Positions 1 through 64,000 of a stretch of DNA of 64,000 nt are shown here, one piece after another. The notes under the pieces are model-generated. The model did no database searches and was not told where the DNA came from. It worked only from the letters and a program-made list of their open reading frames with translations. The stretch is from Prevotella sp. (GTDB taxonomy: Bacteria > Bacteroidota > Bacteroidia > Bacteroidales > Bacteroidaceae). The number at the start of each line of letters is the position of its first letter. The first letter of the stretch is position 1. Position numbers and translations under genes: made by a program. The stretch lies in the NCBI GenBank assembly GCA_017509155.1, contig JAFWQE010000016.1, positions 45,055 to 109,054 of the forward strand, in the 5' to 3' direction.

Positions 1-844
1 CGTGGCCGTAGCTTTCCAGCCGTCCTGCCTCGCGCGTCCAGTCCATATCGAAGAAGAGATCCAGATGATGGGTCGCCGGATTGAGTATGCGGTCGGTGAA
101 GATGTCGATGAGGTTGCGGAGCGATGCCTCCACCCTGTCGACGGTCTCCCTGGGAACAGCAATGTCCACGGGAAGAACTGCGCCGATGGCAGGTACATAG
201 TTGCACAGCTTCGCAGCCTCCTGTTCCTTCAGACAACGGTAGAGATTGGTGTAGGGCTCTATGATGTGCAGGTGGGTGTTCTGCGATTTCGGATAGTTGG
301 CGTCGAGCTCTGAGAGCCGCATGTCTTCTATCTCGCCCCACTCGCGTGTGCAGGCCTCAATGTACCCGTTGTTCACCTTGTCGAGCGAATGCTCCTCGAT
401 GCACTCGTAGAGCTGGAGTGCATAGTCGAGGGCATTGCGGTCGCCCGTGGCCCGCGCATACTCCGAGAGGCCATAGATCATGAAGCCGATGGCATAGAAC
501 TGTTTCTTTGTGTCCTTAGGCTGTCCCAGATAGTCAAGGCTCCAGTAGGTTCCGCCAAACTCATTGTCGACGAAATGCTCGATGATGTAGTCCTTGGCGC
601 GCGTGGCCATTTCCAGGTATTCGGGCTTGCGCAATACGCGGTAGGCCGCCGAGAACGACCATAGGATGCGGGCATTCAGGATTCCGCCCTTGTCGGCCGT
701 GGGCACCAGCTGCCCCTCGCCTGTCATCTGGCCGTAGAAGCCACCATGCTCGCGGTCCACCATTTTCTGCATCCAGAAGCTGAGGATGTTGTTTTCCAGC
801 ACATCCTTCACCTCCTGCTTGAGTTGCTCCACCTCGTGTCTCAT
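1..844 (-). CDS. Mannobiose/cellobiose 2-epimerase (AGE family), C-terminus cut by window edge
   Basis: Reading the minus strand from ATG at 842-844 gives an open frame of 281 codons to the window edge, so the last third of the protein (family about 390-410 residues) is missing. The product begins MRHEVEQLKQEV and carries the (alpha/alpha)6-barrel blocks of the N-acylglucosamine/cellobiose 2-epimerase family: DREHGGFYG, NARILWSFSAAYR, GGTYWSLDYLG, NTHLHIIEPYTNLYR and HHLDLFFDMDW. Such enzymes turn beta-1,4-mannobiose into mannosyl-glucose in the cytoplasm. Its ATG overlaps the TGA of the upstream transporter gene (ATGA), implying translational coupling. The order GH26, GH130, transporter, epimerase is that of the characterised Bacteroides fragilis mannan operon, which favours mannobiose over cellobiose as substrate; specificity is an inference. 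Confidence 0.88.
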   Translation of the reverse strand, partial: MRHEVEQLKQEVKDVLENNILSFWMQKMVDREHGGFYGQMTGEGQLVPTADKGGILNARILWSFSAAYRVLRKPEYLEMATRAKDYIIEHFVDNEFGGTYWSLDYLGQPKDTKKQFYAIGFMIYGLSEYARATGDRNALDYALQLYECIEEHSLDKVNNGYIEACTREWGEIEDMRLSELDANYPKSQNTHLHIIEPYTNLYRCLKEQEAAKLCNYVPAIGAVLPVDIAVPRETVDRVEASLRNLIDIFTDRILNPATHHLDLFFDMDWTREAGRLESYGH

Positions 845-2184
845 TTCTTGATAGGATAGATATAGGTGAGCACAATGATGATGGCCGCGATGACAGCTGG
901 GAAGATAGAGAAGAGGCTCCACACCATGCTAAGCACGGAATCGGTGATGCTGGCCGGGTCCACACTGGTGTTGCCCATTTCGTCGGTAATCATGCTGGCG
1001 CCGGCAATGCCGAGGAACAAAGCCACCAGCGAGCCAGAGATGGCCGTGCCAAACTTCTGGGCCATGGTTCCCGAGGAGAAGATCAGTCCTGTAGAAGAGG
1101 TGCCGTTCTTTTCGGTGGCATAGTCGGCCACGTCGGCATACATCGACCACAGCAACGGCGAATAGAGCCCGATGCCGATGGAGGTGAGCACCACAAGTGC
1201 CACCATCACCCAGATGTAGGCGGGATCCATAGGTATGAAGAAGAAGCCCACAGAGAACACCAGACAGATGATGGCCGCTACCTGGAAAGCTTTCCGCTTT
1301 GACCCCATCCACTGCGTGAACTTGGGCGACACGCCGCCGAAGATCATGCAGGTCAGCTCGCCGAACGTCATGAACACGGTGTAGTTGATGATGAGTCCGC
1401 TCACGGTAACGTCGCCCTTCAGGCAGTATTCAAACAGATAGCCCGCCACGGCATAGCGGAAGCCGTTGAAGAAGTTGGTGCAGATGCCGATGAGCGTAAG
1501 GATAATCCAGGGCTTGTTGCGGAAGAGGTCGGCAAAGGGCTTGAAAGAGAATTTCTCGGCGCGCACTGGCTTCAGGCGTTCCTTGGTGAGCAGGCCACAC
1601 GCCAATGTGCCGGCGGCTGCTATCACTCCGAAGAAGGCTCCCAGCACAGCATACTGATGCTGCGGCGTTCCGCCGACGTACTTCTGCAAATAGGGGAACG
1701 ACAACAGGGTGATGAAACCCATAGCATAAGCGCCCACCATGCGGTAGGACGAGAACTGGTTTTTCTCATTGTCGTCGTCGGTCATCACACCGAGCAGCGA
1801 TCCGTAAGGCACATTGACGGCTGTGTACAATGCCATCATGAGCAGGTAGAGCGAGTAAGCCCACACGCGCTTGCCCACAGGTCCGAAGTCGGGTGTGTAG
1901 AGGAGCAGGGCAAAGACCAGGCCGAACGGGATGGCTCCGAAGATGAGCCACGGCCTGTAGGTGCCCCATCGCGACTGCGTGCGGTCGGCCAGACTGCCCA
2001 TGAGCGGGTCGGTGACCACATCGAACATACGGGCGACGAGCATCAGCGTGGCAGCGTCGGCAAAGGTCAGTCCGAATACATTGGTGAAGAAAAGAGGGAA
2101 GGCGATCGACATGATTTTCCACGTGATGCCTCCGGCGGCCGCGTCACCAAGCGCATAGCCGATTTTTTCTTTTATGCTTGCCAT
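841..2184 (-). CDS. GPH-family sugar:cation symporter, probably for manno-oligosaccharides
   Basis: The protein has 447 residues with about twelve hydrophobic segments. It carries the MelB/GPH-type signature after the second helix (DPLMGSLADRTQSRWGTYRPW region, residues ~58-78) and the usual N-terminal block with GDAAAGGITW. GPH transporters import sugars with a cation across the inner membrane. It sits 6 bp downstream of the GH130 phosphorylase gene and overlaps the epimerase gene by 4 bp, so all three are probably one transcript. Substrate is inferred from context: the homologous transporter in B. fragilis lies at the same place in its mannan operon. Start ATG at 2182-2184 follows the phosphorylase stop closely and no better start is visible. 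Confidence 0.88.
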   Translation of the reverse strand: MASIKEKIGYALGDAAAGGITWKIMSIAFPLFFTNVFGLTFADAATLMLVARMFDVVTDPLMGSLADRTQSRWGTYRPWLIFGAIPFGLVFALLLYTPDFGPVGKRVWAYSLYLLMMALYTAVNVPYGSLLGVMTDDDNEKNQFSSYRMVGAYAMGFITLLSFPYLQKYVGGTPQHQYAVLGAFFGVIAAAGTLACGLLTKERLKPVRAEKFSFKPFADLFRNKPWIILTLIGICTNFFNGFRYAVAGYLFEYCLKGDVTVSGLIINYTVFMTFGELTCMIFGGVSPKFTQWMGSKRKAFQVAAIICLVFSVGFFFIPMDPAYIWVMVALVVLTSIGIGLYSPLLWSMYADVADYATEKNGTSSTGLIFSSGTMAQKFGTAISGSLVALFLGIAGASMITDEMGNTSVDPASITDSVLSMVWSLFSIFPAVIAAIIIVLTYIYPIKK

Positions 2185-2190
2185 TTTCGG

Positions 2191-3357
2191 TTATCTGTTG
2201 TTGCGGTTTTTCTGAATGAGTTTCTTGATGGTCTCCACGCTGGCGGCGGTGAAGAGCCCGTCCTGCGGCGTGTTCATGCAGTAGTCCACGAGCCGGTCTA
2301 TGGTACTGGTGGCCACATGCATGCGTGTGTCGGCCGAGGCATAGTAGATAAACACCTTGCCATCTTCATCGGCTATCCAGCCATTGGCGAAGGCCACGTT
2401 CATCACGTCGCCCAGATATTCGTCGCCTTCGGGCACCAGGAAGAAGCCGCCGGGCTGAGCTATCACGCGTGTGGGGTCGTCGAGGGCGGTCATATACATA
2501 TATAATACGTAGCGCAGACCGTCGGCCGTGGCACGCACGCCGTGGGCAAGATGGAGCCATCCTTTCGGTGTCTTGATGGGATGTGGTCCCTCGCCATTCT
2601 TCACCTCGGTGATGGTGTGATAGTGACGCGCGTTGATGATTTTCTCTTCCTTCACCTCAGCGTGGGTGATGTCGTCAACCAGAGCCCAGCCAATTCCTCC
2701 GCCACTGCCAGTATCGATGAAGCCATCCTGCGGACGGGTGTAGAGGGCGTACTTACCATCGACGAATTCGGGATGGAGCACCACGTTGCGCTGCTGGCTC
2801 TTGGTCTTCAAGTCTGGCAGTCGCTCCCACGTCTTCAGGTCCTTGGTACGGGCGATGCCTGCGGTGGCGGTGGCAGCACTGAGGTTGCTGGGCTGTGAGT
2901 CGTCGTGGCGCTCGGCACAGAAGATACCATAGATCCAGCCGTCTTCGTGGCGTGTGATGCGCATGTCGTAGATGTTGGTGGCAGGCACCACGTCGTCGGG
3001 CATGGTGATAGGCTCGTCCCAGAACCGGAAGTTGTCAATGCCATTGGGGCTCTCTGCCACGGCGAAGAAGCTCTTGCGGTCGGCGCCTTCCACTCGCACT
3101 ACGAGTACGTACTTGTCGCCCCACTTGATGGCGCCACTGTTCAGCGTGGCGTTCATCATGATGCGCTGCATCAGGTAGGGGTTGTCCTTCTCGCAGAAGT
3201 CGTAGCGCCACTCCAGCGGCGTGTGCTCTGCGGTCAGGATTGGAAACTTATACTTGTCGTAGATGCCGTTGCCCCACTCCAGGGGTTCGTTCTTACGGGT
3301 CAGCAACTGCTCGTGATGCGCACGCAGTGCGGCCACTCTTTCTTTGAAATCACTCAT
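2191..3357 (-). CDS. GH130 beta-1,4-mannosylglucose phosphorylase
   Basis: 388 residues, the normal length for GH130 subfamily 1. The five-bladed propeller enzyme phosphorolyses Man-beta-1,4-Glc to mannose-1-phosphate and glucose in the cytoplasm. Visible family blocks are PLEWGNGIYDKYKFPILT, EWRYDFCEKDNPYLM, NATLNSGAI and IYDMRITRHEDGWIYG; Asp131 in that last block falls at the position of the catalytic acid reported for the B. fragilis enzyme. There is no signal peptide. It lies 49 bp downstream of the GH26 gene and 6 bp upstream of the transporter gene, the same order as in the B. fragilis mannan operon. Identification is firm; exact acceptor preference (mannosylglucose rather than mannobiose) rests on subfamily resemblance and the neighbouring epimerase. 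Confidence 0.93.
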   Translation of the reverse strand: MSDFKERVAALRAHHEQLLTRKNEPLEWGNGIYDKYKFPILTAEHTPLEWRYDFCEKDNPYLMQRIMMNATLNSGAIKWGDKYVLVVRVEGADRKSFFAVAESPNGIDNFRFWDEPITMPDDVVPATNIYDMRITRHEDGWIYGIFCAERHDDSQPSNLSAATATAGIARTKDLKTWERLPDLKTKSQQRNVVLHPEFVDGKYALYTRPQDGFIDTGSGGGIGWALVDDITHAEVKEEKIINARHYHTITEVKNGEGPHPIKTPKGWLHLAHGVRATADGLRYVLYMYMTALDDPTRVIAQPGGFFLVPEGDEYLGDVMNVAFANGWIADEDGKVFIYYASADTRMHVATSTIDRLVDYCMNTPQDGLFTAASVETIKKLIQKNRNNR

Positions 3358-3406
3358 ATATATATACGTTCGTTTTAATTTGTTTCTCTTCTTTTCTTTC
3401 AGTGTG

Positions 3407-4525
3407 TCATTGTATCTCTTTCAGGAACAGCGTCTTGCCGTCTGCATGGAAGTCGCGGAAATAGGAAGCATCGGGCTTCGACGGTGCGGGTCCGAACCAC
3501 TCGTCCTTGTAGTTGCGCCATGTGAGCAGATAGCTGATGGGGAAGTCCTTCACCGTGGGCAGCAGCGTCGATGTCCACCATGTGGGCTCGGTCATGTTCT
3601 TCATGCCACACTCGGTGAGGGCCGGAATGAGGTTGTGTTCCTTTGCCACCTGGCAGAGCACGGTGAGATTCTGCTTTCCGCGCTCTATGAATTGCTCTTT
3701 CTCTTCGGGTTTCCACTGATAGCCATCCAGACCGATCATGTCCACACGGTCGTCGCCGGGGTAGCGGTCCAGCAGCCTTTCGGCGGTCAGAGAGTCTTGC
3801 ATGCCGGGCGAATAAGACCACACGAGGTTGTCGAAACCGTCGGCCTTCAGCTTGTCCTGAAGCATGTTCCAGAGGGCTTTGTACTCTTCTACGGTACAGA
3901 GTTTCTCACCCCACCAGAACCAGGAACCCGAGTTCTCGTGCCAGGGACGGAAGATGATGGGTATCTTCTGACCGTCGTCGGTGGTCAGCGTGGCCAGGAA
4001 ATCGCTCACGCGCTGCATCCATGACTGGAACTTCTCGTGGCACTCGCCGCCGGGCAGTATCTTTTTCACCACGGCCGAGTCGGTGACATCCCAGGCCGTT
4101 CCCTCGGGGAACTTCTGCCCGGCCCATCCGCCGCCCTCGATGGTGGTGACGGGATTGCGCGGGTGCCAGCTCAGGGTGACGATGCCTCCACGACGATAGT
4201 GGTTCTTCACCTCCTCGGTCATGCGGGTGAAGGGCACGCTGTCGAGGTTCTTGCGGTCGCCCATCTCAATGCCGCCAAGGTCAAAGCCCATGATGGCCGG
4301 ATAGTCGCCGCAGACGTTCTTCACGTCGCTCGAGTCGTTCTGATACTCCCACGTGAGGCCATACATCGGGTCGTCCTGATGGCCATACATGATGCCTTTC
4401 TGCAGCAGGGTGTCAAGGCGGTCAATGAGCTGCTGGGCCGGTGTCTTCGCCGGTTCAGCAGGTTTCGTAGCCGAGCATGCAACCATTGATGCTGCCATCA
4501 TAACCATTAACAAATTCTTTTTCAT
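3407..4525 (-). CDS. GH26 endo-beta-1,4-mannanase, lipoprotein
   Basis: 372 residues. The N-terminus is a lipoprotein signal with Cys17 after a VA motif (MVACSATKP), so the mature enzyme is probably anchored to a membrane surface. The GH26 catalytic acid/base is seen as Glu197 in RPWHENSGSWFWWG and the nucleophile as Glu305 in PALTECGMKN; the LSWHPRNP block is also typical. It cuts beta-mannan or galactomannan into mannobiose and longer oligosaccharides. It lies in the same direction as the esterase gene upstream (129 bp gap holding a REP-like palindrome at 4620-4651) and the phosphorylase gene downstream. The B. fragilis counterpart (ManA) releases mannobiose for the epimerase/phosphorylase route. 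Confidence 0.93.
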   Translation of the reverse strand: MKKNLLMVMMAASMVACSATKPAEPAKTPAQQLIDRLDTLLQKGIMYGHQDDPMYGLTWEYQNDSSDVKNVCGDYPAIMGFDLGGIEMGDRKNLDSVPFTRMTEEVKNHYRRGGIVTLSWHPRNPVTTIEGGGWAGQKFPEGTAWDVTDSAVVKKILPGGECHEKFQSWMQRVSDFLATLTTDDGQKIPIIFRPWHENSGSWFWWGEKLCTVEEYKALWNMLQDKLKADGFDNLVWSYSPGMQDSLTAERLLDRYPGDDRVDMIGLDGYQWKPEEKEQFIERGKQNLTVLCQVAKEHNLIPALTECGMKNMTEPTWWTSTLLPTVKDFPISYLLTWRNYKDEWFGPAPSKPDASYFRDFHADGKTLFLKEIQ

Positions 4526-4619
4526 TCTTCTTACTTATTTATTTTATAGTTTTTTCTTTTCCCTACATCACTTTTCTTCCTCTCATTCCTACCGTTCCCC
4601 TTCTTCTTCCTTCTCTGAA

Positions 4620-4651
4620 CTCCCTCCCTTTGGGAGGGTTGGGGTGGGTCT
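4620..4651 (+). repeat. REP-like palindrome, divergent copy
   Basis: A GC-rich palindrome lies in the gap between the GH26 and esterase genes: perfect 7-bp arms CCCTCCC (4622-4628) and GGGAGGG (4632-4638) with loop TTT, followed by a G-rich tail GTTGGGGTGGGTCT. The layout (C-rich arm, short loop, G-rich arm, GTTGG-G-GGGTCT tail) matches the copies at 17838, 18280 and 19031, though the loop sequence differs. In an mRNA of this operon it would form a stable hairpin between the two cistrons. Confidence 0.7.
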
Positions 4652-4654
4652 CGC

Positions 4655-5938
4655 CTACTCTATGCCCAGCTTCTCACACAGCCACGCGTTCCACTCGTCC
4701 CACTGCTCCTGATACCAGAAGTGGGCAGTCTGCTGATACACGCTGAGCTTTTTCTCGGCTTTCAGTTCGTTGTAGGTGGCATAGGCTGTCGTGGGCGGCA
4801 CCACATCGTCGTTGTAGCCAAACGAGATGTAGCCTGGACATGTGATGCGACGAGCAAAATTGACACCATCGTAATAGCGCGACACTTCCACTTTCTTCAT
4901 GTCTGGGTTCTTCTGCCCATAGAAATAATGTGGCCAACCGCAGGCAATGCCCTTGAGCGATGCGGTGTGGTCGCAGAGCGCGGCATGCACGGCTCCATAG
5001 CACGTGACGCGTTTGTCGAGTGCCGCCGTGGCATACGACAGGAATCCTCCCTGGCTGCTGCCGGTCACGCCCAGGCCATTGTGGTTCCACTCGGGCAGCG
5101 TCTCGATGTAGTCGATGGCGCGGATGCAGCCCAGCACTACGCGGTAGTAGTAGTTGGTCTTCCGGTCGTTCATATTGAAGTCCCAGTAGCCGTCGAGGCC
5201 GCCCATCCGCAGGTCGTCGTACACCTGCTGAGGCATGGTGACGGGTATTCCGTGAATGCCGATCTCCAGTGTTACACAGCCTTTCGATGCCAGCCACTTG
5301 TCGCCCTCGTAGGGACGGACGCCGGCACCGGGCACGCGCAGCAAGGCAGGATAGCGGCCGGGCTTGGTGGGGATGCACAGGATGGCGTAGGTGCGGCTGC
5401 CCCACCGTATGTTCTGGAAGCTCACTTCATAGACGTTCACCTCCTCGGTGCAACGCTCAGGAAGCAGGCGCCGTGTAGGCTGCAGCGGTGTCTGGCGGGC
5501 ATCGCTGATGGCCTGGCTCCAGAACGAGTCGAAGTCCTGCGGATTCTCGGTCGTGGGCCGCAGCTGCTCGGGGCTGAAGGCGGCGGTGCACCAGGCGCTG
5601 TAGTCGCGGCCGTCCACATGGGCCGTCACCTTCAGCCGGTAGAAACCTGCCTTCTTCATGGTGCCCGTCCAGCGCATTGTTCCGTCTTTCAATGTGATGC
5701 CCTGCTTCTTCACGTCGGGATACATCTCGGGACCGGCCTCGTAGTCCACCACGACATTGTCAATCAGCGTGCCCGAACGAAGCACGTTGACCACGAAATT
5801 GGCCTTCTCGCCCACCCGATAGTTCCAGTCTTTATGGTCGGGTGTCACGGTTACAGTGATGTTGTTCCCCCGTATCTGAGCTTCTACGGGCAACAGGAAG
5901 ACGCACAAGAAGAGTGCGCAGACGAGTTTTTTCATCAT
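4655..5938 (-). CDS. Secreted CE7-type acetyl esterase (acetyl xylan esterase/cephalosporin deacetylase fold)
   Basis: The start is taken at the MMKKLVCALFLCVFLLPVEAQ signal peptide (ATG at 5936-5938 or 5933-5935), not at an in-frame ATG 16 codons upstream, because the -7 promoter box lies at 5973-5982. About 427 residues: signal peptide, an N-terminal beta-sandwich-like stretch (~20-125), then an alpha/beta hydrolase domain. The CE7 nucleophile is in GSSQGGF (~Ser295), the Asp in YNDDVVPP (~377) and the His in QQTAHFWYQ (~406). CE7 enzymes remove acetyl groups from acetylated plant glycans. As first gene of the operon with GH26 and GH130 it probably deacetylates acetyl-(gluco)mannan; substrate is inferred from context. 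Confidence 0.88.
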   Translation of the reverse strand: MMKKLVCALFLCVFLLPVEAQIRGNNITVTVTPDHKDWNYRVGEKANFVVNVLRSGTLIDNVVVDYEAGPEMYPDVKKQGITLKDGTMRWTGTMKKAGFYRLKVTAHVDGRDYSAWCTAAFSPEQLRPTTENPQDFDSFWSQAISDARQTPLQPTRRLLPERCTEEVNVYEVSFQNIRWGSRTYAILCIPTKPGRYPALLRVPGAGVRPYEGDKWLASKGCVTLEIGIHGIPVTMPQQVYDDLRMGGLDGYWDFNMNDRKTNYYYRVVLGCIRAIDYIETLPEWNHNGLGVTGSSQGGFLSYATAALDKRVTCYGAVHAALCDHTASLKGIACGWPHYFYGQKNPDMKKVEVSRYYDGVNFARRITCPGYISFGYNDDVVPPTTAYATYNELKAEKKLSVYQQTAHFWYQEQWDEWNAWLCEKLGIE

Positions 5939-5972
5939 GAAGGTTTTCAATAATAGTAGGTTATGATTCGCA

Positions 5973-5982
5973 TGCAAAATTA
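5973..5982 (-). promoter_or_regulatory. Bacteroidetes-type -7 box for the esterase-GH26-GH130 operon
   Basis: The minus strand reads TAATTTTGCA, a good TAnnTTTGCA box, 35 bp before the chosen esterase start. No clear TTTG element at the ideal -33 spacing was seen, so strength may depend on an activator. Confidence 0.6.
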
Positions 5983-6179
5983 ACACATTTCGGCCAATTC
6001 TTGCAATACTATTTTGTCATTTATCAACACTTTAGGGGCACAAGCCGTTAATAATGTTTAATTCTTTTTTGACGTTTCCGTCTGAGGCAGGTGATACGTG
6101 CCTTCGTCTGCGCTTCTATTGGTGATAGCATTCTTTTTTACAGTGTTTTATCACAGTACTCCTGCTCTGCAGCTCCCTT

Positions 6180-6267
6180 GGAGTTGTTCATTTTTTCTGC
6201 CAAATAAATTCACTTTTTCTGCCAAATAAAATAAATTCATTTGGCAGATTTTTTTATTGAAACTGCC
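6180..6267. repeat. 22-bp phased repeat array, four units (array 1)
   Basis: Units end in GCC or GGC at 6201, 6223, 6245 and 6267, exactly 22 bp apart. TTTTTCTGCCAAATAAA occurs twice at 6192-6208 and 6214-6230, also 22 bp apart. An inverted pair TCTGCCAAAT (6218-6227) / ATTTGGCAGA (6239-6248) could fold. The array lies in the 350-bp gap between the two mannan operons. The rest of that gap (5987-6179) shows nothing I can identify. Confidence 0.6.
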
Positions 6268-6289
6268 AGGAAAACTAAACGAAGCAAAA

Positions 6290-6317
6290 ATGGCCGCTTC
6301 CTCACGGGAGCGGCCAT
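6290..6317 (-). terminator. Rho-independent terminator after the GH5 operon
   Basis: Arms ATGGCCGCT (6290-6298) and AGCGGCCAT (6309-6317) pair perfectly over 9 bp with a 10-nt loop. Read on the minus strand the stem is followed by TTTTTGC. It lies 43 bp past the stop of the gene at 6361-8088 and should end that operon before the esterase operon begins. Confidence 0.85.
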
Positions 6318-6360
6318 CATTAGTAAATAAAATTATAATTGAGTTAAATGAAATGGTTTG

Positions 6361-8088
6361 TTATTTCAAAACCATCTTCTTTCCGTTGTGAATGTACACG
6401 CCCTTCACGGGAACTGCTACGCGTACACCCTGCAATGTGTACCAAGCACCGTCGGCCTGCTCACTACCGATGGTCTCGATGGCTGTGGCCATAGAGGGAG
6501 AGGGATCTGCAGGAAGATTCGGCAGAATGTTCTCCTCATAGTACTCGTTGGTGCAAACACAAGCCTTCACGATGGTGAAGGTCACGCCAGCCGAACCCTG
6601 AATGACAATCTGATTGGTCTTGTTCTTGTACTCGTCCAGGTCGACAACGGCATAGAGATGTGTACCGAAGCCACATGTGAGGTTGCTTGTATCGTCGCCA
6701 CCGGTAGCACACTGCACGAACAGCTGCGCGAAACCAGGTTGCATCTCTCCTTCTACCTCATGCTGTGGAATATTGATAGCCGACAGTTCCACATAGACCT
6801 TGTCGAAATCAGAATAGTCCTTGCCACCAAGCCACCAGCCGCTGGCCGCGCCTTCACCCACGATGGTTCCGTCGAATGTCTGAGTGTTGTATTCACGATC
6901 GCCCCAGCCGTCAGTAGCGATTGCGGGATCAAGGTCTATACAAACAATAGGCTCCCTGTAAATAGCATTAATTGCAAGCAATGTAACTTCTCCGCCAGCC
7001 TGATAGATAAAATCATTCAGATTAGCTTGAATATCCTCTGCCTTATACAGGTAGTTGATGCCTTCGGCTGTTGGCTCTTCAAGAGCAGGAGACAGATTAA
7101 GGTTTTCCCATCCCGAAGAAACGACCTGTTTCCATTGGGGAACACCTCTGAAAACAAACTCGATGTAGTTGCTTTGGCCAATCTCCGTTGTCGTATAGAT
7201 CTCTTTCCAGTTGGCGCGTCCATCCTTATTGAATTCCAGTTCTCCAAACAACAAAGCATCGGCAGGTCCTTCTGTGCCCTCAACAAGGAGGACGTCTGTT
7301 ATGGTAACGCCTGAACCTCCGATGAAGATTCCGTATTGCTTAAGAGCAGCCAAACCAGCTGTAGTAATGTTGACCACATACTCTTCATCACCATCAACGA
7401 ATTGTCCTTTCACACTACCTGGCAGCATCTTACCCCAGTCATTGTACAACATCATTTGATGTCCTGAAGTGAATTCAGCCAGTTTCACAATGATTTGGTC
7501 ACCCACTTTAGCATTTGCGAACTTCGATGGGCTGATTCTTATGTTGTCATTCCAGCCTATTGCTGCGTTTCCATGCCATATCGCATTGGGATCAATCTCC
7601 TCTCCAGACTCTGCAATCTCGAGCTGAACTTTGGAAACGGTCGCGTCGACACCTTGAATGACCAAGCCATAGTTTTTCAGCTCATCAAGCATGGTAGTTG
7701 ACACGGTTTGTTCTCCGGTTTTCTCACCATCATCATAAATATCTTCTGACACTTCAATCTCATTGGCATCTATAGTGATCGTGTAATCACCCTCTCCATT
7801 TGAAACAACGAGTGTATACAAGCTTCCCCAGCCAGCTCGGGCGGTCTTCAAAAGCAGTTGAGAACCATACTGCCAAGCTACAGGTTCTGGTTCAGGACTA
7901 CAAGTAATAATGATTTTGTCGCCAGCTTTAACGTCTGCGAACTCCGACTTGTTGATGGGAATGTTTGCGCTCCAATCCTCAGAAAACACACAAGGCTCTT
8001 CGCCTTCCCAAATGGTCGTGGTGGTTGACTGTGCACTCGCTGTCAAACCTGCCAGCAATGCCAAGGCACTTAGTAATAATTTCTTCAT
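6361..8088 (-). CDS. Secreted modular protein with tandem probable carbohydrate-binding domains
   Basis: 575 residues with a signal peptide (MKKLLLSALALLAGLTASAQ). Two repeats of one domain are visible: ~26-158 (IWEGEEPCVFSEDW ... GLVIQGVDATVSKVQLE) and ~169-272 (IWHGNAAIGWNDNIRI ... GIFIGGSGVTITDVLLVE). Each opens with a tryptophan-rich strand and a 'vkaGDkIii' turn. A third related stretch (~290-380) and a further beta-rich domain (~390-520) follow. The C-terminus (WYTLQGVRV ... KGVYIHNGKKMVLK) is the short conserved tail of Prevotella secreted proteins. No catalytic motif was recognised. As last gene of the GH5 operon, followed by a terminator, it is probably a surface or periplasmic mannan-binding protein; that is an inference. 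Confidence 0.75.
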   Translation of the reverse strand: MKKLLLSALALLAGLTASAQSTTTTIWEGEEPCVFSEDWSANIPINKSEFADVKAGDKIIITCSPEPEPVAWQYGSQLLLKTARAGWGSLYTLVVSNGEGDYTITIDANEIEVSEDIYDDGEKTGEQTVSTTMLDELKNYGLVIQGVDATVSKVQLEIAESGEEIDPNAIWHGNAAIGWNDNIRISPSKFANAKVGDQIIVKLAEFTSGHQMMLYNDWGKMLPGSVKGQFVDGDEEYVVNITTAGLAALKQYGIFIGGSGVTITDVLLVEGTEGPADALLFGELEFNKDGRANWKEIYTTTEIGQSNYIEFVFRGVPQWKQVVSSGWENLNLSPALEEPTAEGINYLYKAEDIQANLNDFIYQAGGEVTLLAINAIYREPIVCIDLDPAIATDGWGDREYNTQTFDGTIVGEGAASGWWLGGKDYSDFDKVYVELSAINIPQHEVEGEMQPGFAQLFVQCATGGDDTSNLTCGFGTHLYAVVDLDEYKNKTNQIVIQGSAGVTFTIVKACVCTNEYYEENILPNLPADPSPSMATAIETIGSEQADGAWYTLQGVRVAVPVKGVYIHNGKKMVLK

Positions 8089-8192
8089 AAGATGTAGTTT
8101 TATTAAATGATTATTGATTGATAATTGATATTAAGAAAAAGGTAAGCACGTCTGGTATTGCATCGGGGCAATCCCAGACGTGCCTGTAGTTC

Positions 8193-9602
8193 TTACTTCA
8201 TGAGATACTTCTTGCCGTTCTTGATGACGATGCCCTTGTAGGAGGCGTCGACCTTCTGTCCGGCCAGGTTGTAGAGGTCGCTGCTCTTCACGGCGTTGTC
8301 AGCCTGGATGGCCTCCACGGCGGTGTTGCTCTTCACCAGATAGATGCGCTTGATCACGATGTCGGCAGGAGCGGCAGTCTGAAGGACATACTGCTTGACC
8401 TTACCCTGCTTCAGTTCTGCATTAAGGTTGATAGAAGCCTCGGTCACTCCGGCAACGGTGTAGTTGGTCTCGTTCACGTCGCCATCGGGACCAGCATACT
8501 GCACAAAGGGCTGCACGTCGACGGTGGTGGGTTCAGCGAACTCATACACCAGCTTGTCGTAGGCCGACCAGTCGCCTTCGCCGAGCCACTTGGACAGTCC
8601 GCCCCACGTAGCGGCATGGAAGGTGATGGTTCCGTCGGCATTGTAGTCAACGCTCTCTGCGCCATTCCATGTACTGAAGTCCTTCAGGGGAATCTCTACA
8701 ACATCGGTTTCCACGGGCTCCACGCCCTCAACGAACTCCCAGTCGAGCACTTTCACGGCCATGCCCTGCACACGCAGTCCGCCAAAGGTGTTGATCTTCT
8801 CGGCATCCTCGGCACTCAAAGTAAATGTGAAGTTGTTGTCGGGAGTCAGCGGAGACATGCTAAGGTCGTTCCATTTCTCGTTGTCCTTCATCAGGATCTG
8901 CGGTCCCCACTGCCATGTGGCAGCATCGCCCGTAGCGCTGTAGGCCTCTGCGGTGAACTTAAACTGGTCGCCGGCCTTCACACCGGTCTTCTTGATGAGG
9001 AAGTTATCGTCCCATCCATCGAAGATGAAGGGCACAGTCTTCGTCTTGGTGTCGTCGATGACAAGGTGACCCTTCTCTGTGGTGAGGAAGCCAAATACGT
9101 CGGCCTCGGCCTCAGTAATGGTCATGGTGTACTTCTGGAAGTAGGCATTACCGTCGGAACCTGTCACGTCGGCATTCACCACAATGCTGGTTCCGTTGCG
9201 TGTCACGTCGAGCTTCACATAGGCACCATCCATGATGGCTTTGAAGTTGTCCCAGTTCCAGTTGCTCTCACGACCGTTCTCGTTGTAGCAGGCGCCCCAT
9301 CCGAAGTTGTCGGCACGCACGGCAAAGAACTCTGCATAACCCTCTGCATAGCCGTCAAGGTTGGGGTCAGCAGTGTGGCCGGCCTTGTTGGCAAGCACAA
9401 ATACGAAATTGTGCCAGTTCTCGCCTTTGCTCGAGTAGTTGGTGAACTCCACGTGAAGGTTCGACTCCTTCTGGATGGTGTAATAGTCCGAGAAGGCTGT
9501 CCACCAGCCTGCAGTGTTGTCCTCCGAACCCACTGTGGTGGTCTGTGCGCTGGCCCCGAGCGTCATCAGGGCTGCAGCGATCAAAGTAAAAATTTTCTTC
9601 AT
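8193..9602 (-). CDS. Secreted modular protein, probable glycan-binding, partner of the 575-residue protein
   Basis: The start is placed at MKKIFTLIAAALMTLGASAQ (ATG 9600-9602), 37 bp after the GH5 stop, rather than at an in-frame codon inside the GH5 gene; 469 residues result. After the signal peptide comes a beta-rich domain (~20-170) with many Trp and Asn (WWTAFSDYY, NWNWDNFKA), reminiscent of lectin-like sandwiches. Next is a domain of the type seen twice in the neighbour (~178-285: FIFDGWDDNFLI, VKAGDQFKF, GGLRVQGMAVKVLDWEFVEG), then a last beta-domain. The C-terminal tail is LYNLAGQKVDASYKGIVI plus NGKKYLMK. No enzyme motif was found. A mannan-binding role is inferred from the operon. 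Confidence 0.75.
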   Translation of the reverse strand: MKKIFTLIAAALMTLGASAQTTTVGSEDNTAGWWTAFSDYYTIQKESNLHVEFTNYSSKGENWHNFVFVLANKAGHTADPNLDGYAEGYAEFFAVRADNFGWGACYNENGRESNWNWDNFKAIMDGAYVKLDVTRNGTSIVVNADVTGSDGNAYFQKYTMTITEAEADVFGFLTTEKGHLVIDDTKTKTVPFIFDGWDDNFLIKKTGVKAGDQFKFTAEAYSATGDAATWQWGPQILMKDNEKWNDLSMSPLTPDNNFTFTLSAEDAEKINTFGGLRVQGMAVKVLDWEFVEGVEPVETDVVEIPLKDFSTWNGAESVDYNADGTITFHAATWGGLSKWLGEGDWSAYDKLVYEFAEPTTVDVQPFVQYAGPDGDVNETNYTVAGVTEASINLNAELKQGKVKQYVLQTAAPADIVIKRIYLVKSNTAVEAIQADNAVKSSDLYNLAGQKVDASYKGIVIKNGKKYLMK

Positions 9603-9639
9603 AAGCAGTATAATAATTAATGTGAATAAAATAGTTGTC

Positions 9640-10953
9640 TCATTTTCCGGCCTGCTTGATGCGCTCCACCTGCTGGCGGATAACATCGATGGTAGACTTG
9701 TCGGAGAAGAACACCGAGTTGAGTCCCTGTGCCTCCTGAGCGGGGTCGCCGGTATAGTCGTCGCCTACGCGCCACTGCTCGTTCTTCGGGTTTGCCCTGC
9801 CGCCCCATCCCCAGAAGTTGCAGCCGGCGAACTGTCCGCCCTGCAGGGCATTGTCTACCACAAGACTGAAGACGAAGCGATAGAAATCGTCGCGGACTGT
9901 GGTGGTACTTTCCTGCGAGAACGAGAAGCCATCGCGGGGGAAGCCGAACTCTTCAAGCACCAACGGCTTGCGCAGCTTGGCGCTCAACACGAGATGTTCG
10001 TCGATGTATTCCTTCGTATTCGTACACGCATTGGGCAGTTCTTTGCGAAGCGTGCGCTGATGAACCCAGCTCCAGTTGTAGGGCCACAGGTGAATGTTCA
10101 TGTAGTCGATGTTGGCATCGGAACAGATTTGTTCGTAAAGCCCCATGTCTTCCTCGCAGCCCCACTTGCCTTCTGAGCCGATGGATATCAGATGGTTAGG
10201 ATCGAGCGAGCGGATGAGCGCCGATGCCTCTGCCAACCACTGGGCGAAAGGCTGTTTGGCCTCGTTGCTGAACGCACGCGGCTCGTTGCCTATCTGCCAC
10301 GACATGATGGCAGGGTCTTCAGAATAGCGCTTACCGGTATAGCGGTTGGTGCGGCCTATCACATCGCGCACATATTGATAAAACAGTTCATGAGCCCTTT
10401 TGTTGCTGGCGAACTTGCTGACAAATTGCATAAACGGCCAGTAGCCGGCTTCATTGGGCCGCGGAGCTACTCCTGCGCCTGCATGTTCCAGATAGAACCC
10501 ATAGCCACCACTCCACTCCCAAGAGTTGTTCAGATAGAGCACAGCCACCATCTGGCGCTTACCCATCTCCATGAGCAGATAGTCGAGACCTGCAAAGATA
10601 GTATCGTTATACACACCCGGCGCGACCTGAAGTGTCGGCTCCACTTTCGTGGTCACTCCCCGCTCGCCGTCGCTACCCACAAGGATGCGCAGATTGTCAA
10701 TACCCATGGCCTTGAGGTCGTCGAGTTCCTGACAAAGACGCTCACGGTTGCCACCCTGCCCCTCACTTCCAAGAATGGCCCCATACCAGAAGTTGGTGCC
10801 TACATAATAGTATGGCTTGCCATCCCTGACGAAATGGCCATCAACCACCTCAACCAAACCGGCAGGTCTAGAGGGCTTTTTCTTGTTCGACTTGGCATCG
10901 GTTGCTGCTATACCAATCATGATAAACAGGACAACGAGCAGGCTTTTATTCAT
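9640..10953 (-). CDS. GH5 endo-beta-1,4-mannanase (subfamily 7-like)
   Basis: 437 residues with an N-terminal signal (MNKSLLVVLFIMIGIAATDAK). It opens with the GH5_7 motif VVDGHFVRDGKPYYYVGTN. Family blocks include NLRILVG, YGFYLEHAG, SWQIGNEPR with acid/base Glu224, IHLWPYNWSW, and LVLEEFGFPRDG with nucleophile Glu335. It hydrolyses internal beta-1,4-mannosidic bonds outside the cytoplasm and complements the GH26 enzyme. It is the first gene of an operon with two modular secreted proteins. The upstream -7 box at 10994-11003 supports the ATG at 10951-10953. Confidence 0.93.
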   Translation of the reverse strand: MNKSLLVVLFIMIGIAATDAKSNKKKPSRPAGLVEVVDGHFVRDGKPYYYVGTNFWYGAILGSEGQGGNRERLCQELDDLKAMGIDNLRILVGSDGERGVTTKVEPTLQVAPGVYNDTIFAGLDYLLMEMGKRQMVAVLYLNNSWEWSGGYGFYLEHAGAGVAPRPNEAGYWPFMQFVSKFASNKRAHELFYQYVRDVIGRTNRYTGKRYSEDPAIMSWQIGNEPRAFSNEAKQPFAQWLAEASALIRSLDPNHLISIGSEGKWGCEEDMGLYEQICSDANIDYMNIHLWPYNWSWVHQRTLRKELPNACTNTKEYIDEHLVLSAKLRKPLVLEEFGFPRDGFSFSQESTTTVRDDFYRFVFSLVVDNALQGGQFAGCNFWGWGGRANPKNEQWRVGDDYTGDPAQEAQGLNSVFFSDKSTIDVIRQQVERIKQAGK

Positions 10954-10993
10954 TGAGAGCTGGTTTTAGGTTTTCATTTAACACGATTACGTC

Positions 10994-11003
10994 TGCAAAA
11001 TTA
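10994..11003 (-). promoter_or_regulatory. -7 box for the GH5 operon
   Basis: TAATTTTGCA on the minus strand, 41 bp before the GH5 start. The remaining 10954-11146 gap is AT-rich with no other recognisable site. Confidence 0.6.
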
Positions 11004-11146
11004 CACTTTTTTAGGCAAAAGACATGATACTTTTTTGACGATAATCAATACTTTTCACGATCTAAAAGAAAAAGTTTGGTTAAAAAAAACAAATTGCCAC
11101 TCGTTCATACTTATTGAGACACTTGCAAACCACTTTTGCGGTAGTT

Positions 11147-12004
11147 TCAGGAACTTTTTGTTTCGTACGAATGGTAGCTCACAAGTCCCTCGATAGGCGA
11201 CTTACAGACAGTGCCGAGCACATAGCCTTCTTCGGCTGCTACTTCAGAAAGCAGGCCACGATAGTAATAGGCCACGCTACCCACGGCTCCCAAAGGAAGG
11301 TCTGGTCTTCCATAGCGTGTGATATTATTGTGGAAGAACTGTCTGAAGTTTTCTTTTACAATCTCCCTTAACTCCTTGTTGTCCAAATGATTGCTGATAT
11401 AGAGCGAAGTACTGGCAAGAAACCTGTTAGCCAATGGCTGACGGTAGGTTTTCTCAATGACATCGGCATAAGTAAGTCCAGCCCACGCCAGATAGTCGTC
11501 GCGCATGGCAGCCGGCAACGCACCCTTGAAAATGGCATTCAGGAACATGCGCCCGAGCACGGCACCACTTCCCTCATCGCCAAGGATATAGCCCAGTGGC
11601 GGAACGTTGGCTACGACATCCTTTCCATCATACAGACATGAGTTGGCACCTGTGCCAAGAATGCAGGCCAGACCCTCGCGCCGCTGACAGACAGCCCGGG
11701 CAGCTCCCAACAAATCGGACTCCACGGAAAGGTCCACGGCGCCAGAGAAAGCCTCAGCAAGGGCCGAGCGAACAGACTCAGCCCATTGCCCCACACAGCC
11801 TGCGCCATAGAAAAAGACGTGTAGATTAGGAATCACATCGGCCATCTGAGGCAGCAGTTCGCCCTTCAACACATGATTGAGAATGAACTCCCGCGGCTGA
11901 TGAACGGGATTGATGCCTTGCGTCGAAAGCCTCTTCACCACCTGCCCATCGTCGACAAGTGCCCAGTCGGTCTTGGTACTGCCAGAATCAGCAATCAGTA
12001 TCAT
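11147..12004 (-). CDS. BadF/BadG-family ATPase, N-acetylglucosamine kinase-like
   Basis: The start is taken at MILIADSGSTKTDWALVDDG (ATG 12002-12004); the -7 box at 12042-12051 would sit inside a longer version. 285 residues. The ASKHA phosphate-binding loop DSGSTKTDW is at residues 5-13, a second glycine-rich loop ILGTGANSCLYDG is near 110, and the LGDEGSGAVLGR block is near 135. These match the BadF/NAGK group, which phosphorylates amino sugars with ATP in the cytoplasm. It stands alone between the mannan locus and the MscS gene. Substrate is not certain; an amino sugar such as GlcNAc from wall turnover is the usual assignment. Confidence 0.8.
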   Translation of the reverse strand: MILIADSGSTKTDWALVDDGQVVKRLSTQGINPVHQPREFILNHVLKGELLPQMADVIPNLHVFFYGAGCVGQWAESVRSALAEAFSGAVDLSVESDLLGAARAVCQRREGLACILGTGANSCLYDGKDVVANVPPLGYILGDEGSGAVLGRMFLNAIFKGALPAAMRDDYLAWAGLTYADVIEKTYRQPLANRFLASTSLYISNHLDNKELREIVKENFRQFFHNNITRYGRPDLPLGAVGSVAYYYRGLLSEVAAEEGYVLGTVCKSPIEGLVSYHSYETKSS

Positions 12005-12041
12005 AAACATTAAAATTTTAAAATCCTGCATCAAAAAACGA

Positions 12042-12051
12042 TGCAAATATA
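12042..12051 (-). promoter_or_regulatory. -7 box for the BadF-type kinase
   Basis: TATATTTGCA on the minus strand, 38 bp before the kinase ATG. It is back to back with the box for the MscS gene in a 98-bp divergent spacer. Confidence 0.6.
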
Positions 12052-12072
12052 CGCATATTGGCAGAAATAATG

Positions 12073-12082
12073 TAATTTTGCA
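12073..12082 (+). promoter_or_regulatory. -7 box for the MscS-family gene
   Basis: TAATTTTGCA on the plus strand, 20 bp before the ATG at 12103, implying a very short leader. Confidence 0.55.
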
Positions 12083-12102
12083 AGCAAAATTTCACTCATA
12101 TC

Positions 12103-14460
12103 ATGACAAAAAAGGCATTACTGACCATCATCCTGCTCACCATGGTACTCATGCAGGGCCACGCCGTGCTGAAGGAAAAGGACCTGAACAGTACGCTGAC
12201 CATCCTGCGCCAAGAGCTCATTGACAAGCACGAGGAGCTGGAGAAACGCAACAAATACACCCAGATGCGCAACGAACGCATCATGAAGCAGTTTCGTGAG
12301 ACATTCCATAAGAGCAACCAGAACTCGCTGATGCTCTACTCGCAGAAACCCGACTACGTGTTCGACATGACATACGCCTGCCACGAGGCCACCAACCAAT
12401 TTCAGCAGTTTGCACGAGGTTCGGCCCCATTGCGCAAGTTCATGGAGAAGAACGATGCTGAGATAGCCCGCTACGATAGCCTCATTGGCAGTCTGGAGAA
12501 GATGATGCGCTTCACACAAATGGACAGCCGCGCCCGCATCGACTGCAATGTCTGCCTGACGCTGGCCACGAACATACGCAAGTCGATGATGGAGAACCGC
12601 GAGGCCATGAAAGAATATGAACGTCTCTACAAGTTCACCGAGCAAAGACTGAAAAACCTGAACGACTATGCCAACAAACGCTACAACGAGATACAGAGCA
12701 ATATCTTCAGGAACGGCGGCGAGAACTATTTCTCTATTCTCTCGTCGCTCCAGCAGAACGTGATGGCCACGGCTGAGACCGTCAGCGACAAATACCGTCC
12801 GATGAAACGGTTCCATTCGCAATGGGACAGCAAAATCATCCTCGACCTGTTTCTGAGCATCTTCGTATTTGCTGTTGTTTCCATCCTGCTCAACCTTCTG
12901 GTGTTCCGTCTGCTGATGCCCCAGCGCTTCCGCACGGAGTCGTTCCGAAAGAAACGTACCTGCATCATCATGACCACCACGACACTCACCTTTGCCGTCA
13001 TCGTGGCATTTCTCAGAGCTTCGTCGGACCAGAATTTCCTCATCATGGCCAGCGACCTGCTGGTAGAATACGCATGGTTGCTGGGCGTTATCCTCATCTC
13101 ACTGCTGCTGCGTGTGGAGGGCGACCAGATTAAGAGCGCGTTCCGCATCTACGCACCGCTCATCGTCATGGGCTTCATCGTCATCACCTTCCGCATCGTA
13201 CTCATACCAAATGACCTGGTGAACCTCATCCTCCCACCAATCCTACTGATATGCACGCTGTGGCAGTGGAGCGTCATACGCCGCCATAACGGCCGCATTC
13301 CGCGCAGCGACATGTTCTACACCTACATCTCGCTTGCCATTTTTATTGCCAGCACCGTATGCTCATGGATGGGCTACACACTGCTCAGCGTACAGATGCT
13401 CATCTGGTGGATTATGCAGCTCACCTGCATTCTGACCATCACCTGCCTGACCGTCTGGATGAAGAAATACAGCGACAGCCATCACATCTATCAGAGACCC
13501 GTCACCCAGACATGGTTCTTCCGCTTCGTCTATCGCGTGGTGCTGCCCGTACTGGGACTGTTCTCCATCCCCCTAAGCATCTACATGGCCGCCGACGTAT
13601 TCAATCTGAGCGACCTCACATGGACGATTTTCACCAAGCACTTCATCGACGAGAAGAACTTCAGTATCAGCATCTTCAGCATCATCCAGGTAGCCGAGCT
13701 CTACTTCCTCTTTGGCTACCTGAACCGCATCAGCCTCGATTTCCTACGCCTACACTTCAAGCAGAAGAACATACACAACGCCGGGTCGCGCGAGGTGATG
13801 GGCAAGAACGTGTTGCAGGTGCTGATATGGGGCATCTGGCTACTCATCTGCCTCAGCATCTTGCATGTGGGTGGTACATGGTTGGGCTACATCGCCGGAG
13901 GTTTGTCAACAGGTATTGGTTTCGCTTCGAAGGACATCCTGGAAAACCTCTACTACGGCATCAACCTGATGGCAGGTCGTGTGAAGGTGGGCGACTGGAT
14001 AGAATGTGATGGCATCAAGGGAAAGGTGTCGAGCATCAGCTACACCAGTACCATGCTTGAGGCTATAGACGGATCGGTCATCGCCTTCACCAATTCACAG
14101 CTCTTCACCAAAAACTATAAGAACCTCACTAAGAACCATGGCTACGTGCTGTCTCTTATCCCCTTCGGTGTGGCCTATGGCAGCAACATGAAAGACGTCT
14201 CGCAGATAGTGGAGAAAGCTGTCTTGGACCTTCATCATAAAGACCTCGACCCTGAACGCAACGTAAAGGTTGTCTTCACTGAGTTTGGCGACAGTAGCAT
14301 CAACTTCCAGCTTCTCTGCTGGGTCGATGCCATCCGCCAGATCTACGCCGTGAGCGATGTCATGCAGTGCATCTACGACACACTGAACAGCCACGGCATC
14401 GAGATACCGTTCCCACAGCGCGATGTCCACATCATCAATCAGCCAGCTAAGGAAGTGTAA
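12103..14460 (+). CDS. Large MscS-family mechanosensitive channel
   Basis: 785 residues: a signal-like N-terminus (MTKKALLTIILLTMVLMQGHA), a long charged helical region with coiled-coil character (~20-235), about nine to ten hydrophobic segments (~245-600), then the MscS core. The pore helix region is YIAGGLSTGIGFASKDILEN (~605-625), followed by the beta-domain VGDWIECDGIKGKVSSI and the C-terminal alpha/beta domain. Such MscK/YbdG-like proteins release solutes on hypo-osmotic shock. Length and periplasmic-type N-domain are larger than simple MscS (~290). A hairpin terminator follows at 14525-14560. Confidence 0.88.
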   Translation: MTKKALLTIILLTMVLMQGHAVLKEKDLNSTLTILRQELIDKHEELEKRNKYTQMRNERIMKQFRETFHKSNQNSLMLYSQKPDYVFDMTYACHEATNQFQQFARGSAPLRKFMEKNDAEIARYDSLIGSLEKMMRFTQMDSRARIDCNVCLTLATNIRKSMMENREAMKEYERLYKFTEQRLKNLNDYANKRYNEIQSNIFRNGGENYFSILSSLQQNVMATAETVSDKYRPMKRFHSQWDSKIILDLFLSIFVFAVVSILLNLLVFRLLMPQRFRTESFRKKRTCIIMTTTTLTFAVIVAFLRASSDQNFLIMASDLLVEYAWLLGVILISLLLRVEGDQIKSAFRIYAPLIVMGFIVITFRIVLIPNDLVNLILPPILLICTLWQWSVIRRHNGRIPRSDMFYTYISLAIFIASTVCSWMGYTLLSVQMLIWWIMQLTCILTITCLTVWMKKYSDSHHIYQRPVTQTWFFRFVYRVVLPVLGLFSIPLSIYMAADVFNLSDLTWTIFTKHFIDEKNFSISIFSIIQVAELYFLFGYLNRISLDFLRLHFKQKNIHNAGSREVMGKNVLQVLIWGIWLLICLSILHVGGTWLGYIAGGLSTGIGFASKDILENLYYGINLMAGRVKVGDWIECDGIKGKVSSISYTSTMLEAIDGSVIAFTNSQLFTKNYKNLTKNHGYVLSLIPFGVAYGSNMKDVSQIVEKAVLDLHHKDLDPERNVKVVFTEFGDSSINFQLLCWVDAIRQIYAVSDVMQCIYDTLNSHGIEIPFPQRDVHIINQPAKEV

Positions 14461-14524
14461 TTCTGTGTCCCTCGCTCGCATCCTGTGCATGCTGCAGCAA
14501 CACAAACAGCCCCGTCAGAAACTC

Positions 14525-14560
14525 AGAATGCCACATCCCCGTTTGAGGATGTGGCATTCT
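14525..14560. terminator. Hairpin between convergent MscS and polysaccharide genes
   Basis: Perfect 14-bp arms AGAATGCCACATCC (14525-14538) and GGATGTGGCATTCT (14547-14560) with an 8-nt loop. No strong T-run flanks either side, so termination efficiency is uncertain. Position between convergent genes supports a bidirectional role. Confidence 0.65.
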
Positions 14561-14589
14561 GCTGATGCTAAGAATACGGACGCCGGACT

Positions 14590-16500
14590 CTACTTGTCGA
14601 GCGACTCGTAGACGCTGTGGTTGCTCTTGAACTCGGGCACGATAGCTTTCATTTCGCGCACAGTGCTCATGACATCGTACTTGTAACTGTCTTCAATGAG
14701 CTTGCGTATGCTGGCACCCACCTCATCGAAGTCGTACTCGCGCACTGTAGCAATTTTTATCTTCTTGTTAAACGTAGGTTTCGTCACTTCTTTATCGTTG
14801 AGCACCTCTTCGTAGAGTTTCTCACCGTCGCGGAGACCTGTGTACTTGATTTCCACATTGGTGGCACCACTCAGCCTGATCATACGCTTGGCCAGGTCAG
14901 CAATCTTCACCGGAGCCCCCATGTCGAAGACAAAGATCTCGCCGCCCTTGCCCATTGTGCCAGCCTCGAGCACCAGCTTACAGGCTTCGGGAATGAGCAT
15001 GAAATAACGGAAGATGTTGGGATGCGTCACCGTGACGGGACCGCCGTTCTTAATCTGTTCGCGGAACAGTGGAATGACAGAGCCATTGGAGCCGAGCACA
15101 TTGCCAAATCGCGTGGTTACGAACTGCGTCTCGCCCTTCACCTTTCCGTCCTTGATGGCCTTGTCGAGACTCTGCACATAAATCTCGCAAATACGCTTCG
15201 AACAACCCATTACGTTGGTGGGGTTCACGGCCTTGTCGGTAGACACCATCACGAACTTCTTCACACCATATTTCACTGACAAGTCGGCCAGAATACGCGT
15301 ACCATCGATGTTATTCTGGACGGCCTCACAGGGGTTATCCTCCATCATCGGCACATGCTTGTAGGCTGCTGCATGGAACACGAAGTGAGGTCTGTACATC
15401 TTGAAGATAGCCTCCATGTGCGACTTGTTGCAAATGGTGGTCACGATGCCCTCGGCCTTCACATTCGGGAAGTCCTTAGCCATCATCAGGCGAATGTCGT
15501 GCTGCGGTGTCTCTGCCTGATCAATGAGAATCATCTGTTCAGGATCGAACTTCGCCACCTGACGAACAATCTCACTGCCAATGCTGCCGGCTGAGCCTGT
15601 TACCAAAATGCGCTTACCTTTCAACAAGTCCTCCACAGCTTGCAGGTCCACCTGTATCTCGTCACGGGGCAACAAGTCTTCAATCTGCACCTCACGCAAT
15701 TGAGCAGCAGAGATATCGCTCTTACCATCCCATTGCACAGCTGGGCTCATGGTAAACACCTTGATACCAGCTTCCATCAGACGGTCAACCATCACTGGGT
15801 TATTGGCGAATTCCTCTTGTTTCAGGGGTGACACCAACAACGTCTTCACACCATTCAGACGCATAACAGTGACTAGCCGCGCATCATTCTTGTAGATGCG
15901 CAGGCCCATCAGCATTTTTCCTGCCATATCATTGGCATCACTCACGAAGCCTTTCAATTTGAATCGCTGTGGACGTTCCGTCTGAATGGCACGCGCAATG
16001 CTCATGCCACCGTTTTTCACGCCATAGATAAACACTGGTTTCGTTTCTTCGTCTTTCTGCGCATAGTCATAGATTACTTTGATGAGCATGCGCGCCAGAC
16101 ACATCAGAATCGTGGCCAATACTGCTGCAAAGAACAGTTCCTTCATGCGGATGGGCTCCAGCCATTCATCAATCGGGGTGAGCCAACTCAACAGGGCAAT
16201 GATGACGAATCCGATTGTATTGGCTACGGCTACTCGGTAGAGGTCGGAGAACGATGCAAAGCGCATGACTCCCATGTAGGTCTTCATCACTCGGAACCCC
16301 ACCAGATAGGGAATCAGATAGATGCACAGTGTCCCTAACAGGTGCCAGAAGTTCTCTGCCGTATGCAGCATACCCTTGTCTATGGTGTAGCACACCAGTC
16401 CCGATGCCACCACAACCATACAGTCGAACATCAAAATTCCCCAATACGGCATCGCCTTACGGGTGAAATACCAGTTGACAATCTTATCAATTATATACAT
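14590..16500 (-). CDS. Membrane NDP-sugar 4,6-dehydratase (PglF/WbpM/CapD-like)
   Basis: 636 residues. The N-terminal ~115 residues hold about four membrane helices, then a CoA-binding-like domain (~140-260), then the extended SDR domain starting with VLVTGSAGSIGSEI (~297). The active-site block VSTDKAVNPTNVMGCSKR has Met in place of the usual Tyr, the S-M-K arrangement of large WbpM/PglF enzymes. These convert UDP-GlcNAc to the 4-keto-6-deoxy sugar, first step to diNAcBac or QuiNAc. PglE-, PglD- and PglC-like genes lie further upstream in the cluster. It is the last minus-strand gene of the region and has its own promoter (16532-16541). Confidence 0.88.
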   Translation of the reverse strand: MYIIDKIVNWYFTRKAMPYWGILMFDCMVVVASGLVCYTIDKGMLHTAENFWHLLGTLCIYLIPYLVGFRVMKTYMGVMRFASFSDLYRVAVANTIGFVIIALLSWLTPIDEWLEPIRMKELFFAAVLATILMCLARMLIKVIYDYAQKDEETKPVFIYGVKNGGMSIARAIQTERPQRFKLKGFVSDANDMAGKMLMGLRIYKNDARLVTVMRLNGVKTLLVSPLKQEEFANNPVMVDRLMEAGIKVFTMSPAVQWDGKSDISAAQLREVQIEDLLPRDEIQVDLQAVEDLLKGKRILVTGSAGSIGSEIVRQVAKFDPEQMILIDQAETPQHDIRLMMAKDFPNVKAEGIVTTICNKSHMEAIFKMYRPHFVFHAAAYKHVPMMEDNPCEAVQNNIDGTRILADLSVKYGVKKFVMVSTDKAVNPTNVMGCSKRICEIYVQSLDKAIKDGKVKGETQFVTTRFGNVLGSNGSVIPLFREQIKNGGPVTVTHPNIFRYFMLIPEACKLVLEAGTMGKGGEIFVFDMGAPVKIADLAKRMIRLSGATNVEIKYTGLRDGEKLYEEVLNDKEVTKPTFNKKIKIATVREYDFDEVGASIRKLIEDSYKYDVMSTVREMKAIVPEFKSNHSVYESLDK

Positions 16501-16531
16501 AGCATTCTGTCTGCATTCTTATGAATTAGCG

Positions 16532-16541
16532 TGCAAAGGTA
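16532..16541 (-). promoter_or_regulatory. -7 box for the PglF-like dehydratase
   Basis: TACCTTTGCA on the minus strand, 31 bp before the ATG. It suggests the dehydratase can be expressed separately from the upstream cluster. Confidence 0.6.
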
Positions 16542-16664
16542 TTTATTTTTTTCCATTCAGCCAAATAGAAACGAAAAAAGCCACCATGTTCAGGCAGCTT
16601 TTCTCATTATTTAACGAACAACTAATTACTTTTGTTTCAGACCATTGCTTCTCTATACCAAAGG

Positions 16665-17741
16665 TTATCCATAGAATTGCTTATACCACACCGCAAACTT
16701 CCTCAATCCCTCTCTCAGGGTGATCTTTGGGGTAAAGCCGTAATCACGCTCCAAGGCAGTCGCATCGGCAAATGTAGTTGGAACATCTCCAGGCTGCATG
16801 GGGACAAGCTGCTTATGTGCATCGAAGTCAAAATCTGCGGGAAGTACGCCGGCACGCACCAGTTCTTCCTGTAGTGTCTGGACGAAATCCAACAAGCTCT
16901 CAGGCTGACCACCACCAATATTATATACTGCGTATGGAGGAATTGGCAGACCGTCTTCTCCTTTCTTGCGCTCTGGCGCACCCTGCATCACACGAACCAC
17001 ACCTTCTACGATATCATCAACGAAAGTGAAGTCGCGACGACAATTACCATAGTTGAAAATCTGGATGGTCTCACCCCTCAATAGTTTATTGGTAAAACCG
17101 AAATAAGCCATGTCAGGACGACCCGCAGGACCATAGACTGTAAAGAAGCGAAGACCTGTCGATGGAATGTCGTAGAGTTTACTGTAGCAGTGTGCCATCA
17201 ACTCATTGCTTTTCTTTGTAGCAGCATAAAGTGAGACAGGATTGTCTACACGATCATCCGTACTGAACGGAACCTTCTTGTTGCCACCATACACACTCGA
17301 TGAAGAAGCATATACCAGATGCTCTACAGGGTTGTGTCGGCAGGCCTCAAGTATATTGTAGAAACCAATAAGGTTCGACTGGATGTAGGCATCAGGATTA
17401 GTGATGCTATAGCGCACACCAGCCTGAGCAGCGAGATTCACCACCACCTGCGGCTTATACTGTTCGAAAATTCCGTCTACCGTCTGCTTGTCTGCAATAT
17501 CGCCCTTGATGAACTTCCAAGACCCGCCCATACTCTCCGTCTGTAGGGAACGGGATAGAGTCTCCAGCTCGTTCAATCGATATTCCTTCAACGCCACATC
17601 GTAGTAGTCGTTCATATTATCGATGCCGATGATGGTTGCACCCTTTACGTCTTTAAACAGACGTTTCACTAAGTTAGAGCCGATGAAGCCGGCTGCACCT
17701 GTTATAAGTATAACCTTATTATTTAAATCTATCTTCTGCAT
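16665..17741 (-). CDS. UDP-glucuronate 4-epimerase-like SDR
   Basis: 358 residues, normal length. Rossmann motif ITGAAGFIGSNL (~14-25), then GIDNMNDYYDVALKEYRL, a block typical of UDP-GlcA 4-epimerases (the family with NDYYDVxLKxxRL). The catalytic Y-x3-K is in SLYAATKKSNELMAHCYS, followed by GLRFFTVYGPAGRPDMAYF, again typical. It should interconvert UDP-GlcA and UDP-GalA. A REP-like palindrome copy (17744-17771) lies immediately before the ATG, where it could fold over the ribosome-binding region. With the kinase and nucleotidyltransferase upstream it forms a plausible UDP-uronate supply module. Confidence 0.82.
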   Translation of the reverse strand: MQKIDLNNKVILITGAAGFIGSNLVKRLFKDVKGATIIGIDNMNDYYDVALKEYRLNELETLSRSLQTESMGGSWKFIKGDIADKQTVDGIFEQYKPQVVVNLAAQAGVRYSITNPDAYIQSNLIGFYNILEACRHNPVEHLVYASSSSVYGGNKKVPFSTDDRVDNPVSLYAATKKSNELMAHCYSKLYDIPSTGLRFFTVYGPAGRPDMAYFGFTNKLLRGETIQIFNYGNCRRDFTFVDDIVEGVVRVMQGAPERKKGEDGLPIPPYAVYNIGGGQPESLLDFVQTLQEELVRAGVLPADFDFDAHKQLVPMQPGDVPTTFADATALERDYGFTPKITLREGLRKFAVWYKQFYG

Positions 17742-17743
17742 AA

Positions 17744-17771
17744 GACCCTCTGAATCTCCCTGTTTGGGGAT
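17744..17771 (+). repeat. REP-like palindrome copy in the leader of the epimerase gene
   Basis: The plus strand reads GACCCTCTGAATCTCCCTG then TTTGGGGA, the same order as the copy at 18280-18310 and the reverse of those at 17838 and 19031. It occupies the bases just upstream of the epimerase ATG (17739-17741), leaving no normal Shine-Dalgarno between repeat and start. Confidence 0.75.
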
Positions 17772-17837
17772 ACTTTTTTTCCTTTAATCGTGTTTGTACT
17801 CTGTTTTTTACCCTTTTCTTGTTCAACTGCTCTATCT

Positions 17838-17867
17838 CTCCCCTAAGCAGGGGAGTTGGAGGGGCCT
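17838..17867 (+). repeat. REP-like palindrome copy covering the 3' end of the nucleotidyltransferase gene
   Basis: Arms CTCCCCT (17838-17844) and AGGGGAG (17849-17855) around AAGC, then TTGGAGGGGCCT. The nucleotidyltransferase stop (17843-17845) and its last six codons (encoding PSNSPA) lie within the element. Confidence 0.8.
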
Positions 17868-18655
17868 CCATATTTCTCAACAGCTTCGTAATAAGTATCA
17901 AGGCTTCCGATGTCGAATCGTCCTGCACTCATGGGCCAAGCATGCATCGTGGTATGCTCAACCATATAGTGCGCTAGATTCCCTGGTGCATCTTTACCAC
18001 AGCCATTCTCCACTGAGTGCCGTACTAAGTCAAGATCTTTTTTCAGATAAATATAGAAAGGAGGCACAGCCCAGTGGCTCTTAGGCACCTGTGGTTTCTC
18101 CTCCATGCCCAGCACTTTATTGTTCTCATCCAGTTCCACGACACCTGTCCTTTGCAATTTCTCGATTGATGGTTGCTCATGGCACATGATGCAACTTGTA
18201 TTCTTCTCTTTGGCAAAGTCCACAAACTCCTGGAAAGAGAAGAACAACAGATTGTCTGCAGCAACGACCAACAAGTCAAGACCCTCTAAATCTCCCTGTT
18301 TAGGGAGACTTTCCAGCACCCGCAACAAATCGCATACAGCACCTAAACGGCTGTCATTAGTTGTACTGCCGTCGTCGAGGATGGTTATTGGCTTCTTATA
18401 TCTGCCACCAACACCTTCCAGCTTTCCATCTAAACAGAGAGAACCAGTTGGGGTCTTCACCCATTCTTCAAACATCGGCGCAAACCTATGATTTGTCACA
18501 ACAACGTGCTCTGTAATGTCATCAATAGCATCGATGTCATCGAGCATACGACCAAGTATTGTACTGTTACCTATTTGCAGTAACGGTTTGGGGTAGTTTC
18601 TTGTTAGTTCTCCTAGTCGGGTCGCATAACCCGCAGCCAAAACCACGTTGATCAT
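17843..18655 (-). CDS. Sugar-1-phosphate nucleotidyltransferase with an in-frame palindromic insert
   Basis: 270 residues. It begins with the pyrophosphorylase signature MINVVLAAGYATRLGELTRN and the activating KPLLQIG block; LVVAADNL is the metal/NTP site and GMEEKPQ, AHYMV and RFDIGSLDTYYEA follow as in glucose-1-phosphate nucleotidyltransferases. It makes an NDP-sugar from sugar-1-phosphate and NTP. Two oddities: residues SLPKQGDLEGL (~116-126) are encoded by a REP-like palindrome (18280-18310) in frame, and the last residues PSNSPA plus stop come from another copy. Its ATG overlaps the TGA of the DUF559 gene. With the galacturonokinase-like kinase and the UDP-GlcA 4-epimerase it may make UDP-uronic acids; substrate unproven. 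Confidence 0.8.
   Translation of the reverse strand: MINVVLAAGYATRLGELTRNYPKPLLQIGNSTILGRMLDDIDAIDDITEHVVVTNHRFAPMFEEWVKTPTGSLCLDGKLEGVGGRYKKPITILDDGSTTNDSRLGAVCDLLRVLESLPKQGDLEGLDLLVVAADNLLFFSFQEFVDFAKEKNTSCIMCHEQPSIEKLQRTGVVELDENNKVLGMEEKPQVPKSHWAVPPFYIYLKKDLDLVRHSVENGCGKDAPGNLAHYMVEHTTMHAWPMSAGRFDIGSLDTYYEAVEKYGGPSNSPA
18280..18310 (+). repeat. REP-like palindrome copy inside the nucleotidyltransferase coding sequence
   Basis: Arms TCTCCCT and AGGGAGA around GTTT, preceded by ACCCTCTAAA. Unlike the other copies it lies mid-gene; no stop is created in the coding frame, and it contributes about ten residues (SLPKQGDLEG) between an alpha-helix and the following beta-strand. Confidence 0.8.
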
Positions 18656-19020
18656 AAATTATCTCTCAATATTTGTATTACATTATCTGTATCACAAAGA
18701 ACTTGCTCATTTGTAAACCGAATAACTCTGTAGCCTTGGCTTTTGAGCCATTCTGTACGCATTGCATCTTCCTTTTGTTGTTCTTCAATGAAGTGATAGC
18801 CACCATCAATCTCAACTATAACCTTACTCTTTCTGAACAAGAAGTCTACGATGTAATTACCTATAACATGCTGCCTCAAGCAACTTTGACCATAGGCTCT
18901 ACCCTTCACCAATGACCAGAATGCGCATTCTGCTTCTGTCATATTCTTACGGTTTGCCATGGCATTTTCCTTAAGCAATCCGTATTCTGTTGGGTCTGCA
19001 GTCATCCACTTCCTATCCAT
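18652..19020 (-). CDS. DUF559 endonuclease-like protein (Vsr/PD-(D/E)XK fold)
   Basis: 122 residues. The DUF559 pattern is clear: MTEAECAFWSLVKGRAYG, F-x-R-Q-like SCLRQHVIGNYIVDFLFRKSKVIVEIDGGYH, and a C-terminal GYRVIRFTNEQV. Asp58-like and the VEIDGGYH acidic cluster fit the nuclease core shared with Vsr mismatch endonucleases. Function of the family is unknown. It sits between the sugar kinase (17-bp gap) and the nucleotidyltransferase (4-bp overlap) and is flanked by copies of the REP-like palindrome. The start may instead be MANRKNMTEAE, 20 codons in (18960). Confidence 0.75.
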   Translation of the reverse strand: MDRKWMTADPTEYGLLKENAMANRKNMTEAECAFWSLVKGRAYGQSCLRQHVIGNYIVDFLFRKSKVIVEIDGGYHFIEEQQKEDAMRTEWLKSQGYRVIRFTNEQVLCDTDNVIQILRDNL

Positions 19021-19030
19021 GGTGGACTTT

Positions 19031-19062
19031 CTCTCCCCTAAACAGGGGAGTTGGAGGGGTCT
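19031..19062 (+). repeat. REP-like palindrome copy covering the 3' end of the GHMP kinase gene
   Basis: CTCTCCCCTAAACAGGGGAG, then TTGGAGGGGTCT. Arms CTCCCCT/AGGGGAG around AAAC. The kinase stop TAG (19038-19040) and the codons for DPSNSPV lie inside it, exactly as at 17838-17867. Confidence 0.8.
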
Positions 19063-20201
19063 AAAAACCGGGCGCCATCATCTGGTTTCACCCAGAACAC
19101 TTGGAAAGTCTTCTCATATTCTGGGAACTGCTCCAAATACTTTTCTGTGAGGACTCTCTGTATTTCTTCTTTATATGCAGGATCCACTAGTGCAATACAC
19201 GCCCCTTTAAAACCGGCACCGGAGAAGCGACCGCCATATACTCCAGGCAACTGACGCATGATCTCGTAGATAGCTATCAGTTCCGGCGAGCCACACTCGT
19301 AGTTATGCATGCTGCTCTCACACGAATCGAACGACAGCTTACCAAATAGCTTCAGATTTCCTGTCTCCCATGCGGTCACGCCCTGCCGCACACGCCGGTA
19401 CTCACTATAGAAGTGCTCTGCCCTCCGTGCAAATCTTGCAGGCATGGCAATGCGCGTCTTTTCAAACGTAGATTTGGGAATATCGCGGAGGAAAGTCTTG
19501 TCGAACGTCTTCAGTGGCTGGTCAGTGTATGCCAACATGTTCCATGCTGCCGTTTTGCACTCATACACTCGGAGATTATAATCCGAGTTCACGAGACTAC
19601 GTGTCAGTCCAGAGAAGAAGATTCCTATCTCAAACTCTGGCATGTCGGGATTCCTCTTGATAATGCGCCAATCGTTGGAGTCACAATCGAGGAACAGCAG
19701 TCCATCCTTCTTACCCAGCGCGATACACGCCTGGTCGAGCAGACCATTGTTCAGTCCGATGTACTCCCTTTCAGCCTCCGATGCAATCCTAACCACCTCA
19801 AAAGGCTGTAATGTCACATCATTCGCTTTGGCAAAGGCCATCACGTATGCAATCAGTACCGCAGCCGATGATGACAAACCACCTACAGGCAGACTTCCCT
19901 GTATCACACCTTCGACACCACGTTTCAGTTCAAACCGCTTACGCAGCGCGTACTTGGCACCACGGGCATAGTCTCCCCAATGGTGTTCACGAACCTGTGA
20001 TGGTTTGTCTATCGCGAACTCCACATCGCCCTCAAACGTCTTTGATTTCAATTTGACGATGCTGTCATCCCTTACATTAAACCACAGGTCAACGCCCTTG
20101 TCAATAGCGAAGCCTGTTACCAGTCCATGCTGGTGGTCAACATGTGCTCCTAACGGACATACCCGATATGGAGCAAAAATATGATATTGGTATTCCATCA
20201 T
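19038..20201 (-). CDS. GHMP sugar kinase, galacturonokinase/galactokinase-like
   Basis: 387 residues, GHMP superfamily. The N-terminal block APYRVCPLGAHVDHQHG replaces the galactokinase GRVNLIGEHTDY signature and closely resembles the block of plant galacturonokinases as I recall it. The ATP-binding GHMP loop is LPVGGLSSSAAV (~104-115) and the C-terminal motif GGRFSGAGFKGACIAL (~337). It should phosphorylate the anomeric hydroxyl of a hexose or uronic acid. Downstream nucleotidyltransferase and UDP-GlcA 4-epimerase fit a GalA-1-phosphate to UDP-GalA salvage branch; this is inference. The last residues PSNSPV derive from a REP-like palindrome. Confidence 0.78.
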   Translation of the reverse strand: MMEYQYHIFAPYRVCPLGAHVDHQHGLVTGFAIDKGVDLWFNVRDDSIVKLKSKTFEGDVEFAIDKPSQVREHHWGDYARGAKYALRKRFELKRGVEGVIQGSLPVGGLSSSAAVLIAYVMAFAKANDVTLQPFEVVRIASEAEREYIGLNNGLLDQACIALGKKDGLLFLDCDSNDWRIIKRNPDMPEFEIGIFFSGLTRSLVNSDYNLRVYECKTAAWNMLAYTDQPLKTFDKTFLRDIPKSTFEKTRIAMPARFARRAEHFYSEYRRVRQGVTAWETGNLKLFGKLSFDSCESSMHNYECGSPELIAIYEIMRQLPGVYGGRFSGAGFKGACIALVDPAYKEEIQRVLTEKYLEQFPEYEKTFQVFWVKPDDGARFLDPSNSPV

Positions 20202-20265
20202 ATTACTTATTATGTTTATTCGTGTAGCACCGAAGGCATACCAAACCCATTTCCCGCGTTCTGCT

Positions 20266-20463
20266 GTTTTTGAGTCGATAGTTTGCCGTTTTCAGCAAGC
20301 AAAAATGCCATTTTCAAGAAACAAAACCATTGATTTCGTTCTACGATTCCATTGATTTTGTTCAACGATTTCAATGGTTTCGCTCAACAATTCCATTGGA
20401 TTTGTTTCGCCATTCTGCCGCTTTTGTTGCTCCAACGCGTCGGTTTTGACGTTCATTTCCGGC
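20266..20463. repeat. 22-bp phased repeat array, nine units (array 2)
   Basis: Nine consecutive 22-bp units start at 20266, 20288, 20310, 20332, 20354, 20376, 20398, 20420 and 20442. Most begin with a purine plus TTT(T)(C/G) and end in GCC, CCATT or GGC. No spacers separate them. They fill the 377-bp gap between the kinase and aminotransferase genes; the open frames across them are low-complexity by-products of the repeat. Confidence 0.7.
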
Positions 20464-20578
20464 AGTCTTGGCCCTACCATCTCTTCATAGCTAGAGGAAC
20501 TTCTATTATGTTTACCTCCATTATTGAGAAAACAGGAAACGAATTCCCCAGGTGCAACCAAAGGCCAAAAGGTCTCCG

Positions 20579-21835
20579 CTAAAGGATATTCTCCTTAATC
20601 GTATCAACGATGTACTTCACGTCATCATCGCTGACATACGGACCTGCAGGCAGGCACATGCCAATCTTGAAAATAGACTCCGAAACACCATTAACGTATG
20701 CAGGCACATCCTTATAGCATGGCTGCTTGTGCATTGGCTTCCACACGGGACGTGCCTCTATGTTTGCCTTATCGAGAGCTACACGCATGGCCTCCACATT
20801 GGCATTTGGCTCGCAATCGGTATGAGCCGATTCTGCTGCATGGATGACACCTGCGGCACCACCGACAGCACCTGTCACAATAGTCTTATAGGCATTCTCC
20901 TGACCTTTCACCTTTACATTCTCATCGATTGTAATCGTGCAAAGCCAGTAGTTCGAATCATAGTCACCATTGTTGGGCTGAGAATGAACGTGAACTCCGG
21001 GCACATCCGCCAACAGTTCCTCATACATCTTCTGAACATGCTTGTGATGTTTCAGATGCTCATCGACGACGGTCATTTGTCCTCGGCCAATACCAGCGCA
21101 GATATTCGACATGCGGTAGTTATAACCAATCTTCTCATGCTGATAGTACGGATAGCTCTCACGATACTGCGTAGCATACATCATTATCTCGCGCCACTCA
21201 TCCTCGTTAGCAGTTATCAAGGCTCCCCCACCAGAAGTCGTAATCATCTTGTTGCCATTGAACGACAGCACACCGTACTTACCAAACGTGCCCAGCATCT
21301 GCCCCTTGTACTTCGAGCCAAATCCCTCGGCGGCGTCCTCCACTACAAGAATCCCGTATTTATCAGCAATTTCCATGATGCGTTCTGCTTTATACGGCAT
21401 GCCATACAGTGCGACGGGCACGATGGCCGCAGGCTTTTTCCCTGTCTTGGCAATACGGTCTTTGATTGCCTCTTCCAACAACTCAGGGTCAATGTTCCAT
21501 GTGTCAGGCTCTGAGTCCACAAGCACGGGCGTTGCCCCTAAATAGGTCACAGGGTGCGTCGACGCACAGAACGTAAAGCTCTGCACAATCACCTCATCAC
21601 CAGCCTTTACGCCTGCGGCCAATAGTCCAAGATGAACCGCCGCCGTACCGGCAGACAATGCGACGACACGCTTTCCTTCGCCGACGAACTCTTCCAGGTC
21701 CTTTTCGAATCCATTCACATTCGGTCCCAGAGGCACGACCCAATTCGTATCAAATGCTTCTTTAACGTACTTCTGCTCCATTCCGTCCTCACTCATGTGA
21801 GCCAGGCACAAGTAAATCCTCTTTCTTTCAGACAT
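20579..21835 (-). CDS. DegT/DnrJ/EryC1-type PLP aminotransferase (PglE-like)
   Basis: 418 residues. The fold-type I sugar aminotransferase blocks are present: ALSAGTAAVHLGLLAAGV, VIVQSFTFCAS, VEDAAEGFGSKYKGQ, and the PLP-binding Lys196 in SFNGNKMITTSGGG. These enzymes transaminate 4-keto-6-deoxy UDP-sugars with glutamate. The PglD-like acetyltransferase gene lies 3 bp upstream, and a PglC-like initiating transferase and PglF-like dehydratase are in the same cluster, so UDP-4-amino-6-deoxy-GlcNAc on the way to diNAcBac is the likely product. Other 4-amino sugars are possible. Confidence 0.86.
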   Translation of the reverse strand: MSERKRIYLCLAHMSEDGMEQKYVKEAFDTNWVVPLGPNVNGFEKDLEEFVGEGKRVVALSAGTAAVHLGLLAAGVKAGDEVIVQSFTFCASTHPVTYLGATPVLVDSEPDTWNIDPELLEEAIKDRIAKTGKKPAAIVPVALYGMPYKAERIMEIADKYGILVVEDAAEGFGSKYKGQMLGTFGKYGVLSFNGNKMITTSGGGALITANEDEWREIMMYATQYRESYPYYQHEKIGYNYRMSNICAGIGRGQMTVVDEHLKHHKHVQKMYEELLADVPGVHVHSQPNNGDYDSNYWLCTITIDENVKVKGQENAYKTIVTGAVGGAAGVIHAAESAHTDCEPNANVEAMRVALDKANIEARPVWKPMHKQPCYKDVPAYVNGVSESIFKIGMCLPAGPYVSDDDVKYIVDTIKENIL

Positions 21836-21838
21836 TGA

Positions 21839-22438
21839 TTATAACAGTTCTTGATTGATTTTTTTTATAAGTTTACACCTATTCCCTACAGCTAAATAGC
21901 CATCAGGAATATCTTTGGTCACAACACTACCGGCTCCTATCATACACCATTTCCCAATTTTCACGCCTTGAATGATTGTCGTTCCTGCACCTATCCATGT
22001 TCCCTCTCCCACATGCACATTACCACACAAGGTCGCATGTGGCGAAACATGAACATAGTCTTCGATGACGCATTCGTGGTCAATACTCGCTCCTGTATTA
22101 ATGATACAATGCTTACCTATTCCCACTTCTGGTTGAATGATTGCCCCTTGCATCACAACGGATCCCTCACCAACGGATGCTGTTGATGCGACTATTGCAG
22201 ATATAGCGATACCCGTCTCAAATTGATTCGCTATTCTTTCTGCTATCTTCTTTCTGACGGCATTGTTACCTATACTTATGATCACAGTCTCGTCCACAGG
22301 TAAATCCTGCCTTACAGGAAGACCACACAGTTCTTTCACATCTGGATTGTCATCAACGAAATAATCCACAATCTTCCGCTGGGACTCCAGCAAATCTTTA
22401 ATCACTTTGGCGTGTCCGCTTGCTCCGTATAAAACCAT
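21839..22438 (-). CDS. NeuD/PglD-family sugar acetyltransferase
   Basis: 199 residues: an N-terminal sugar-binding Rossmann-like domain (MVLYGASGHAKVIKDLLES) and a C-terminal left-handed beta-helix of hexapeptide repeats (GASIDHECVIEDYVHVSPH, GEGTWIGAGTTIIQGVKIG). Histidines in the DHECVI and VHVSPH turns correspond to the catalytic region of PglD. The enzyme transfers acetyl from acetyl-CoA to a sugar amine or hydroxyl. Position directly before the PglE-like gene supports N-acetylation of the 4-amino group. Confidence 0.86.
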   Translation of the reverse strand: MVLYGASGHAKVIKDLLESQRKIVDYFVDDNPDVKELCGLPVRQDLPVDETVIISIGNNAVRKKIAERIANQFETGIAISAIVASTASVGEGSVVMQGAIIQPEVGIGKHCIINTGASIDHECVIEDYVHVSPHATLCGNVHVGEGTWIGAGTTIIQGVKIGKWCMIGAGSVVTKDIPDGYLAVGNRCKLIKKINQELL

Positions 22439-22447
22439 TTTGTTAAA

Positions 22448-22975
22448 CTATGATTCGAACTCTGCGGCGACGCTTTCTATCAGTTTCTTCACATACGTTT
22501 CCTTGTCTGCGACGTGCTCTCTATTGGCCAAGATGTAGAGCGAAAGATGACTTACACGATAGTGTTCAAAGGCTTTCCTACTGACGATTGAAGAAACAAA
22601 GCGCACATATACTCTGAAACGTCTGGTCGCCACACCTGCTTCATCCTTCTCATCATTGGCTCCTATAAAAAAGAACGATGCCTTTGGGTCTCGTTTTAGG
22701 ACGTCAAGCATTATATTAAATAATGTATAGAAGATGGTGCGAGGCTCAAAGGTTCCTGTTCTAAGGCTGAATTTATTGTCGCTGTTCATATTAGCCTTAT
22801 CGAAAAACTTCAGGCAATAGGAGTGCTCTACATATCGCTCCACACGGACGATATAGGTATGATGAGACTTCAACGACTTGAATCTATACTGCAACGTATA
22901 TTCCAGCACGTCATCAGCACCGTTGTAGTCGTTCATCTGGAAGATAAACGGATAGCCATCTGTCATCTCCGCCAT
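22448..22975 (-). CDS. Hypothetical protein, 175 residues
   Basis: I do not recognise the family. It is alpha/beta in appearance with a hydrophobic core segment (FYTLFNIMLDVLKRD ... SFFFIGAND) and a charged C-terminal helix. No signal peptide, membrane helix or known catalytic motif. It follows a 67-residue gene by 3 bp and precedes the PglD-like gene by 9 bp. The promoter at 23207-23216 starts this four-gene run. Reading-frame integrity and tight packing support a real gene. Confidence 0.7.
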   Translation of the reverse strand: MAEMTDGYPFIFQMNDYNGADDVLEYTLQYRFKSLKSHHTYIVRVERYVEHSYCLKFFDKANMNSDNKFSLRTGTFEPRTIFYTLFNIMLDVLKRDPKASFFFIGANDEKDEAGVATRRFRVYVRFVSSIVSRKAFEHYRVSHLSLYILANREHVADKETYVKKLIESVAAEFES

Positions 22976-22978
22976 CGA

Positions 22979-23182
22979 CTATATCAGCTGCTTGTAAATA
23001 GGTATACGAATACGATCAAGTTCCTCTTTGGAAACTCTCACAGGCCCCGGCGTAGCATCATAGTAATCCACCGGATAACGATACCTGCCATTTGGCATGA
23101 GTACGGTGGTCACCCTCCGAACAAGTTTCAGTCCCTCATTCGTGGTGATAATCGTCTCTTTCGTGTCAACAATCTTACCCAT
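22979..23182 (-). CDS. Small hypothetical protein, 67 residues
   Basis: Sequence opens MGKIVDTKETIITTNEGLKL and is rich in Arg, Pro and Tyr (MPNGRYRYPVDYYDATPGPV) with no membrane segment. A promoter -7 box lies 25-34 bp upstream of the start. It is packed 3 bp before the 175-residue gene, so the two are probably co-translated partners. A small-then-larger pair with its own promoter resembles toxin-antitoxin layout, but no motif of a known family is visible. Confidence 0.6.
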   Translation of the reverse strand: MGKIVDTKETIITTNEGLKLVRRVTTVLMPNGRYRYPVDYYDATPGPVRVSKEELDRIRIPIYKQLI

Positions 23183-23206
23183 AAATTACTATCTATTGTT
23201 TTGTCT

Positions 23207-23216
23207 TGCAAAGATA
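23207..23216 (-). promoter_or_regulatory. Internal -7 box within the polysaccharide cluster
   Basis: TATCTTTGCA on the minus strand in the 74-bp gap after the PglC-like gene. It can drive the two hypothetical genes plus the PglD- and PglE-like genes separately from the AT-rich upstream part. Confidence 0.6.
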
Positions 23217-23256
23217 ATCATTTTTTAATGACATTCCAAATAAAAAGACGAAAACT

Positions 23257-23865
23257 TCAGTTGTGTCCGTTAAACATTTCCATTGTGGCCTGTCCTGCCT
23301 CATTGATGTCGGCACGTTTCAGCACCTTCATGATGGTAATGCCTATCACTTTCAAGTCCGTAAGGAGTGACACATGATCTACATACCACACATCCAGTTT
23401 GAATTTCTCTGTCCAGCTGATAGCGTTACGCCCATGACACTGTGCCCATCCCGAAATGCCCGGACGCACCTCATGGCGCCGTGCCTGTTCCTTGGAATAA
23501 AGAGGGAGATATTGCACCAACAGTGGTCTTGGCCCTATCAAGGCCATGTCGCCCTTCAGAACGTTAAAGAGCTGTGGCAGTTCATCAATGCTTGTTGAGC
23601 GCACGAACTTACCGACCTTTGTCAGTCTCTTCTCATCGGGCAGCAGATTTCCATCTGCATCCCTCTCATCGGTCATGGTCTTGAACTTTATCACCTTGAA
23701 GATCTTCCCATCCTTCCCAGGTCGCTCCTGAAAGAAAAACGCCCCGGCTCCCTTGTTGGCAAAATGCAGCCAGACTGTCACCACCAACAAAACCGGTGAT
23801 ATGCATATCAAAGCTATCAACGATATGCAGAAATCAAAAAAACGCTTGAAAAAATGCTTATACAT
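23257..23865 (-). CDS. Initiating phosphoglycosyltransferase (PglC-like bacterial sugar transferase)
   Basis: 202 residues, the short monotopic PglC size. One N-terminal re-entrant hydrophobic helix (FFDFCISLIALICISPVLLVV) is followed by the conserved FFQERPGKDGKIFKVIKFKTM, the catalytic Asp-Glu in STSIDELPQLFNVLKGDMALIGPRP, and VRPGISGWAQ. It transfers a phospho-sugar, here probably phospho-diNAcBac, to undecaprenyl phosphate to start repeat-unit assembly. Its ATG overlaps the TAA of the upstream glycosyltransferase (TAATG). Confidence 0.9.
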   Translation of the reverse strand: MYKHFFKRFFDFCISLIALICISPVLLVVTVWLHFANKGAGAFFFQERPGKDGKIFKVIKFKTMTDERDADGNLLPDEKRLTKVGKFVRSTSIDELPQLFNVLKGDMALIGPRPLLVQYLPLYSKEQARRHEVRPGISGWAQCHGRNAISWTEKFKLDVWYVDHVSLLTDLKVIGITIMKVLKRADINEAGQATMEMFNGHN

Positions 23866-25082
23866 TAAGAATGAATCTTTTCAAAAAAATCGACGAACTC
23901 ATTTCCCAGTTTTACTCTGCTGAATTCCTTTTCTGCAAATAACCTTGCATTCTTAGAATATACACTAAGCGATTCTGGGTCGTCAACCATTTTTATCAAT
24001 GTTTCAGCAAAAGCTTCAGCATTGTCAGGCTCCACAACTTCACCCATTTTATTCTTTGTAATCATATCAGAAAGCCAGCCTGGATAATTATTGATGATTG
24101 GCAAGCCTGATGCGATATAGTCAAAGAACTTGTTTGGAGATGTACCATAATAGAAAGCAGGAACGTTTTTCAGTACCATCATGCCCACTGTTGCTGAAGC
24201 GACAATTCTGGCTAATTGCACTTTAGGAATCGGATCGTAGAACAAACAATTGCTGATTGATTCATTCTCGACACGCTCTTGTAAGTGAGCTTTCATTTTA
24301 CCTTTACCCAAAAATGCGAATTTAATGTCTTTACGTCCTTTCTTTAAGACCTCTTTGGCGGTATCAAGGACCGCATCAAGCCCATTAGCGATCCCGTGTG
24401 CACCAGTAAAAATGGCCACCTTATCGCCTGGAAAGATTCCATCTAAATCCAAGGAACTCTTTAAGGAAGGGCTGAAGATATTCAAGTCGCAACCATTCGG
24501 CACCATCGTTATGGGTTTATTCTTTTGGCTACGTTTTTTAATTCCTTCACAGATACCAGGAGACAACCCGACACATCCATCAGCACAATGATAGCTTAGC
24601 CATTCCAGGACACTCATACATCCAATCCAGAAGGGATTTGTCATGCCTAATGCTTTGGGGAGCTCTGGCCACAGGTCACGGACTTCAAAAATGAACTTTT
24701 TTCTTCGGAACAGCTTCATGACGATGCCTGGTATGCCTGCTGTCAAGGGTGTTGATGTTGCAAACAGCACATCATAATCTTCTTTTAACGCAAACTTTAC
24801 ACTCTGCCAGGCAAAACTGACAAAAGACTTTGCACGGGCTACCAGTCCCATGTTGTTTGAATATGGAACAGAAATCTGGACGACATCTATACCATCGACC
24901 ATTCCTCTACGTATATTCTTCTTTTTTGTTTGCGGAATGTCAATCGTTGCGTTACCTTCAAGCCCACAAACCATCGTTACTTGATGACCACGAGCGATCA
25001 GGCTCTGCGCCATCTCATAGGATCTGGTTCCCCCAGCTTGTGTCGGCAACGTGAAGTACTGATGTAAATATAATACTTTCAT
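23865..25082 (-). CDS. WbuB-like GT4 glycosyltransferase
   Basis: 405 residues. GT-B fold with the WbuB-type start LYLHQYFTLPTQAGGTRSYEMAQSL, nucleotide-binding FTGAHGIANGLDAVLDTA (~235-255) and the C-terminal GT4 E-x7-E-like region around VVEPDNAEAFAE. It adds a sugar to the lipid-linked intermediate on the cytoplasmic face. It is bracketed by 1-bp TAATG overlaps with the heparinase-like gene upstream and the PglC-like gene downstream, an arrangement recurrent in Bacteroidetes and Proteobacteria exopolysaccharide loci. It may act on the initiating sugar. Confidence 0.86.
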   Translation of the reverse strand: MKVLYLHQYFTLPTQAGGTRSYEMAQSLIARGHQVTMVCGLEGNATIDIPQTKKKNIRRGMVDGIDVVQISVPYSNNMGLVARAKSFVSFAWQSVKFALKEDYDVLFATSTPLTAGIPGIVMKLFRRKKFIFEVRDLWPELPKALGMTNPFWIGCMSVLEWLSYHCADGCVGLSPGICEGIKKRSQKNKPITMVPNGCDLNIFSPSLKSSLDLDGIFPGDKVAIFTGAHGIANGLDAVLDTAKEVLKKGRKDIKFAFLGKGKMKAHLQERVENESISNCLFYDPIPKVQLARIVASATVGMMVLKNVPAFYYGTSPNKFFDYIASGLPIINNYPGWLSDMITKNKMGEVVEPDNAEAFAETLIKMVDDPESLSVYSKNARLFAEKEFSRVKLGNEFVDFFEKIHS

Positions 25083-26953
25083 TATTCTATACTAATAGTT
25101 GTTTCTATCGAGGGCTTTTCTGTCTTTAAGGTCAACATGTTGGCTTTCTCTTTCACGCCATAATAATCTGAAACCCAACACTCTTCCTCATTCTGTGCAG
25201 AACCATCTGATACGATATGTAAACACTCTCTCCTTGTGTGCCATAGCTGTTTCAACACACTGCTTTCGGGTTTGTTCTCGACCTCGTCTTCAACAACCCA
25301 CACGGGTGCATCTTTCTTTTTCTTTATGCGACGATGATGTACGATGCCTTTCCCGACGTGTTTGAAACACGCTATCCTCCCTTCAAACACATAAGAGTCT
25401 TCCGTCTCTGAAAGCTGTGCTTTTGCGTCCTCTGGCCAGTAATACCAAATAAACCTACCACCTTTCAGCATTTGGTCATGGTCATCAAGCATGACCGTAT
25501 TATGGGCCTTGGTTCCATTAAAATATTTTATTAAATCAGCAGACGTATTATACTTATAGGAACCAGCATCTAACAAGACATTTTCTCCCTTATACCATAC
25601 ATCAACATGCATGTTATCAGCTTGTGATGGCCTGTCTTTGAACCCACCACACCTAATAAAGGTCAAAGTATCCCGTTCACGTATCAAATAATATCCACTA
25701 ACAGGATATTCAATACAACCATGTCTTTTTTCTATCTTAGGGAACAATCTAACAGAAACATTATACCATTCTTTATCTTCATAAAAACCGTCGTCATACA
25801 AATGCTCACCGGTTAACAGATAATGCAAAGCATCCAACTGAGGCCTATAATCTCTGTAATCATTATCTGACAATTTGAAAAAGAGAGCGCCGTCATTTGC
25901 CCCATAATTAGGCAGCCATCCATTGCTATCTTCCTGACATTGGAAAAGGAAGTCTATAGACTTGTAAGCCCTTTCATACACAATATCGGAAAACTTCTCT
26001 CCATTTAGTTGAGCCAGACCAATTGCCCATGTCAACAACTGAACAACCACACGATGGTAGTTCATACTAAACTGCAAGAATGTTCCATCGTCATATATCT
26101 GATAAGCTATTTCCTCTTCAAACCATTCCTTACCTTTCTTTTTTCTTTCATCCGATTCTGGGAAAAACGGGAAGAGCAATGAAGTGAGATATAATGTCAG
26201 CGTTTCCGTTATAGCATGGTTATTTCGAACCGAAATGCGAGAAAAGTTAATGTTGTTTCTAACATGACGTATTTGCCAATAGACACTATTCATCATCTTT
26301 TGAAACACATTTTCCGTCAAGAATTCAGAATCTCTATAGAAATAAAGAGCAAAAGTCCAATTGAGTATTCGTAATGAGATTTCTTGACTACACTTGTAAT
26401 TAGGCCCCTGGTTTACCGGATTCTTCTCTATCCAATCCAATATCTCACGGAACACGTATTCAGAATGATCTTCATTGAAATGATAATCATAGCGCATGAT
26501 TGTATAAAGATATGAAAAGCGTGACTTTTCCCACGTGAACTTAATGTCACCGGCCTCTTTATCGATATCTTCTATTTCAGTCCAATGTCTTTTAACGTCA
26601 TATTTAAAACCTGTGTCAGGATTCGTCACCCAATCATAAGCCAATCCTAAAGACATCCATTCGTGACTGAAAAAAAGGATATCACCACGAAGGATCCTCT
26701 GACAATCCTGCTGAAGTTGCTCAGTGGGATTCTTGCTCACTCCTAAGTCTTCTCGCGAAGAAAAGAAGAACGGTGCTGCATCCTTTTTCCATTCATCGAG
26801 CGTAACGAACATCTCTTCAGCTGGCGAAACAGGGAACTGGGATTTCAAAAGCCCACTTTTTCTTTTTAATTCATACCAACCTCGAAAAGCAAAATACTTG
26901 CTTCCCATATTATGATAGAGTTGGTATATTTGCTGAAGTTTATTCAAAACCAC
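25082..26953 (-). CDS. Heparinase II/III-like protein of polysaccharide loci
   Basis: 623 residues. Layout is that of heparinase II/III-type proteins: an N-terminal helical (alpha/alpha) toroid (~60-380, with HEWMSLGLAYDW, RNNHAITETLTLY, YDDGTFLQFSMNYHR) and a C-terminal beta-sandwich (~400-620, with YYLIRERDTLTFIRCGG, HVDVWYKGENVLLDAGSYKY). His, Tyr and Asn in the RNNHAITE and NYHRV blocks match lyase active-site positions. No signal peptide is visible, so a cytoplasmic role in assembly rather than degradation is possible. These proteins are routinely paired with WbuB-like transferases; exact role unknown. Confidence 0.82.
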   Translation of the reverse strand: MVLNKLQQIYQLYHNMGSKYFAFRGWYELKRKSGLLKSQFPVSPAEEMFVTLDEWKKDAAPFFFSSREDLGVSKNPTEQLQQDCQRILRGDILFFSHEWMSLGLAYDWVTNPDTGFKYDVKRHWTEIEDIDKEAGDIKFTWEKSRFSYLYTIMRYDYHFNEDHSEYVFREILDWIEKNPVNQGPNYKCSQEISLRILNWTFALYFYRDSEFLTENVFQKMMNSVYWQIRHVRNNINFSRISVRNNHAITETLTLYLTSLLFPFFPESDERKKKGKEWFEEEIAYQIYDDGTFLQFSMNYHRVVVQLLTWAIGLAQLNGEKFSDIVYERAYKSIDFLFQCQEDSNGWLPNYGANDGALFFKLSDNDYRDYRPQLDALHYLLTGEHLYDDGFYEDKEWYNVSVRLFPKIEKRHGCIEYPVSGYYLIRERDTLTFIRCGGFKDRPSQADNMHVDVWYKGENVLLDAGSYKYNTSADLIKYFNGTKAHNTVMLDDHDQMLKGGRFIWYYWPEDAKAQLSETEDSYVFEGRIACFKHVGKGIVHHRRIKKKKDAPVWVVEDEVENKPESSVLKQLWHTRRECLHIVSDGSAQNEEECWVSDYYGVKEKANMLTLKTEKPSIETTISIE

Positions 26954-26975
26954 AATCGTTATGTTTTAGGCACCA

Positions 26976-27446
26976 CTATTTAACATCAATCTCGTAGTAT
27001 TTTTCCACACGGTTTTCTCTGATGATATGGCAAGGATTTCCGACAACAGTACAATTTGCAGGTATAGATTTATTTACCACAGAATTTGCCCCGATGATAA
27101 CATTATCACCGATTGTTATTTCTCCAAACACCACACTACCTGCACCAATATACACATCGTTGCCTATCACAGGTACTTTCAGGTCACCGAAATTCCTACC
27201 GATTGTTACGTTTTGCGCTATTAAACAGTTCCTGCCGATTGAAGTATTGCTATGGATAATAGTACCGAGTCCCCAATAACCAAGCCTTGTCCCTTTTCCT
27301 ATTTCGCAACTGCTTGGAATCCATACTGAAAATAAAAACCTGTTCAACCATGAAAGAAGTTTCGCAGTTCTCTTCAAATGATGGACATACAAGAAATGTC
27401 CAATACGGTACAATACAAACGGAGCATCATTTCTCATTATAGGCAT
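26976..27446 (-). CDS. Hexapeptide-repeat O-acetyltransferase (serine acetyltransferase-like)
   Basis: 156 residues. Short N-terminal helical part then a left-handed beta-helix (GKGTRLGYWGLGTIIHSNTS, IGRNCLIAQNVTIGRNFGD, GNDVYIGAGSVVFGEITIGD, IGANSVVNKSIP) ending with the acetyl-CoA site NCTVVGNPCHII. CysE/WcaF-like shape, but in this cluster it likely acetylates a sugar of the repeat unit. It overlaps the preceding glycosyltransferase gene by about 20 bp; an alternative start at MRNDAPF three codons later reduces the overlap. Confidence 0.84.
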   Translation of the reverse strand: MPIMRNDAPFVLYRIGHFLYVHHLKRTAKLLSWLNRFLFSVWIPSSCEIGKGTRLGYWGLGTIIHSNTSIGRNCLIAQNVTIGRNFGDLKVPVIGNDVYIGAGSVVFGEITIGDNVIIGANSVVNKSIPANCTVVGNPCHIIRENRVEKYYEIDVK

Positions 27447-28554
27447 AGTTTAAACAATTCTGAAAAATACTCATATATGATTCAAAAGAAAACTCATGCG
27501 TAATCTTTTCAAAACTCCTTTTTCCCATTTTTGATACTACCTCAGGATTATCGTGTAGATATGATAGTTTTTCAACCAAGAAATCTTTAGTCATTTTCTC
27601 ACTAATCACAAAACCGTTCTCTTCATTTATCAAGTCCAATTCTGTTCCATCTGCAGGACCAGAAATTACAGGCAATGAACTCACCATGCCATCGACGATT
27701 GCCAATCCACCTAAACCAGGAAGCACAAGTACTTGATACTTTCCCAATAAGGAATTAAGACCGTCTACAACCCTACCGTGGAATCTCACATCAACATTCT
27801 GTGCTTTCTCTTTTACATATTTCTCTAAAACAGGTTTATAGTTGCCATCACCTATTAGATGTAAATGGACATCTGAATATCTTGTAAATAAATCTCGAAC
27901 AGCATCTACTAAAACTTCTAAATTTTTAACTTTTGTCATCGCGCCAACAAAGGCAATATTAAACCCAGATTCCTTTTCTACCACTCCTTGTTTCTTTACC
28001 TTTTCTATCTTCTCCGTTGTATCTATCACATTGATAGCCTTGAAGACCCTACTTTCATCTACACCTTCTTCTAAAAAGTACCTCTCACCTTGAGAAGAAT
28101 ATGTAAAGACCGCATCAACATGACGCTCCAAATATGAAATCCAATATTGTAAAAGTCCTCTTAGCCCCCCTTTATGTTCATTATTCTTAAGAGAACCTAA
28201 CGACCACCATATTATTTTTTTTCTAAAAAGCTTGCAATAAAAAAAAGCAATACTCGCCCACAATAAGTTTGACGCGCCTTCTGTCAATACGACATCAGGA
28301 CTATAACGAAGTAACCTAAAGAACAAAAAAGGAGTATATGGTAGTCCAATTGTTCCATTACCTGGAACAGGGATATATTTTGTTGGCAGTTCCTTATGCC
28401 TAAACGGCACCTCACCTTCATAGTTTTTCCTTTTAGAATTTGGAACAGATCTTCCATGCCAAAGCTCAAAATCCACATCTTTAAGCTTTGACATTGCAGT
28501 ATAAGTACCAACCCTATACTGAAACATCACACAATACAAACAAAGTAGTTTCAT
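27427..28554 (-). CDS. GT4-family glycosyltransferase
   Basis: The start is taken at MKLLCLYCVMFQYRVG (ATG 28552-28554); a longer frame upstream has no family resemblance. 375 residues, GT-B fold: acceptor domain with YSPDVVLTEGASNLLWA, then FNIAFVGAMTKVKNLEVLVDAV (~190-210) and HLIGDGNYKPVLEKY, HGRVVDGLNSLLGKYQVLVLPGLGGLAIVDGMVSSLPVI, the donor-binding region. It adds a sugar of the repeat unit; donor not predictable. The coding sequence is clearly AT-rich. Confidence 0.84.
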   Translation of the reverse strand: MKLLCLYCVMFQYRVGTYTAMSKLKDVDFELWHGRSVPNSKRKNYEGEVPFRHKELPTKYIPVPGNGTIGLPYTPFLFFRLLRYSPDVVLTEGASNLLWASIAFFYCKLFRKKIIWWSLGSLKNNEHKGGLRGLLQYWISYLERHVDAVFTYSSQGERYFLEEGVDESRVFKAINVIDTTEKIEKVKKQGVVEKESGFNIAFVGAMTKVKNLEVLVDAVRDLFTRYSDVHLHLIGDGNYKPVLEKYVKEKAQNVDVRFHGRVVDGLNSLLGKYQVLVLPGLGGLAIVDGMVSSLPVISGPADGTELDLINEENGFVISEKMTKDFLVEKLSYLHDNPEVVSKMGKRSFEKITHEFSFESYMSIFQNCLNYAYNEK

Positions 28555-28991
28555 ACAATACCCTAAATTCCGCAGCACATTGGTTTTACGATCTTTATAA
28601 GTACTTAAGCGACATGAAGTTGTCCGGAATTTGCCCTTGTCAGAAATATCACTTTCCTTAGTGCTGCAAATCAAAGCAACTGAAAAACATCAATGACAAG
28701 GCAAAGACAAGCAGATTGATATGTTCATCGGCGAGTACATATAACGCTGCATTCTGACCAACTATTGTGGGGAGTCCTCGAAAATCATGTTTAGCGATTC
28801 TGGAACTGAAATCGGACATATTCGCATATTACGAGTGCAAAAACATACACACAAAATCTATCTACGTATTTTGAGCGTTGTTTTTTTCATTTACCCCCTA
28901 CTATATAAAAATATGTACTAATAACAAGAAGACTCAATACGTTTAATATTGTTTGTGTTAGAATCATTTGCAAGTATAAAAATTATCTATT
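28555..28991. other. 437-bp gap with no convincing gene
   Basis: Between two glycosyltransferase genes. A 53-codon minus-strand frame (28658-28819, beginning MSDFSSRIAKHDFRGLP and ending in a hydrophobic stretch) is present, but I find no family resemblance or clear ribosome-binding site. The remainder is AT-rich. It may be the remnant of a lost gene in an exchanged cassette. Confidence 0.4.
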
Positions 28992-29924
28992 TCATTTATA
29001 TCTTCTCAAATTTTTGCCAAACGGATTCAGTCCTCTTTCCTTATAATACTCACTTATACTTTTGATCTGTTTATCATTTTGGTTTTCCAAAACATTTAGT
29101 CTACTCAAAGGCGTACTATTCTTATTAAAAATAGGGCATAACAGCCCAGAATCAAGCTTTATTATCTTAAGCCCCGCCAACTTTACCATGGCATTCAACC
29201 AAATATCATCAGCTAGGGGGGTCAGTTTTTCAAATAGATTACGATTGTTATAATCTTTATACAAGAGTGAAGGAACAATTAAAGTGCCTCCACCAGACCC
29301 AAAGAAAAAATGATTACTACTGCATGCCCCTAAGGTGGATTTCCAAGAACTATACTCTTTCAATTCGTTATCCTTACCATATTCCATTACATATCCATAC
29401 CTACAAATAACCGAATTTGGAGTCCTCTTGTATTCATTTACTAAAGACTCAAGCATGTCACCAGGGTAATAGAGATCATCGTCAATAAGTACGATCATTT
29501 TATCAGGATTCTCATTAAAAACATAATAGTATTTTTTGTGAGAACGTAAATCTTCATCTACCAACCTTATTTTGAAGATGTCATTCTGTCGTTCACGCAA
29601 TGAAAGAGGAATGCTATCCATACTAGGGAATTGCTCTTTAGACAACCACAAAAAAACCTTAGAAGGTAAGACTGTCTGTCTTAGCATGCACTCAACGACC
29701 TGCCACACATTATCAATGCGTGGAGGAAATGACGTTAAAGACACAATTAGTTCATCACATACAGGATGCCGTTCTGGTTGTCTGCAATGAGAAAGGTAAT
29801 GAGGAATATGATAATTAGCGAGTTTACGCACTCCCCAACGAACAGGAGAAAACAAATGAGAGAAGGAACTACGTTGGGTGTATAAACGGCTATACGTCTT
29901 CACATACAAGTCCAATACGTTCAT
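28992..29924 (-). CDS. Probable GT-A-type glycosyltransferase
   Basis: 310 residues. The start of the catalytic region is LIVSLTSFPPRIDNVWQVVECML (~59-81), followed by an Asp-rich metal site VLIDDDLYYPGDMLESLV (~144-161) and PLADDIWLNAMVKLAG (~236-251), as in small GT-A enzymes that act on mannose- or galactose-type acceptors. Family not certain. It overlaps the Wzy-like gene by 35 bp, so the two are probably coupled. AT-rich like its neighbours. Confidence 0.72.
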   Translation of the reverse strand: MNVLDLYVKTYSRLYTQRSSFSHLFSPVRWGVRKLANYHIPHYLSHCRQPERHPVCDELIVSLTSFPPRIDNVWQVVECMLRQTVLPSKVFLWLSKEQFPSMDSIPLSLRERQNDIFKIRLVDEDLRSHKKYYYVFNENPDKMIVLIDDDLYYPGDMLESLVNEYKRTPNSVICRYGYVMEYGKDNELKEYSSWKSTLGACSSNHFFFGSGGGTLIVPSLLYKDYNNRNLFEKLTPLADDIWLNAMVKLAGLKIIKLDSGLLCPIFNKNSTPLSRLNVLENQNDKQIKSISEYYKERGLNPFGKNLRRYK

Positions 29925-31116
29925 AATTCGCGAAAACCGTTAATGAAGCAAATGCGGCAAACACAAAAGGAAACCACAAATAACCACTGTTAATAATTGA
30001 ATAAACAGGCATCGGTATCAAAGCCAAGAACAACAAGGTTTTTACCGGACGATTGTCACTCCGAACAGCCTTAACAAACAAGTTTATAAGATATATAATA
30101 AAAACAGCAAAAAAGACGATACCATATTGGAATAGAACCTCAAAAAACATATTATGAATAGCGGTGACACCTGACTTATAAAATCCCATACCTGCACTCA
30201 TCCCTCCAATTCCTAGTCCCAAGCCAAAAGTATCACCCATAATATCCCAGCCGTAATTCCAAATTACCGCCCTTTCACCTGCTTCTAGAATACGGTCGCC
30301 ACTAGCTCGAGCTTCTATGGCTTGCAACATTTCCAAATCTTCAGAGTAAAAACTATAGTAATACAATGCGATAAAGACAAATGAAGCAAGTATTAAAAAG
30401 CGAAACATGCTCTTACCAGTCATCAAAATAATAAGTGAAAACATAATGATTAGTGAAATAAATCCACCTCGACTTGCATTGTAAAACATACACATGATTG
30501 CCAGTGCTATCTCAACAATTACAAGTATCTTATATTTAGTAGCATTTTTGTCAAATAATAAATAAAACAAAAAAGGTAAAGCAAAACAAAGGAATGCTGT
30601 ATACCCATTAAAATTGGCAAACGTAACAGCTGCAAAATGGCGTTGGATAACGACATCACCTGTATTAAAATACAAATCATCCTGAATTCTCGATACACCC
30701 AAATGATTGTCAGTTGTAATCTCCCATAAAGCGACGACCAATGTCAAACCGACAGTAAGCACCCAACCGAAAGCGATGGACTTAAGAGGATTATTTGCAA
30801 ACCTAGAGAAAACTAATATTTCAAGAAATAACAAAAAATGAACGAAATAATAAACCAATTCCTTAAAGCCTTCTACGATATCAGGAGTCCATATCAAAGA
30901 AATAGCGCAAAACACCAAAAAAGCAATAAAACAATTAACAAAAGGATGTATAAAGTCACCACACTCTTTGAATTTGGGAATAAACCAAGGCAGCAATAGA
31001 ACTGCTAAAACCCTCGACAAATGAAGGTATCCTCCCAAACCACCGAAAGCCAATGATGCCAATATCAACAGCAAGGTGATATCATAAGTATTATACGTTT
31101 TATTATCTTGTCCCAT
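29890..31116 (-). CDS. wzy: Wzy-like O-antigen/capsule polymerase (O-antigen ligase superfamily)
   Basis: 408 residues, about eleven hydrophobic segments. The large extracytoplasmic loop before the C-terminal helices contains ERAVIWNYGWDIMGDTFGLGLGIGG and AIHNMFFEVLFQYG, the WaaL/Wzy (PF04932) pattern with R-A-x-I-W and H-N-x-x-x-E. It joins repeat units in the periplasm. Only one such gene lies in the cluster, so it is the likely polymerase. It overlaps the pyruvyltransferase gene by 14 bp. Confidence 0.84.
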   Translation of the reverse strand: MGQDNKTYNTYDITLLLILASLAFGGLGGYLHLSRVLAVLLLPWFIPKFKECGDFIHPFVNCFIAFLVFCAISLIWTPDIVEGFKELVYYFVHFLLFLEILVFSRFANNPLKSIAFGWVLTVGLTLVVALWEITTDNHLGVSRIQDDLYFNTGDVVIQRHFAAVTFANFNGYTAFLCFALPFLFYLLFDKNATKYKILVIVEIALAIMCMFYNASRGGFISLIIMFSLIILMTGKSMFRFLILASFVFIALYYYSFYSEDLEMLQAIEARASGDRILEAGERAVIWNYGWDIMGDTFGLGLGIGGMSAGMGFYKSGVTAIHNMFFEVLFQYGIVFFAVFIIYLINLFVKAVRSDNRPVKTLLFLALIPMPVYSIINSGYLWFPFVFAAFASLTVFANYERIGLVCEDV

Positions 31117-32251
31117 TTAAGCATTTCGTTAAAAAAGTCATCGATTTTTTTCTTTCTCCTTCCAAAATTGTATTTACCTTTGTGTAATCAATACTTTCAC
31201 CGATAATCTTTTCTATATTAACACTGTCGGATTCTTTAATCAGTCGTGATTCCAACCCAAAGAGCGACAATAACGAAAAGAACCTATTACTTCCACGATG
31301 ATTATTGCAAATTGTAATAAAAGGTTTATTAAACAATATAGAAAAAACTGTTCCATGGAATGAATCTGTAACGACGAATGAAGAACTAGCGATTTTGAAT
31401 AGCCAGTCCTCTACCGAAGGATAGACACAATCATTGATGCTCTTAGTAATACCTTTAATATACTTTTTTGTTGTGCCACCATGAACAACTTCTAAGTTTT
31501 TGGCTTTCGCTATAGACGACAAAATTGCATCTTTACTATTTGATTCATCTAAAATATAAGAAAACAGGATCGGTGACTCTTGGTCTAACGGCTGTCCGAT
31601 TCTGACAATATATTCTTCTTGTCTCAGCAGCATTGTAGGATCCAGTACCCATTTAGCATCAACTCCCAGACTTTCCTTGCATAAATCGACAAGAGACTGT
31701 TCCCTCACAGATATGCCCACAAACGTTTTAGCCAACTCTTTACAAAGAGCGAGTTTGCTGTCATTGGAAAAGAAAGACTGTCTTCCGCATGATGCAGCAT
31801 AAACGATTTTAATCACATTATCACGCTTGACAAAATCCAAGAATGAATTAGGACAATAATAATCTAGCCAGACTTGATCACTTCCCACAACATAAGCATC
31901 AAAAGAATATTCCTTGTCAATTTCAAACAATTGATCAGAAAAGGCTCTTCTTGTCATTGCGATATTAGCGTCTATGAATCTCTGCGTGTTTTGAGAAATC
32001 GTTCTATACTCGTTTTCTGTCAAAAACGGATTCCATCTTGGCGACACATTTTTCTTGAACACATAATGATGATAAAGCCGCTTCAGGTACCCTCCAATAT
32101 GCTTCGAAAAAGAATCGTATTGCCTCCTCTGATGCCTATCTATTGTTAAGGCTTCATGCCCCATGTCACGGAGAACCTTTTGCAAAGCGAATGCCTGCAA
32201 AATACCGCCATAATTCGTTTCCTGTGGTAGAGTGAGAATGCCAATTCTCAT
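31103..32251 (-). CDS. Polysaccharide pyruvyl transferase
   Basis: 382 residues. Opening MRIGILTLPQETNYGGILQAFALQ is the GT-B-like pyruvyltransferase (PF04230, CsaB/WcaK) signature; VGSDQVWLDYY, FVGISVREQS and FVVTDSFHGTVFSILFNKPF are further family blocks. It adds a pyruvate ketal from PEP to a sugar, placing negative charge on the polymer. It lies 4 bp after the ThDP enzyme gene and overlaps the Wzy-like gene. Confidence 0.88.
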   Translation of the reverse strand: MRIGILTLPQETNYGGILQAFALQKVLRDMGHEALTIDRHQRRQYDSFSKHIGGYLKRLYHHYVFKKNVSPRWNPFLTENEYRTISQNTQRFIDANIAMTRRAFSDQLFEIDKEYSFDAYVVGSDQVWLDYYCPNSFLDFVKRDNVIKIVYAASCGRQSFFSNDSKLALCKELAKTFVGISVREQSLVDLCKESLGVDAKWVLDPTMLLRQEEYIVRIGQPLDQESPILFSYILDESNSKDAILSSIAKAKNLEVVHGGTTKKYIKGITKSINDCVYPSVEDWLFKIASSSFVVTDSFHGTVFSILFNKPFITICNNHRGSNRFFSLLSLFGLESRLIKESDSVNIEKIIGESIDYTKVNTILEGERKKSMTFLTKCLNGTR

Positions 32252-32255
32252 ATGT

Positions 32256-34001
32256 TTATCTAAGTATTTTTTTTATTGTTTCAACTCCTTTTTGTCCGAA
32301 TAAGCCACGCACGACTTTTTTCGCACTTCCTGTTGCGTTTGAAAGTGTTCCATATATTGTTCTCAAGGCATTGCTCTCATCTTCATTGGCTGTAAACACT
32401 TCAAAAAGAATTGGTTTTTCACCGATTACAGGATTAAGGAACCTATCCAACATATCCATAAACTCCTTTTTATTCTCTGCTGAAAAATACTCAAAACCCA
32501 AATCCTCAGCATAGTGCTTAATAAGAGAACGTGATTTGTTTCCATAATGGCCGCCTGCCGCCATGAACAAATCAGCTTCATCACCGAAGGCTGCTGCAGG
32601 ATGATTAAAGTTTCTGAATTCCGTTCCTTTTCCATTGTTTACAACAAGGATACGCACATTATTACCTACATGGCGATTCCCAAGAACATTCATGTCATAG
32701 AAAAAAGCCAAATCCCCTAAAACGGCGAAAAACAATCGCTGCATATCAGCTAAAGAGGCTCCAATTAAGGTTGACAAGACACCGTCAATGCCAAATCCAC
32801 CCGTATTGGAACATCTAACGACCGTATCTGAGACTTCGAAAAGATTCCAATTTCTCAATGAATTCAGTATACCTAGGTGCAAAACTGATTTCTCAGGTAT
32901 GCGACAAGCCGTTTGCTGAGCTATCCATGTGTTTGAAAAAGGTAGTTCGGGAATGTGTTTCCTCGCATTGACTAGTTCGTCCTGGCATAAATCAAAAAAC
33001 TCTCTTCGTGGCTCGCATGTTGCATCTGAATAATAGTCAAAGAAAACATCCTCTGGCATTTCAAAAACATAATGCAATTTCCTAAAAGTATCTCTCAACT
33101 CACCATCTTCACTGACTCTCCATACAGTTTTGGGGGCTAGTCCTAGAGATGGAGTATCGCCAGAGACCTCACCCAAATGTATTAAAAGATTCAAATCGCG
33201 AAGTTTGCACATATAGCTACTCTGACTAAGCACAAAAGCGAATTGGACCCTATAATCGCCATAATAGCCACTGGTATGGTCGCAGAAAACCACAGCGTCG
33301 TTTGTCGCGCAAAAGTGTTCTATGGCCTCAGTCTCTTTTTTCGTAAATGTTTTATGGTTACCTATAAATATACCGATTCTTCCTTTATTAGGTAATTCTG
33401 GTAAACGTTCGTTTTGAGTATATCGGCTTATCACCCTTGTAGGGGGTAATTCTTTCACAGAAAAATCACGACTGTAAGACGTAGACAAATTTATGTGGAC
33501 AGGTCCACCTCCTCGATGCCGTAACTCAAGAACGGCTCTATTTATCCTTATGTTTACATCCCACTCATCATCTTCTTTATAAATAGTTCTGATATGCTCA
33601 CTTAGAATAACCGTATCTTTGGGAGGATTAGAACGATCTATCACCTGTGGTCTTAAATGACCTATTCTTATCTCATCCTGAGTTGATGTAACGGCGAGTA
33701 TGGGGAGTTTCCGATAAAAAGCTTCTGTCAACCCTGGGAAGTAATTTCTGGATGCCGTTGCCCCCGTACACGAAAGAACCACTGGTTCATTAGACTGGGC
33801 AGACAATCCACATGCGATATAAGCAGCGGAACGTTCATCGACACTTGAATATATTTCAAAGAAAGAATCCTGCTGAACGGATGCGACAAACGTCACATTA
33901 GTAGCTCCAGGTGATGCAACCACTTTTTTAATACCATTTGCCTTCAACAAGGATATGAGTATCTGAATATTCCTCTCCGATGTATAATACTTGCCTTCCA
34001 T
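32256..34001 (-). CDS. MenD-like thiamine diphosphate enzyme of unknown substrate
   Basis: 581 residues with the three-domain ThDP enzyme layout. N-terminal PYR domain: GIKKVVASPGATN, catalytic Glu56 in SSVDERSAAYIACGLSA, and VVLSCTGATASRNYFPGLTEA. C-terminal PP domain: VLGDLAFFYDMNVL (Gly429-Asp430) through VNNGKGTEF (~455-461), the Mg/ThDP-binding G-D-x(26)-N-N motif; the spacing resembles MenD. The enzyme should handle a 2-oxo acid. True MenD would sit in a menaquinone operon; here the neighbours are a flippase and a pyruvyltransferase, so a role in making a modified sugar or acyl group is inferred. No FAD motif is apparent. Confidence 0.8.
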   Translation of the reverse strand: MEGKYYTSERNIQILISLLKANGIKKVVASPGATNVTFVASVQQDSFFEIYSSVDERSAAYIACGLSAQSNEPVVLSCTGATASRNYFPGLTEAFYRKLPILAVTSTQDEIRIGHLRPQVIDRSNPPKDTVILSEHIRTIYKEDDEWDVNIRINRAVLELRHRGGGPVHINLSTSYSRDFSVKELPPTRVISRYTQNERLPELPNKGRIGIFIGNHKTFTKKETEAIEHFCATNDAVVFCDHTSGYYGDYRVQFAFVLSQSSYMCKLRDLNLLIHLGEVSGDTPSLGLAPKTVWRVSEDGELRDTFRKLHYVFEMPEDVFFDYYSDATCEPRREFFDLCQDELVNARKHIPELPFSNTWIAQQTACRIPEKSVLHLGILNSLRNWNLFEVSDTVVRCSNTGGFGIDGVLSTLIGASLADMQRLFFAVLGDLAFFYDMNVLGNRHVGNNVRILVVNNGKGTEFRNFNHPAAAFGDEADLFMAAGGHYGNKSRSLIKHYAEDLGFEYFSAENKKEFMDMLDRFLNPVIGEKPILFEVFTANEDESNALRTIYGTLSNATGSAKKVVRGLFGQKGVETIKKILR

Positions 34002-34027
34002 ATATAAGTGTATACTATAAAGAATTA

Positions 34028-35566
34028 CTATTTAAATGACGAACACTTCGATTTTACAGATGAAATAACAAACGTTTTTTCAGAACGTGACAGCCCAAAT
34101 AAAAAAACAAATAACAAAGAGGATAGAGTACTCGCAGCTAAGATTGACAATAACCTACCCCAACCCTCTTCCATACAGGAAACACACAGAATGGGTAAAA
34201 CCACAACAAAAGGTGTTACTATGATTATTCTAAACAAAACCTCCTTAACAAACATCATGGGAGGAAAGTTCAGCATTTTCTTCATCAAAAGAAGCCTTAT
34301 GATTTCAACAGCAATATAAACTACTATGAAAACATAATAAGCAGCTTCAGCAGGAGCACCTAATTTAAAAACCAACCAGGTTAAAGGGAAAGCAAGAATG
34401 CCAACAACTGTAATCCAGATAGAATACTCTTTTATATTTCCTGTAGCCATACATGCTGTGTAGCCTGTGTAGCCTAACATCTTAATCATAGCACCAATTA
34501 GAGATAAACGAAGAAACAGGACGGCATAATCTGGAACTATCTTTAACCATATCGTTAATATGAAGTTCGTTTCGAAGAAGACTGGTACAGCAAACAGCAT
34601 CATCAAGAAATATGAATACTTCGTTCCCCTGCAAACAAGCATGTAGACCCGTTCATTGTTTCCAGATGCGTAAGATTTCGTAATCTGTGGGTTCACCGCT
34701 ACAGTCACATTGTTAACAAGTTGCATAATGGCGCCTTCGACCTGACTTGCAATTCCCCTGGCAGCATTAAAGACAACACCAAAAAAAACATTTATCAAGA
34801 TATTGAGTCCATGCGTATTTAAGACTGCAGCAGAATTATTAAGAAAAGAAAACCCTGCAAAACTAAACATTTGTTTTGTAAGATTCTTATCACGTACCTT
34901 AACATACTTGCACTCTCTAAATTGATGCCGACAGTAAAATACGTATGTGATTTGTATAATAGCGGCAACTAAAACATGTAAAACGGCATAAAATGCCAAT
35001 TTGTCTAAGAAGGAGATTGTCAGTAAATAACATATAGCCAACTTCAGTGCTGCATCAAGGATACTAACGACAGCATACGCATTCATGTGTTCGTGAGCAA
35101 TGATCGTTGCATTGAAAGGAACACAAAGAAGGTTTATAATGAATGATAATAATGAGCACTGCAAAACCCAGTTGGCAGCAATCATTCTATCAGGAGGGAT
35201 GTTCATCTTGTAATTGAGGAACCATAATCCTAATGTTTCGCCAAGAACAAGTATACAAACTCCTAAAAACAACTGATTGTTTAGGCAAGCCGAAAAAATT
35301 GTCTTTAGCCTAAACTCATCGTGTCCATTTTTTCCAAGCTCATACGTAATGAAACGACTTACTGCCGCTGATAAGGCTCCAGTTAGCACAGCGAACATAG
35401 AAATAACTCCTCCAACAGCATTATAAATGCCAAAATCTTCTACCCCCAATGCATTCAATATCACCCTACTTGTATAGAGTGTTATGAGCATTATTAAGAT
35501 TGTACGAAAATACAGATATACAGTATTCTTGGCAATCCGATTATTGTCAATCTTTTCTGTTGACAT
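34028..35566 (-). CDS. wzx: Wzx-like polysaccharide flippase (MATE/MOP superfamily)
   Basis: 512 residues with about fourteen hydrophobic helices. Start IAKNTVYLYFRTILIMLITLYTSRVILNALGVEDFGIYN is a typical RfbX/Wzx N-terminus, and the pattern GARGIASQVEGAIMQLVNNV (~265-285) is also family-like. It moves the lipid-linked repeat unit across the inner membrane. AT-rich. It follows a decayed acetyltransferase fragment (35570-35760). Confidence 0.88.
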   Translation of the reverse strand: MSTEKIDNNRIAKNTVYLYFRTILIMLITLYTSRVILNALGVEDFGIYNAVGGVISMFAVLTGALSAAVSRFITYELGKNGHDEFRLKTIFSACLNNQLFLGVCILVLGETLGLWFLNYKMNIPPDRMIAANWVLQCSLLSFIINLLCVPFNATIIAHEHMNAYAVVSILDAALKLAICYLLTISFLDKLAFYAVLHVLVAAIIQITYVFYCRHQFRECKYVKVRDKNLTKQMFSFAGFSFLNNSAAVLNTHGLNILINVFFGVVFNAARGIASQVEGAIMQLVNNVTVAVNPQITKSYASGNNERVYMLVCRGTKYSYFLMMLFAVPVFFETNFILTIWLKIVPDYAVLFLRLSLIGAMIKMLGYTGYTACMATGNIKEYSIWITVVGILAFPLTWLVFKLGAPAEAAYYVFIVVYIAVEIIRLLLMKKMLNFPPMMFVKEVLFRIIIVTPFVVVLPILCVSCMEEGWGRLLSILAASTLSSLLFVFLFGLSRSEKTFVISSVKSKCSSFK

Positions 35567-35569
35567 TAA

Positions 35570-35760
35570 TTAAAAACTGACTTTGTTCGAATTCAATCTT
35601 GAACTTATTAGTTTACTTGGACAACCACCAATAATGGAATACGGAGGAAAATCTTTTGTCAATACACATCCAAGGACTTGACAATGTCGTAATTAAGCAT
35701 ATTGATAATTGTTGTATACCCAAACGCTCTTCACCAACACGCATTCTACGATATGAGTCT
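35570..35760 (-). pseudogene. Remnant of a hexapeptide-repeat acetyltransferase
   Basis: On the minus strand a frame ending at the TAA at 35570-35572 encodes CVLTKDFPPYSIIGGCPSKL followed by ISSR, the C-terminal coil of a WbbJ/LacA-type acetyltransferase. Upstream in the same frame are VWVYNNYQYA, an internal TAA and LRHCQVLGCVLTKD, matching a degraded 'VWIG-N..I' hexapeptide. No intact start or N-terminal domain is present between this and the wecC stop at 35861. The upstream limit of homology (about 35760) is approximate. Confidence 0.7.
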
Positions 35761-35860
35761 CTACTACAATTCAAGTTCCGCAAGTCCTGATTCATACAGC
35801 TATACGCTGTCTTATCATTACTTACGGAACTATTACCCCTACGAGGATTGAGACAAATTC

Positions 35861-37084
35861 TTAGATATGATACACGCCTTCTAACGGGCAGATATTGTGG
35901 CAATCGAGGACCACCTTACCCTGGAGTTTATCCCAGTTCTGCTTGATATGATCGTGTTTCACCATGATGACCACCATATCCACCTCGTCGAGGAACTGGT
36001 CGAAGTCGAGAATCTGATTCTTAACGATTGCCTTATCTGTGAAGAAAGGATCGAAGGTCTTGAGCGGACGGGCAAGATGACGCTCCTGAATGTCGAGCAT
36101 CTGGAGAGTGGGGCTCTCGCGCACATCATCTACATTTTCCTTGTAGGTCAAGCCGTAAAGACCGACACGGCGATTATCGGTTATATTATGCTCCTGCATA
36201 ATCTCGTGAATACGCTCTAGTACAAATACTGGCTGATAATCGTTTGTCTTCATGCTCTCGTCAATAACCTTAGCCAATTGAGGATAGTCTCCAACAAGGA
36301 ACCACGGGTCAACAGAGATGCAATGTCCACCCACGCCAGGACCTGGCTGCAGGATGTTCACACGAGGATGCATGTTACATATTTTGATGATTTCATACAC
36401 ATCCATATTGTCGTGTCGGCAGATACGGCTCAGTTCATTAGCAAAAGCGATGTTGACAGCACGGAAGGTATTCTCAACCACCTTTGTCATTTCTGCTGTA
36501 CGAATATCGGTTACAACGATTTCTCCCTGGCAGAACGAAGCATAGTATTCCTTTACCTTTTCACCGATGGCACGATTGTCAGCACCGATGGTACGGTTGT
36601 TGTGCAACAGTTCATAAACCATGTTGCCGGGGATGATGCGCTCTGGGGCATGAACAAGGTTGATGTCCTCACCGATTTTGAATCCATTCTCCTCGATAAC
36701 AGGACGAACGAACTTATCGATAGTTCCCGGAGAAATGGTCGACTCGATAACAACCGTTGCTCCCTTCGGGCACACCTTCATCACTTCCTTGACTGCTGCG
36801 ACGACATAGCAAGCGTCAACCTTCTTGGAGAATTTATCGTACGGTGTGGGAACAGACACAATGTACGTATCTGTCTTCTGATACTCTGTTGTGAACTTAA
36901 TACCAGCTTTTACAGCTGCATTGAAGAGTTCATCAAGACCATCTTCTTTGAAAGTTGTCTTACCAGCATTCAGGGTAGCGACCAACTCTTTGTTGTAATC
37001 TGTTCCAATCACTTCTACGCCATGTGATGCCATCATCAAGGCGGTGGGCAGGCCTATGTAGCCAAGTCCAATAACGTTAACCAT
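35861..37084 (-). CDS. wecC: UDP-N-acetyl-D-mannosamine dehydrogenase
   Basis: The start is taken at MVNVIGLGYIGLPTALMMA (ATG 37082-37084), directly on the NAD-binding motif; 407 residues. VVIESTISPGTID, VHAPERIIPGN and the catalytic Cys in GPGVGGHCISVDPWF are typical of WecC. It oxidises UDP-ManNAc to UDP-ManNAcA with two NAD. wecB lies 20 bp upstream, giving the standard pair for ManNAcA supply. Confidence 0.9.
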   Translation of the reverse strand: MVNVIGLGYIGLPTALMMASHGVEVIGTDYNKELVATLNAGKTTFKEDGLDELFNAAVKAGIKFTTEYQKTDTYIVSVPTPYDKFSKKVDACYVVAAVKEVMKVCPKGATVVIESTISPGTIDKFVRPVIEENGFKIGEDINLVHAPERIIPGNMVYELLHNNRTIGADNRAIGEKVKEYYASFCQGEIVVTDIRTAEMTKVVENTFRAVNIAFANELSRICRHDNMDVYEIIKICNMHPRVNILQPGPGVGGHCISVDPWFLVGDYPQLAKVIDESMKTNDYQPVFVLERIHEIMQEHNITDNRRVGLYGLTYKENVDDVRESPTLQMLDIQERHLARPLKTFDPFFTDKAIVKNQILDFDQFLDEVDMVVIMVKHDHIKQNWDKLQGKVVLDCHNICPLEGVYHI

Positions 37085-37104
37085 AATGTTTTCTTTTTTT
37101 ATTA

Positions 37105-38283
37105 TTACTTTATTTCGTATCTTTCCACTTCTTCTCCCTTCAAAGCCCTTACTATGCGATTGCAAGCCTTTCCGTCTCCATAAGGATTCACGGCATGAGA
37201 CATTTTCTCGTATGCTGTCTTGTCGTCGAGCAGGGTGCTCACCTCATTGACGATCAGATCATGATTTGTTCCCACAAGATGTACGGTTCCGCTCTTCAGC
37301 GCCTCGGGACGTTCTGTCGTATCGCGCATGACCAATACCGGTTTACCCAATCCTGGTGCTTCTTCCTGAATACCACCGCTATCTGTCAGTACGATGGTTG
37401 ACTTCTCCATAAGATAGACAAACTCCAGATACTGCAAAGGTTCAATAAAGAACATATTGCCAAGGTTGCTCAGGTCTTCGCCGAACACCTCATGAATGGG
37501 TTTACGCACATTCGGATTTAGATGCATGGGATAGACAAAGTCTACATCAGGATATTTCTCTGTGAGATCCTTGATGGCTGTTACCATGCTGATAAAACCA
37601 TCACCAAAATTCTCTCTTCTATGACCGGTAATGAGAACCAGTTTCTTTCCACTGTCAAGACGGGTTATATCGTATCCTGCCTTATCAAGCACTTTTACCT
37701 GTTCTTCTGCAAGTGCCTTGTCGCTCTTCAATCGGTCGACAACCATGTGAAGTGCATCAATAACCGTATTGCCTGTGACGAAAATCTGTCCTTGAGACTT
37801 TTCTTCTTGCAGATTCTGTTCTGAGAGAGGAGTTGGAGAAAAGTTATAGGTTGCAATACGCCCTGTAATCTGCCTGTTCATCTCCTCTGGCCATGGACTA
37901 TATATATTATGTGTCCTCAATCCGGCCTCTACATGAGCCACAGGTATCTGCTGATAGAAAGCAGCCAAGGCTGCTGCTGTACTTGTCGTCGTGTCTCCGT
38001 GGACGAAGACCACATCTGGATGGACTTCGTTCAACACATCTCTCATGCCCAGAATAACACGGGCAGTGACATCGTATAAATCCTGACCTTGCTTCATGAT
38101 GTTTAAATCATAATCAGGTGTGATGTCGAAAATGTGCAGCACCTGATCGAGCATCTCGCGATGCTGGCCTGTTACGCACACAATAGTCTCGAATTCTTCC
38201 TTGTTCTTCTGGAACTCCTTTACTAACGGTGCCATCTTGATGGCTTCCGGACGAGTTCCAAAGACTAACATTACTTTTTTCAT
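37105..38283 (-). CDS. wecB: UDP-N-acetylglucosamine 2-epimerase (non-hydrolysing)
   Basis: The start is MKKVMLVFGTRPEAIKMAPLV (ATG 38281-38283), overlapping the TGA of the upstream gene (ATGA); 392 residues. HGDTTTSTAAALAAFY, VAHVEAGLRT, SPWPEEMNRQITG, TGHRRENFG and TDSGGIQEEAPGLGKPVLVMRDTTERPEA are classic WecB blocks. It interconverts UDP-GlcNAc and UDP-ManNAc for the following dehydrogenase. Confidence 0.93.
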   Translation of the reverse strand: MKKVMLVFGTRPEAIKMAPLVKEFQKNKEEFETIVCVTGQHREMLDQVLHIFDITPDYDLNIMKQGQDLYDVTARVILGMRDVLNEVHPDVVFVHGDTTTSTAAALAAFYQQIPVAHVEAGLRTHNIYSPWPEEMNRQITGRIATYNFSPTPLSEQNLQEEKSQGQIFVTGNTVIDALHMVVDRLKSDKALAEEQVKVLDKAGYDITRLDSGKKLVLITGHRRENFGDGFISMVTAIKDLTEKYPDVDFVYPMHLNPNVRKPIHEVFGEDLSNLGNMFFIEPLQYLEFVYLMEKSTIVLTDSGGIQEEAPGLGKPVLVMRDTTERPEALKSGTVHLVGTNHDLIVNEVSTLLDDKTAYEKMSHAVNPYGDGKACNRIVRALKGEEVERYEIK

Positions 38284-39338
38284 GTTCTGCTTTTCTTTAA
38301 TTTTCGCCAATAGCGTGTATAATGAATAAAAGGTATTTCCGAAGGCTCGATGTAAGCTTTGTGCATCAGCATCTTTATCTGAATACACTTTTTCTGGAAA
38401 CCTTTAGCCGGTAAAGGGTTGCTTTTCCCGAGGTTTCCCTCTTCAATCATATCCTTCAAGAGTTTCTTTCCTGCTTTTCCTTTCAAAGCAGAATCGACAC
38501 AAGAAAAATCTGCTCCAAACAAAGTTTCCAGAAGATAGAATACTGCAAGGGGAAACCTGTGGAAACCGATTTCTGTTGATAGGTTCAACAATGACTTGAC
38601 TTCATCATCGGAACTCACATTCTTCATCAAGAAATAGAAATCAACAAGATGCCGAAGTCCAAATCCGCCTTTTAGATAATGTCGCAGTATGTGGGACAGC
38701 TGCATGACATAATTGAACTGTACTGTAGGAACAAAAATCGTTCCTGCATTCTGCGGAAGAGGTTTTTCATTGGTGAACTGTAATTCACGTGTGCTTTCAA
38801 AGTATTTTTGAATCCTTGCATTGTTCCAAGGATTCAGCATAAAGGAGGGAATAAAATGAAGTTCTATGTCTAAGTCTTTGATGATGGGGTATTCTACGTG
38901 ATGATATAACACCTTGGGGTTATCCACATTTTTCCTTGCATACGCAATGATGTCCTCTTTGCTCCCGTCGAGCCACACATCGATGTCGCCGGCCTGGCGC
39001 ATGTAAGGGTCGGGGTACATAAGGGCGTTGCCCTGGCCCTTGAGGATACAACTGCGGAAACCGGCCTTGGCGAGGTTCTGCTGGAGCTTGGCGGCGACCA
39101 TGTTGAGCTGCATGTTGCGCTTGCGGATGGCCTCGGCCATGCCGAACCACTGGAGTTCAAGGTCGGTGTCGGGACGCGGGGCGCCTTCGGGCAGGCGTTT
39201 GATGCCGTGGTAGATGACGCCAATGATGGCTTGCTTGGCAGCGAAGTCGTAGAGTCCGTGCCAGTCGAGTTTGTCGATGGAAGCAGGGACGGGACATTCG
39301 TCGTCAATGCTATATCTTAGGAAATCGAGGTAAGGCAT
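38280..39338 (-). CDS. Nucleotidyltransferase-fold protein (NTP_transf_5-like), mosaic base composition
   Basis: 352 residues. The polymerase-beta nucleotidyltransferase core is seen as LKGQGNALMYPDPYMRQAGDIDVWLDGS (~98-125; the G-D-I-D-V-W acidic pair binds metal). Members of this family begin many Bacteroidales capsule operons; their reaction is unknown. The first ~135 codons are GC-rich like the chromosome, whereas the rest (below ~38940) is AT-rich like the capsule genes, suggesting a recombination joint within the gene. It overlaps wecB by 4 bp and is the first gene of the cluster. Confidence 0.8.
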   Translation of the reverse strand: MPYLDFLRYSIDDECPVPASIDKLDWHGLYDFAAKQAIIGVIYHGIKRLPEGAPRPDTDLELQWFGMAEAIRKRNMQLNMVAAKLQQNLAKAGFRSCILKGQGNALMYPDPYMRQAGDIDVWLDGSKEDIIAYARKNVDNPKVLYHHVEYPIIKDLDIELHFIPSFMLNPWNNARIQKYFESTRELQFTNEKPLPQNAGTIFVPTVQFNYVMQLSHILRHYLKGGFGLRHLVDFYFLMKNVSSDDEVKSLLNLSTEIGFHRFPLAVFYLLETLFGADFSCVDSALKGKAGKKLLKDMIEEGNLGKSNPLPAKGFQKKCIQIKMLMHKAYIEPSEIPFIHYTRYWRKLKKSRT

Positions 39339-39341
39339 GAG

Positions 39342-39520
39342 GGCGGCGCATTCTGCGCCTAAATTATAAATGATAAATAATAAATGATAAAGACCAATAG
39401 GCGGTGCGAAGCGCCTAATGATTGAATATCAAATAATAATGAATAAAGACCCGAAGGCGGCGCATTCTGCGCCAAATGATAAATGATAAATAATAAAGAC
39501 CAATAGGCGGCAAGAGCGCC
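39342..39520. repeat. Array of four GC-rich hairpins separated by AT-rich spacers
   Basis: Small palindromes start at 39342 (GGCGGCGCATTCTGCGCC), 39400 (GGCGGTGCGAAGCGCC), 39456 (same as the first) and 39506 (GGCGGCAAGAGCGCC), 58, 56 and 50 bp apart. Spacers are variants of AAATGATAAATAATAAAGACC. The array begins 4 bp upstream of the first capsule gene's start codon, so its hairpins lie in the region where the cluster promoter or leader should be. Confidence 0.75.
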
Positions 39521-39558
39521 TAATAATCAATTTTTCAAGCTTCGCATGCTCCTGTTTT

Positions 39559-39610
39559 CGAGGTGCAGGGGTACGAGGTGCGGGGGTACGAGGTGCGGAG
39601 GTGCGAGGTT
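39559..39610. repeat. 15-bp tandem repeat
   Basis: Units CGAGGTGCAGGGGTA, CGAGGTGCGGGGGTA and CGAGGTGCGGAGGTG start at 39559, 39574 and 39589, followed by a partial CGAGGTT. It lies between the hairpin array and the 3' end of the first AAA-ATPase gene. Confidence 0.75.
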
Positions 39611-39665
39611 AGTGATGAGCCCTTCCTTTTTATCATCAATTAATGATGAATCAATGAGCGGGGCG

Positions 39666-41246
39666 CTAAGTGGCGATGAGCCAGTCGGTGAGGGTCTTGC
39701 TGTCGGTGGAGAAAGCGAGGCCTACCTTGACGACGGGGGTACCCTGGCTCTGGTAAGGGGTAGCGTAGCCCTTGGTTTCTATCTGTGACAAGGCGTCGCG
39801 GGCCGTGCCGTTGAGCTTCAGTTCCATCACGTAGGTGGTGGACGGCATGAGGACCACCATGTCGATGCGGCCACCGGCACACTTCACCTGTGTACGAACG
39901 TAGACATTGAGCATGGAGAAGATGAGGTAGAAGGTCCATTCGTAGAAGCCCTCGGCGTTGCTCACGTCGGCGAGCTTACGCTTGAAGCCCTCTACGTAGG
40001 GAAGACCGGCCAAGTAGGACTGCATCTCCGCGAGAGCCGACTCCATGTCGTTCTTCTTCAGCGCGCGCCAGAACTTCAGGGCGAAGCCTGACTGCACGTC
40101 GCCGCCGTCCAATCCCGTGTATGTGGGCATCAAACCTTCTGCAAACCCTACTCTCACCTCTTGATTGGGTATGGCCAAAGTGTAGATCTCCGATTCATCG
40201 TCGTAGTCCTTGATGGTGAGATAGCCGCTCTGATAGAGCAAAGGCAGACTTGTCGTCATGGCCTCGGTGGGTCTGTCGAAGGCCGACGACGGTACTTCAA
40301 GCCCATCTATCTTGGTGATATCCGTTCCGAAGCGCTGCAGCTGACGGATGAGGAACGTCGGTGTTCCGCTCTCAAACCAGTAGTTGCTCACCTTTCCCTG
40401 CAGGAAAGCCTTCAGCAGACTGTAGGGATTATAAACGCCCTCAGAGTCTTCGGAAAAATGATAGCCATCGTATTGCTGCTTCAGCTTTGCATGCATCTCA
40501 TCGGCAGACATGTTGCGATAGCTGGCCAGCTGGGCAATGTCCTCTGCGAGTACGGTGGAGAGTTCAGCATCTGTGATGCCACAAATAGTGGAGAACTTCG
40601 GGTCCATCGTCACGTTGAGCAGGTTGTTGAGCGTAGAGAAGATGCTCAGCTGGGAGAACTTCGTGATGCCTGTGATAAAGCAGAACTTCAGGTATCTCTC
40701 GTTGGCTTTCAGCTGAACGTAGAACTCCTGCATCACTCGGCGCATCTCTTCGAGCTCTTCGCCCTTGTGCAAGACCTCAAGCAGAGGGGCGTCATACTCG
40801 TCGATGATAACGGCTACCTGACGTCCTGTGGTACGGTTCATCCTCTTTATCAAACCCGTAAGCATGCCGCCTGGGGTCTTTTCATCGGGGTCCGAACCAT
40901 ACTCCTCTGTGTAGTCTTTCAACAGAAGACACAGCTTCGCTCTCAGGTCTTCAGCGGTAGGCTGGCCCTTGGCGGTGCTCATGTCCAGATGAATAACCGG
41001 ATATTGCTTCCATTCCTTCTCCAGTTCCATGATCTTCAGCCCTTCAAAGAGCTCCTTCTTACCGAGGAAATAAGACTCCAGAGTTGAGGACAGAAGCGAC
41101 TTGCCAAACCGTCGCGGACGGCTCAGGAAAATAAACTTGGCATTGTCTTGTAATTTCCACACCAAGTCTGTTTTATCAACATAAACATACCCTTTGCGGA
41201 TAATCTCCGAGAAGGTCTGAATGCCTATGGGATATCTACGAGTCAT
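39666..41246 (-). CDS. AAA-ATPase/PD-(D/E)XK nuclease-family protein, copy 1
   Basis: The start is taken at MTRRYPIGIQTFSEIIRKG (ATG 41244-41246), aligning with the paralog; 526 residues. N-terminal AAA-ATPase-like domain: YVYVDKTDLVW, P-loop region SRPRRFGKSLL, Walker B VAVIIDEYDAPLL, and KFCFITGITKFSQLSIFS. C-terminal PD-(D/E)XK-like core: GGRIDMVVLMPSTTYVMELKLNG. This family (PF09820 plus PF08011) is greatly expanded in Bacteroidales; its function is unknown. It is tandem with a close paralog upstream, with a 93-bp gap. Confidence 0.85.
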   Translation of the reverse strand: MTRRYPIGIQTFSEIIRKGYVYVDKTDLVWKLQDNAKFIFLSRPRRFGKSLLSSTLESYFLGKKELFEGLKIMELEKEWKQYPVIHLDMSTAKGQPTAEDLRAKLCLLLKDYTEEYGSDPDEKTPGGMLTGLIKRMNRTTGRQVAVIIDEYDAPLLEVLHKGEELEEMRRVMQEFYVQLKANERYLKFCFITGITKFSQLSIFSTLNNLLNVTMDPKFSTICGITDAELSTVLAEDIAQLASYRNMSADEMHAKLKQQYDGYHFSEDSEGVYNPYSLLKAFLQGKVSNYWFESGTPTFLIRQLQRFGTDITKIDGLEVPSSAFDRPTEAMTTSLPLLYQSGYLTIKDYDDESEIYTLAIPNQEVRVGFAEGLMPTYTGLDGGDVQSGFALKFWRALKKNDMESALAEMQSYLAGLPYVEGFKRKLADVSNAEGFYEWTFYLIFSMLNVYVRTQVKCAGGRIDMVVLMPSTTYVMELKLNGTARDALSQIETKGYATPYQSQGTPVVKVGLAFSTDSKTLTDWLIAT

Positions 41247-41339
41247 ATTGTGGAAGGCTGGGAGGATTTCCTGCAATGATAAGTCTTCCCGGCACTATTG
41301 TTTCATCAAGATTTCAAAACGATTATGTGCCCACGACAT

Positions 41340-42923
41340 TTACCTGGTGATGACCCAGTCGGTGAGCGTCTTGCTTTCGGTGGAGAAAGACAGGCCGACC
41401 TTTACGACGTCCTTGCCGGTTGTCTTGTAAGGAATGGCATAGCCATTGGCGTCGATCTGCGACAGGGCGTCGCGGGCGCTGCCGTTAAGCTTCAGCTCCA
41501 TCACGTAGGTGGTGGAGGGCATGTGAACCACCATGTCGATGCGGCCACCGGCACACTTCACCTGCGTGCGGACGTAGACGTTGAGCATGGAGAAGATGAG
41601 GTAGAAGGTCCACTCGTAGAAACCCTCGGCGTTGGATACGTCGGCAAGCTTCTTTTTGAAGCCTTCCACGTAGGGAAGGCCGGCCAAGTAGGACTGCATC
41701 TCCGCGAGAGCCGACTCCATGTCGTTCTTCTTCAGCGCGCGCCAGAACTTCAGGGCGAAGCCTGACTGCACCGTACTGCCCGTAACGCCAGTGTATGAAG
41801 GAAGCAGGCCGTCGACAAAGCCTACGCGGACTTCCTGATTGGGGATGGACAGCGTGTACATCTGAGACTCGCGTTCGTAGTCCTTGATGGTGATGTAGCC
41901 ACTCTGATAGAGCAGAGGCAGTGCGTCCTGCATGTTCTCCGTGGGCTGGTCGAAGGCCGACGAGGCCACTTCCATGTGTTCCATGGACGTGATGTCGGTG
42001 TGGAAATGCTCCAGCTGACGGATGAGATACGATGGCGTGCCGGTGGAGAACCAGAAGTTCTTCATCTCCTTCTCATCCAAGGCATTCAGCAGGCTGAACG
42101 GATTGTACACGCCTACGGGCGAGGATGAGAAATGATATCCGTCGTATTTCTCCTTGAGCTTGTCGAACATCTCATCGGCTGAGCAGTCGTATTCGGTTGC
42201 CATCGCAGCCACGTCCTCGCGGAAGCAGGTCTTCACTTCTTCTTCAGTAATGCCGCAGATGGCCGAGAAGGCGGGCATCAGCGACACGTTCTTCAGGTTG
42301 TTGAGCGTAGAGAAGATGCTCAGCTGGGAGAACTTCGTGATGCCTGTGATGAAGCAGAACTTCAGATATCTCTCGTTGGCTTTCAGCTGAACGTAGAACT
42401 CCTGCATCACTCGGCGCATCTCTTCGAGCTCTTCGCCTTTGTGCAAGACCTCAAGCAGAGGGGCGTCATATTCGTCGATGATGACGGCAACCTGACGTCC
42501 TGTGGTACGGTTCATCCTCTTTATCAAACCCGTAAGCATTCTACCTGGGGTCTTTTCATCGGGGTCTGAGCCATACTCTTCTGTGTAGTCTTTCAACAGA
42601 AGACACAGATTTGTTCTCAAGTCTTCAGCGGTAGGCTGGCCCTTGGCTGTGCTCATGTCCAGATGAATAACCGGATATTGCTTCCATTCCTTCTCCAGTT
42701 CCATGATCTTCAGCCCTTCAAAGAGCTCCTTCTCACCGAGGAAATAAGACTCCAGGGTGGTAGAAAGCAGCGACTTGCCGAACCGCCTCGGGCGGCTCAG
42801 GAACACGAATGGCGCAACCTTCGTCAGGTTCCACACCAGGTCGGTCTTGTCTACATAGACGTAGCCTTCACGGATAATCCGCGAGAAGGTCTGAATGCCT
42901 ATGGGATAACGTCGGCGCATCAT
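41340..42923 (-). CDS. AAA-ATPase/PD-(D/E)XK nuclease-family protein, copy 2
   Basis: The frame is open further upstream, but the start MMRRRYPIGIQTFSRIIREG (ATG 42921-42923) aligns with the paralog; 527 residues. It has the same domains and motifs as copy 1. Residues ~75-220 and ~400-480 are near-identical between copies, while the middle (~225-395) is clearly diverged, a mosaic suggesting gene conversion. In the shared segments even the DNA is almost identical. Function unknown; promoter not recognised. Confidence 0.85.
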   Translation of the reverse strand: MMRRRYPIGIQTFSRIIREGYVYVDKTDLVWNLTKVAPFVFLSRPRRFGKSLLSTTLESYFLGEKELFEGLKIMELEKEWKQYPVIHLDMSTAKGQPTAEDLRTNLCLLLKDYTEEYGSDPDEKTPGRMLTGLIKRMNRTTGRQVAVIIDEYDAPLLEVLHKGEELEEMRRVMQEFYVQLKANERYLKFCFITGITKFSQLSIFSTLNNLKNVSLMPAFSAICGITEEEVKTCFREDVAAMATEYDCSADEMFDKLKEKYDGYHFSSSPVGVYNPFSLLNALDEKEMKNFWFSTGTPSYLIRQLEHFHTDITSMEHMEVASSAFDQPTENMQDALPLLYQSGYITIKDYERESQMYTLSIPNQEVRVGFVDGLLPSYTGVTGSTVQSGFALKFWRALKKNDMESALAEMQSYLAGLPYVEGFKKKLADVSNAEGFYEWTFYLIFSMLNVYVRTQVKCAGGRIDMVVHMPSTTYVMELKLNGSARDALSQIDANGYAIPYKTTGKDVVKVGLSFSTESKTLTDWVITR

Positions 42924-43440
42924 TGAGTAAGAAGGAATTGCAAGCAAAGCACGTCGTGGCGGCAAGATATAAAGAATCCCCTCCCTGCTACATGGCAGGG
43001 TGGTGGCGGCGGTCGGTTCTATTGGTCCGGCCGTTGTTATCCTTCCACATTTTTGCTCATCCGCTTCGGAGCCCATGACCTATGGACACATGATGCTCGC
43101 AGACGTGCTTTCACCATTGCGGCTGCTTGAACCGCAGTGCCTATAGGAGAAATCAGACAAACATAACACATGCAAACATGGCTCATTCTCGACCATATTC
43201 ACATCCACTACTCTTTATCGTTGTGTCGGTTTGTCAATACAAACTTTTTTTATTGATTTTCTTTCTCTCCTAAAATGCGCTGCAAAGGTATAACAAAAAA
43301 CTCATATGGCAAAATAAAATGTCATAAAAAATGCGTTTTCATGCGAGCAGACAAACTGGGCTGGCTGAAACCAATGAGGATAAATGCATGGGGAATGCGC
43401 TTGAACGAGAAGTTTTAACACCCTGCTTGTCCTTTGGAGT

Positions 43441-43558
43441 GTAGGAGTCTGGGAGTTTGGGAGTTTAGACAATAGACTCTTTCGCTCTTATTGCCAGGAT
43501 TCATGGAGACAGAACTAACGCCTAAACTCCTGCACCCCCAGACTCCCATACTCCCAGA
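43441..43558. repeat. ~118-bp hairpin element, copy A
   Basis: A G-rich left arm (GTAGGAGTCTGGGAGTTTGG then GAGTTTAG) and a C-rich right arm (CTAAACTCCTGCACCCCCAG then ACTCCCATACTCCCAGAT) can pair imperfectly around a ~60-bp centre. Copy B at 52477-52595 shares GAGTTTAGACAATAG, the central GATTCATG and the right arm with CCCAGACTCC and ACTCCCAGAT; length 118 versus 119 bp. Confidence 0.75.
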
Positions 43559-43730
43559 TCAACCTCAGAAAATTGAACAAGGTGTCTACAGAAGTATGGA
43601 GAAAAGGAGTTTTATGCTTTAGATTCTCGTAATGAAGACATCGATTTTTAATGCCTGTAATCCCGTCTTAACATGCTGATTTTAAGGAATTTAAAACACA
43701 AACATGTAGTCCTTGTTAAATCCGCTTGAT

Positions 43731-43840
43731 GGAGGACTCGAGTCCCGGCGGCAGAAGGACTCAAGTTTTTTGGCGCGAAGACTCGAGTAGGTTGGCGCGA
43801 AGACTCGAGTAGGATGGCGAACGGACTCGGGCAGGGTAGA
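43731..43840. repeat. 22-bp phased repeat array, five units (array 3)
   Basis: Units start at 43731, 43753, 43775, 43797 and 43819. The third and fourth are nearly identical (GCGAAGACTCGAGTAGG then T/A-TGGC); the first four end in GGC. No spacers. This is the most homogeneous of the five arrays in the window. Confidence 0.8.
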
Positions 43841-44065
43841 AAGACAACCATTTGAAGACGAAAAGGCGGGGAGTAACGCTGGCAAAGATGGGCATTTTCC
43901 TTTGGTTTCAGAGATGGGGAAGCGTATGGGAATGATGCTCGAGAACCATTCTTTCTCGATGAAATGGAGATGCTTTCAGAGCCTGAGGAGATGCCCTGCA
44001 TCATTTTCTTTCATGAAAATGAGAAGTTCTTTGCAGTAGTGTGCGTTTTGTTCGACAAAAATTCG

Positions 44066-44075
44066 TACCTTTGCA
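44066..44075 (+). promoter_or_regulatory. -7 box for glnS
   Basis: TACCTTTGCA on the plus strand, 36 bp before the ATG at 44112. A TTTG lies upstream at shorter than ideal spacing. Confidence 0.65.
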
Positions 44076-44111
44076 CCCATCATATTAAATAAGGTATATA
44101 CATTAATAAAT

Positions 44112-45932
44112 ATGGAAGATACGAAAAACAGTGTCCGCACAGAAGGTGCGGCTGAGGAGAAGCGAAGCCTTAACTTCGTGGAGCAGATTGTGGAGAAGGA
44201 CCTGGCTGAGGGCAAGAACGGCGGCCGCATACAGACGCGATTCCCGCCAGAGCCCAACGGCTACCTGCACATAGGTCACGCCAAGGCCATCGCCATGGAC
44301 TTCGGAATCGCCCGCAGGTATGGCGGACAGTGCAATCTTCGTTTCGACGATACCAACCCCATCAAGGAGGACACGGAATACATAGAAAGCATTGAGCACG
44401 ACATCAAATGGCTGGGCTACGAGTGGGCCAACATCTATTATGCGAGCGACTATTTCCAGGAACTGTGGGACTTTGCGGTGTGGCTCATCAAGCAGGGCCG
44501 TGCCTACGTCGACGAGCAGAGCGCCGAAGTGATTGCCCAACAGAAAGGCACCACCACCAGTCCTGGCACCAACAGTCCGTTTCGCGACCGTCCCGTGGAG
44601 GAGAACCTGCGGCTGTTTGAGTTCATGAACAGCGGTGAGGCCACACCCGGAACGCTCGTGTTGCGCGCCAAGATTGACATGGCACACCCCAATATGTTGT
44701 TCCGCGACCCGCTCATCTACCGCGTTCTTAACATCCCACATATCCGCACTGGCAACAAGTGGAACGCCTATCCCATGTATGATTTCACACACGGCCAGAG
44801 CGACTATCTGGAAGGTGTCACCCACTCACTCTGCACCCTAGAGTTCGTAGAGCACCGTCCCCTCTACGACCTGTTTGTGAAGTGGATGAGAGAATACAAG
44901 CTCTCGCAGGGCGAAGAAGCGCCCATGCGCGAGGACGGTGTGGCCACGGGATGGACGGGACTCGACGAGGGCTTCCCCAAGCAGCGCGAGTTCAACAAGC
45001 TCAACCTGTCTTACACGCTCATGTCGAAGCGCAACCTGCTGGCACTCGTCAACGAGGGAATGGTGAGCGGATGGGACGATCCGCGCATGCCGACTGTCTG
45101 TGGCTTCCGCCGCAGAGGCTATAGTCCCGAGAGCATTCAGAAGTTCATCGACAAGATAGGCTACACTACCTACGATGCTCTTAACGAGATGGCGCTGCTG
45201 GAGAGTGCCGTCCGCGACGACCTGAACGGCCGCGCCCTCCGCGTGAGTGCTGTGCTCGACCCCGTGAAGGTGGTCATCACCAACTATCCCGAGGGACAGA
45301 CGGAGCTGCTGACGGCCGTGAACAATCCCGAGAACGAAGCCGACGGCACCCACGAAGTGGAGTTTGGCCGCGAGCTGTGGATAGAGCGCGACGACTTCAT
45401 GGAGGTGGCCGAGAAGAAGTTCATGCGTCTGGCTCCGGGCAAGGAGGTTAGGCTGAAGAACGCCTATATCATCAAATGCGACGAGGAACGTCCCTGTGAC
45501 AAAGACGCAGAAGGGCGCGTCACGTGCATCTACTGCACTTACGACCCCGAATCGCGCAGCGGTCTGCCGGGTTCCAACCGCAAGATCAAGGGCAAGACGC
45601 TGCACTGGGTGGGCTGCCACGACGCCGTCAAGGCTGAAGTGCGCCTCTACGACCGTCTGTGGAAGGTGGAGAACCCGCGCGACGAAATGGCCGCCATTCG
45701 CGAGGCCCAGAACTGCGACGCCGTGACTGCCATGAAGCAGATGATCAACCCCAACAGCCTGAGCGTCAAGGAGAACTGCTACGTAGAACCTTTCGCCGCA
45801 CAGATGAAGGCCGGACAATACCTGCAATTCCAGCGCATTGGCTACTTCATGGCCGACACCGACAGTACCGCTGACCATCCTGTGTTCAACAAGACCGTCG
45901 GTCTGAAAGACACGTGGGCCAAGAAAAAGTAA
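44112..45932 (+). CDS. glnS: Glutaminyl-tRNA synthetase
   Basis: 606 residues, slightly longer than E. coli GlnRS because of a short N-terminal tail. Class I signature PPEPNGYLHIGHAKAI (~47-62), RFDDTNPIKED, the variant KMSKS loop LMSKRNL (~305), and the C-terminal anticodon-binding beta-barrels (FGRELWIERDDFME, ...VKENCYVEPF). It charges tRNA-Gln with glutamine, so this lineage need not rely on transamidation for Gln-tRNA. It is followed after 93 bp by a TPR gene. Confidence 0.96.
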   Translation: MEDTKNSVRTEGAAEEKRSLNFVEQIVEKDLAEGKNGGRIQTRFPPEPNGYLHIGHAKAIAMDFGIARRYGGQCNLRFDDTNPIKEDTEYIESIEHDIKWLGYEWANIYYASDYFQELWDFAVWLIKQGRAYVDEQSAEVIAQQKGTTTSPGTNSPFRDRPVEENLRLFEFMNSGEATPGTLVLRAKIDMAHPNMLFRDPLIYRVLNIPHIRTGNKWNAYPMYDFTHGQSDYLEGVTHSLCTLEFVEHRPLYDLFVKWMREYKLSQGEEAPMREDGVATGWTGLDEGFPKQREFNKLNLSYTLMSKRNLLALVNEGMVSGWDDPRMPTVCGFRRRGYSPESIQKFIDKIGYTTYDALNEMALLESAVRDDLNGRALRVSAVLDPVKVVITNYPEGQTELLTAVNNPENEADGTHEVEFGRELWIERDDFMEVAEKKFMRLAPGKEVRLKNAYIIKCDEERPCDKDAEGRVTCIYCTYDPESRSGLPGSNRKIKGKTLHWVGCHDAVKAEVRLYDRLWKVENPRDEMAAIREAQNCDAVTAMKQMINPNSLSVKENCYVEPFAAQMKAGQYLQFQRIGYFMADTDSTADHPVFNKTVGLKDTWAKKK

Positions 45933-45980
45933 GCAGACGCACCGGCCCGACAAAGAGACAGACAACAAAGGAATAATAAG

Positions 45981-46007
45981 CGGCGATGGCGCCATCCGCC
46001 ATTGCCG
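45981..46007 (+). other. Possible leader hairpin before the TPR gene
   Basis: CGGCGATGGCG (45981-45991) can pair with CGCCATTGCCG (45997-46007) with one G-T wobble and a 5-nt loop. No T-run follows, so an attenuator or processing role is only possible, not shown. Confidence 0.4.
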
Positions 46008-46025
46008 CCTAACAAAAAAGAACTG

Positions 46026-47447
46026 ATGGAAAACGACTATTTCCGCTCCAAAAGGTTTCTGGCATTGCTCGCCAAGTATGAGGAATGCCAGAAAAGCGGC
46101 GTGACGTGTATCATCAGCTCTGATGAATACGCAGACATCGCCGAGTATTACCAGATGCACGACGCCGACATGCAGCGTGCCGAGGAAGCCATAGACACCG
46201 CCATCGGCCTCTATCCCGGCAGTACGGACCCCCTGGCTTTCAAGGCGCGCATCTGTCTGATGACGGGTGACGACACGGAAGGTGCACGCCAATGGGCAGC
46301 ACAGATAGAAGACAAGAGCGACCTGGAATACTGTTATGTCATGGCAGAGATACTGGTCGTGGAGGGACGGTATGACGAGGCCGAGGACTTCCTGCGCAAA
46401 CGGCAGGAGGAGATAGACGACGAAGACGACGCCATCGACTTCGTCTACGACGTGGCCATGCTACTGGGCGACTACGACCTGATGGACGATGCAGAGCGGT
46501 GGATTCAGGAAATCAAAGGCAAAGACGACATCTACTACAAGGAGGTGATGGCGCGCGTGCTCATTGGCCGCGGCCAGTTTGAAGAGGGAGAGCGCATGCT
46601 CAACACCCTGCTCGACGACGACCCCTTTGCCGCCAAATGGTGGAACATGATGGCCAATTCGCAGTATCGGCGCGGTGCCTACCGCGAAAGCATCGAGAGC
46701 TGCGAGTACGCACTGGCACTCGATCCGAACGACGACGAGGCCGTCTTCAACAAGGCCAATAGCCTCTTCCAGCTGGGCAACTACGAGGAAGCTGCCGACT
46801 ACTACACCCGATACATGGGTCTTCAGCCCGAAGACGAGACCGGAGAACTGTTCATCGGGATATGTCTGCTGAGTGAGGACAGAGCTGTTGAGGCCGAACA
46901 GCACCTGAAGAAGGCAGAGAAACTGGCCGAGCGCACGCAGCACAACCTGTTTTCCATCTATCAGGAACTGGCCTTCACGGAGAGCCGTCTGGGAAAACTC
47001 GACGATGCGCTCTACTATCTGGACAAGACCGATACGCTCGACTGCGACCACAATGAAATGCTGGTGGTGCGTGGACACATCCTTCTGGAGCACGGCCATT
47101 TGGACGAAGCACGCGAATGTTTCTCAGAAGCCGTTACCAAGAGCAACGCCTCGCCCCACATCTTCCTGCGCATCGCCGTCTCCACCTACGACAACGGCTA
47201 CCTGCCGCTGGCGCAGAAAATGTTCACGTCACTGCTGGAAATCGTAGACACCGACACATGGAACGATGGCTACAGCTATCTGGCTGCCTGCTACCATGAA
47301 CGGGGAAACCGGAAGGAATGGCTCAAATACCTGAAGATGGCCGTGGAGAAAAACCCCTTGGAGGCAAAGAACGTGCTGGCCGATTTCTTTCCCGCCAACA
47401 TGGACCCACAGGACTATTGCCGGTATGCCCTGGAAAACGAGAAATGA
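46026..47447 (+). CDS. Tetratricopeptide-repeat protein
   Basis: The start is taken at ATG 46026 (MENDYFRSKRFLALL) rather than an upstream in-frame TTG. 473 residues, almost entirely helical TPR-like repeats; clear 34-residue units include ~230-300 (YRRGAYRESIESCEYALALDPNDDEAVFNKAN; LFQLGNYEEAADYYTRYMGLQP). No signal peptide or catalytic domain. It is probably a cytoplasmic scaffold; partner unknown. Very acidic (many DDD/EDE clusters). Confidence 0.85.
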   Translation: MENDYFRSKRFLALLAKYEECQKSGVTCIISSDEYADIAEYYQMHDADMQRAEEAIDTAIGLYPGSTDPLAFKARICLMTGDDTEGARQWAAQIEDKSDLEYCYVMAEILVVEGRYDEAEDFLRKRQEEIDDEDDAIDFVYDVAMLLGDYDLMDDAERWIQEIKGKDDIYYKEVMARVLIGRGQFEEGERMLNTLLDDDPFAAKWWNMMANSQYRRGAYRESIESCEYALALDPNDDEAVFNKANSLFQLGNYEEAADYYTRYMGLQPEDETGELFIGICLLSEDRAVEAEQHLKKAEKLAERTQHNLFSIYQELAFTESRLGKLDDALYYLDKTDTLDCDHNEMLVVRGHILLEHGHLDEARECFSEAVTKSNASPHIFLRIAVSTYDNGYLPLAQKMFTSLLEIVDTDTWNDGYSYLAACYHERGNRKEWLKYLKMAVEKNPLEAKNVLADFFPANMDPQDYCRYALENEK

Positions 47448-47507
47448 AAAACCGGCGGATGACAAGTCTTCATCCGTCCCAATGATAACGAAGAAACAAC
47501 TGTTAGA

Positions 47508-48131
47508 ATGAACTGGATAACAACCCTGCTTGGGAATCTCAACTATCCCACCATCTTTTTTCTGATGATGCTCGAGAGCACCGTCGTGCCTGTACCCTCC
47601 GAACTGGTGGTAAGCCCAGCGGCCTATCATGCCGCCAGCGGCAGCCTGAACGTGTGGCTCGTCATACTGTTCTCCACGCTGGGAGCCGACCTCGGCGCCA
47701 CCATCAACTACGTAGTGGCCTACTATGTGGGCCGCCCGGTCATCTATCGCTTCGCCAATAGCAGACTGGGGCACCTCTGCCTTCTCAACCAGCAGAAGGT
47801 GGAAAAGAGTGAAAAGTACTTCTACGACCACGGAATGGTGGCCACAATTACAGGCCGCCTCATCCCCGGCATACGACATCTGATCAGCATTCCTGCCGGA
47901 CTGGCGAAGATGCACTACGGATGGTTCCTGCTCTATACGACCCTGGGCGCGGGCGTATGGAACTGTATTCTCGCTGCCCTCGGCTGGTATCTCCACGCCA
48001 TTGTCCCGGAGGACCAGCTCAATGACAAAATCCTTGAATATGGCGATTACATCAAGTACACCATTATTGCACTGGTTGTCGTCGCCGCCGTCTACTTCGC
48101 CGTCCGCCACTGGCTGAAGAACAGGAAATAG
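47508..48131 (+). CDS. DedA-family membrane protein
   Basis: 207 residues. The DedA/SNARE-associated pattern is visible: FFLMMLESTVVPVPSELVV near the N-terminus, the glycine-rich ISIPAGLAKMHYGWFLLYTTLGAGVWN region, and RLIPGIRHLISIPAG with the essential Arg. Four to five membrane helices. DedA proteins translocate or handle polyprenyl/phospholipid carriers and support envelope homeostasis. It follows the TPR gene by 60 bp. Confidence 0.9.
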   Translation: MNWITTLLGNLNYPTIFFLMMLESTVVPVPSELVVSPAAYHAASGSLNVWLVILFSTLGADLGATINYVVAYYVGRPVIYRFANSRLGHLCLLNQQKVEKSEKYFYDHGMVATITGRLIPGIRHLISIPAGLAKMHYGWFLLYTTLGAGVWNCILAALGWYLHAIVPEDQLNDKILEYGDYIKYTIIALVVVAAVYFAVRHWLKNRK

Positions 48132-48144
48132 CACACATCAAAAA

Positions 48145-48170
48145 AGCAGACCCTTAACGAAGGGTCTGCT
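48145..48170. terminator. Bidirectional terminator between dedA-type gene and DPP-IV-like gene
   Basis: Perfect 11-bp arms AGCAGACCCTT (48145-48155) and AAGGGTCTGCT (48160-48170) with loop AACG. On the minus strand TTTTTTG follows. The stop of the peptidase gene lies at 48154-48156, inside the hairpin. Confidence 0.85.
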
Positions 48171-50352
48171 GGAAATGCTGCACAATCTGCCGGAGCAGAT
48201 GTGTCCGTGTGTTGCCACCGTATATACTGTGGTTGCGATTGGTATAGACATTCATGCGGAAGTCCTTGTCGGCCTGAACCAACGCTTCGGTGTACTCGAA
48301 CGTGTTCTGCGCATGCACATTGTCGTCGGCAAGTCCGTGGCATAGCAGGAGCGAACCGTGGAGCTTGTCGGCACGGCTCATGGGATTGTCGTCGTAGCCG
48401 GAGGAGTTCTCCTGCGGTGTCTGCATGAAGCGCTCGGTGTAGATGGTGTCGTAGAACCGCCAGTCGGTGGGCGGTGCCACGGCAACACCCGAGGCGAACA
48501 CTCCCCTACCCTCACTCATGCTCATCAAGGTGCAGAACCCGCCATAGCTCCATCCCCAGATGCCGATGTGGCTTGCGTCGACATAAGGCTGCTTGCCCAG
48601 CCAGATGGCTGTTTCCACCTGGTCCTTGGCCTCGAGCAGTCCGAGGTGCTTGTAGGTGCATTTCTCAAACTCGGCACCACGTCCGCCCGTTCCTCGTCCG
48701 TCAACACACACGACGATGAAGCCCTGATTGGCCAGATAGTGGTCGAAAAGCGCGCCGTTGCCCATCGAGCCTACGCTCCAAGAGTTGACTACCTGCTGAC
48801 TGCCCGGCCCGCTATACTGCCACATGACGACAGGATAGCGGCGGGAAGCGTCGAAGCCGACGGGCTTCACCATAACGCCATTAAGCTGTACGCCCTCGGA
48901 GGTGGTGAAACTGAAGAACTCCTTCTTGGGCAGACGAAGGGCCGCAATACGCTCGCGCAGCGTCTGGTTGTCGAGAAGTGTAGCCAGCTGTTTGCCGTCG
49001 CTGCTGCGCGTAGTATACTCTGCAGGCGTGTCGGCATTGCTCCATGTGTTGACGAAATAGCGGTAGTTGGTGCTGAAGATGGCTGTGTTCCATCCCTCGC
49101 GAGGGCTCAGCACCTGCGTCTTTCCGTTCTTCAGGGCCACGCATACCTTCCTGTTCATCGGCGTTTCGCCCACGGTCTGGTAGTAGGCATTGCCCGTTGC
49201 CTCGTCGTAGCCATACACGGCAGTCACCTCGGCACCGTTGGTCAGCTTGCGCTGCAGCTGTCCGTTCACGCCGTAAAGATACAGCTGCAGCTTGCCGTCG
49301 CGATCGCTCGGCAGCAGGATGTTGTTGTCGGTCACCTTGATGGCGTTCATGGCCTCCTCCTTCACATAGCGTGCCACACTCTCCTTGATGAGCAGCTGGG
49401 CAACGGTAGTCGACGGATTGACGCCATAGAGGCACAGCTCGTCCTGATGGCGGTTCATGGTATAGACGATGATTCGGTCGACATTGGCCGTAGGAACGAT
49501 GCGCGGAATGTAGCCGTCGGCAGCCACGGGCACCTGCATGGTTCGTGTCTGGCGGCTCTTCACATCGAAGGAGCAGACGCTCACCTTGGCGTTTGCCTCA
49601 CCTGCCTTCGGATACTTATAGGCGTATAGGCTGGGATAGGTGGTGTTCTGTTCGATGGACGGATGGCTGCCTCTGAACATCTGCAGGGCATACTCGCGCA
49701 CGTTTGTCTCGTCGTAACGAATCCAGCAGAGCTTCGTGCCATCGGCATTGAAGCAGAGCGCGGTGCTGAATCCGAACTCCTCCTCGTTCACCCAGTCGGG
49801 CACACCGTTGATAATCTCCCCCGGTTTGCCGTCGGTTGTCACCTGACTCTCGGCATTGTCGTAGAGCAGCTTCACCAGATGGATGTTATTGTCGCGCACG
49901 AAGGCCACGAGCAGACCGTCCTGACTCCACACGGGCGACTGCTGCGGACCGTAGTCGGAAAGCTTCGCCATGTGTTTGGTGGCCACATTATATATATAAT
50001 AGACGGCTGTGGCCGACCGACGATAGATGCGCTGCGTCTGCGTCTGAATGAGCATCTTCTTGCCGTCGGGACTCATGATGTAGTCGTCGAAGTCGCTGAT
50101 GTGCTCGCCCTTGGTGTCGTTCACGTCGAAGAGCACTGCCGTCTGCTTGCCGGTCTTGAACGAATAGCTCTCCACGCGGTTGCCGTCGGCGCTGATCTGC
50201 GCGTAGCTCTCGCCGTCGGGCAGAGGCGTCACGGTGCGCAGGTATTCGGGCTGCCACTCCCCATGGGTGATGTCGGTTAACTCCAGCTGCGCCATTGTCG
50301 GGCACTGCCATCCCGCCAGAAGTGCGGCCATGATGATGAACAGTTTCTTCAT
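48154..50352 (-). CDS. Dipeptidyl peptidase IV-like S9 serine peptidase
   Basis: The start is at MKKLFIIMAALLAGWQCPTMAQ (ATG 50350-50352); a longer frame would overlap the promoter. 732 residues: signal peptide, beta-propeller (~25-480; IHLVKLL, DWVNEEEFGFSTAL resembling the DPP-IV Glu motif), then the alpha/beta hydrolase domain with Ser in WGWSYGGFCTL (~595), Asp in CHGLADDNVH and His in NRNHSIYGGNT. It cleaves X-Pro dipeptides from peptides in the periplasm, useful for a peptide-fermenting Bacteroidales. It stands alone with its own promoter and terminator. Confidence 0.92.
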   Translation of the reverse strand: MKKLFIIMAALLAGWQCPTMAQLELTDITHGEWQPEYLRTVTPLPDGESYAQISADGNRVESYSFKTGKQTAVLFDVNDTKGEHISDFDDYIMSPDGKKMLIQTQTQRIYRRSATAVYYIYNVATKHMAKLSDYGPQQSPVWSQDGLLVAFVRDNNIHLVKLLYDNAESQVTTDGKPGEIINGVPDWVNEEEFGFSTALCFNADGTKLCWIRYDETNVREYALQMFRGSHPSIEQNTTYPSLYAYKYPKAGEANAKVSVCSFDVKSRQTRTMQVPVAADGYIPRIVPTANVDRIIVYTMNRHQDELCLYGVNPSTTVAQLLIKESVARYVKEEAMNAIKVTDNNILLPSDRDGKLQLYLYGVNGQLQRKLTNGAEVTAVYGYDEATGNAYYQTVGETPMNRKVCVALKNGKTQVLSPREGWNTAIFSTNYRYFVNTWSNADTPAEYTTRSSDGKQLATLLDNQTLRERIAALRLPKKEFFSFTTSEGVQLNGVMVKPVGFDASRRYPVVMWQYSGPGSQQVVNSWSVGSMGNGALFDHYLANQGFIVVCVDGRGTGGRGAEFEKCTYKHLGLLEAKDQVETAIWLGKQPYVDASHIGIWGWSYGGFCTLMSMSEGRGVFASGVAVAPPTDWRFYDTIYTERFMQTPQENSSGYDDNPMSRADKLHGSLLLCHGLADDNVHAQNTFEYTEALVQADKDFRMNVYTNRNHSIYGGNTRTHLLRQIVQHFQQTLR

Positions 50353-50388
50353 TTCTGATTGCTTTATGGGTAATACTTTGTTTCTGAC

Positions 50389-50398
50389 TGCAAAATTA
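50389..50398 (-). promoter_or_regulatory. -7 box for the DPP-IV-like gene
   Basis: TAATTTTGCA on the minus strand, 36 bp before the ATG. Confidence 0.6.
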
Positions 50399-50646
50399 AG
50401 AAAAATAATCGTCATCGCCATATTCTTTTCCCATTATTCAGTTTTATTTCCTTTTTTTGAAAGAAAAAGCAGGTTCGCCTTGTGCGCGTTTTGTTTTCCT
50501 TCGGCAATCATCCCGGTCTTGTCGGTAAACTTGTCCACATAGAGGGCCTGAAATGTTAAAAACGTGCAGAAATCCTTACACCACTTTTCCGCGCATTCTA
50601 GAGGCGAAGGCCAAGCTACCCGACAAGTCTTTTACCCTTATTTTGC

Positions 50647-50822
50647 AAACCCGACATGGCAAACTGGCATCTTAAGTTCATTTTAAAGGCGAAAAAGGGA
50701 ACTGAAACTGCCATTTTCGCGAAAGAAAACTGGCGTTTAAAGTGACTTTAATTGGCGCTTTTTCGACATAAAAGCCTCGGTTTTCTTGCTCATAACCAGC
50801 ATTTTACGCCTGCTGATTTTGT
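50647..50822. repeat. 22-bp phased repeat array, eight units (array 4)
   Basis: Units end at 50668 (GGC), 50690 (GGC), 50712 (GCC), 50734 (GGC), 50756 (GGC), 50778, 50800 (AGC) and 50822. The unit at 50713-50734 starts ATTTTCGCGAAAGAAAAC and closely resembles a unit of array 2 (20310-20331, ATTTTCAAGAAACAAAAC). It fills the middle of the 725-bp gap between the peptidase and nth genes; the rest of the gap is featureless apart from the nth promoter. Confidence 0.7.
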
Positions 50823-50977
50823 AAAGAATCTTCAACCATCTGACAATCAATAACTTACAAAACATCGCGTCCTCGCATTATTTGCCACGAAGAAAAATCT
50901 GGTGGAAAATAAGCCAGCCACACGAAGAAGAAGTGTTAAAAAAGGGGCGGTAGCTTTTTTATGTCATCAAGTTTTCG

Positions 50978-50987
50978 TATTTTTGCA
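50978..50987 (+). promoter_or_regulatory. -7 box for nth
   Basis: TATTTTTGCA on the plus strand, 90 bp before the nth ATG. The leader can fold a two-part hairpin: CCCGAC (51015-51020) with GTCGGG (51041-51046), and inside it GCATC/GATGC (51027-51039). Confidence 0.55.
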
Positions 50988-51077
50988 GCAACAATCTTGC
51001 AAAAGCACGAGCAGCCCGACCTTCAGGCATCGCCGATGCTGTCGGGGTTGCCGGCGCTCCCCTTACACAGATAAGCC

Positions 51078-51734
51078 ATGAACAGAAAAGAGAGATACGA
51101 AAGCGTGCTCAACCACTATCGCGAACGGATGCCGCACGTGAGCACAGAGCTAGAATTCGGCTCGGTGTTCCAGTTGCTGGTGGCCACCGTATTGAGCGCG
51201 CAGTGCACCGACAAGCGCATCAACCAGGTGACGCCCGAGCTGTTTCGCCGCTTCCCCGACGCACAGGCCATGGCCAAGGCCGACGTGGAAGAGGTGCTGG
51301 AATACGTGAAGAGCGTGAGCTATCCAAACACGAAGTCGCAGCATCTTGTAGACATGGCGCGCATGATGGTGGAACAGTTCGGCGGCAAAGTGCCACAGGA
51401 CATGAAGGACCTGATGAAACTGCCGGGCGTGGGGCGCAAGACAGCCAACGTCATTCAGGCCGTGGGCTTCGGGCGCAGTGCCATCGCCGTGGATACTCAT
51501 GTCTATCGTGTAAGCCACAGGCTGGGACTTGTCTCGCCCAAGGCCAACACGCCGGTCAAGGTGGAAGAGGAACTGAAGAAGTACATACCCGAGGAAGACC
51601 GAGCCGATGCCCACCACTGGCTGCTGCTTCACGGCCGCTACATCTGCCAAAGTCGCATGCCCCGGTGCGGCGAATGCCCGTTCGACGGCTTCTGCCCGAA
51701 GCTGCTCAAAGGGTCGAAAGTGAACAAAGAATGA
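51078..51734 (+). CDS. nth: Endonuclease III
   Basis: 218 residues. Helix-hairpin-helix LPGVGRKTANVI with catalytic Lys, catalytic Asp in AIAVDTHVYRVSHRLGL, and the C-terminal [4Fe-4S] cluster Cys pattern C-x6-C-x2-C-x5-C (ICQSRMPRCGECPFDGFC). It removes oxidised pyrimidines and nicks abasic sites. It is followed by the DUF2461 gene after 17 bp. Confidence 0.95.
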   Translation: MNRKERYESVLNHYRERMPHVSTELEFGSVFQLLVATVLSAQCTDKRINQVTPELFRRFPDAQAMAKADVEEVLEYVKSVSYPNTKSQHLVDMARMMVEQFGGKVPQDMKDLMKLPGVGRKTANVIQAVGFGRSAIAVDTHVYRVSHRLGLVSPKANTPVKVEEELKKYIPEEDRADAHHWLLLHGRYICQSRMPRCGECPFDGFCPKLLKGSKVNKE

Positions 51735-51751
51735 AACAGATAAACTGAGAT

Positions 51752-52450
51752 ATGCAAGCAAAACGAATCATCGGATTCCTGAAAGACGTGGCGGCGAACA
51801 ACAACCGGCCTTGGTTTCAGGAGCACAAAGGCGAATACGACGCCGTGAGAAAGGACTTTGAGGAAGGCGTGGCACAGGCCATTGGCCGCATTGCTGAGTT
51901 CGATGGCAGCATCGCTCACCTTGCAGTGAAGGACTGCACCTACCGATTCTACCGCGACACGAGGTTCTCGCCCGACAAGTCGCCCTACAAGCGCCACCTG
52001 GGAGCCTACATCTCTGCCCACGGCAAGAAGTCGCTCCACGGAGGCTACTACATCCATCTGGAGCCCGGCCATTGCCTGCTGGCCATCGGCAGCTACTGGC
52101 TTCCTACCAACATCCTTACCGCATGTCGCAATGAAATCATGGGCAACATAGACACTTGGCGCGCCATCGTGGAGAGCCGGAAGTTCCGCGCGTTCTTCGG
52201 CAAGCCAGGCGCAGGTGGATGGGACGACGACAAAGGGTTCGGACTGGAGCACCTGAAGTCGGCACCAAGCGGGTTTCCCCGCGACTACGAGTTCGTGGAA
52301 TACCTGCGCATGAAGGACTACTGCTGCTGGAAACAGGTGCCCGACACGTTCTTCGAGGGCGACCGTTGGCTCGACGAGATGGTCAAGGTGTTTGAGGTGG
52401 GAAAGCCGATGATGGACTTCGTCAACAGCGTCATCGACGACTACGAATAA
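51752..52450 (+). CDS. DUF2461-family protein
   Basis: 232 residues. The family pattern is present: FLKDVAANNNRPWFQEHKGEYD at the N-terminus, YRFYRDTRFSPDKSPYKRHLGAYIS, GYYIHLEPGHCLLAIGSYWLP, and LKSAPSGFPRDYEF. Function unknown; cytoplasmic. Co-transcription with nth is likely from the 17-bp gap. Confidence 0.9.
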   Translation: MQAKRIIGFLKDVAANNNRPWFQEHKGEYDAVRKDFEEGVAQAIGRIAEFDGSIAHLAVKDCTYRFYRDTRFSPDKSPYKRHLGAYISAHGKKSLHGGYYIHLEPGHCLLAIGSYWLPTNILTACRNEIMGNIDTWRAIVESRKFRAFFGKPGAGGWDDDKGFGLEHLKSAPSGFPRDYEFVEYLRMKDYCCWKQVPDTFFEGDRWLDEMVKVFEVGKPMMDFVNSVIDDYE

Positions 52451-52476
52451 CATATGTTTCGGTGGTTGATACTGGA

Positions 52477-52595
52477 GTTCAGGAGTATGGGAGTCTGTGA
52501 GTTTAGACAATAGTCTTTAACTGTTTCTGCTAAGATTCATGAAATCATGACTAATGTCCAAACTCCTAAACTCCCAGACTCCTAAACTCCCAGAT
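52477..52595. repeat. ~119-bp hairpin element, copy B
   Basis: It matches copy A at 43441-43558 in length and in the blocks GAGTTTAGACAATAG, GATTCATG, CCAAACTCC, CCCAGACTCC and ACTCCCAGAT. The left arm GGAGTATGGGAGTCTG and right arm CAGACTCCTAAACTCC can pair imperfectly. It lies downstream of the DUF2461 gene, 34 bp before the rplI terminator. Confidence 0.75.
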
Positions 52596-52628
52596 AGTTA
52601 GAACCACCGAAACTTCAATGAATTAAAA

Positions 52629-52659
52629 AATCCCGGCACATCGATTGATGTCCGGGATT
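52629..52659 (-). terminator. Terminator of the rpsF-rpsR-rplI operon
   Basis: AATCCCGG-C-ACATC pairs with GATGTCCGGGATT (one bulged base), loop GATT. The minus strand then runs into TTTTTTA. Confidence 0.85.
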
Positions 52660-52743
52660 CTTATTGAATGCTGCTTTACAGTGCAAAAATGTCGCTGCTT
52701 GGCGACACCTTCATCGAAGGTGCCTAATGCATAGAATTCTTTT

Positions 52744-53298
52744 TTACTCAGCTGCGGGAGCTTCCTCCTCCTCCATCTCGGGAGCTTCAACGGGAGCTTC
52801 CTCGACAACGGCGGGAGCTTCTTCAGCCACAGGAGCCTCAACAACGGGCTCGGGCTGGTTCTCGGCAACGACCTTCACGGGCACCTTCACCTCAACTTCC
52901 TTGTGGAAGTGTACGGTAGCCTCGTAGTCGCCCACCTTCTTGGCCTCGCTCATCGTCACGATCTTGCGGTCGATTTCGATGCCCTTCTCCTTCAGAGCAG
53001 CCACGACCTGGGCAGCACCAACGCTACCATAGGTGACGCCTGTTGCAGAAACCTTGGCGGCAATCTCCAGAACGATGCCCTCGAGTGCCTTGGCGCGGTC
53101 CTCGGCAGCAGCCTTGATGGCAGCGAGCTTGTGAGCCTGCTGACGCAGATTCTCAGCGAGCACCTTCTTGGCACTTTCACTGGCGATGACGCCCTTTCCC
53201 TGCGGGATGAGATAGTTGCGGCCGTAGCCGTTCTTCACATTCACGATATCGTTCTTGTAACCCAAGCCGATAATGTCTTCCTTCAGAATGATTTCCAT
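52744..53298 (-). CDS. rplI: Ribosomal protein L9 with acidic C-terminal extension
   Basis: 184 residues against the usual ~148. The L9 N-domain (MEIILKEDIIGLGYKNDIVNV, then GYGRNYLIPQG) and long helix are standard. After ~148 comes a repetitive tail of Pro, Val, Ala and Glu (variants of EAPVAEEAP) ending EEEEAPAAE, not part of the L9 fold. L9 binds 23S rRNA helix 76 in the large subunit. The tail's role is unknown; Bacteroidales L9 proteins can carry such tails. Last gene of the operon. Confidence 0.95.
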   Translation of the reverse strand: MEIILKEDIIGLGYKNDIVNVKNGYGRNYLIPQGKGVIASESAKKVLAENLRQQAHKLAAIKAAAEDRAKALEGIVLEIAAKVSATGVTYGSVGAAQVVAALKEKGIEIDRKIVTMSEAKKVGDYEATVHFHKEVEVKVPVKVVAENQPEPVVEAPVAEEAPAVVEEAPVEAPEMEEEEAPAAE

Positions 53299-53319
53299 AA
53301 TGCAATACCTCCTTTTTAA

Positions 53320-53586
53320 TTATTTCATCATGTCAGTAACATAAGGAAGCAGCGCAATCTGGCGGGCGCGCTTCACGGCCTGAGCCACGCGACGCTGATA
53401 CTTCAGCGAGGTTCCGGTGATGCGGCGGGGAAGAATCTTACCCTGCTCGTTGAGGAACTTCTTGAGGAACTCGGGATCCTTGTAGTCGATGTACTTGATG
53501 CCACTCTTCTTGAAACGGCAATACTTCTTCTTCTTCGTGTCGATAGAAGGAGCGGTGAGATAACGGATTTCAGACTGTTCTGCCAT
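53320..53586 (-). CDS. rpsR: Ribosomal protein S18
   Basis: 88 residues. The S18 core is seen as [53 protein letters not shown]. It binds 16S rRNA next to S6. It lies 2 bp after rpsF and 21 bp before rplI. Confidence 0.97.
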
Positions 53587-53588
53587 GA

Positions 53589-53939
53589 TTATGCCTCCTC
53601 TTCTGCTTTTTTGCCAAGCTTTGCACGGCGCTTTTCAGCGTACTGCGATGCGTACTTGTCGAGTTTAACGGTCATGAAGCGGATTACCTTCTCGTCGCGA
53701 CGGTATCCAGTCTCCAATGTCTTGATTACTTCAGGCTCAGCCTTGAATCCCATCAGGAAGTAGAAACCCGTGGATTTCTTCTCAATAGCATAAGCCATCT
53801 TCTTGAGTCCCCAGGCCTCTTCGTTCACAATCTCTGCACCGTTGTCGGTGAGAACCTTCTTGAACTTAGCGACCGTTTCCTTTGTCTGTTCATCAGACAA
53901 AACGGGAGTCAGGATGAAAACGGTTTCGTAATGATTCAT
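53589..53939 (-). CDS. rpsF: Ribosomal protein S6
   Basis: 116 residues. S6 fold with [36 protein letters not shown] and [18 protein letters not shown]; the C-terminus is a short lysine-rich tail. First gene of the small operon, with a -7 box (53988-53997) 49 bp upstream. Confidence 0.97.
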
Positions 53940-53987
53940 TTGATGTTTAAATAATTAAATATTAATACTTTGCTTAAAAAAGCGGGT

Positions 53988-53997
53988 GCAAAGGTAC
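53988..53997 (-). promoter_or_regulatory. -7 box for rpsF operon
   Basis: TACCTTTGCA on the minus strand. The ~49-nt leader before rpsF is AT-rich; no S6:S18-binding structure was identified by eye. Confidence 0.65.
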
Positions 53998-54149
53998 TAA
54001 AAATTCTGGAAAGCAAGAAACCAACGTCTTGTTTTTTGCTTTTTGAGCCCGTTTTTTGTCATTTATTCACATAAAAACGCACTCCGGGGGTATCTTTTTG
54101 TGCCATTCGGGTGCATTTTCTGTGCAAAGACGCTATGCGCGGATGCTTT

Positions 54150-54800
54150 TCAGGAGCGCTGGGCATTGATGCAATGCTGGCAGAGGAAAACGTAGACGAA
54201 GTCGAAATCCTCTTCGCGTACAAAGATGCGGTTCTTGTTGAGCAGCTGGTTCACCTTGATGAGGTTGTAACGGCGCTTCGGAACGAGGCGTTTCACTTTG
54301 ACAAGCGTCGAGGTGGACGAGGTGCGCTCGCTTGCCAGAAGTCCTGTGCCAGACATGCCGGGACGTCCTGACACGGAGCCCAGCAACACGGCCAGCGCGC
54401 CCACCACCTGCGCTTTCTTTACCTGACGGGGCATCTGCTGGTGCTTCACCTCGGTTTCGTCCATCGTGAAGAGCACTACATAGTACCAGCCGTAATACCA
54501 GGCAACAAGGACATAGGCCACACATCCCAAAAGCAACATGAACAGAAGGAGGAGCACAAAGCCGCCCGAAAAGCTCGCCATCTCGCCAAGCGAGAGCTTG
54601 CCATCGCACGCAATGAGCGACATATTGAACAGCCACACGATGCCGAAACTGATGAACAGCACCTTGAAGACATCAAACAGGATGGTGGGATTGCGCAACA
54701 TGGGCACCTCATAGACCCAACGGTACTTGCCGTCGGGATAGAGCCGCACGCGGTGGTCTGCCGGATGACGGTCTGGGGATGTCTGCCTTGTATTGTTCAT
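54150..54800 (-). CDS. Hypothetical two-helix membrane protein
   Basis: 216 residues. Two hydrophobic segments (ILFDVFKVLFISFGIVWLF ~40-60; SGGFVLLLLFMLLLGCVAYVLVAWYYG ~78-105) separate a basic N-terminus with a YPDGKYRWVYEV motif from a soluble C-terminal domain (~115-216) ending in a Cys-x2-Cys (LCQHCINAQ). The KYRWVYEVPM block is a pattern I have seen in small membrane proteins of several phyla, but I do not know a function. Promoter -7 box immediately upstream (54808-54817), so the leader is very short or a downstream start is used. Confidence 0.7.
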   Translation of the reverse strand: MNNTRQTSPDRHPADHRVRLYPDGKYRWVYEVPMLRNPTILFDVFKVLFISFGIVWLFNMSLIACDGKLSLGEMASFSGGFVLLLLFMLLLGCVAYVLVAWYYGWYYVVLFTMDETEVKHQQMPRQVKKAQVVGALAVLLGSVSGRPGMSGTGLLASERTSSTSTLVKVKRLVPKRRYNLIKVNQLLNKNRIFVREEDFDFVYVFLCQHCINAQRS

Positions 54801-54807
54801 TCCGCTT

Positions 54808-54817
54808 GCAAAGGTAT
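54808..54817 (-). promoter_or_regulatory. -7 box for the hypothetical membrane protein
   Basis: TACCTTTGCA on the minus strand, only 8 bp before the ATG; transcription would start almost at the start codon. Confidence 0.5.
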
Positions 54818-54924
54818 GTCTTTTTTGGCTGAAAGAAGCATCTTATGACCGAAAAAAACAAATAAAAAAGGCACTCTGCCAAGATTATTCAACAAACGAG
54901 GATGCAGAATCGCTGCCATTTCAC

Positions 54925-54934
54925 TATCTTTGCA
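54925..54934 (+). promoter_or_regulatory. -7 box for the Y1/RAYT-like gene
   Basis: TATCTTTGCA on the plus strand, 68 bp before the chosen ATG; this argues against an in-frame TTG start at 54930. Confidence 0.6.
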
Positions 54935-55001
54935 CCGTAAAACTATAAATCATGTGCCCGACGGGGCTTGCATAAAAGAAAACAGACCAAAGAGGAAAGA
55001 C

Positions 55002-56090
55002 ATGACAGAACACGAACACTGGCAGTGGCAGGAACCAGGCAGTGCCTGGAAGGGCGTAGGCCTCTATCACATCACGCTGACGGTCACCGGCCGACGGCCA
55101 GTGTTGGGCGTGCTGAGTGTTCCGGGCGGCGATCCCTCAGCGGCCCAGGTGTGCCGAACGCCTCTTGGCGATGCCCTTGTAGACTGTCTGCTGAGCATTC
55201 CACGCCACCACCCCGAGGTGAAAGTGCTGCATTTCTGCCTGATGCCCGACCATCTGCATGCCGTGCTCTACGTCCACCACACGATGGCCAAGGGCATTGG
55301 CACGCTGGTGCGTGGTTTCTGGCAGGCCGCCAAGAAGCAGGGCCGGGCCAGCAGCCATGCGGAGCCTTCTTTCTTTACCCCGAATGCCATTCGGGGAAAA
55401 CTCAAAGAAGAGAGTGGCAGACTGCAGGCCCTCGCAGCCGAGCTCTGCGGGATGATGGGCGAAGAAGCCTATTATCGCTTGGAGCCTCTCTTCAGGGAGA
55501 TGCCCTTCATAAGGCCGATGGGGCATTATTCGCAACTCCAAAACGCCATCAGGTATATAGACATGAACCCGCAACGACTGGCGACCAAACGCCTCAGACC
55601 TGGCTTTTTCCGCGTGCAGGATGGCATCGTTATCAATCAGCGCTCGTATAGCGGCGTGGGCAACGTGGCGCTGCTGACAGGTGAGCACTATGATGTTGTG
55701 CATGTGAGAAGCGTCATGGTAAAGGCGGCAGAACAAGGAAATGCTCAGGCTCTGCGCGACTACATGAACAGCCGTGTGCTGATGGCTCGCCAGGGGGTGG
55801 TGATGGTTTCGCCTTTCATATCCCCACAAGAAAAGCAGGTCATGCAAGTGCTGATACGCGAGCGTCTGCCGTTTATCTGTCTTGCAGACAACGGTTTCCG
55901 CCACTACTATAAGCCCGCGGACAGTCTCTTCGACGCTTGTGCCGCAGGCAGGCTGCTGATACTCAGCCCATGGCAGCATGACGGGAAAAAGCGGCATATC
56001 AGCCGTGCCGACTGCATGGCACTCAATGCCATGGCCGAAGACATTTGCAAACAGCTATCCCCACGACAGCAAGAGGGCGCTCCAAAATGA
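55002..56090 (+). CDS. Y1/RAYT-like transposase-derived protein with a C-terminal SLOG/DprA-like region
   Basis: The start is ATG 55002 (MTEHEHWQWQEPG) behind AGAGGAAAG; 362 residues. The N-terminal half resembles REP-associated tyrosine transposases: LYHITLTVTGRRPVLG, the HUH motif in HFCLMPDHLHAVLYV (His84, His86), FWQAAKKQG, and AIRYIDMNPQRL (~183-194), the YI-x-x-NP block. The C-terminal third (~265-325: GVVMVSPFISPQEKQVMQ, ICLADNGFRHYYKP, CAAGRLLILSPW) looks like a DprA/SLOG Rossmann domain, an inference from pattern only. No terminal repeats flank the gene and it ends in its own terminator, so it appears resident rather than a simple IS. Confidence 0.72.
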   Translation: MTEHEHWQWQEPGSAWKGVGLYHITLTVTGRRPVLGVLSVPGGDPSAAQVCRTPLGDALVDCLLSIPRHHPEVKVLHFCLMPDHLHAVLYVHHTMAKGIGTLVRGFWQAAKKQGRASSHAEPSFFTPNAIRGKLKEESGRLQALAAELCGMMGEEAYYRLEPLFREMPFIRPMGHYSQLQNAIRYIDMNPQRLATKRLRPGFFRVQDGIVINQRSYSGVGNVALLTGEHYDVVHVRSVMVKAAEQGNAQALRDYMNSRVLMARQGVVMVSPFISPQEKQVMQVLIRERLPFICLADNGFRHYYKPADSLFDACAAGRLLILSPWQHDGKKRHISRADCMALNAMAEDICKQLSPRQQEGAPK

Positions 56091-56105
56091 CTGGCGCGCC
56101 CTCTT
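56071..56105. terminator. Terminator overlapping the stop of the RAYT-like gene
   Basis: Arms AAGAGGGCGC (56071-56080) and GCGCCCTCTT (56096-56105) with a 15-nt loop containing the gene's TGA (56088-56090), followed by TGTTGT. It lies 39 bp before the rprY stop, so it may serve both convergent genes. Confidence 0.7.
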
Positions 56106-56143
56106 TGTTGTCGTGAACCGGAGTCACGGCTGTGGCCGTGGTG

Positions 56144-56842
56144 TTAGTCCATGTCGGGTGTGATGAGCTTGTAGCCCTTGCCGTGGATGTTGATGATTTC
56201 AATCTGGTCGTCGTCCTTCAGGTGCTTGCGCAGCTTGGTGATGTACACGTCCATGGAACGTGCGTTGAAGTAGTTGTCATCGATCCAGATGGTCTTCAGG
56301 GCGAAGTCGCGCTGCAGAATCTCGTTGGCGTGCGAGCAGAGCAGGGCCAGCAGTTCGTTCTCCTTGGTAGTGAGTTTGGTCTGCTTCTCGCCGATGGTGA
56401 GCAGCTGCTTCTGGGTGTCGAAGGTGAAACGACCGATGTGATAGACCGTGCTCTCCTTGTTTTTCTTTCCGCGCACGCGACGCAGGATGGCTTCAATACG
56501 GAACACGAGTTCTTCCATAGAGAACGGTTTTGTGATGTAGTCGTCGGCTCCAATCTTGAATCCCTCCAGAATGTCCTCCTTCAGCGTCTTGGCCGTGAGG
56601 AAGATAATGGGGATTTCTGCATTGGCCTGGCGGATTTCCTGTGCCAGCGTGAAGCCGTCTTTCTTGGGCATCATCACATCGAGCACGCAGATGTCGAACT
56701 TTGTCTTGAGGAAAGCTTTGTAGCCGGCCTCACCGTCAACGCAGAGCTCAGCGTTGTAACCCTTTGCCTGTAAATACTCGCGAAGCAGCATTCCGAGGTT
56801 TTCGTCGTCTTCGCACAACAAGATTTTCAATGGCTCTTCCAT
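56144..56842 (-). CDS. rprY: OmpR-family response regulator
   Basis: 232 residues. Receiver domain (KILLCEDDENLGMLLREYL, phospho-acceptor Asp in CVLDVMMPKKDGF, Lys in DDYITKPFSMEEL) and a winged-helix DNA-binding domain (LTTKENELLALLCSHANEIL, NARSMDVYITKLRKHL, IHGKGYKL). The sequence matches RprY of Bacteroides as I recall it. RprY controls envelope/stress and redox genes in Bacteroidetes. It lies 134 bp downstream of rprX, in the same direction. Confidence 0.92.
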   Translation of the reverse strand: MEEPLKILLCEDDENLGMLLREYLQAKGYNAELCVDGEAGYKAFLKTKFDICVLDVMMPKKDGFTLAQEIRQANAEIPIIFLTAKTLKEDILEGFKIGADDYITKPFSMEELVFRIEAILRRVRGKKNKESTVYHIGRFTFDTQKQLLTIGEKQTKLTTKENELLALLCSHANEILQRDFALKTIWIDDNYFNARSMDVYITKLRKHLKDDDQIEIINIHGKGYKLITPDMD

Positions 56843-56976
56843 AATTCTTCTTTTTTTAGCGGTGAGTGGTGAGTGGTGGGAGGTGGGAAATCACCCATGC
56901 CCCGTGGCACCACGTAGCCAGCACACCTGGGTTATTATTATTCTGTTTCAAACGTTTTTCCGAACACTTTCAGACA

Positions 56977-58545
56977 CTATTCGCCCACCTGGAACACCGG
57001 CAGCTTGATGGTGAACTTCGTGCCGTCTATCTTTCCTCCGCTTTCCACGTGGATTTCGCCTTTGTGCAGCTCCACGATTTTCTTCACGTAGGCCAGGCCG
57101 AGGCCAAAGCCCTTCACGTCGTGCACGTTGCCTGTGTGTACGCGGTAGAACTTGTCGAATATCTTCTTCAGGCTCTCTTTCTTGATGCCCATGCCGCTGT
57201 CTTGCACCGAGAGGAAGAGGTGGTCCTTGTCGTTCCATGTCTTCAGCCAGATGTTGAGCGGCTGGTCGGGCTTGCGATACTTCACGGCGTTGTCGAGCAG
57301 GTTGTTGATGACGTTCTGGAAGTGCACCTCGTCCACATAGATGGTTGAGTCTACGGCCCCGATGTCGGTGTATATCTTTCCGCCTGTGTGCTCCACGCGG
57401 AGGGCAAATGAGTTGGCCACGTTTTCCACCATCTCGTTCAGGTCGAGTTCCTTCTGCTTGAATACGGCTTTCTTTTTGTCGAACATCGACATCTGTAGCA
57501 CCTTCTCCACGAGGAAGCGCAGGCGCTTCGACTCGTCGTTGATGACGCCTCCCAGGTGCTTCATCATCGAGGGGCTCTTGCTCACGCTGTCGTCGCCCAG
57601 CATCTGCGCTGCCAGCGAGATGCTGGCTATGGGTGTCTTCAGCTCGTGGGTCATGTTGTTGATGAAGTCGTTCTTGATTTCCGACAGTCGCTTCTGGCGG
57701 AACACCAGCACGAGGGTGATGATGAAGGTGATGAGCAGGATGACGGTGAACACCACCGAGGGGATGACGAAGCGCACCGAGGAGAAGATATAGCTGTTCA
57801 TCTCGGGGAAGTGTATCTTCACCACACCGGCGTTCTGCTGCGGGTCGTTGCGGAAAAGGGTCTGACTGTAGCTGTATTCCTCACCTTCTTCCGTGTATTC
57901 GGGACAACGGTACACCTCGCGACCGTCGAGAGTGGACACGGTAAAGTGGTAGGGAATGTTCACGCCGTTGTTCAGCAGCTCCACCTTGATGTCCTGATCG
58001 AGCAATCTGAAGTTGACGCGCTCCTTCAGCGGCTTGTCCGATGCGGTGTAGAGGATGCTGTAGACCACCTTGTCGAGCAGCGCCTTCTGATAGACGTAAC
58101 GGTTGCGCAGGATTTCCTTCATCGACTTGCGCGCCTCGCTGATGGTGTTCTTGTCGTTGCGCAGGATCATGGCCTTGGGCATCGACGATGGCTTCGTGGC
58201 GATGGTCTTCAGCTCGAACGAGGAATAGACGGTGCCATCCTTGCCCATCACGGAGTACTGATGGCTCTCTTGCTCCGTGCCGTCGGGAGCGCCGGTACGT
58301 GTCCCAAGGGAGTCCTTCTTATAGGCGTGGCGCTCCGTCTCGTTCACGTCTTTCTCCAGATAGCGCAGCGTCTCGTTCAGCTCCAGGTTGCGCGAGGCCT
58401 GATAGAGGGCCTTGTTCACCGACTCGTCAAACTGCTCTTTCTTCATCTGAACCATCTCGTCGATGTATTTCAGCTGCAGGAAGAGCAGGGCCAGGAAACT
58501 GAACCCCATCACAATGGCTATTGTCCAAATCGTTCTAATTTTCAT
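56977..58545 (-). CDS. rprX: Sensor histidine kinase
   Basis: The start is MKIRTIWTIAIVMGFSFLAL (ATG 58543-58545); upstream in-frame codons overlap the promoter. 522 residues: N-terminal helix, a long periplasmic sensor region (~30-270), second helix (~275-300), HisKA with phospho-His in NNMTHELKTPIASISLAAQ, N box NLLDNAVKYRKPD, and G boxes GMGIKKESL, GFGLGLAYV. It phosphorylates the adjacent RprY-type regulator. Confidence 0.92.
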   Translation of the reverse strand: MKIRTIWTIAIVMGFSFLALLFLQLKYIDEMVQMKKEQFDESVNKALYQASRNLELNETLRYLEKDVNETERHAYKKDSLGTRTGAPDGTEQESHQYSVMGKDGTVYSSFELKTIATKPSSMPKAMILRNDKNTISEARKSMKEILRNRYVYQKALLDKVVYSILYTASDKPLKERVNFRLLDQDIKVELLNNGVNIPYHFTVSTLDGREVYRCPEYTEEGEEYSYSQTLFRNDPQQNAGVVKIHFPEMNSYIFSSVRFVIPSVVFTVILLITFIITLVLVFRQKRLSEIKNDFINNMTHELKTPIASISLAAQMLGDDSVSKSPSMMKHLGGVINDESKRLRFLVEKVLQMSMFDKKKAVFKQKELDLNEMVENVANSFALRVEHTGGKIYTDIGAVDSTIYVDEVHFQNVINNLLDNAVKYRKPDQPLNIWLKTWNDKDHLFLSVQDSGMGIKKESLKKIFDKFYRVHTGNVHDVKGFGLGLAYVKKIVELHKGEIHVESGGKIDGTKFTIKLPVFQVGE

Positions 58546-58581
58546 TGCCTCGATGCCGAAGGCTTTGTAACCTATCAGCGA

Positions 58582-58591
58582 TGCAAAAGTA
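58582..58591 (-). promoter_or_regulatory. -7 box for rprXY
   Basis: TACTTTTGCA on the minus strand, 37 bp before the rprX start. Confidence 0.6.
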
Positions 58592-58743
58592 AGAAATCTT
58601 CTGATACACGGCAATTATTTCGTTAAATATTTTGGTTAAATTTACTTCAATTAACCATTAAATGACATTATATTTAATATTTATCAACTTAAAAATACAG
58701 ACTCTCTGCCTCATTACTTGTATCTTAGAACGTTATCGTCAGC

Positions 58744-58831
58744 AGCTATTCACCTGGAAGAAGCCGACGAACATCACTTTTCGCGCCATCTTTCCTTCAG
58801 AAATCTGCCGTCAAAAGAGAATAAATGTGCC
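58744..58831. repeat. 22-bp phased repeat array, four units (array 5)
   Basis: Units end in GCC at 58765, 58787, 58809 and 58831, each exactly 22 bp apart. Bodies differ in sequence, so only the phase and the terminal GCC are conserved. It lies in the divergent spacer between rprX and the BspA-like gene. Confidence 0.6.
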
Positions 58832-58914
58832 AGAATAAAAAAAGAAAAATCTAGAAATATCATCCCGACATACACAGCCCTTTGTTTTGCAGGCATGAAA
58901 AATAAGGAAAAATA

Positions 58915-58948
58915 TTTGCAGGTTTCAGGGAAAAGCGCTATCTTTGCA
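58915..58948 (+). promoter_or_regulatory. Consensus Bacteroidetes promoter for the BspA-like gene
   Basis: TTTG at 58915-58918, a 20-bp spacer, then TATCTTTGCA at 58939-58948: the full TTTG-N(19-21)-TAnnTTTG arrangement, the best promoter in the window. The start codon follows 66 bp later with AAGAAAGGA near 59000 as a possible ribosome site. Confidence 0.8.
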
Positions 58949-59014
58949 GAGAGTTTCCAAAACGATGCAAGAATCGACATCTAATTACCAACCCTATAAA
59001 AGAAAGGACTTATT

Positions 59015-61420
59015 ATGAAAAAAATCTACACAAGACTCTTCTTGCTGCTGATGGCAGTGGGAATGAGCACAAATGCTTTGGCTGGCTACTTCTGGATCAA
59101 CGGAACACTGTATTACGACACCCAGGACTACAGCGACATCCTTGACGACGGCGGAAGCCTTAGCTTCGACGCCGCCACCTACACACTCACCATGAACAAC
59201 TGTACAGGCGTGAAGGGCATCGACTTTGCCAAGGAAGCCTGGCCCGACTGGAAAATACCCACCATCCGCCTCATCGGAGAGAACACGATGACCGTTGACG
59301 AGGCGGGGTATAGTGGAGCCATCTACAACCAGTATGGTGGCATCATCATCGACGGAGAGTACACCGGCAAGCTTACCATGAACGGAACGGGCCTCTCCAT
59401 CGCCATACAGGCTGGAATCCCAGGAGAGGAGTTCGACGGCGGCCTAGGCTACACTGGCTTCACGGTCACCGTGAAGAACTGCGACCTGAACATCACGGCC
59501 CAGGAATTTGCGTTCAAGATTCCCGAAGGCACGCTGAACATAATAGCTGCAAATACGTACTTGCAAGCCAATGGAAGCGTCACGAATTGTTCCAATGTCT
59601 CACACCAGGATGTAAAGGACATACCTTCTCAGTATAATACAACAAACCTGCTGAAGACCGAGCGGTGGATTAAGCTGAGTGTCGACATGGGAAGCGATGT
59701 GGTCAGCGAGCGTACCTACGGCAGCCTGGAAAGGGCAGTGGTAAGTGCGGGTCGCGAACTGAACCATGTGAATGAGCTTCATGTAGAGGGAGCCATCACG
59801 GGCAAGGACCTCACCAGCATGTGCATCGCTGCCAAAGAAGGCGAGCTGGAACACATCGACCTCCTGTGGGCTTACATCAGGACAACAGGCGATGCTGAGA
59901 TGGACAAACTCATCTACAGCACGGTGGATAAAGACAACGCGGTGCCAAACATGGTTTTTAGCTATGCGAAGAAGCTGAAATACCTCATGCTGCCCGTTAT
60001 GACGCAGGAAATAGGGAACTTCATCGTTACAGGAACACAGGTGGAACGCCTGCTGGTGCCCGCCTATGTCAGGTATATTGATTCACATGCCTTTGATGCC
60101 GAGAACCTGAAGATCGTGGACTTATACGACTCTTTAGGAAGGGGCATGTCAGAAGAAGACGTGTTCATGAACTTCTTCTCTCACAGTCCTTTCATGTACT
60201 CCTACTTGGAATCTATCCGCGTGGGCGAAGAGGTTGACTGGGAATACTGGAAGATGAGCAGTTTGCCGGGAAACTACGCTTATGACGTGATGCGCTCGGT
60301 AAACGGCGTGCTCTATACGTCAGACATGAAAACCCTGATGCACTATCCGTCCAGGCATAAGGCCGTCAACCAGTATGGCAACTATGCCACCGTCTACGAC
60401 TACGACATACCGGAAACGGTAACGAAAATCGAGGGCTACGCTTTCTTTGGCAACGAGAACCTGAGCACCATCGTGATTCCCGAGTCGGTGACTTTCATCG
60501 GCTATGGCGCCTTCGAGTGGCAGAAGGGATACAAGCGCATCATCGTGCCGGCCAGCGTCAGCTATGGTAGTGACGATGTGTTCGGGGTGATGTACAGCGA
60601 CGCAAACGACGACCACGGCACCATGGACATCTTCCTGCTCAACAAGAAGCCCGCGTCAACAGAAATCGTATCTGCCGGCTTTGAGAACGCAAGTGTGGAC
60701 TACATCACCGTCAGAGTGCCCTACCAGTCGCTCGACGCCTACAAGGCTTCCGACAAGTTCAAGCATCTCAACGTGTTGCCTATGCTGGTGGGAACGGGCG
60801 AGACCACGCCGTTCTACTACGACAAGCCCGTCTATCTCTCCATGAGCGACTGGGCTAGTAATGATTCCTATGATCCTGTTAACGCCTACGTGGTCGTCGG
60901 CTTGGACGAGACAACCGGAACGGCTATCATGGCTAACCTGAACCCTGGCAACGGTTCGATGATACCCGCCAGTACGGCCGTCGTAGTGAAGCCTACACGC
61001 CTGAACGGCTGCTATCCTTTTGATATTCTCGAAAGACCGCTTAATGGTCCACGCCGCATCGTCGTGAACGGTGTACCTGTAGACAACTATCTGGTCGGCG
61101 TGGCCTCAACGACAACCGTGCAGCCCACTCAGGGCAACCGCTACAACTACCAGCTCGACGGAGAGAAGTTCGTGCTCATGAAACAGCCGGTGGAGATGCC
61201 CGCAGGAAGTGTCTACCTGCAAGCAGACTTCCAGAAGAACCAGCTCTCACAGACTACGGTCAGTGCCGACAACGTTGTCGACTACTCTATACCGACAAGC
61301 ATCGACAATGCGGGTACACAGCTTCTCAACAACGAGTGGCGCAACCTCAACGGCCAGCGCGTCAACGCTCCACAGCGCGGCGTCTACATCAACAACGGCC
61401 GCAAGGTGGTGTTCAAGTAA
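59015..61420 (+). CDS. Secreted BspA-like leucine-rich-repeat (LRR_5) surface protein
   Basis: 801 residues with signal peptide (MKKIYTRLFLLLMAVGMSTNALA). A beta-rich N-region (~24-200: GGIIIDGEYTGKLTMNG) is followed by BspA/LRR_5-type repeats (~330-560), e.g. IPETVTKIEGYAFFGNENL, IVIPESVTFIGYGAFEW and IVPASVSYG. The C-terminus is WRNLNGQRVNAPQRGVYI plus NNGRKVVFK, the same short tail as in the two mannan-locus proteins. BspA relatives bind host or dietary ligands at the cell surface. It is monocistronic with a strong promoter and its own terminator. Confidence 0.85.
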   Translation: MKKIYTRLFLLLMAVGMSTNALAGYFWINGTLYYDTQDYSDILDDGGSLSFDAATYTLTMNNCTGVKGIDFAKEAWPDWKIPTIRLIGENTMTVDEAGYSGAIYNQYGGIIIDGEYTGKLTMNGTGLSIAIQAGIPGEEFDGGLGYTGFTVTVKNCDLNITAQEFAFKIPEGTLNIIAANTYLQANGSVTNCSNVSHQDVKDIPSQYNTTNLLKTERWIKLSVDMGSDVVSERTYGSLERAVVSAGRELNHVNELHVEGAITGKDLTSMCIAAKEGELEHIDLLWAYIRTTGDAEMDKLIYSTVDKDNAVPNMVFSYAKKLKYLMLPVMTQEIGNFIVTGTQVERLLVPAYVRYIDSHAFDAENLKIVDLYDSLGRGMSEEDVFMNFFSHSPFMYSYLESIRVGEEVDWEYWKMSSLPGNYAYDVMRSVNGVLYTSDMKTLMHYPSRHKAVNQYGNYATVYDYDIPETVTKIEGYAFFGNENLSTIVIPESVTFIGYGAFEWQKGYKRIIVPASVSYGSDDVFGVMYSDANDDHGTMDIFLLNKKPASTEIVSAGFENASVDYITVRVPYQSLDAYKASDKFKHLNVLPMLVGTGETTPFYYDKPVYLSMSDWASNDSYDPVNAYVVVGLDETTGTAIMANLNPGNGSMIPASTAVVVKPTRLNGCYPFDILERPLNGPRRIVVNGVPVDNYLVGVASTTTVQPTQGNRYNYQLDGEKFVLMKQPVEMPAGSVYLQADFQKNQLSQTTVSADNVVDYSIPTSIDNAGTQLLNNEWRNLNGQRVNAPQRGVYINNGRKVVFK

Positions 61421-61440
61421 AGTAAAACTGACGTGAAAAG

Positions 61441-61486
61441 AAAAGCGAAAGCCTCAAGTCGAGTTGACTTGAGGCTTTTCGCTTTT
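61441..61486. terminator. Strong terminator between convergent genes
   Basis: Arms AAAAGCGAAAGCCTCAAGTC (61441-61460) and GACTTGAGGC-TTTTCGCTTTT (61466-61486) with loop GAGTT and one bulged T. T- and A-rich ends allow use from both sides. Confidence 0.9.
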
Positions 61487-61492
61487 GTCCAT

Positions 61493-61930
61493 TCATTTCT
61501 TTTTCATCCTATAGGCTACAAACAACAGGATGCAGCCTATGATAATCGGAATCAGAGCAATGAAGATGAAGAACAATCCGAAGGCACCGGCAATGTTGAA
61601 ACCGACGGGCGGCGGAGGCGGGATGGTATCCAGCAACGAGTCGCGCTCGGCGATAACCTGCAGTGCCGCCTCGGTAGTGTCGCTGGCTGAAATGGAGTCT
61701 GGCAACTCAAAGTAGTCGCCATACTTCTCGTAATACTCCTTGGAGGCTTTCTCTCGGTCGCTTTGGGCCACGTCGCCCTCATAGGTTAGGAGAACAGAGA
61801 AGCCAATGACCAAGACACCGGCAACAATAAGCAGCCAGCCCACTACGGCAAGGGCAATGCGACAGCCCTTGTTCTCATTGCGTGGCGGCGGATAGCCACC
61901 GTAGTTAGGGGAATAGTTATCCATAGGCAT
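61493..61930 (-). CDS. Small two-helix membrane protein, hypothetical
   Basis: 145 residues. A Pro/Asn/Gly/Tyr-rich N-terminus (MPMDNYSPNYGGYPPPRNENKG) precedes a first helix (IALAVVGWLLIVAGVLVIGFSVLL), an acidic extracytoplasmic segment (~50-100) and a second helix (GLFFIFIALIPIIIGCILLFVAY) with a KKK end. I know no family for it. It is downstream of the EF-G-type gene by 69 bp, separated by a hairpin. Confidence 0.7.
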   Translation of the reverse strand: MPMDNYSPNYGGYPPPRNENKGCRIALAVVGWLLIVAGVLVIGFSVLLTYEGDVAQSDREKASKEYYEKYGDYFELPDSISASDTTEAALQVIAERDSLLDTIPPPPPVGFNIAGAFGLFFIFIALIPIIIGCILLFVAYRMKKK

Positions 61931-61949
61931 ACTGATGAAAGATAAAGAA

Positions 61950-61983
61950 AATAGGGACGTAGCACTGTCTGCCCGTCCCTATT
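61950..61983 (-). terminator. Hairpin after the EF-G-type gene
   Basis: AATAGGGACG (61950-61959) pairs perfectly with CGTCCCTATT (61974-61983), loop 14 nt; the minus strand then reads TCTTTATCTTTC. It overlaps the leader of the small membrane gene, so partial read-through is possible. Confidence 0.65.
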
Positions 61984-61999
61984 TGTCTGTCTGTGATGA

Positions 62000-64000
62000 T
62001 TAGTCCTCGTCCTTCTCCTCAGCTTCGTGCTCCTTGATGAGCTGGTTCTGAATGTCGGTCGGAACAAGCTCATAGCTGGAGAACTTCGTTGAGAACGAAG
62101 CGCGGCCGCCGGTGAGCGAGCTCAGTGCGATGCTGTAGCTGGCCAGTTCCTTCAGAGGAATCTTAGCCGACAGCTTCTGATAGCCGGCCTCGCTGTCCAT
62201 ACCCATAATGAGGGCGCGGCGTCCCTGCAGGTCGCTCATCACGTCGCCCATGTAGTCGGCAGGCACCAGCACCTCCAGGTCGTAGATGGGTTCAAGCACC
62301 TTTGGTCCGGCCTCGCGGAAAGCAGCGCTGAAGGCGTTGCGGGCAGCGAGCATGAACGAAAGTTCGTTAGAGTCAACCGGGTGCATCTTTCCGTCGTACA
62401 CAATGACACGCACGTCACGGGCATAAGAGCCTGTCAGCGGACCGCGCTCCATACGCTCCTGCACACCTTTGAGGATGGCGGGCATGAAGCGAGCATCGAT
62501 GGCACCACCCACCACGGAGTTGATGAAGACGAGCTTGCCGCCCCACTCCAGGTCGATTTCCTGCTTGCCCTTGATGTTCATCTTGAATTCCTGGCCGTTG
62601 ATGGTGAACGAAGTCGGGTCTTCCATTCCCTCGGTGTAAGGCTCAATGATGAGGTGCACCTCACCGAACTGTCCGGCACCACCCGACTGCTTCTTGTGGC
62701 GATAGTCGGCGCGAGCCATCTTCGTGATGGTCTCACGATAGGGAATCTTCGGCTCCAGATACTCAATCTGAATCTTCTCGTTGTTCTCCATACGCCACTT
62801 CAGCGTGCGCAGGTGGAACTCGCCCTGTCCGTGTACGATGATCTGGCGCAGTTCCTTCGACTGCTCTACCACCCATGTCGGATCTTCCTGACGCATCTTG
62901 TTCAGGGCGCTCATCATCTTCTCCGTCTCACTCTCGTTCACGGCCTTGATGGCGCGTGAGTACTTCGAGTTAGGATACTTGATGAAGTCGAACTTCCAGT
63001 CAATGTCTTTTCCATTGAGCGTGTTTCCGGTCTTCACGTCCTTCAGCTTCACGGTGCAGCCTATGTCGCCGGCGTTCAGCTGATCCACCTGCACGCGGTT
63101 GGCACCGGCGCAGGCATAGAGAGTGCCTATGCGCTCCTTCGAGCCACGGTCGGCGTTGGTCAGGTCGTCACCGCTCTTCACGGTTCCGCTCATCACCTTG
63201 AAGTAGCTCACCTCACCGATGTGGGGTTCCACGCCCGTCTTGAAGAAATAGAGCGATGTGGGACCAGCGGCGTCGGGAGCAATCTCCTGTCCGGCAGTGT
63301 TCTTTACCTTCGGCATTTCGTCGACGAAGGGAACCACGTTGCCCAGGAACTCCATCAGTCGGCGCACACCCATGTCCTTGCCTCCACATACGCAGAAGAC
63401 AGGGAACACCGAGCGCGTGACAAGTCCCTTGCGGATGCCTTCGCGCATCTCGTCCTCACTGAGGTCCTCAGTTTCGAAGAACTTCTCCATCAGCGCATCG
63501 TCGCCAGCAGCGGCAGCCTCCACGAGAGCGGCCTTCATTTCCTTTGCCTTGTCCAGCTGATCAGCGGGGATGTCCTCGATGATGGGGGCACCACCTTCGG
63601 GCTTCCATGAGTATTTCTTCATCAGCAGCACGTCGATGACAGAGTTGAATCCGGCACCTGTGGCGATAGGATACTGCACGGGAACGCAGTTCGGGCCGTA
63701 CACCTCACGCAGGTTGTTCAGAATCTGTTCGAAGTCGCAGTTGTCGCGGTCAAGCTGGTTCACCAGGAAGATGACCGGCTTCTGCAGCTTCTCCGTGTTG
63801 CGGAAGGCATTCATCGTGCCCACCTCGGGACCATACTGGCCGTTGATGAGGATAATTGCCTGGTCGGTTACGTTCAATGCCGTGATTGCACCACCCACAA
63901 AGTCATCACTGCCCGGACAGTCAATGATGTTGAGCTTCTTGCCGTTCCACTCGGTGTGGAAGACGGTCGAGAATACCGAGTAGCCATACTCCTGCTCCAC
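62000..64000 (-). CDS. Elongation factor G paralog (EF-G2-like), N-terminus cut
   Basis: 667 codons are in view and the N-terminal P-loop lies beyond the window. G3 reads DCPGSDDF instead of DTPGHVDF and G4 reads NQLDRD instead of NKMDR. Domains II-V follow in normal order (SYFKVMSGTVKSGDDL; LRTLKWRMENNEKIQIEY; SGGAGQFGEVHL; NSVVGGAIDARFMPAI; YDLEVLVPADYMGDVMSDLQGRRALIMGMD). The changes match the Bacteroides EF-G2 (BT2167) type, reported to work without GTP hydrolysis and to be needed under carbon starvation. C-terminus is acidic (EHEAEEKDED). Here it probably supports translation under starvation; the activity of this protein is not shown. Confidence 0.85.
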   Translation of the reverse strand: MEQEYGYSVFSTVFHTEWNGKKLNIIDCPGSDDFVGGAITALNVTDQAIILINGQYGPEVGTMNAFRNTEKLQKPVIFLVNQLDRDNCDFEQILNNLREVYGPNCVPVQYPIATGAGFNSVIDVLLMKKYSWKPEGGAPIIEDIPADQLDKAKEMKAALVEAAAAGDDALMEKFFETEDLSEDEMREGIRKGLVTRSVFPVFCVCGGKDMGVRRLMEFLGNVVPFVDEMPKVKNTAGQEIAPDAAGPTSLYFFKTGVEPHIGEVSYFKVMSGTVKSGDDLTNADRGSKERIGTLYACAGANRVQVDQLNAGDIGCTVKLKDVKTGNTLNGKDIDWKFDFIKYPNSKYSRAIKAVNESETEKMMSALNKMRQEDPTWVVEQSKELRQIIVHGQGEFHLRTLKWRMENNEKIQIEYLEPKIPYRETITKMARADYRHKKQSGGAGQFGEVHLIIEPYTEGMEDPTSFTINGQEFKMNIKGKQEIDLEWGGKLVFINSVVGGAIDARFMPAILKGVQERMERGPLTGSYARDVRVIVYDGKMHPVDSNELSFMLAARNAFSAAFREAGPKVLEPIYDLEVLVPADYMGDVMSDLQGRRALIMGMDSEAGYQKLSAKIPLKELASYSIALSSLTGGRASFSTKFSSYELVPTDIQNQLIKEHEAEEKDED

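Follow-up and report, generated by a model that had tools for sequence, protein, structure and literature searches.

Bacterial repeats scattered between genes are as a rule classified by sequence, whereas in the arrays described here spacing and symmetry outlast sequence. PINSR of P. intermedia is a non-coding intergenic element of 188 bp present in 177–184 copies, one of them downstream of tnaA; it is reported as limited to four related species and as lacking terminal inverted repeats, and the part of that publication drawn on here says nothing of a 22-bp period, of palindromic units or of a class spanning the genus (PMC4755523). The BrickBuilt MITE of P. gingivalis is, in the sections used, an intergenic minisatellite with predicted long stem-loops and with a leader and a tail that have IS5-like inverted ends, found at 19 loci with up to 22.8 copies and 0–6% indels; the same account states that 22-nt tandem direct repeats were noted earlier in strain W83 (PMC4596501). 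It resembles the present arrays in belonging to the Bacteroidales and in its intergenic, spacerless tandem units, but these are of 23 nt against 22 bp in Prevotella (PMC4596501), and it is a cousin in form. The REP/BIME elements associated with RAYT transposases are described, in the excerpts consulted, as palindromic, intergenic and present in more than 100 copies of alternating orientation (PMC2817692, PMC3733652). Of the features compared with them, palindromy was significant in 48/76 arrays, and 3'-side placement was seen in PINSR-type copies but not in the window's genome. REP/BIME elements are also associated with gyrase and placed at the 3' ends of genes, and we know of none with a strict 22-bp step. 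Plasmid iterons are tandem units near 22 bp that form helically phased protein sites; the arrays differ in their many copies, which are scattered along the chromosome.

The five arrays of the window

The window is a 64-kb stretch of DNA from Prevotella sp. It contains five 22-bp arrays, all of them in tandem or divergent gaps, with the following features.

6180–6267, unstranded: array of four units ending TGCC/TGCC/TGGC/TGCC, body TTTTTCTGCCAAATAAATTCA (lag-22 identity; TRF period 22 at 6187–6230)
6218–6255, plus strand: hairpin of a forward and an inverted unit (TCTGCCAAAT...ATTTGGCAGA) with a T run behind it, which looks like an intrinsic terminator (sequence, fold)
20244–20474, plus strand: type-I element, a putative lattice element of about 10 units (40 sites scattered through the genome, this one included; lag-22 identity of array 20266–20463)
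20333–20398, plus strand: three central units with degenerate consensus RWTTYGTTSAACRATTYCAWTG and with dyads at S and at W that are separated by 11 bp (column counts, 40 copies)
43731–43840, unstranded: type-II array, unit GACTCGAGTAGGTTGGCGCGAA, two palindromes (lag-22 identity; TRF 43770–43829)
50647–50822, unstranded: diverged array of eight units, GCC/GGC ends in five (lag-22 identity)
50817–50833, plus strand: TTTTGTAAAGAATCTTC adjoining array 50647–50822 (flank scan)
58744–58831, unstranded: weak array of four units ending AGCC/CGCC/TGCC/TGCC (lag-22 identity; chain of four GCC ends)

Compared with single-base shuffles, self-identity at lag 22 was 40/66, 106/176 and 55/88 for the arrays 6180–6267, 20266–20463 and 43731–43840 (p = 0.0005 each), 57/154 for 50647–50822 (p = 0.0025) and 23/66 for 58744–58831 (p = 0.046), so that the first three are strong, the fourth is moderate and the last is marginal when taken alone. 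TRF returned a period of 22 in the first three only. In the gaps of the window, chains of at least four G[GC]C numbered three at lag 22 and zero at the remaining lags 10–40, and the two chains of at least three TG[GC]C were found at lag 22 only. The 22-bp phase seen in the initial annotation is confirmed by these identities and chain counts. Its tetramer at each step was overstated: GCC/GGC stands at 21/30 unit ends (4/4, 4/9, 4/5, 5/8 and 4/4 in coordinate order), and four central units of 20266–20463 end in CATT/CAAT. All five arrays were said to be non-coding, and they do lie in gaps of a home-made gene map, but a lax version of this map, which adds all ORFs of at least 300 nt, places a merely putative 118-aa ORF (43648–44004) over 43731–43840. 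CRISPR-like and coding repeats were rejected for the arrays, as similar units follow one another with no spacer between them and the unit length of 22 is not divisible by three.

The 22-bp step across the genus

Across 453 kb of the genome that the window comes from, TGCC/TGGC chains of three or more in gene gaps numbered nine at lag 22, zero at 30 other lags and zero in shuffled sequence, and the peak over shuffled sequence that the earlier claim called for is thus present. Lag 22 also ranked first in the gaps of this genome (21, then 12 at lag 44 and 9 at lag 9), in pooled stretches of G016, G024, G010 and G028 (16, lag 44 following with 10) and in 80 loci from named records (40, then 25 at lag 44 and 15 at lag 8), lag 11 having no peak in any of the three sets (1, 3 and 1 segments). 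These scans detect only arrays without phase breaks, and the densities are not genome estimates because the stretches of the window's genome were picked partly for family hits. Most of the sampled Prevotella sets had 22 bp as the leading repeat period in gaps, with differing unit sequences. The TGCC/TGGC ends are peculiar to the window's genome, where chains of at least three YGSCR at lag 22 numbered 16 against 0, 0, 1, 0 and 0 in five other sets. Further stretches of the same genus (262 kb) gave no clear peak, lag 22 reaching 6 and being matched or exceeded at lags 8, 12, 14, 21, 42 and 66; this part of the genus is counted against the protein lattice considered below.

PINSR-type elements and gap placement

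The genome G108, which consists of two contigs, is tryptophanase-positive and fits P. intermedia, carries elements of about 190 bp built from 22-bp units, also past tnaA; one of them (L239, 14442–14591) begins roughly 250 bp beyond a tryptophanase match (14838–16199, minus strand). Their matches span about 188–211 bp in gene gaps, with at least 40 copies in G108 (286 first-look candidates; 40 scored, 40 matched). Compared by description, the G108 element is very probably PINSR, and the class of 22-bp arrays very probably includes PINSR, so that the statement that no described element has this form was not quite right. With the G108 element as proxy, no match to the window's genome was obtained at E ≤ 1e-5 among the two of six candidates scored. 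Matches were found in 21/398 genomes (two scored candidates each), and the four searched further held at least 40 (G108), 41 (G017), 42 (G361) and 4 (G408). With a sequence that changes under a lasting spacing and symmetry, searches by sequence would show unrelated 'species-specific repeats' that perhaps form one class, PINSR included.

Among 36 PINSR-type copies counted (of 25 short loci, L295 and L304 gave no count), 18 lie in convergent, 16 in tandem and 2 in divergent gaps. There is no orientation bias in these copies, 6/16 running along transcription (p = 0.45). In the window's genome no 3'-side bias was seen, arrays being present in 5/49 convergent versus 5/47 divergent gaps when gaps of all sizes are counted.

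Symmetry, rigidity and the origin of the step

Array 20266–20463 has 40 scored relatives in the window's genome, itself included, and these are nearly free of indels. The outer units of type I mostly end TGSC-like. Plus-strand units up to 130 bp apart are spaced by an exact multiple of 22 in 72/72 pairs, and the three central units have largely the same columns free or fixed, some being invariant across the 40 copies. No net length change was found in 35/40 type-I and 105/123 PINSR-type matches (queries included), the sole large change being −22; the corresponding indel rates are lower bounds, since arrays with a broken phase escape the lag scans and copies with large indels may go unnoticed in BLAST spans. 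A phased array on one helical face, as first proposed, is borne out by the unit distances and shared columns, and the alternative of a decayed repeat family fits poorly because phase and dyads are retained while sequence is replaced.

Our preferred reading, held tentatively, is that the arrays are helically phased sites for a putative symmetric DNA-binding protein at the ends of transcription units, with a BIME-like role. They would be dispersed non-coding 'lattice elements' of Prevotella with about 4–10 head-to-tail 22-bp units; as these are often palindromic, there would be a dyad at each 11-bp step, and either strand of the element would read much alike. A symmetric dimeric protein might cover two helical turns per unit, and dimers side by side on one face of the DNA might form a nucleoprotein filament that acts at transcription-unit ends, most likely by restraining supercoils or insulating converging transcription, as is thought for E. 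coli BIMEs. Lineages may replace the unit words through tandem duplication and in-register copying of units, the step being kept. The data behind this reading are the period, the dyads in most arrays tested, the few indels, the position-specific tolerance and the orientation-free 3'-side placement of the PINSR type. That the letters vary among arrays while the 22-letter step seldom changes points to the spacing being read by some component of the cell. The helical phase fits the protein-binding array of the initial annotation, but no protein was found, and so the protein, its binding and the function of the arrays are what we infer. If a protein does read the step, Prevotella, which is abundant in the rumen and human gut, would possess an extensive and so far unrecognised set of phased sites, which in some species lie where genes end.

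Several unrelated unit sequences within one genome are not explained by one sequence-specific protein. It is conceivable, if rather doubtful, that a grammar is inherited and not a sequence, through a symmetric DNA-binding system in Prevotella that acts in trans and may evolve fast. Under the same rather doubtful reading an exact lattice of 22 bp, with a dyad per 11 bp, would lie on hundreds of intergenic sites, and its words would be rewritten per lineage with the step kept, even where related species have an array in one and the same gap.

Selfish or mutation-driven minisatellites, i.e. dispersed non-autonomous PINSR- or BrickBuilt-like elements that multiply their units through slippage and template switching, are judged unlikely; palindromes and tandem copies would be mutational attractors, and the 3'-side bias would only reflect promoter damage. 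The large dispersed families suit this account, as do the short sequences TGTAAA...TTTACA that close off the PINSR-type element, whose termini TGTAAATATTTTTC and, inverted, TGTAAAGATAATTC have a short imperfect motif in common. Inverted array pairs are 97% alike in L077 and 94–95% in L132, and arrays of these two loci, from two species, are about 79% alike over the whole array and 92–96% in shorter stretches; pairs closer within than between species recall concerted evolution. Also in line with this account, arrays of different units occupy the same gap in related species, and words are exchanged in register. A mutational process, however, leaves unexplained the choice of 22 over other lengths, the scarcity of small indels at roughly 10–30% divergence and the invariant type-I columns. 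Y1 transposase, with 2 matches over the cut-off in the window's genome and others in G016, G028 and G085, had none in G108, G017 and G361, the three genomes richest in PINSR-type matches (nor in G375), and RAYT mobilisation was rejected for those three. The window's type-I element matched neither plasmids nor phages; such an origin was discarded. If no protein reads the step, the arrays let one see, as a natural experiment, how periodic palindromes arise by slippage and template switching.

Folding of the 48 palindromic arrays exceeded column permutation, a control that preserves the tandem period, on at least one strand, and in the other 28/76 palindromy was not significant. It was likewise not significant in the 22-bp array at locus L131 of Prevotella communis E15-14, a rumen commensal in culture. 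Segments mostly under lax-map ORFs were excluded from this test (10/33 of the own genome, 43731–43840 among them, then 0/16 and 10/55). The excess would suit RNA hairpins at transcribed 3' ends, where hairpins of 22 nt, with 11 bp to each A-form turn, would terminate transcription or protect mRNA, an explanation to which we give a low probability. The terminator-like hairpin at 6218–6255 and the 3'-side placement of PINSR-type copies point the same way. So does the complementarity of unit words to partner units of their own copy in G361 (p = 0.0005), which hairpins or template copying fit better than independent sites; the corresponding covariation did not reach significance in G017 (p = 0.15) or in the G108 copies that had at least 130 of 200 matches (p = 0.94). 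Against hairpins, both strands fold about equally, PINSR-type copies lack orientation bias, and Rfam at gathering thresholds returned zero families in the window, where known RNA families were dismissed. Symmetric type-I columns 5/13 likewise show no covariation towards pairing (C-A in 13 and 15 of 40, T-G in 13 and 13 of 40, for two units), and the top 200 covarying pairs show no dyad enrichment. Degenerate mirror-symmetric positions without pairing covariation are as expected of half-sites in double-stranded DNA. The non-palindromic arrays, the absent 3'-side bias in the window's genome, the tandem or divergent gaps of the window's own five arrays and the word complementarity in G361 were counted against the protein lattice. 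The AT-rich segment L105 folded no better than permuted sequence (z +1.55, +2.23), and it and its AT-rich relatives are therefore probably not lattice elements.

Sequence-tolerant wrapping sites, for instance of DNA gyrase with its site preference, selected for phased bendability and not for a recognised word, are highly improbable: the same step with different unit sequences, the YRNYR steps and T runs recurring across nine type-I units, array lengths of roughly 90–230 bp and PINSR-type copies at convergent gene ends, where positive supercoils gather, would agree with them, but lag 11 has no peak although 11-bp repeats are equally good for bending, and the invariant type-I bases exceed what bending needs.

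Units resembling the type-II unit of 43731–43840 are present at two loci of the same contig (L033, L034). A motif like TTTTGTAAAGAATCTTC lies beside arrays in some other species, in few independent cases. The most enriched 8-mer in array flanks is TTGTAAAG, a candidate for an end motif common to arrays, whose eight flanks reduce to about three independent cases, and a wider scan adds position 50819 of the window and L057.

The 22-bp period in the window and its genome

The five intergenic arrays of the window share a 22-bp phase, as the initial annotation proposed. Laid out in rows of 22 bp, they show the following self-identity at lag 22, with p values from shuffling:

6180-6267: 40/66, p = 0.0005
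20266-20463: 106/176, p = 0.0005
43731-43840: 55/88, p = 0.0005
50647-50822: 57/154, p = 0.0025
58744-58831: 23/66, p = 0.046

TRF detects period 22 in three of them. The GCC/GGC-type end claimed for every unit is present in 21 of 30 and absent from the remainder. All five arrays lie outside genes on our simple gene map, although a laxer map places a 118-aa ORF across 43731-43840. The flanking genes are ordinary, encoding for example GlnRS, DPP-IV, an HhH-GPD (endonuclease III-like) protein, a DegT-type aminotransferase and a galactokinase-like kinase; the weak fifth array (58744 on) stands upstream of the gene at 59015-61420, which encodes a BspA-type leucine-rich-repeat protein. Another gap of the window contains repeats of the heptamers TAAATGA and AAATGAT together with an array of the 15-bp CGAGGTGCGGGGGTA (39360-39497 and 39559-39609).

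The assembly of the window's genome (3.44 Mb, 229 contigs, 82% complete) was sampled over 453 kb, comprising the window and 20 stretches, some of which were picked for family matches; relatives of its GlnRS are for the most part Prevotella records from the rumen. This sample contains 33 lag-22 segments, stretches that match themselves at a 22-bp offset, against none after local shuffling, and 23 are mostly outside gene calls. Between genes there are 21 segments at lag 22, 12 at lag 44, 9 at lag 9 and 7 at lag 66, with at most 6 at any other lag from 8 to 69. In the lag test suggested by the initial annotation, chains of at least three TG[GC]C peak at lag 22 alone (9, against 0 at every one of the 30 remaining lags between 10 and 40); YGSCR chains number 16 at lag 22 and 3 at other lags.

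The array at 20266-20463 belongs to a family, type-I, with 40 scored sites in this genome, its own among them, out of 134 candidates. When these 40 are aligned without gaps, RWTTYGTTSAACRATTYCAWTG is common to three central units. Its centres (S and W) are separated by 11 bp, and its degenerate positions mirror one another. The outer units retain YRNYR and a T run around a variable body; the proposed TGCC/TGGC ends correspond to these. The type-I unit matrix gives 135 matches in the 453 kb and none in shuffled sequence, and each of the 72 plus-strand unit distances within 130 bp is a multiple of 22. Net length change among the BLAST matches is zero in 35/40 and ±1 in 5/40. Type-I is present in 3 of 299 genus genomes (the window's own, G195 and G269); a search of plasmids and phages gave no match. 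A second dispersed sequence, roughly CGTGCATATTCGTGTAGCGCCGCAGGC, adjoins a number of type-I copies of the window's genome, on one flank or the other (L001-L008, L143-L174).

Distribution in Prevotella and the PINSR-type elements

A set of 80 GlnRS loci (1.43 Mb; the best 80 of 579 relatives) contains 55 lag-22 segments in 37 loci, 45 of them mostly non-coding, and none when shuffled. Lag 22 is the highest in the gaps of this set (40 segments). In the 80 loci as a whole, lags 14 and 21, comparable with the heptamer repeats of the window, are also raised. Segments at lag 22 in other genomes number 7 in G016, 2 in G024 and 6 in G028 (100 kb each), 1 in G010 and 0 in G187 (20 kb each), 7 in G085 and 6 in G375 (120 kb each) and 19 in G108 (140 kb), where the sole other lag with more than 3 is lag 44 (17). 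The period recurs in most of the Prevotella sets sampled, but 262 kb of further same-genus stretches gave 6 segments without a clear peak. Outside the window's genome, the sets yielded a single YGSCR chain at lag 22. From other families of the order, 273 kb gave 2 segments and no peak. Unit sequences vary among species and among arrays. Exact 6-mer triples in the G085 and G375 stretches (L246-L257) number 20 at lag 23 and 19 at lag 22, the former perhaps from a 23-bp array resembling BrickBuilt.

A search of the open-licence literature found no description of a 22-bp lattice across Prevotella, and surfaced PINSR, BrickBuilt and REP work instead. PINSR of P. intermedia is an intergenic 188-bp repeat of 177-184 copies, present also downstream of tnaA; the passages of its description that were consulted make no mention of a 22-bp period (PMC4755523). 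Tryptophanase is found in 69 of 398 genus genomes, from which G108 (contigs of 1.97 and 0.71 Mb, GC 41%) was chosen as the best fit to P. intermedia. Some 250 bp beyond the tryptophanase gene of G108 there is an array, and the elements of this genome are assembled from 22-bp units of the form CAAAA-word-TTTTGC; the words include GCGGCTG, GCGTAGG and the reverse complements of both. We infer that this element is PINSR from its location, size, abundance and distribution, rather than from the published consensus. G361 has copies whose words differ, in an unchanged register. Among 123 PINSR-type matches 105 show no net length change, 17 a change of 1-4 bp and one exactly -22. A further G108 array type (L239 6616-6758) has three ATGACGTCAT palindromes at 22-bp steps.

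Mirror symmetry, placement and possible binding sites

If the 22 columns are permuted alike in every row, the tandem period is kept but any palindrome is lost. Against such permuted controls, 48 of 76 real arrays fold better on one strand or both (17/23 in the window's genome, 9/12 in other genus genomes, 22/41 in the loci), and mean z is roughly -2 to -4 for each strand; most arrays are therefore both tandem and mirror-symmetric. A cruder test of consensus-unit symmetry is weaker (p ≤ 0.05 in 6/23, 1/12 and 8/41, respectively).

Gaps with an array / all gaps, by orientation of the flanking genes (convergent; tandem; divergent)
G108: 8/14; 8/73; 0/15 (p = 0.0007, convergent vs divergent)
G085: 3/11; 2/72; 1/12
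G375: 2/15; 2/65; 1/17
G016: 3/8; 4/53; 0/5
G028: 3/10; 3/59; 0/11
80 loci: 11/173; 25/745; 6/164
Window's genome: 5/49; 12/215; 5/47

The convergent bias is significant by itself in G108 alone, and the window's genome shows no bias of gap type. The 36 PINSR-type copies of three genomes occupy 18 convergent, 16 tandem and 2 divergent gaps, and 6 of the 16 in tandem gaps are oriented along transcription.

The strict step, the tolerance of change unit by unit, the mirror symmetry and the lack of orientation together point to a symmetric protein on double-stranded DNA, and we tentatively suggest that the arrays are sites for such a putative protein, which would read two helical turns per unit. 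Action as RNA hairpins accounts for part of the data: it is consistent with array folding and with the complementary words of G361, in which unit 4 carries a word complementary to the word of unit 2 or unit 3 within copies (5.71/7 vs 5.08 shuffled, p = 0.0005, n = 28); the same measure is not significant in G108 (p = 0.94, n = 21) or G017 (p = 0.15, n = 9). However, neither the variation of type-I nor the absence of orientation bias fits this explanation.

Turnover of unit sequences

Among relatives with 83-91% identical gene DNA, the gap downstream of GlnRS holds arrays of different units in six loci (L103, L108, L109, L114, L120, L121) and is short, with no array detected, in three (L112, L118, L119). 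L103 and L114 each seem to retain traces of the unit type seen in the other, as though different units had expanded. Two loci carry inverted array pairs flanking the GlnRS region:

L077: 7309-7464 and 13854-14004
L132: 6210-6354 and 13839-13971

Identity within the pair is 97% in L077 and 94-95% in L132, and between the loci 79% over the full array (92-96% in shorter stretches), as if gene conversion held each pair alike within its genome. A mutational origin, through slippage and template switching, would agree with this turnover and concerted evolution, but leaves the single 22-bp length unexplained. In L139, L140 and L141 the orthologous array is 90-93% identical irrespective of whether GlnRS gene identity is 99% or 86%, and its alignments have 0-2 gap positions, with large indels in the adjoining stretch.
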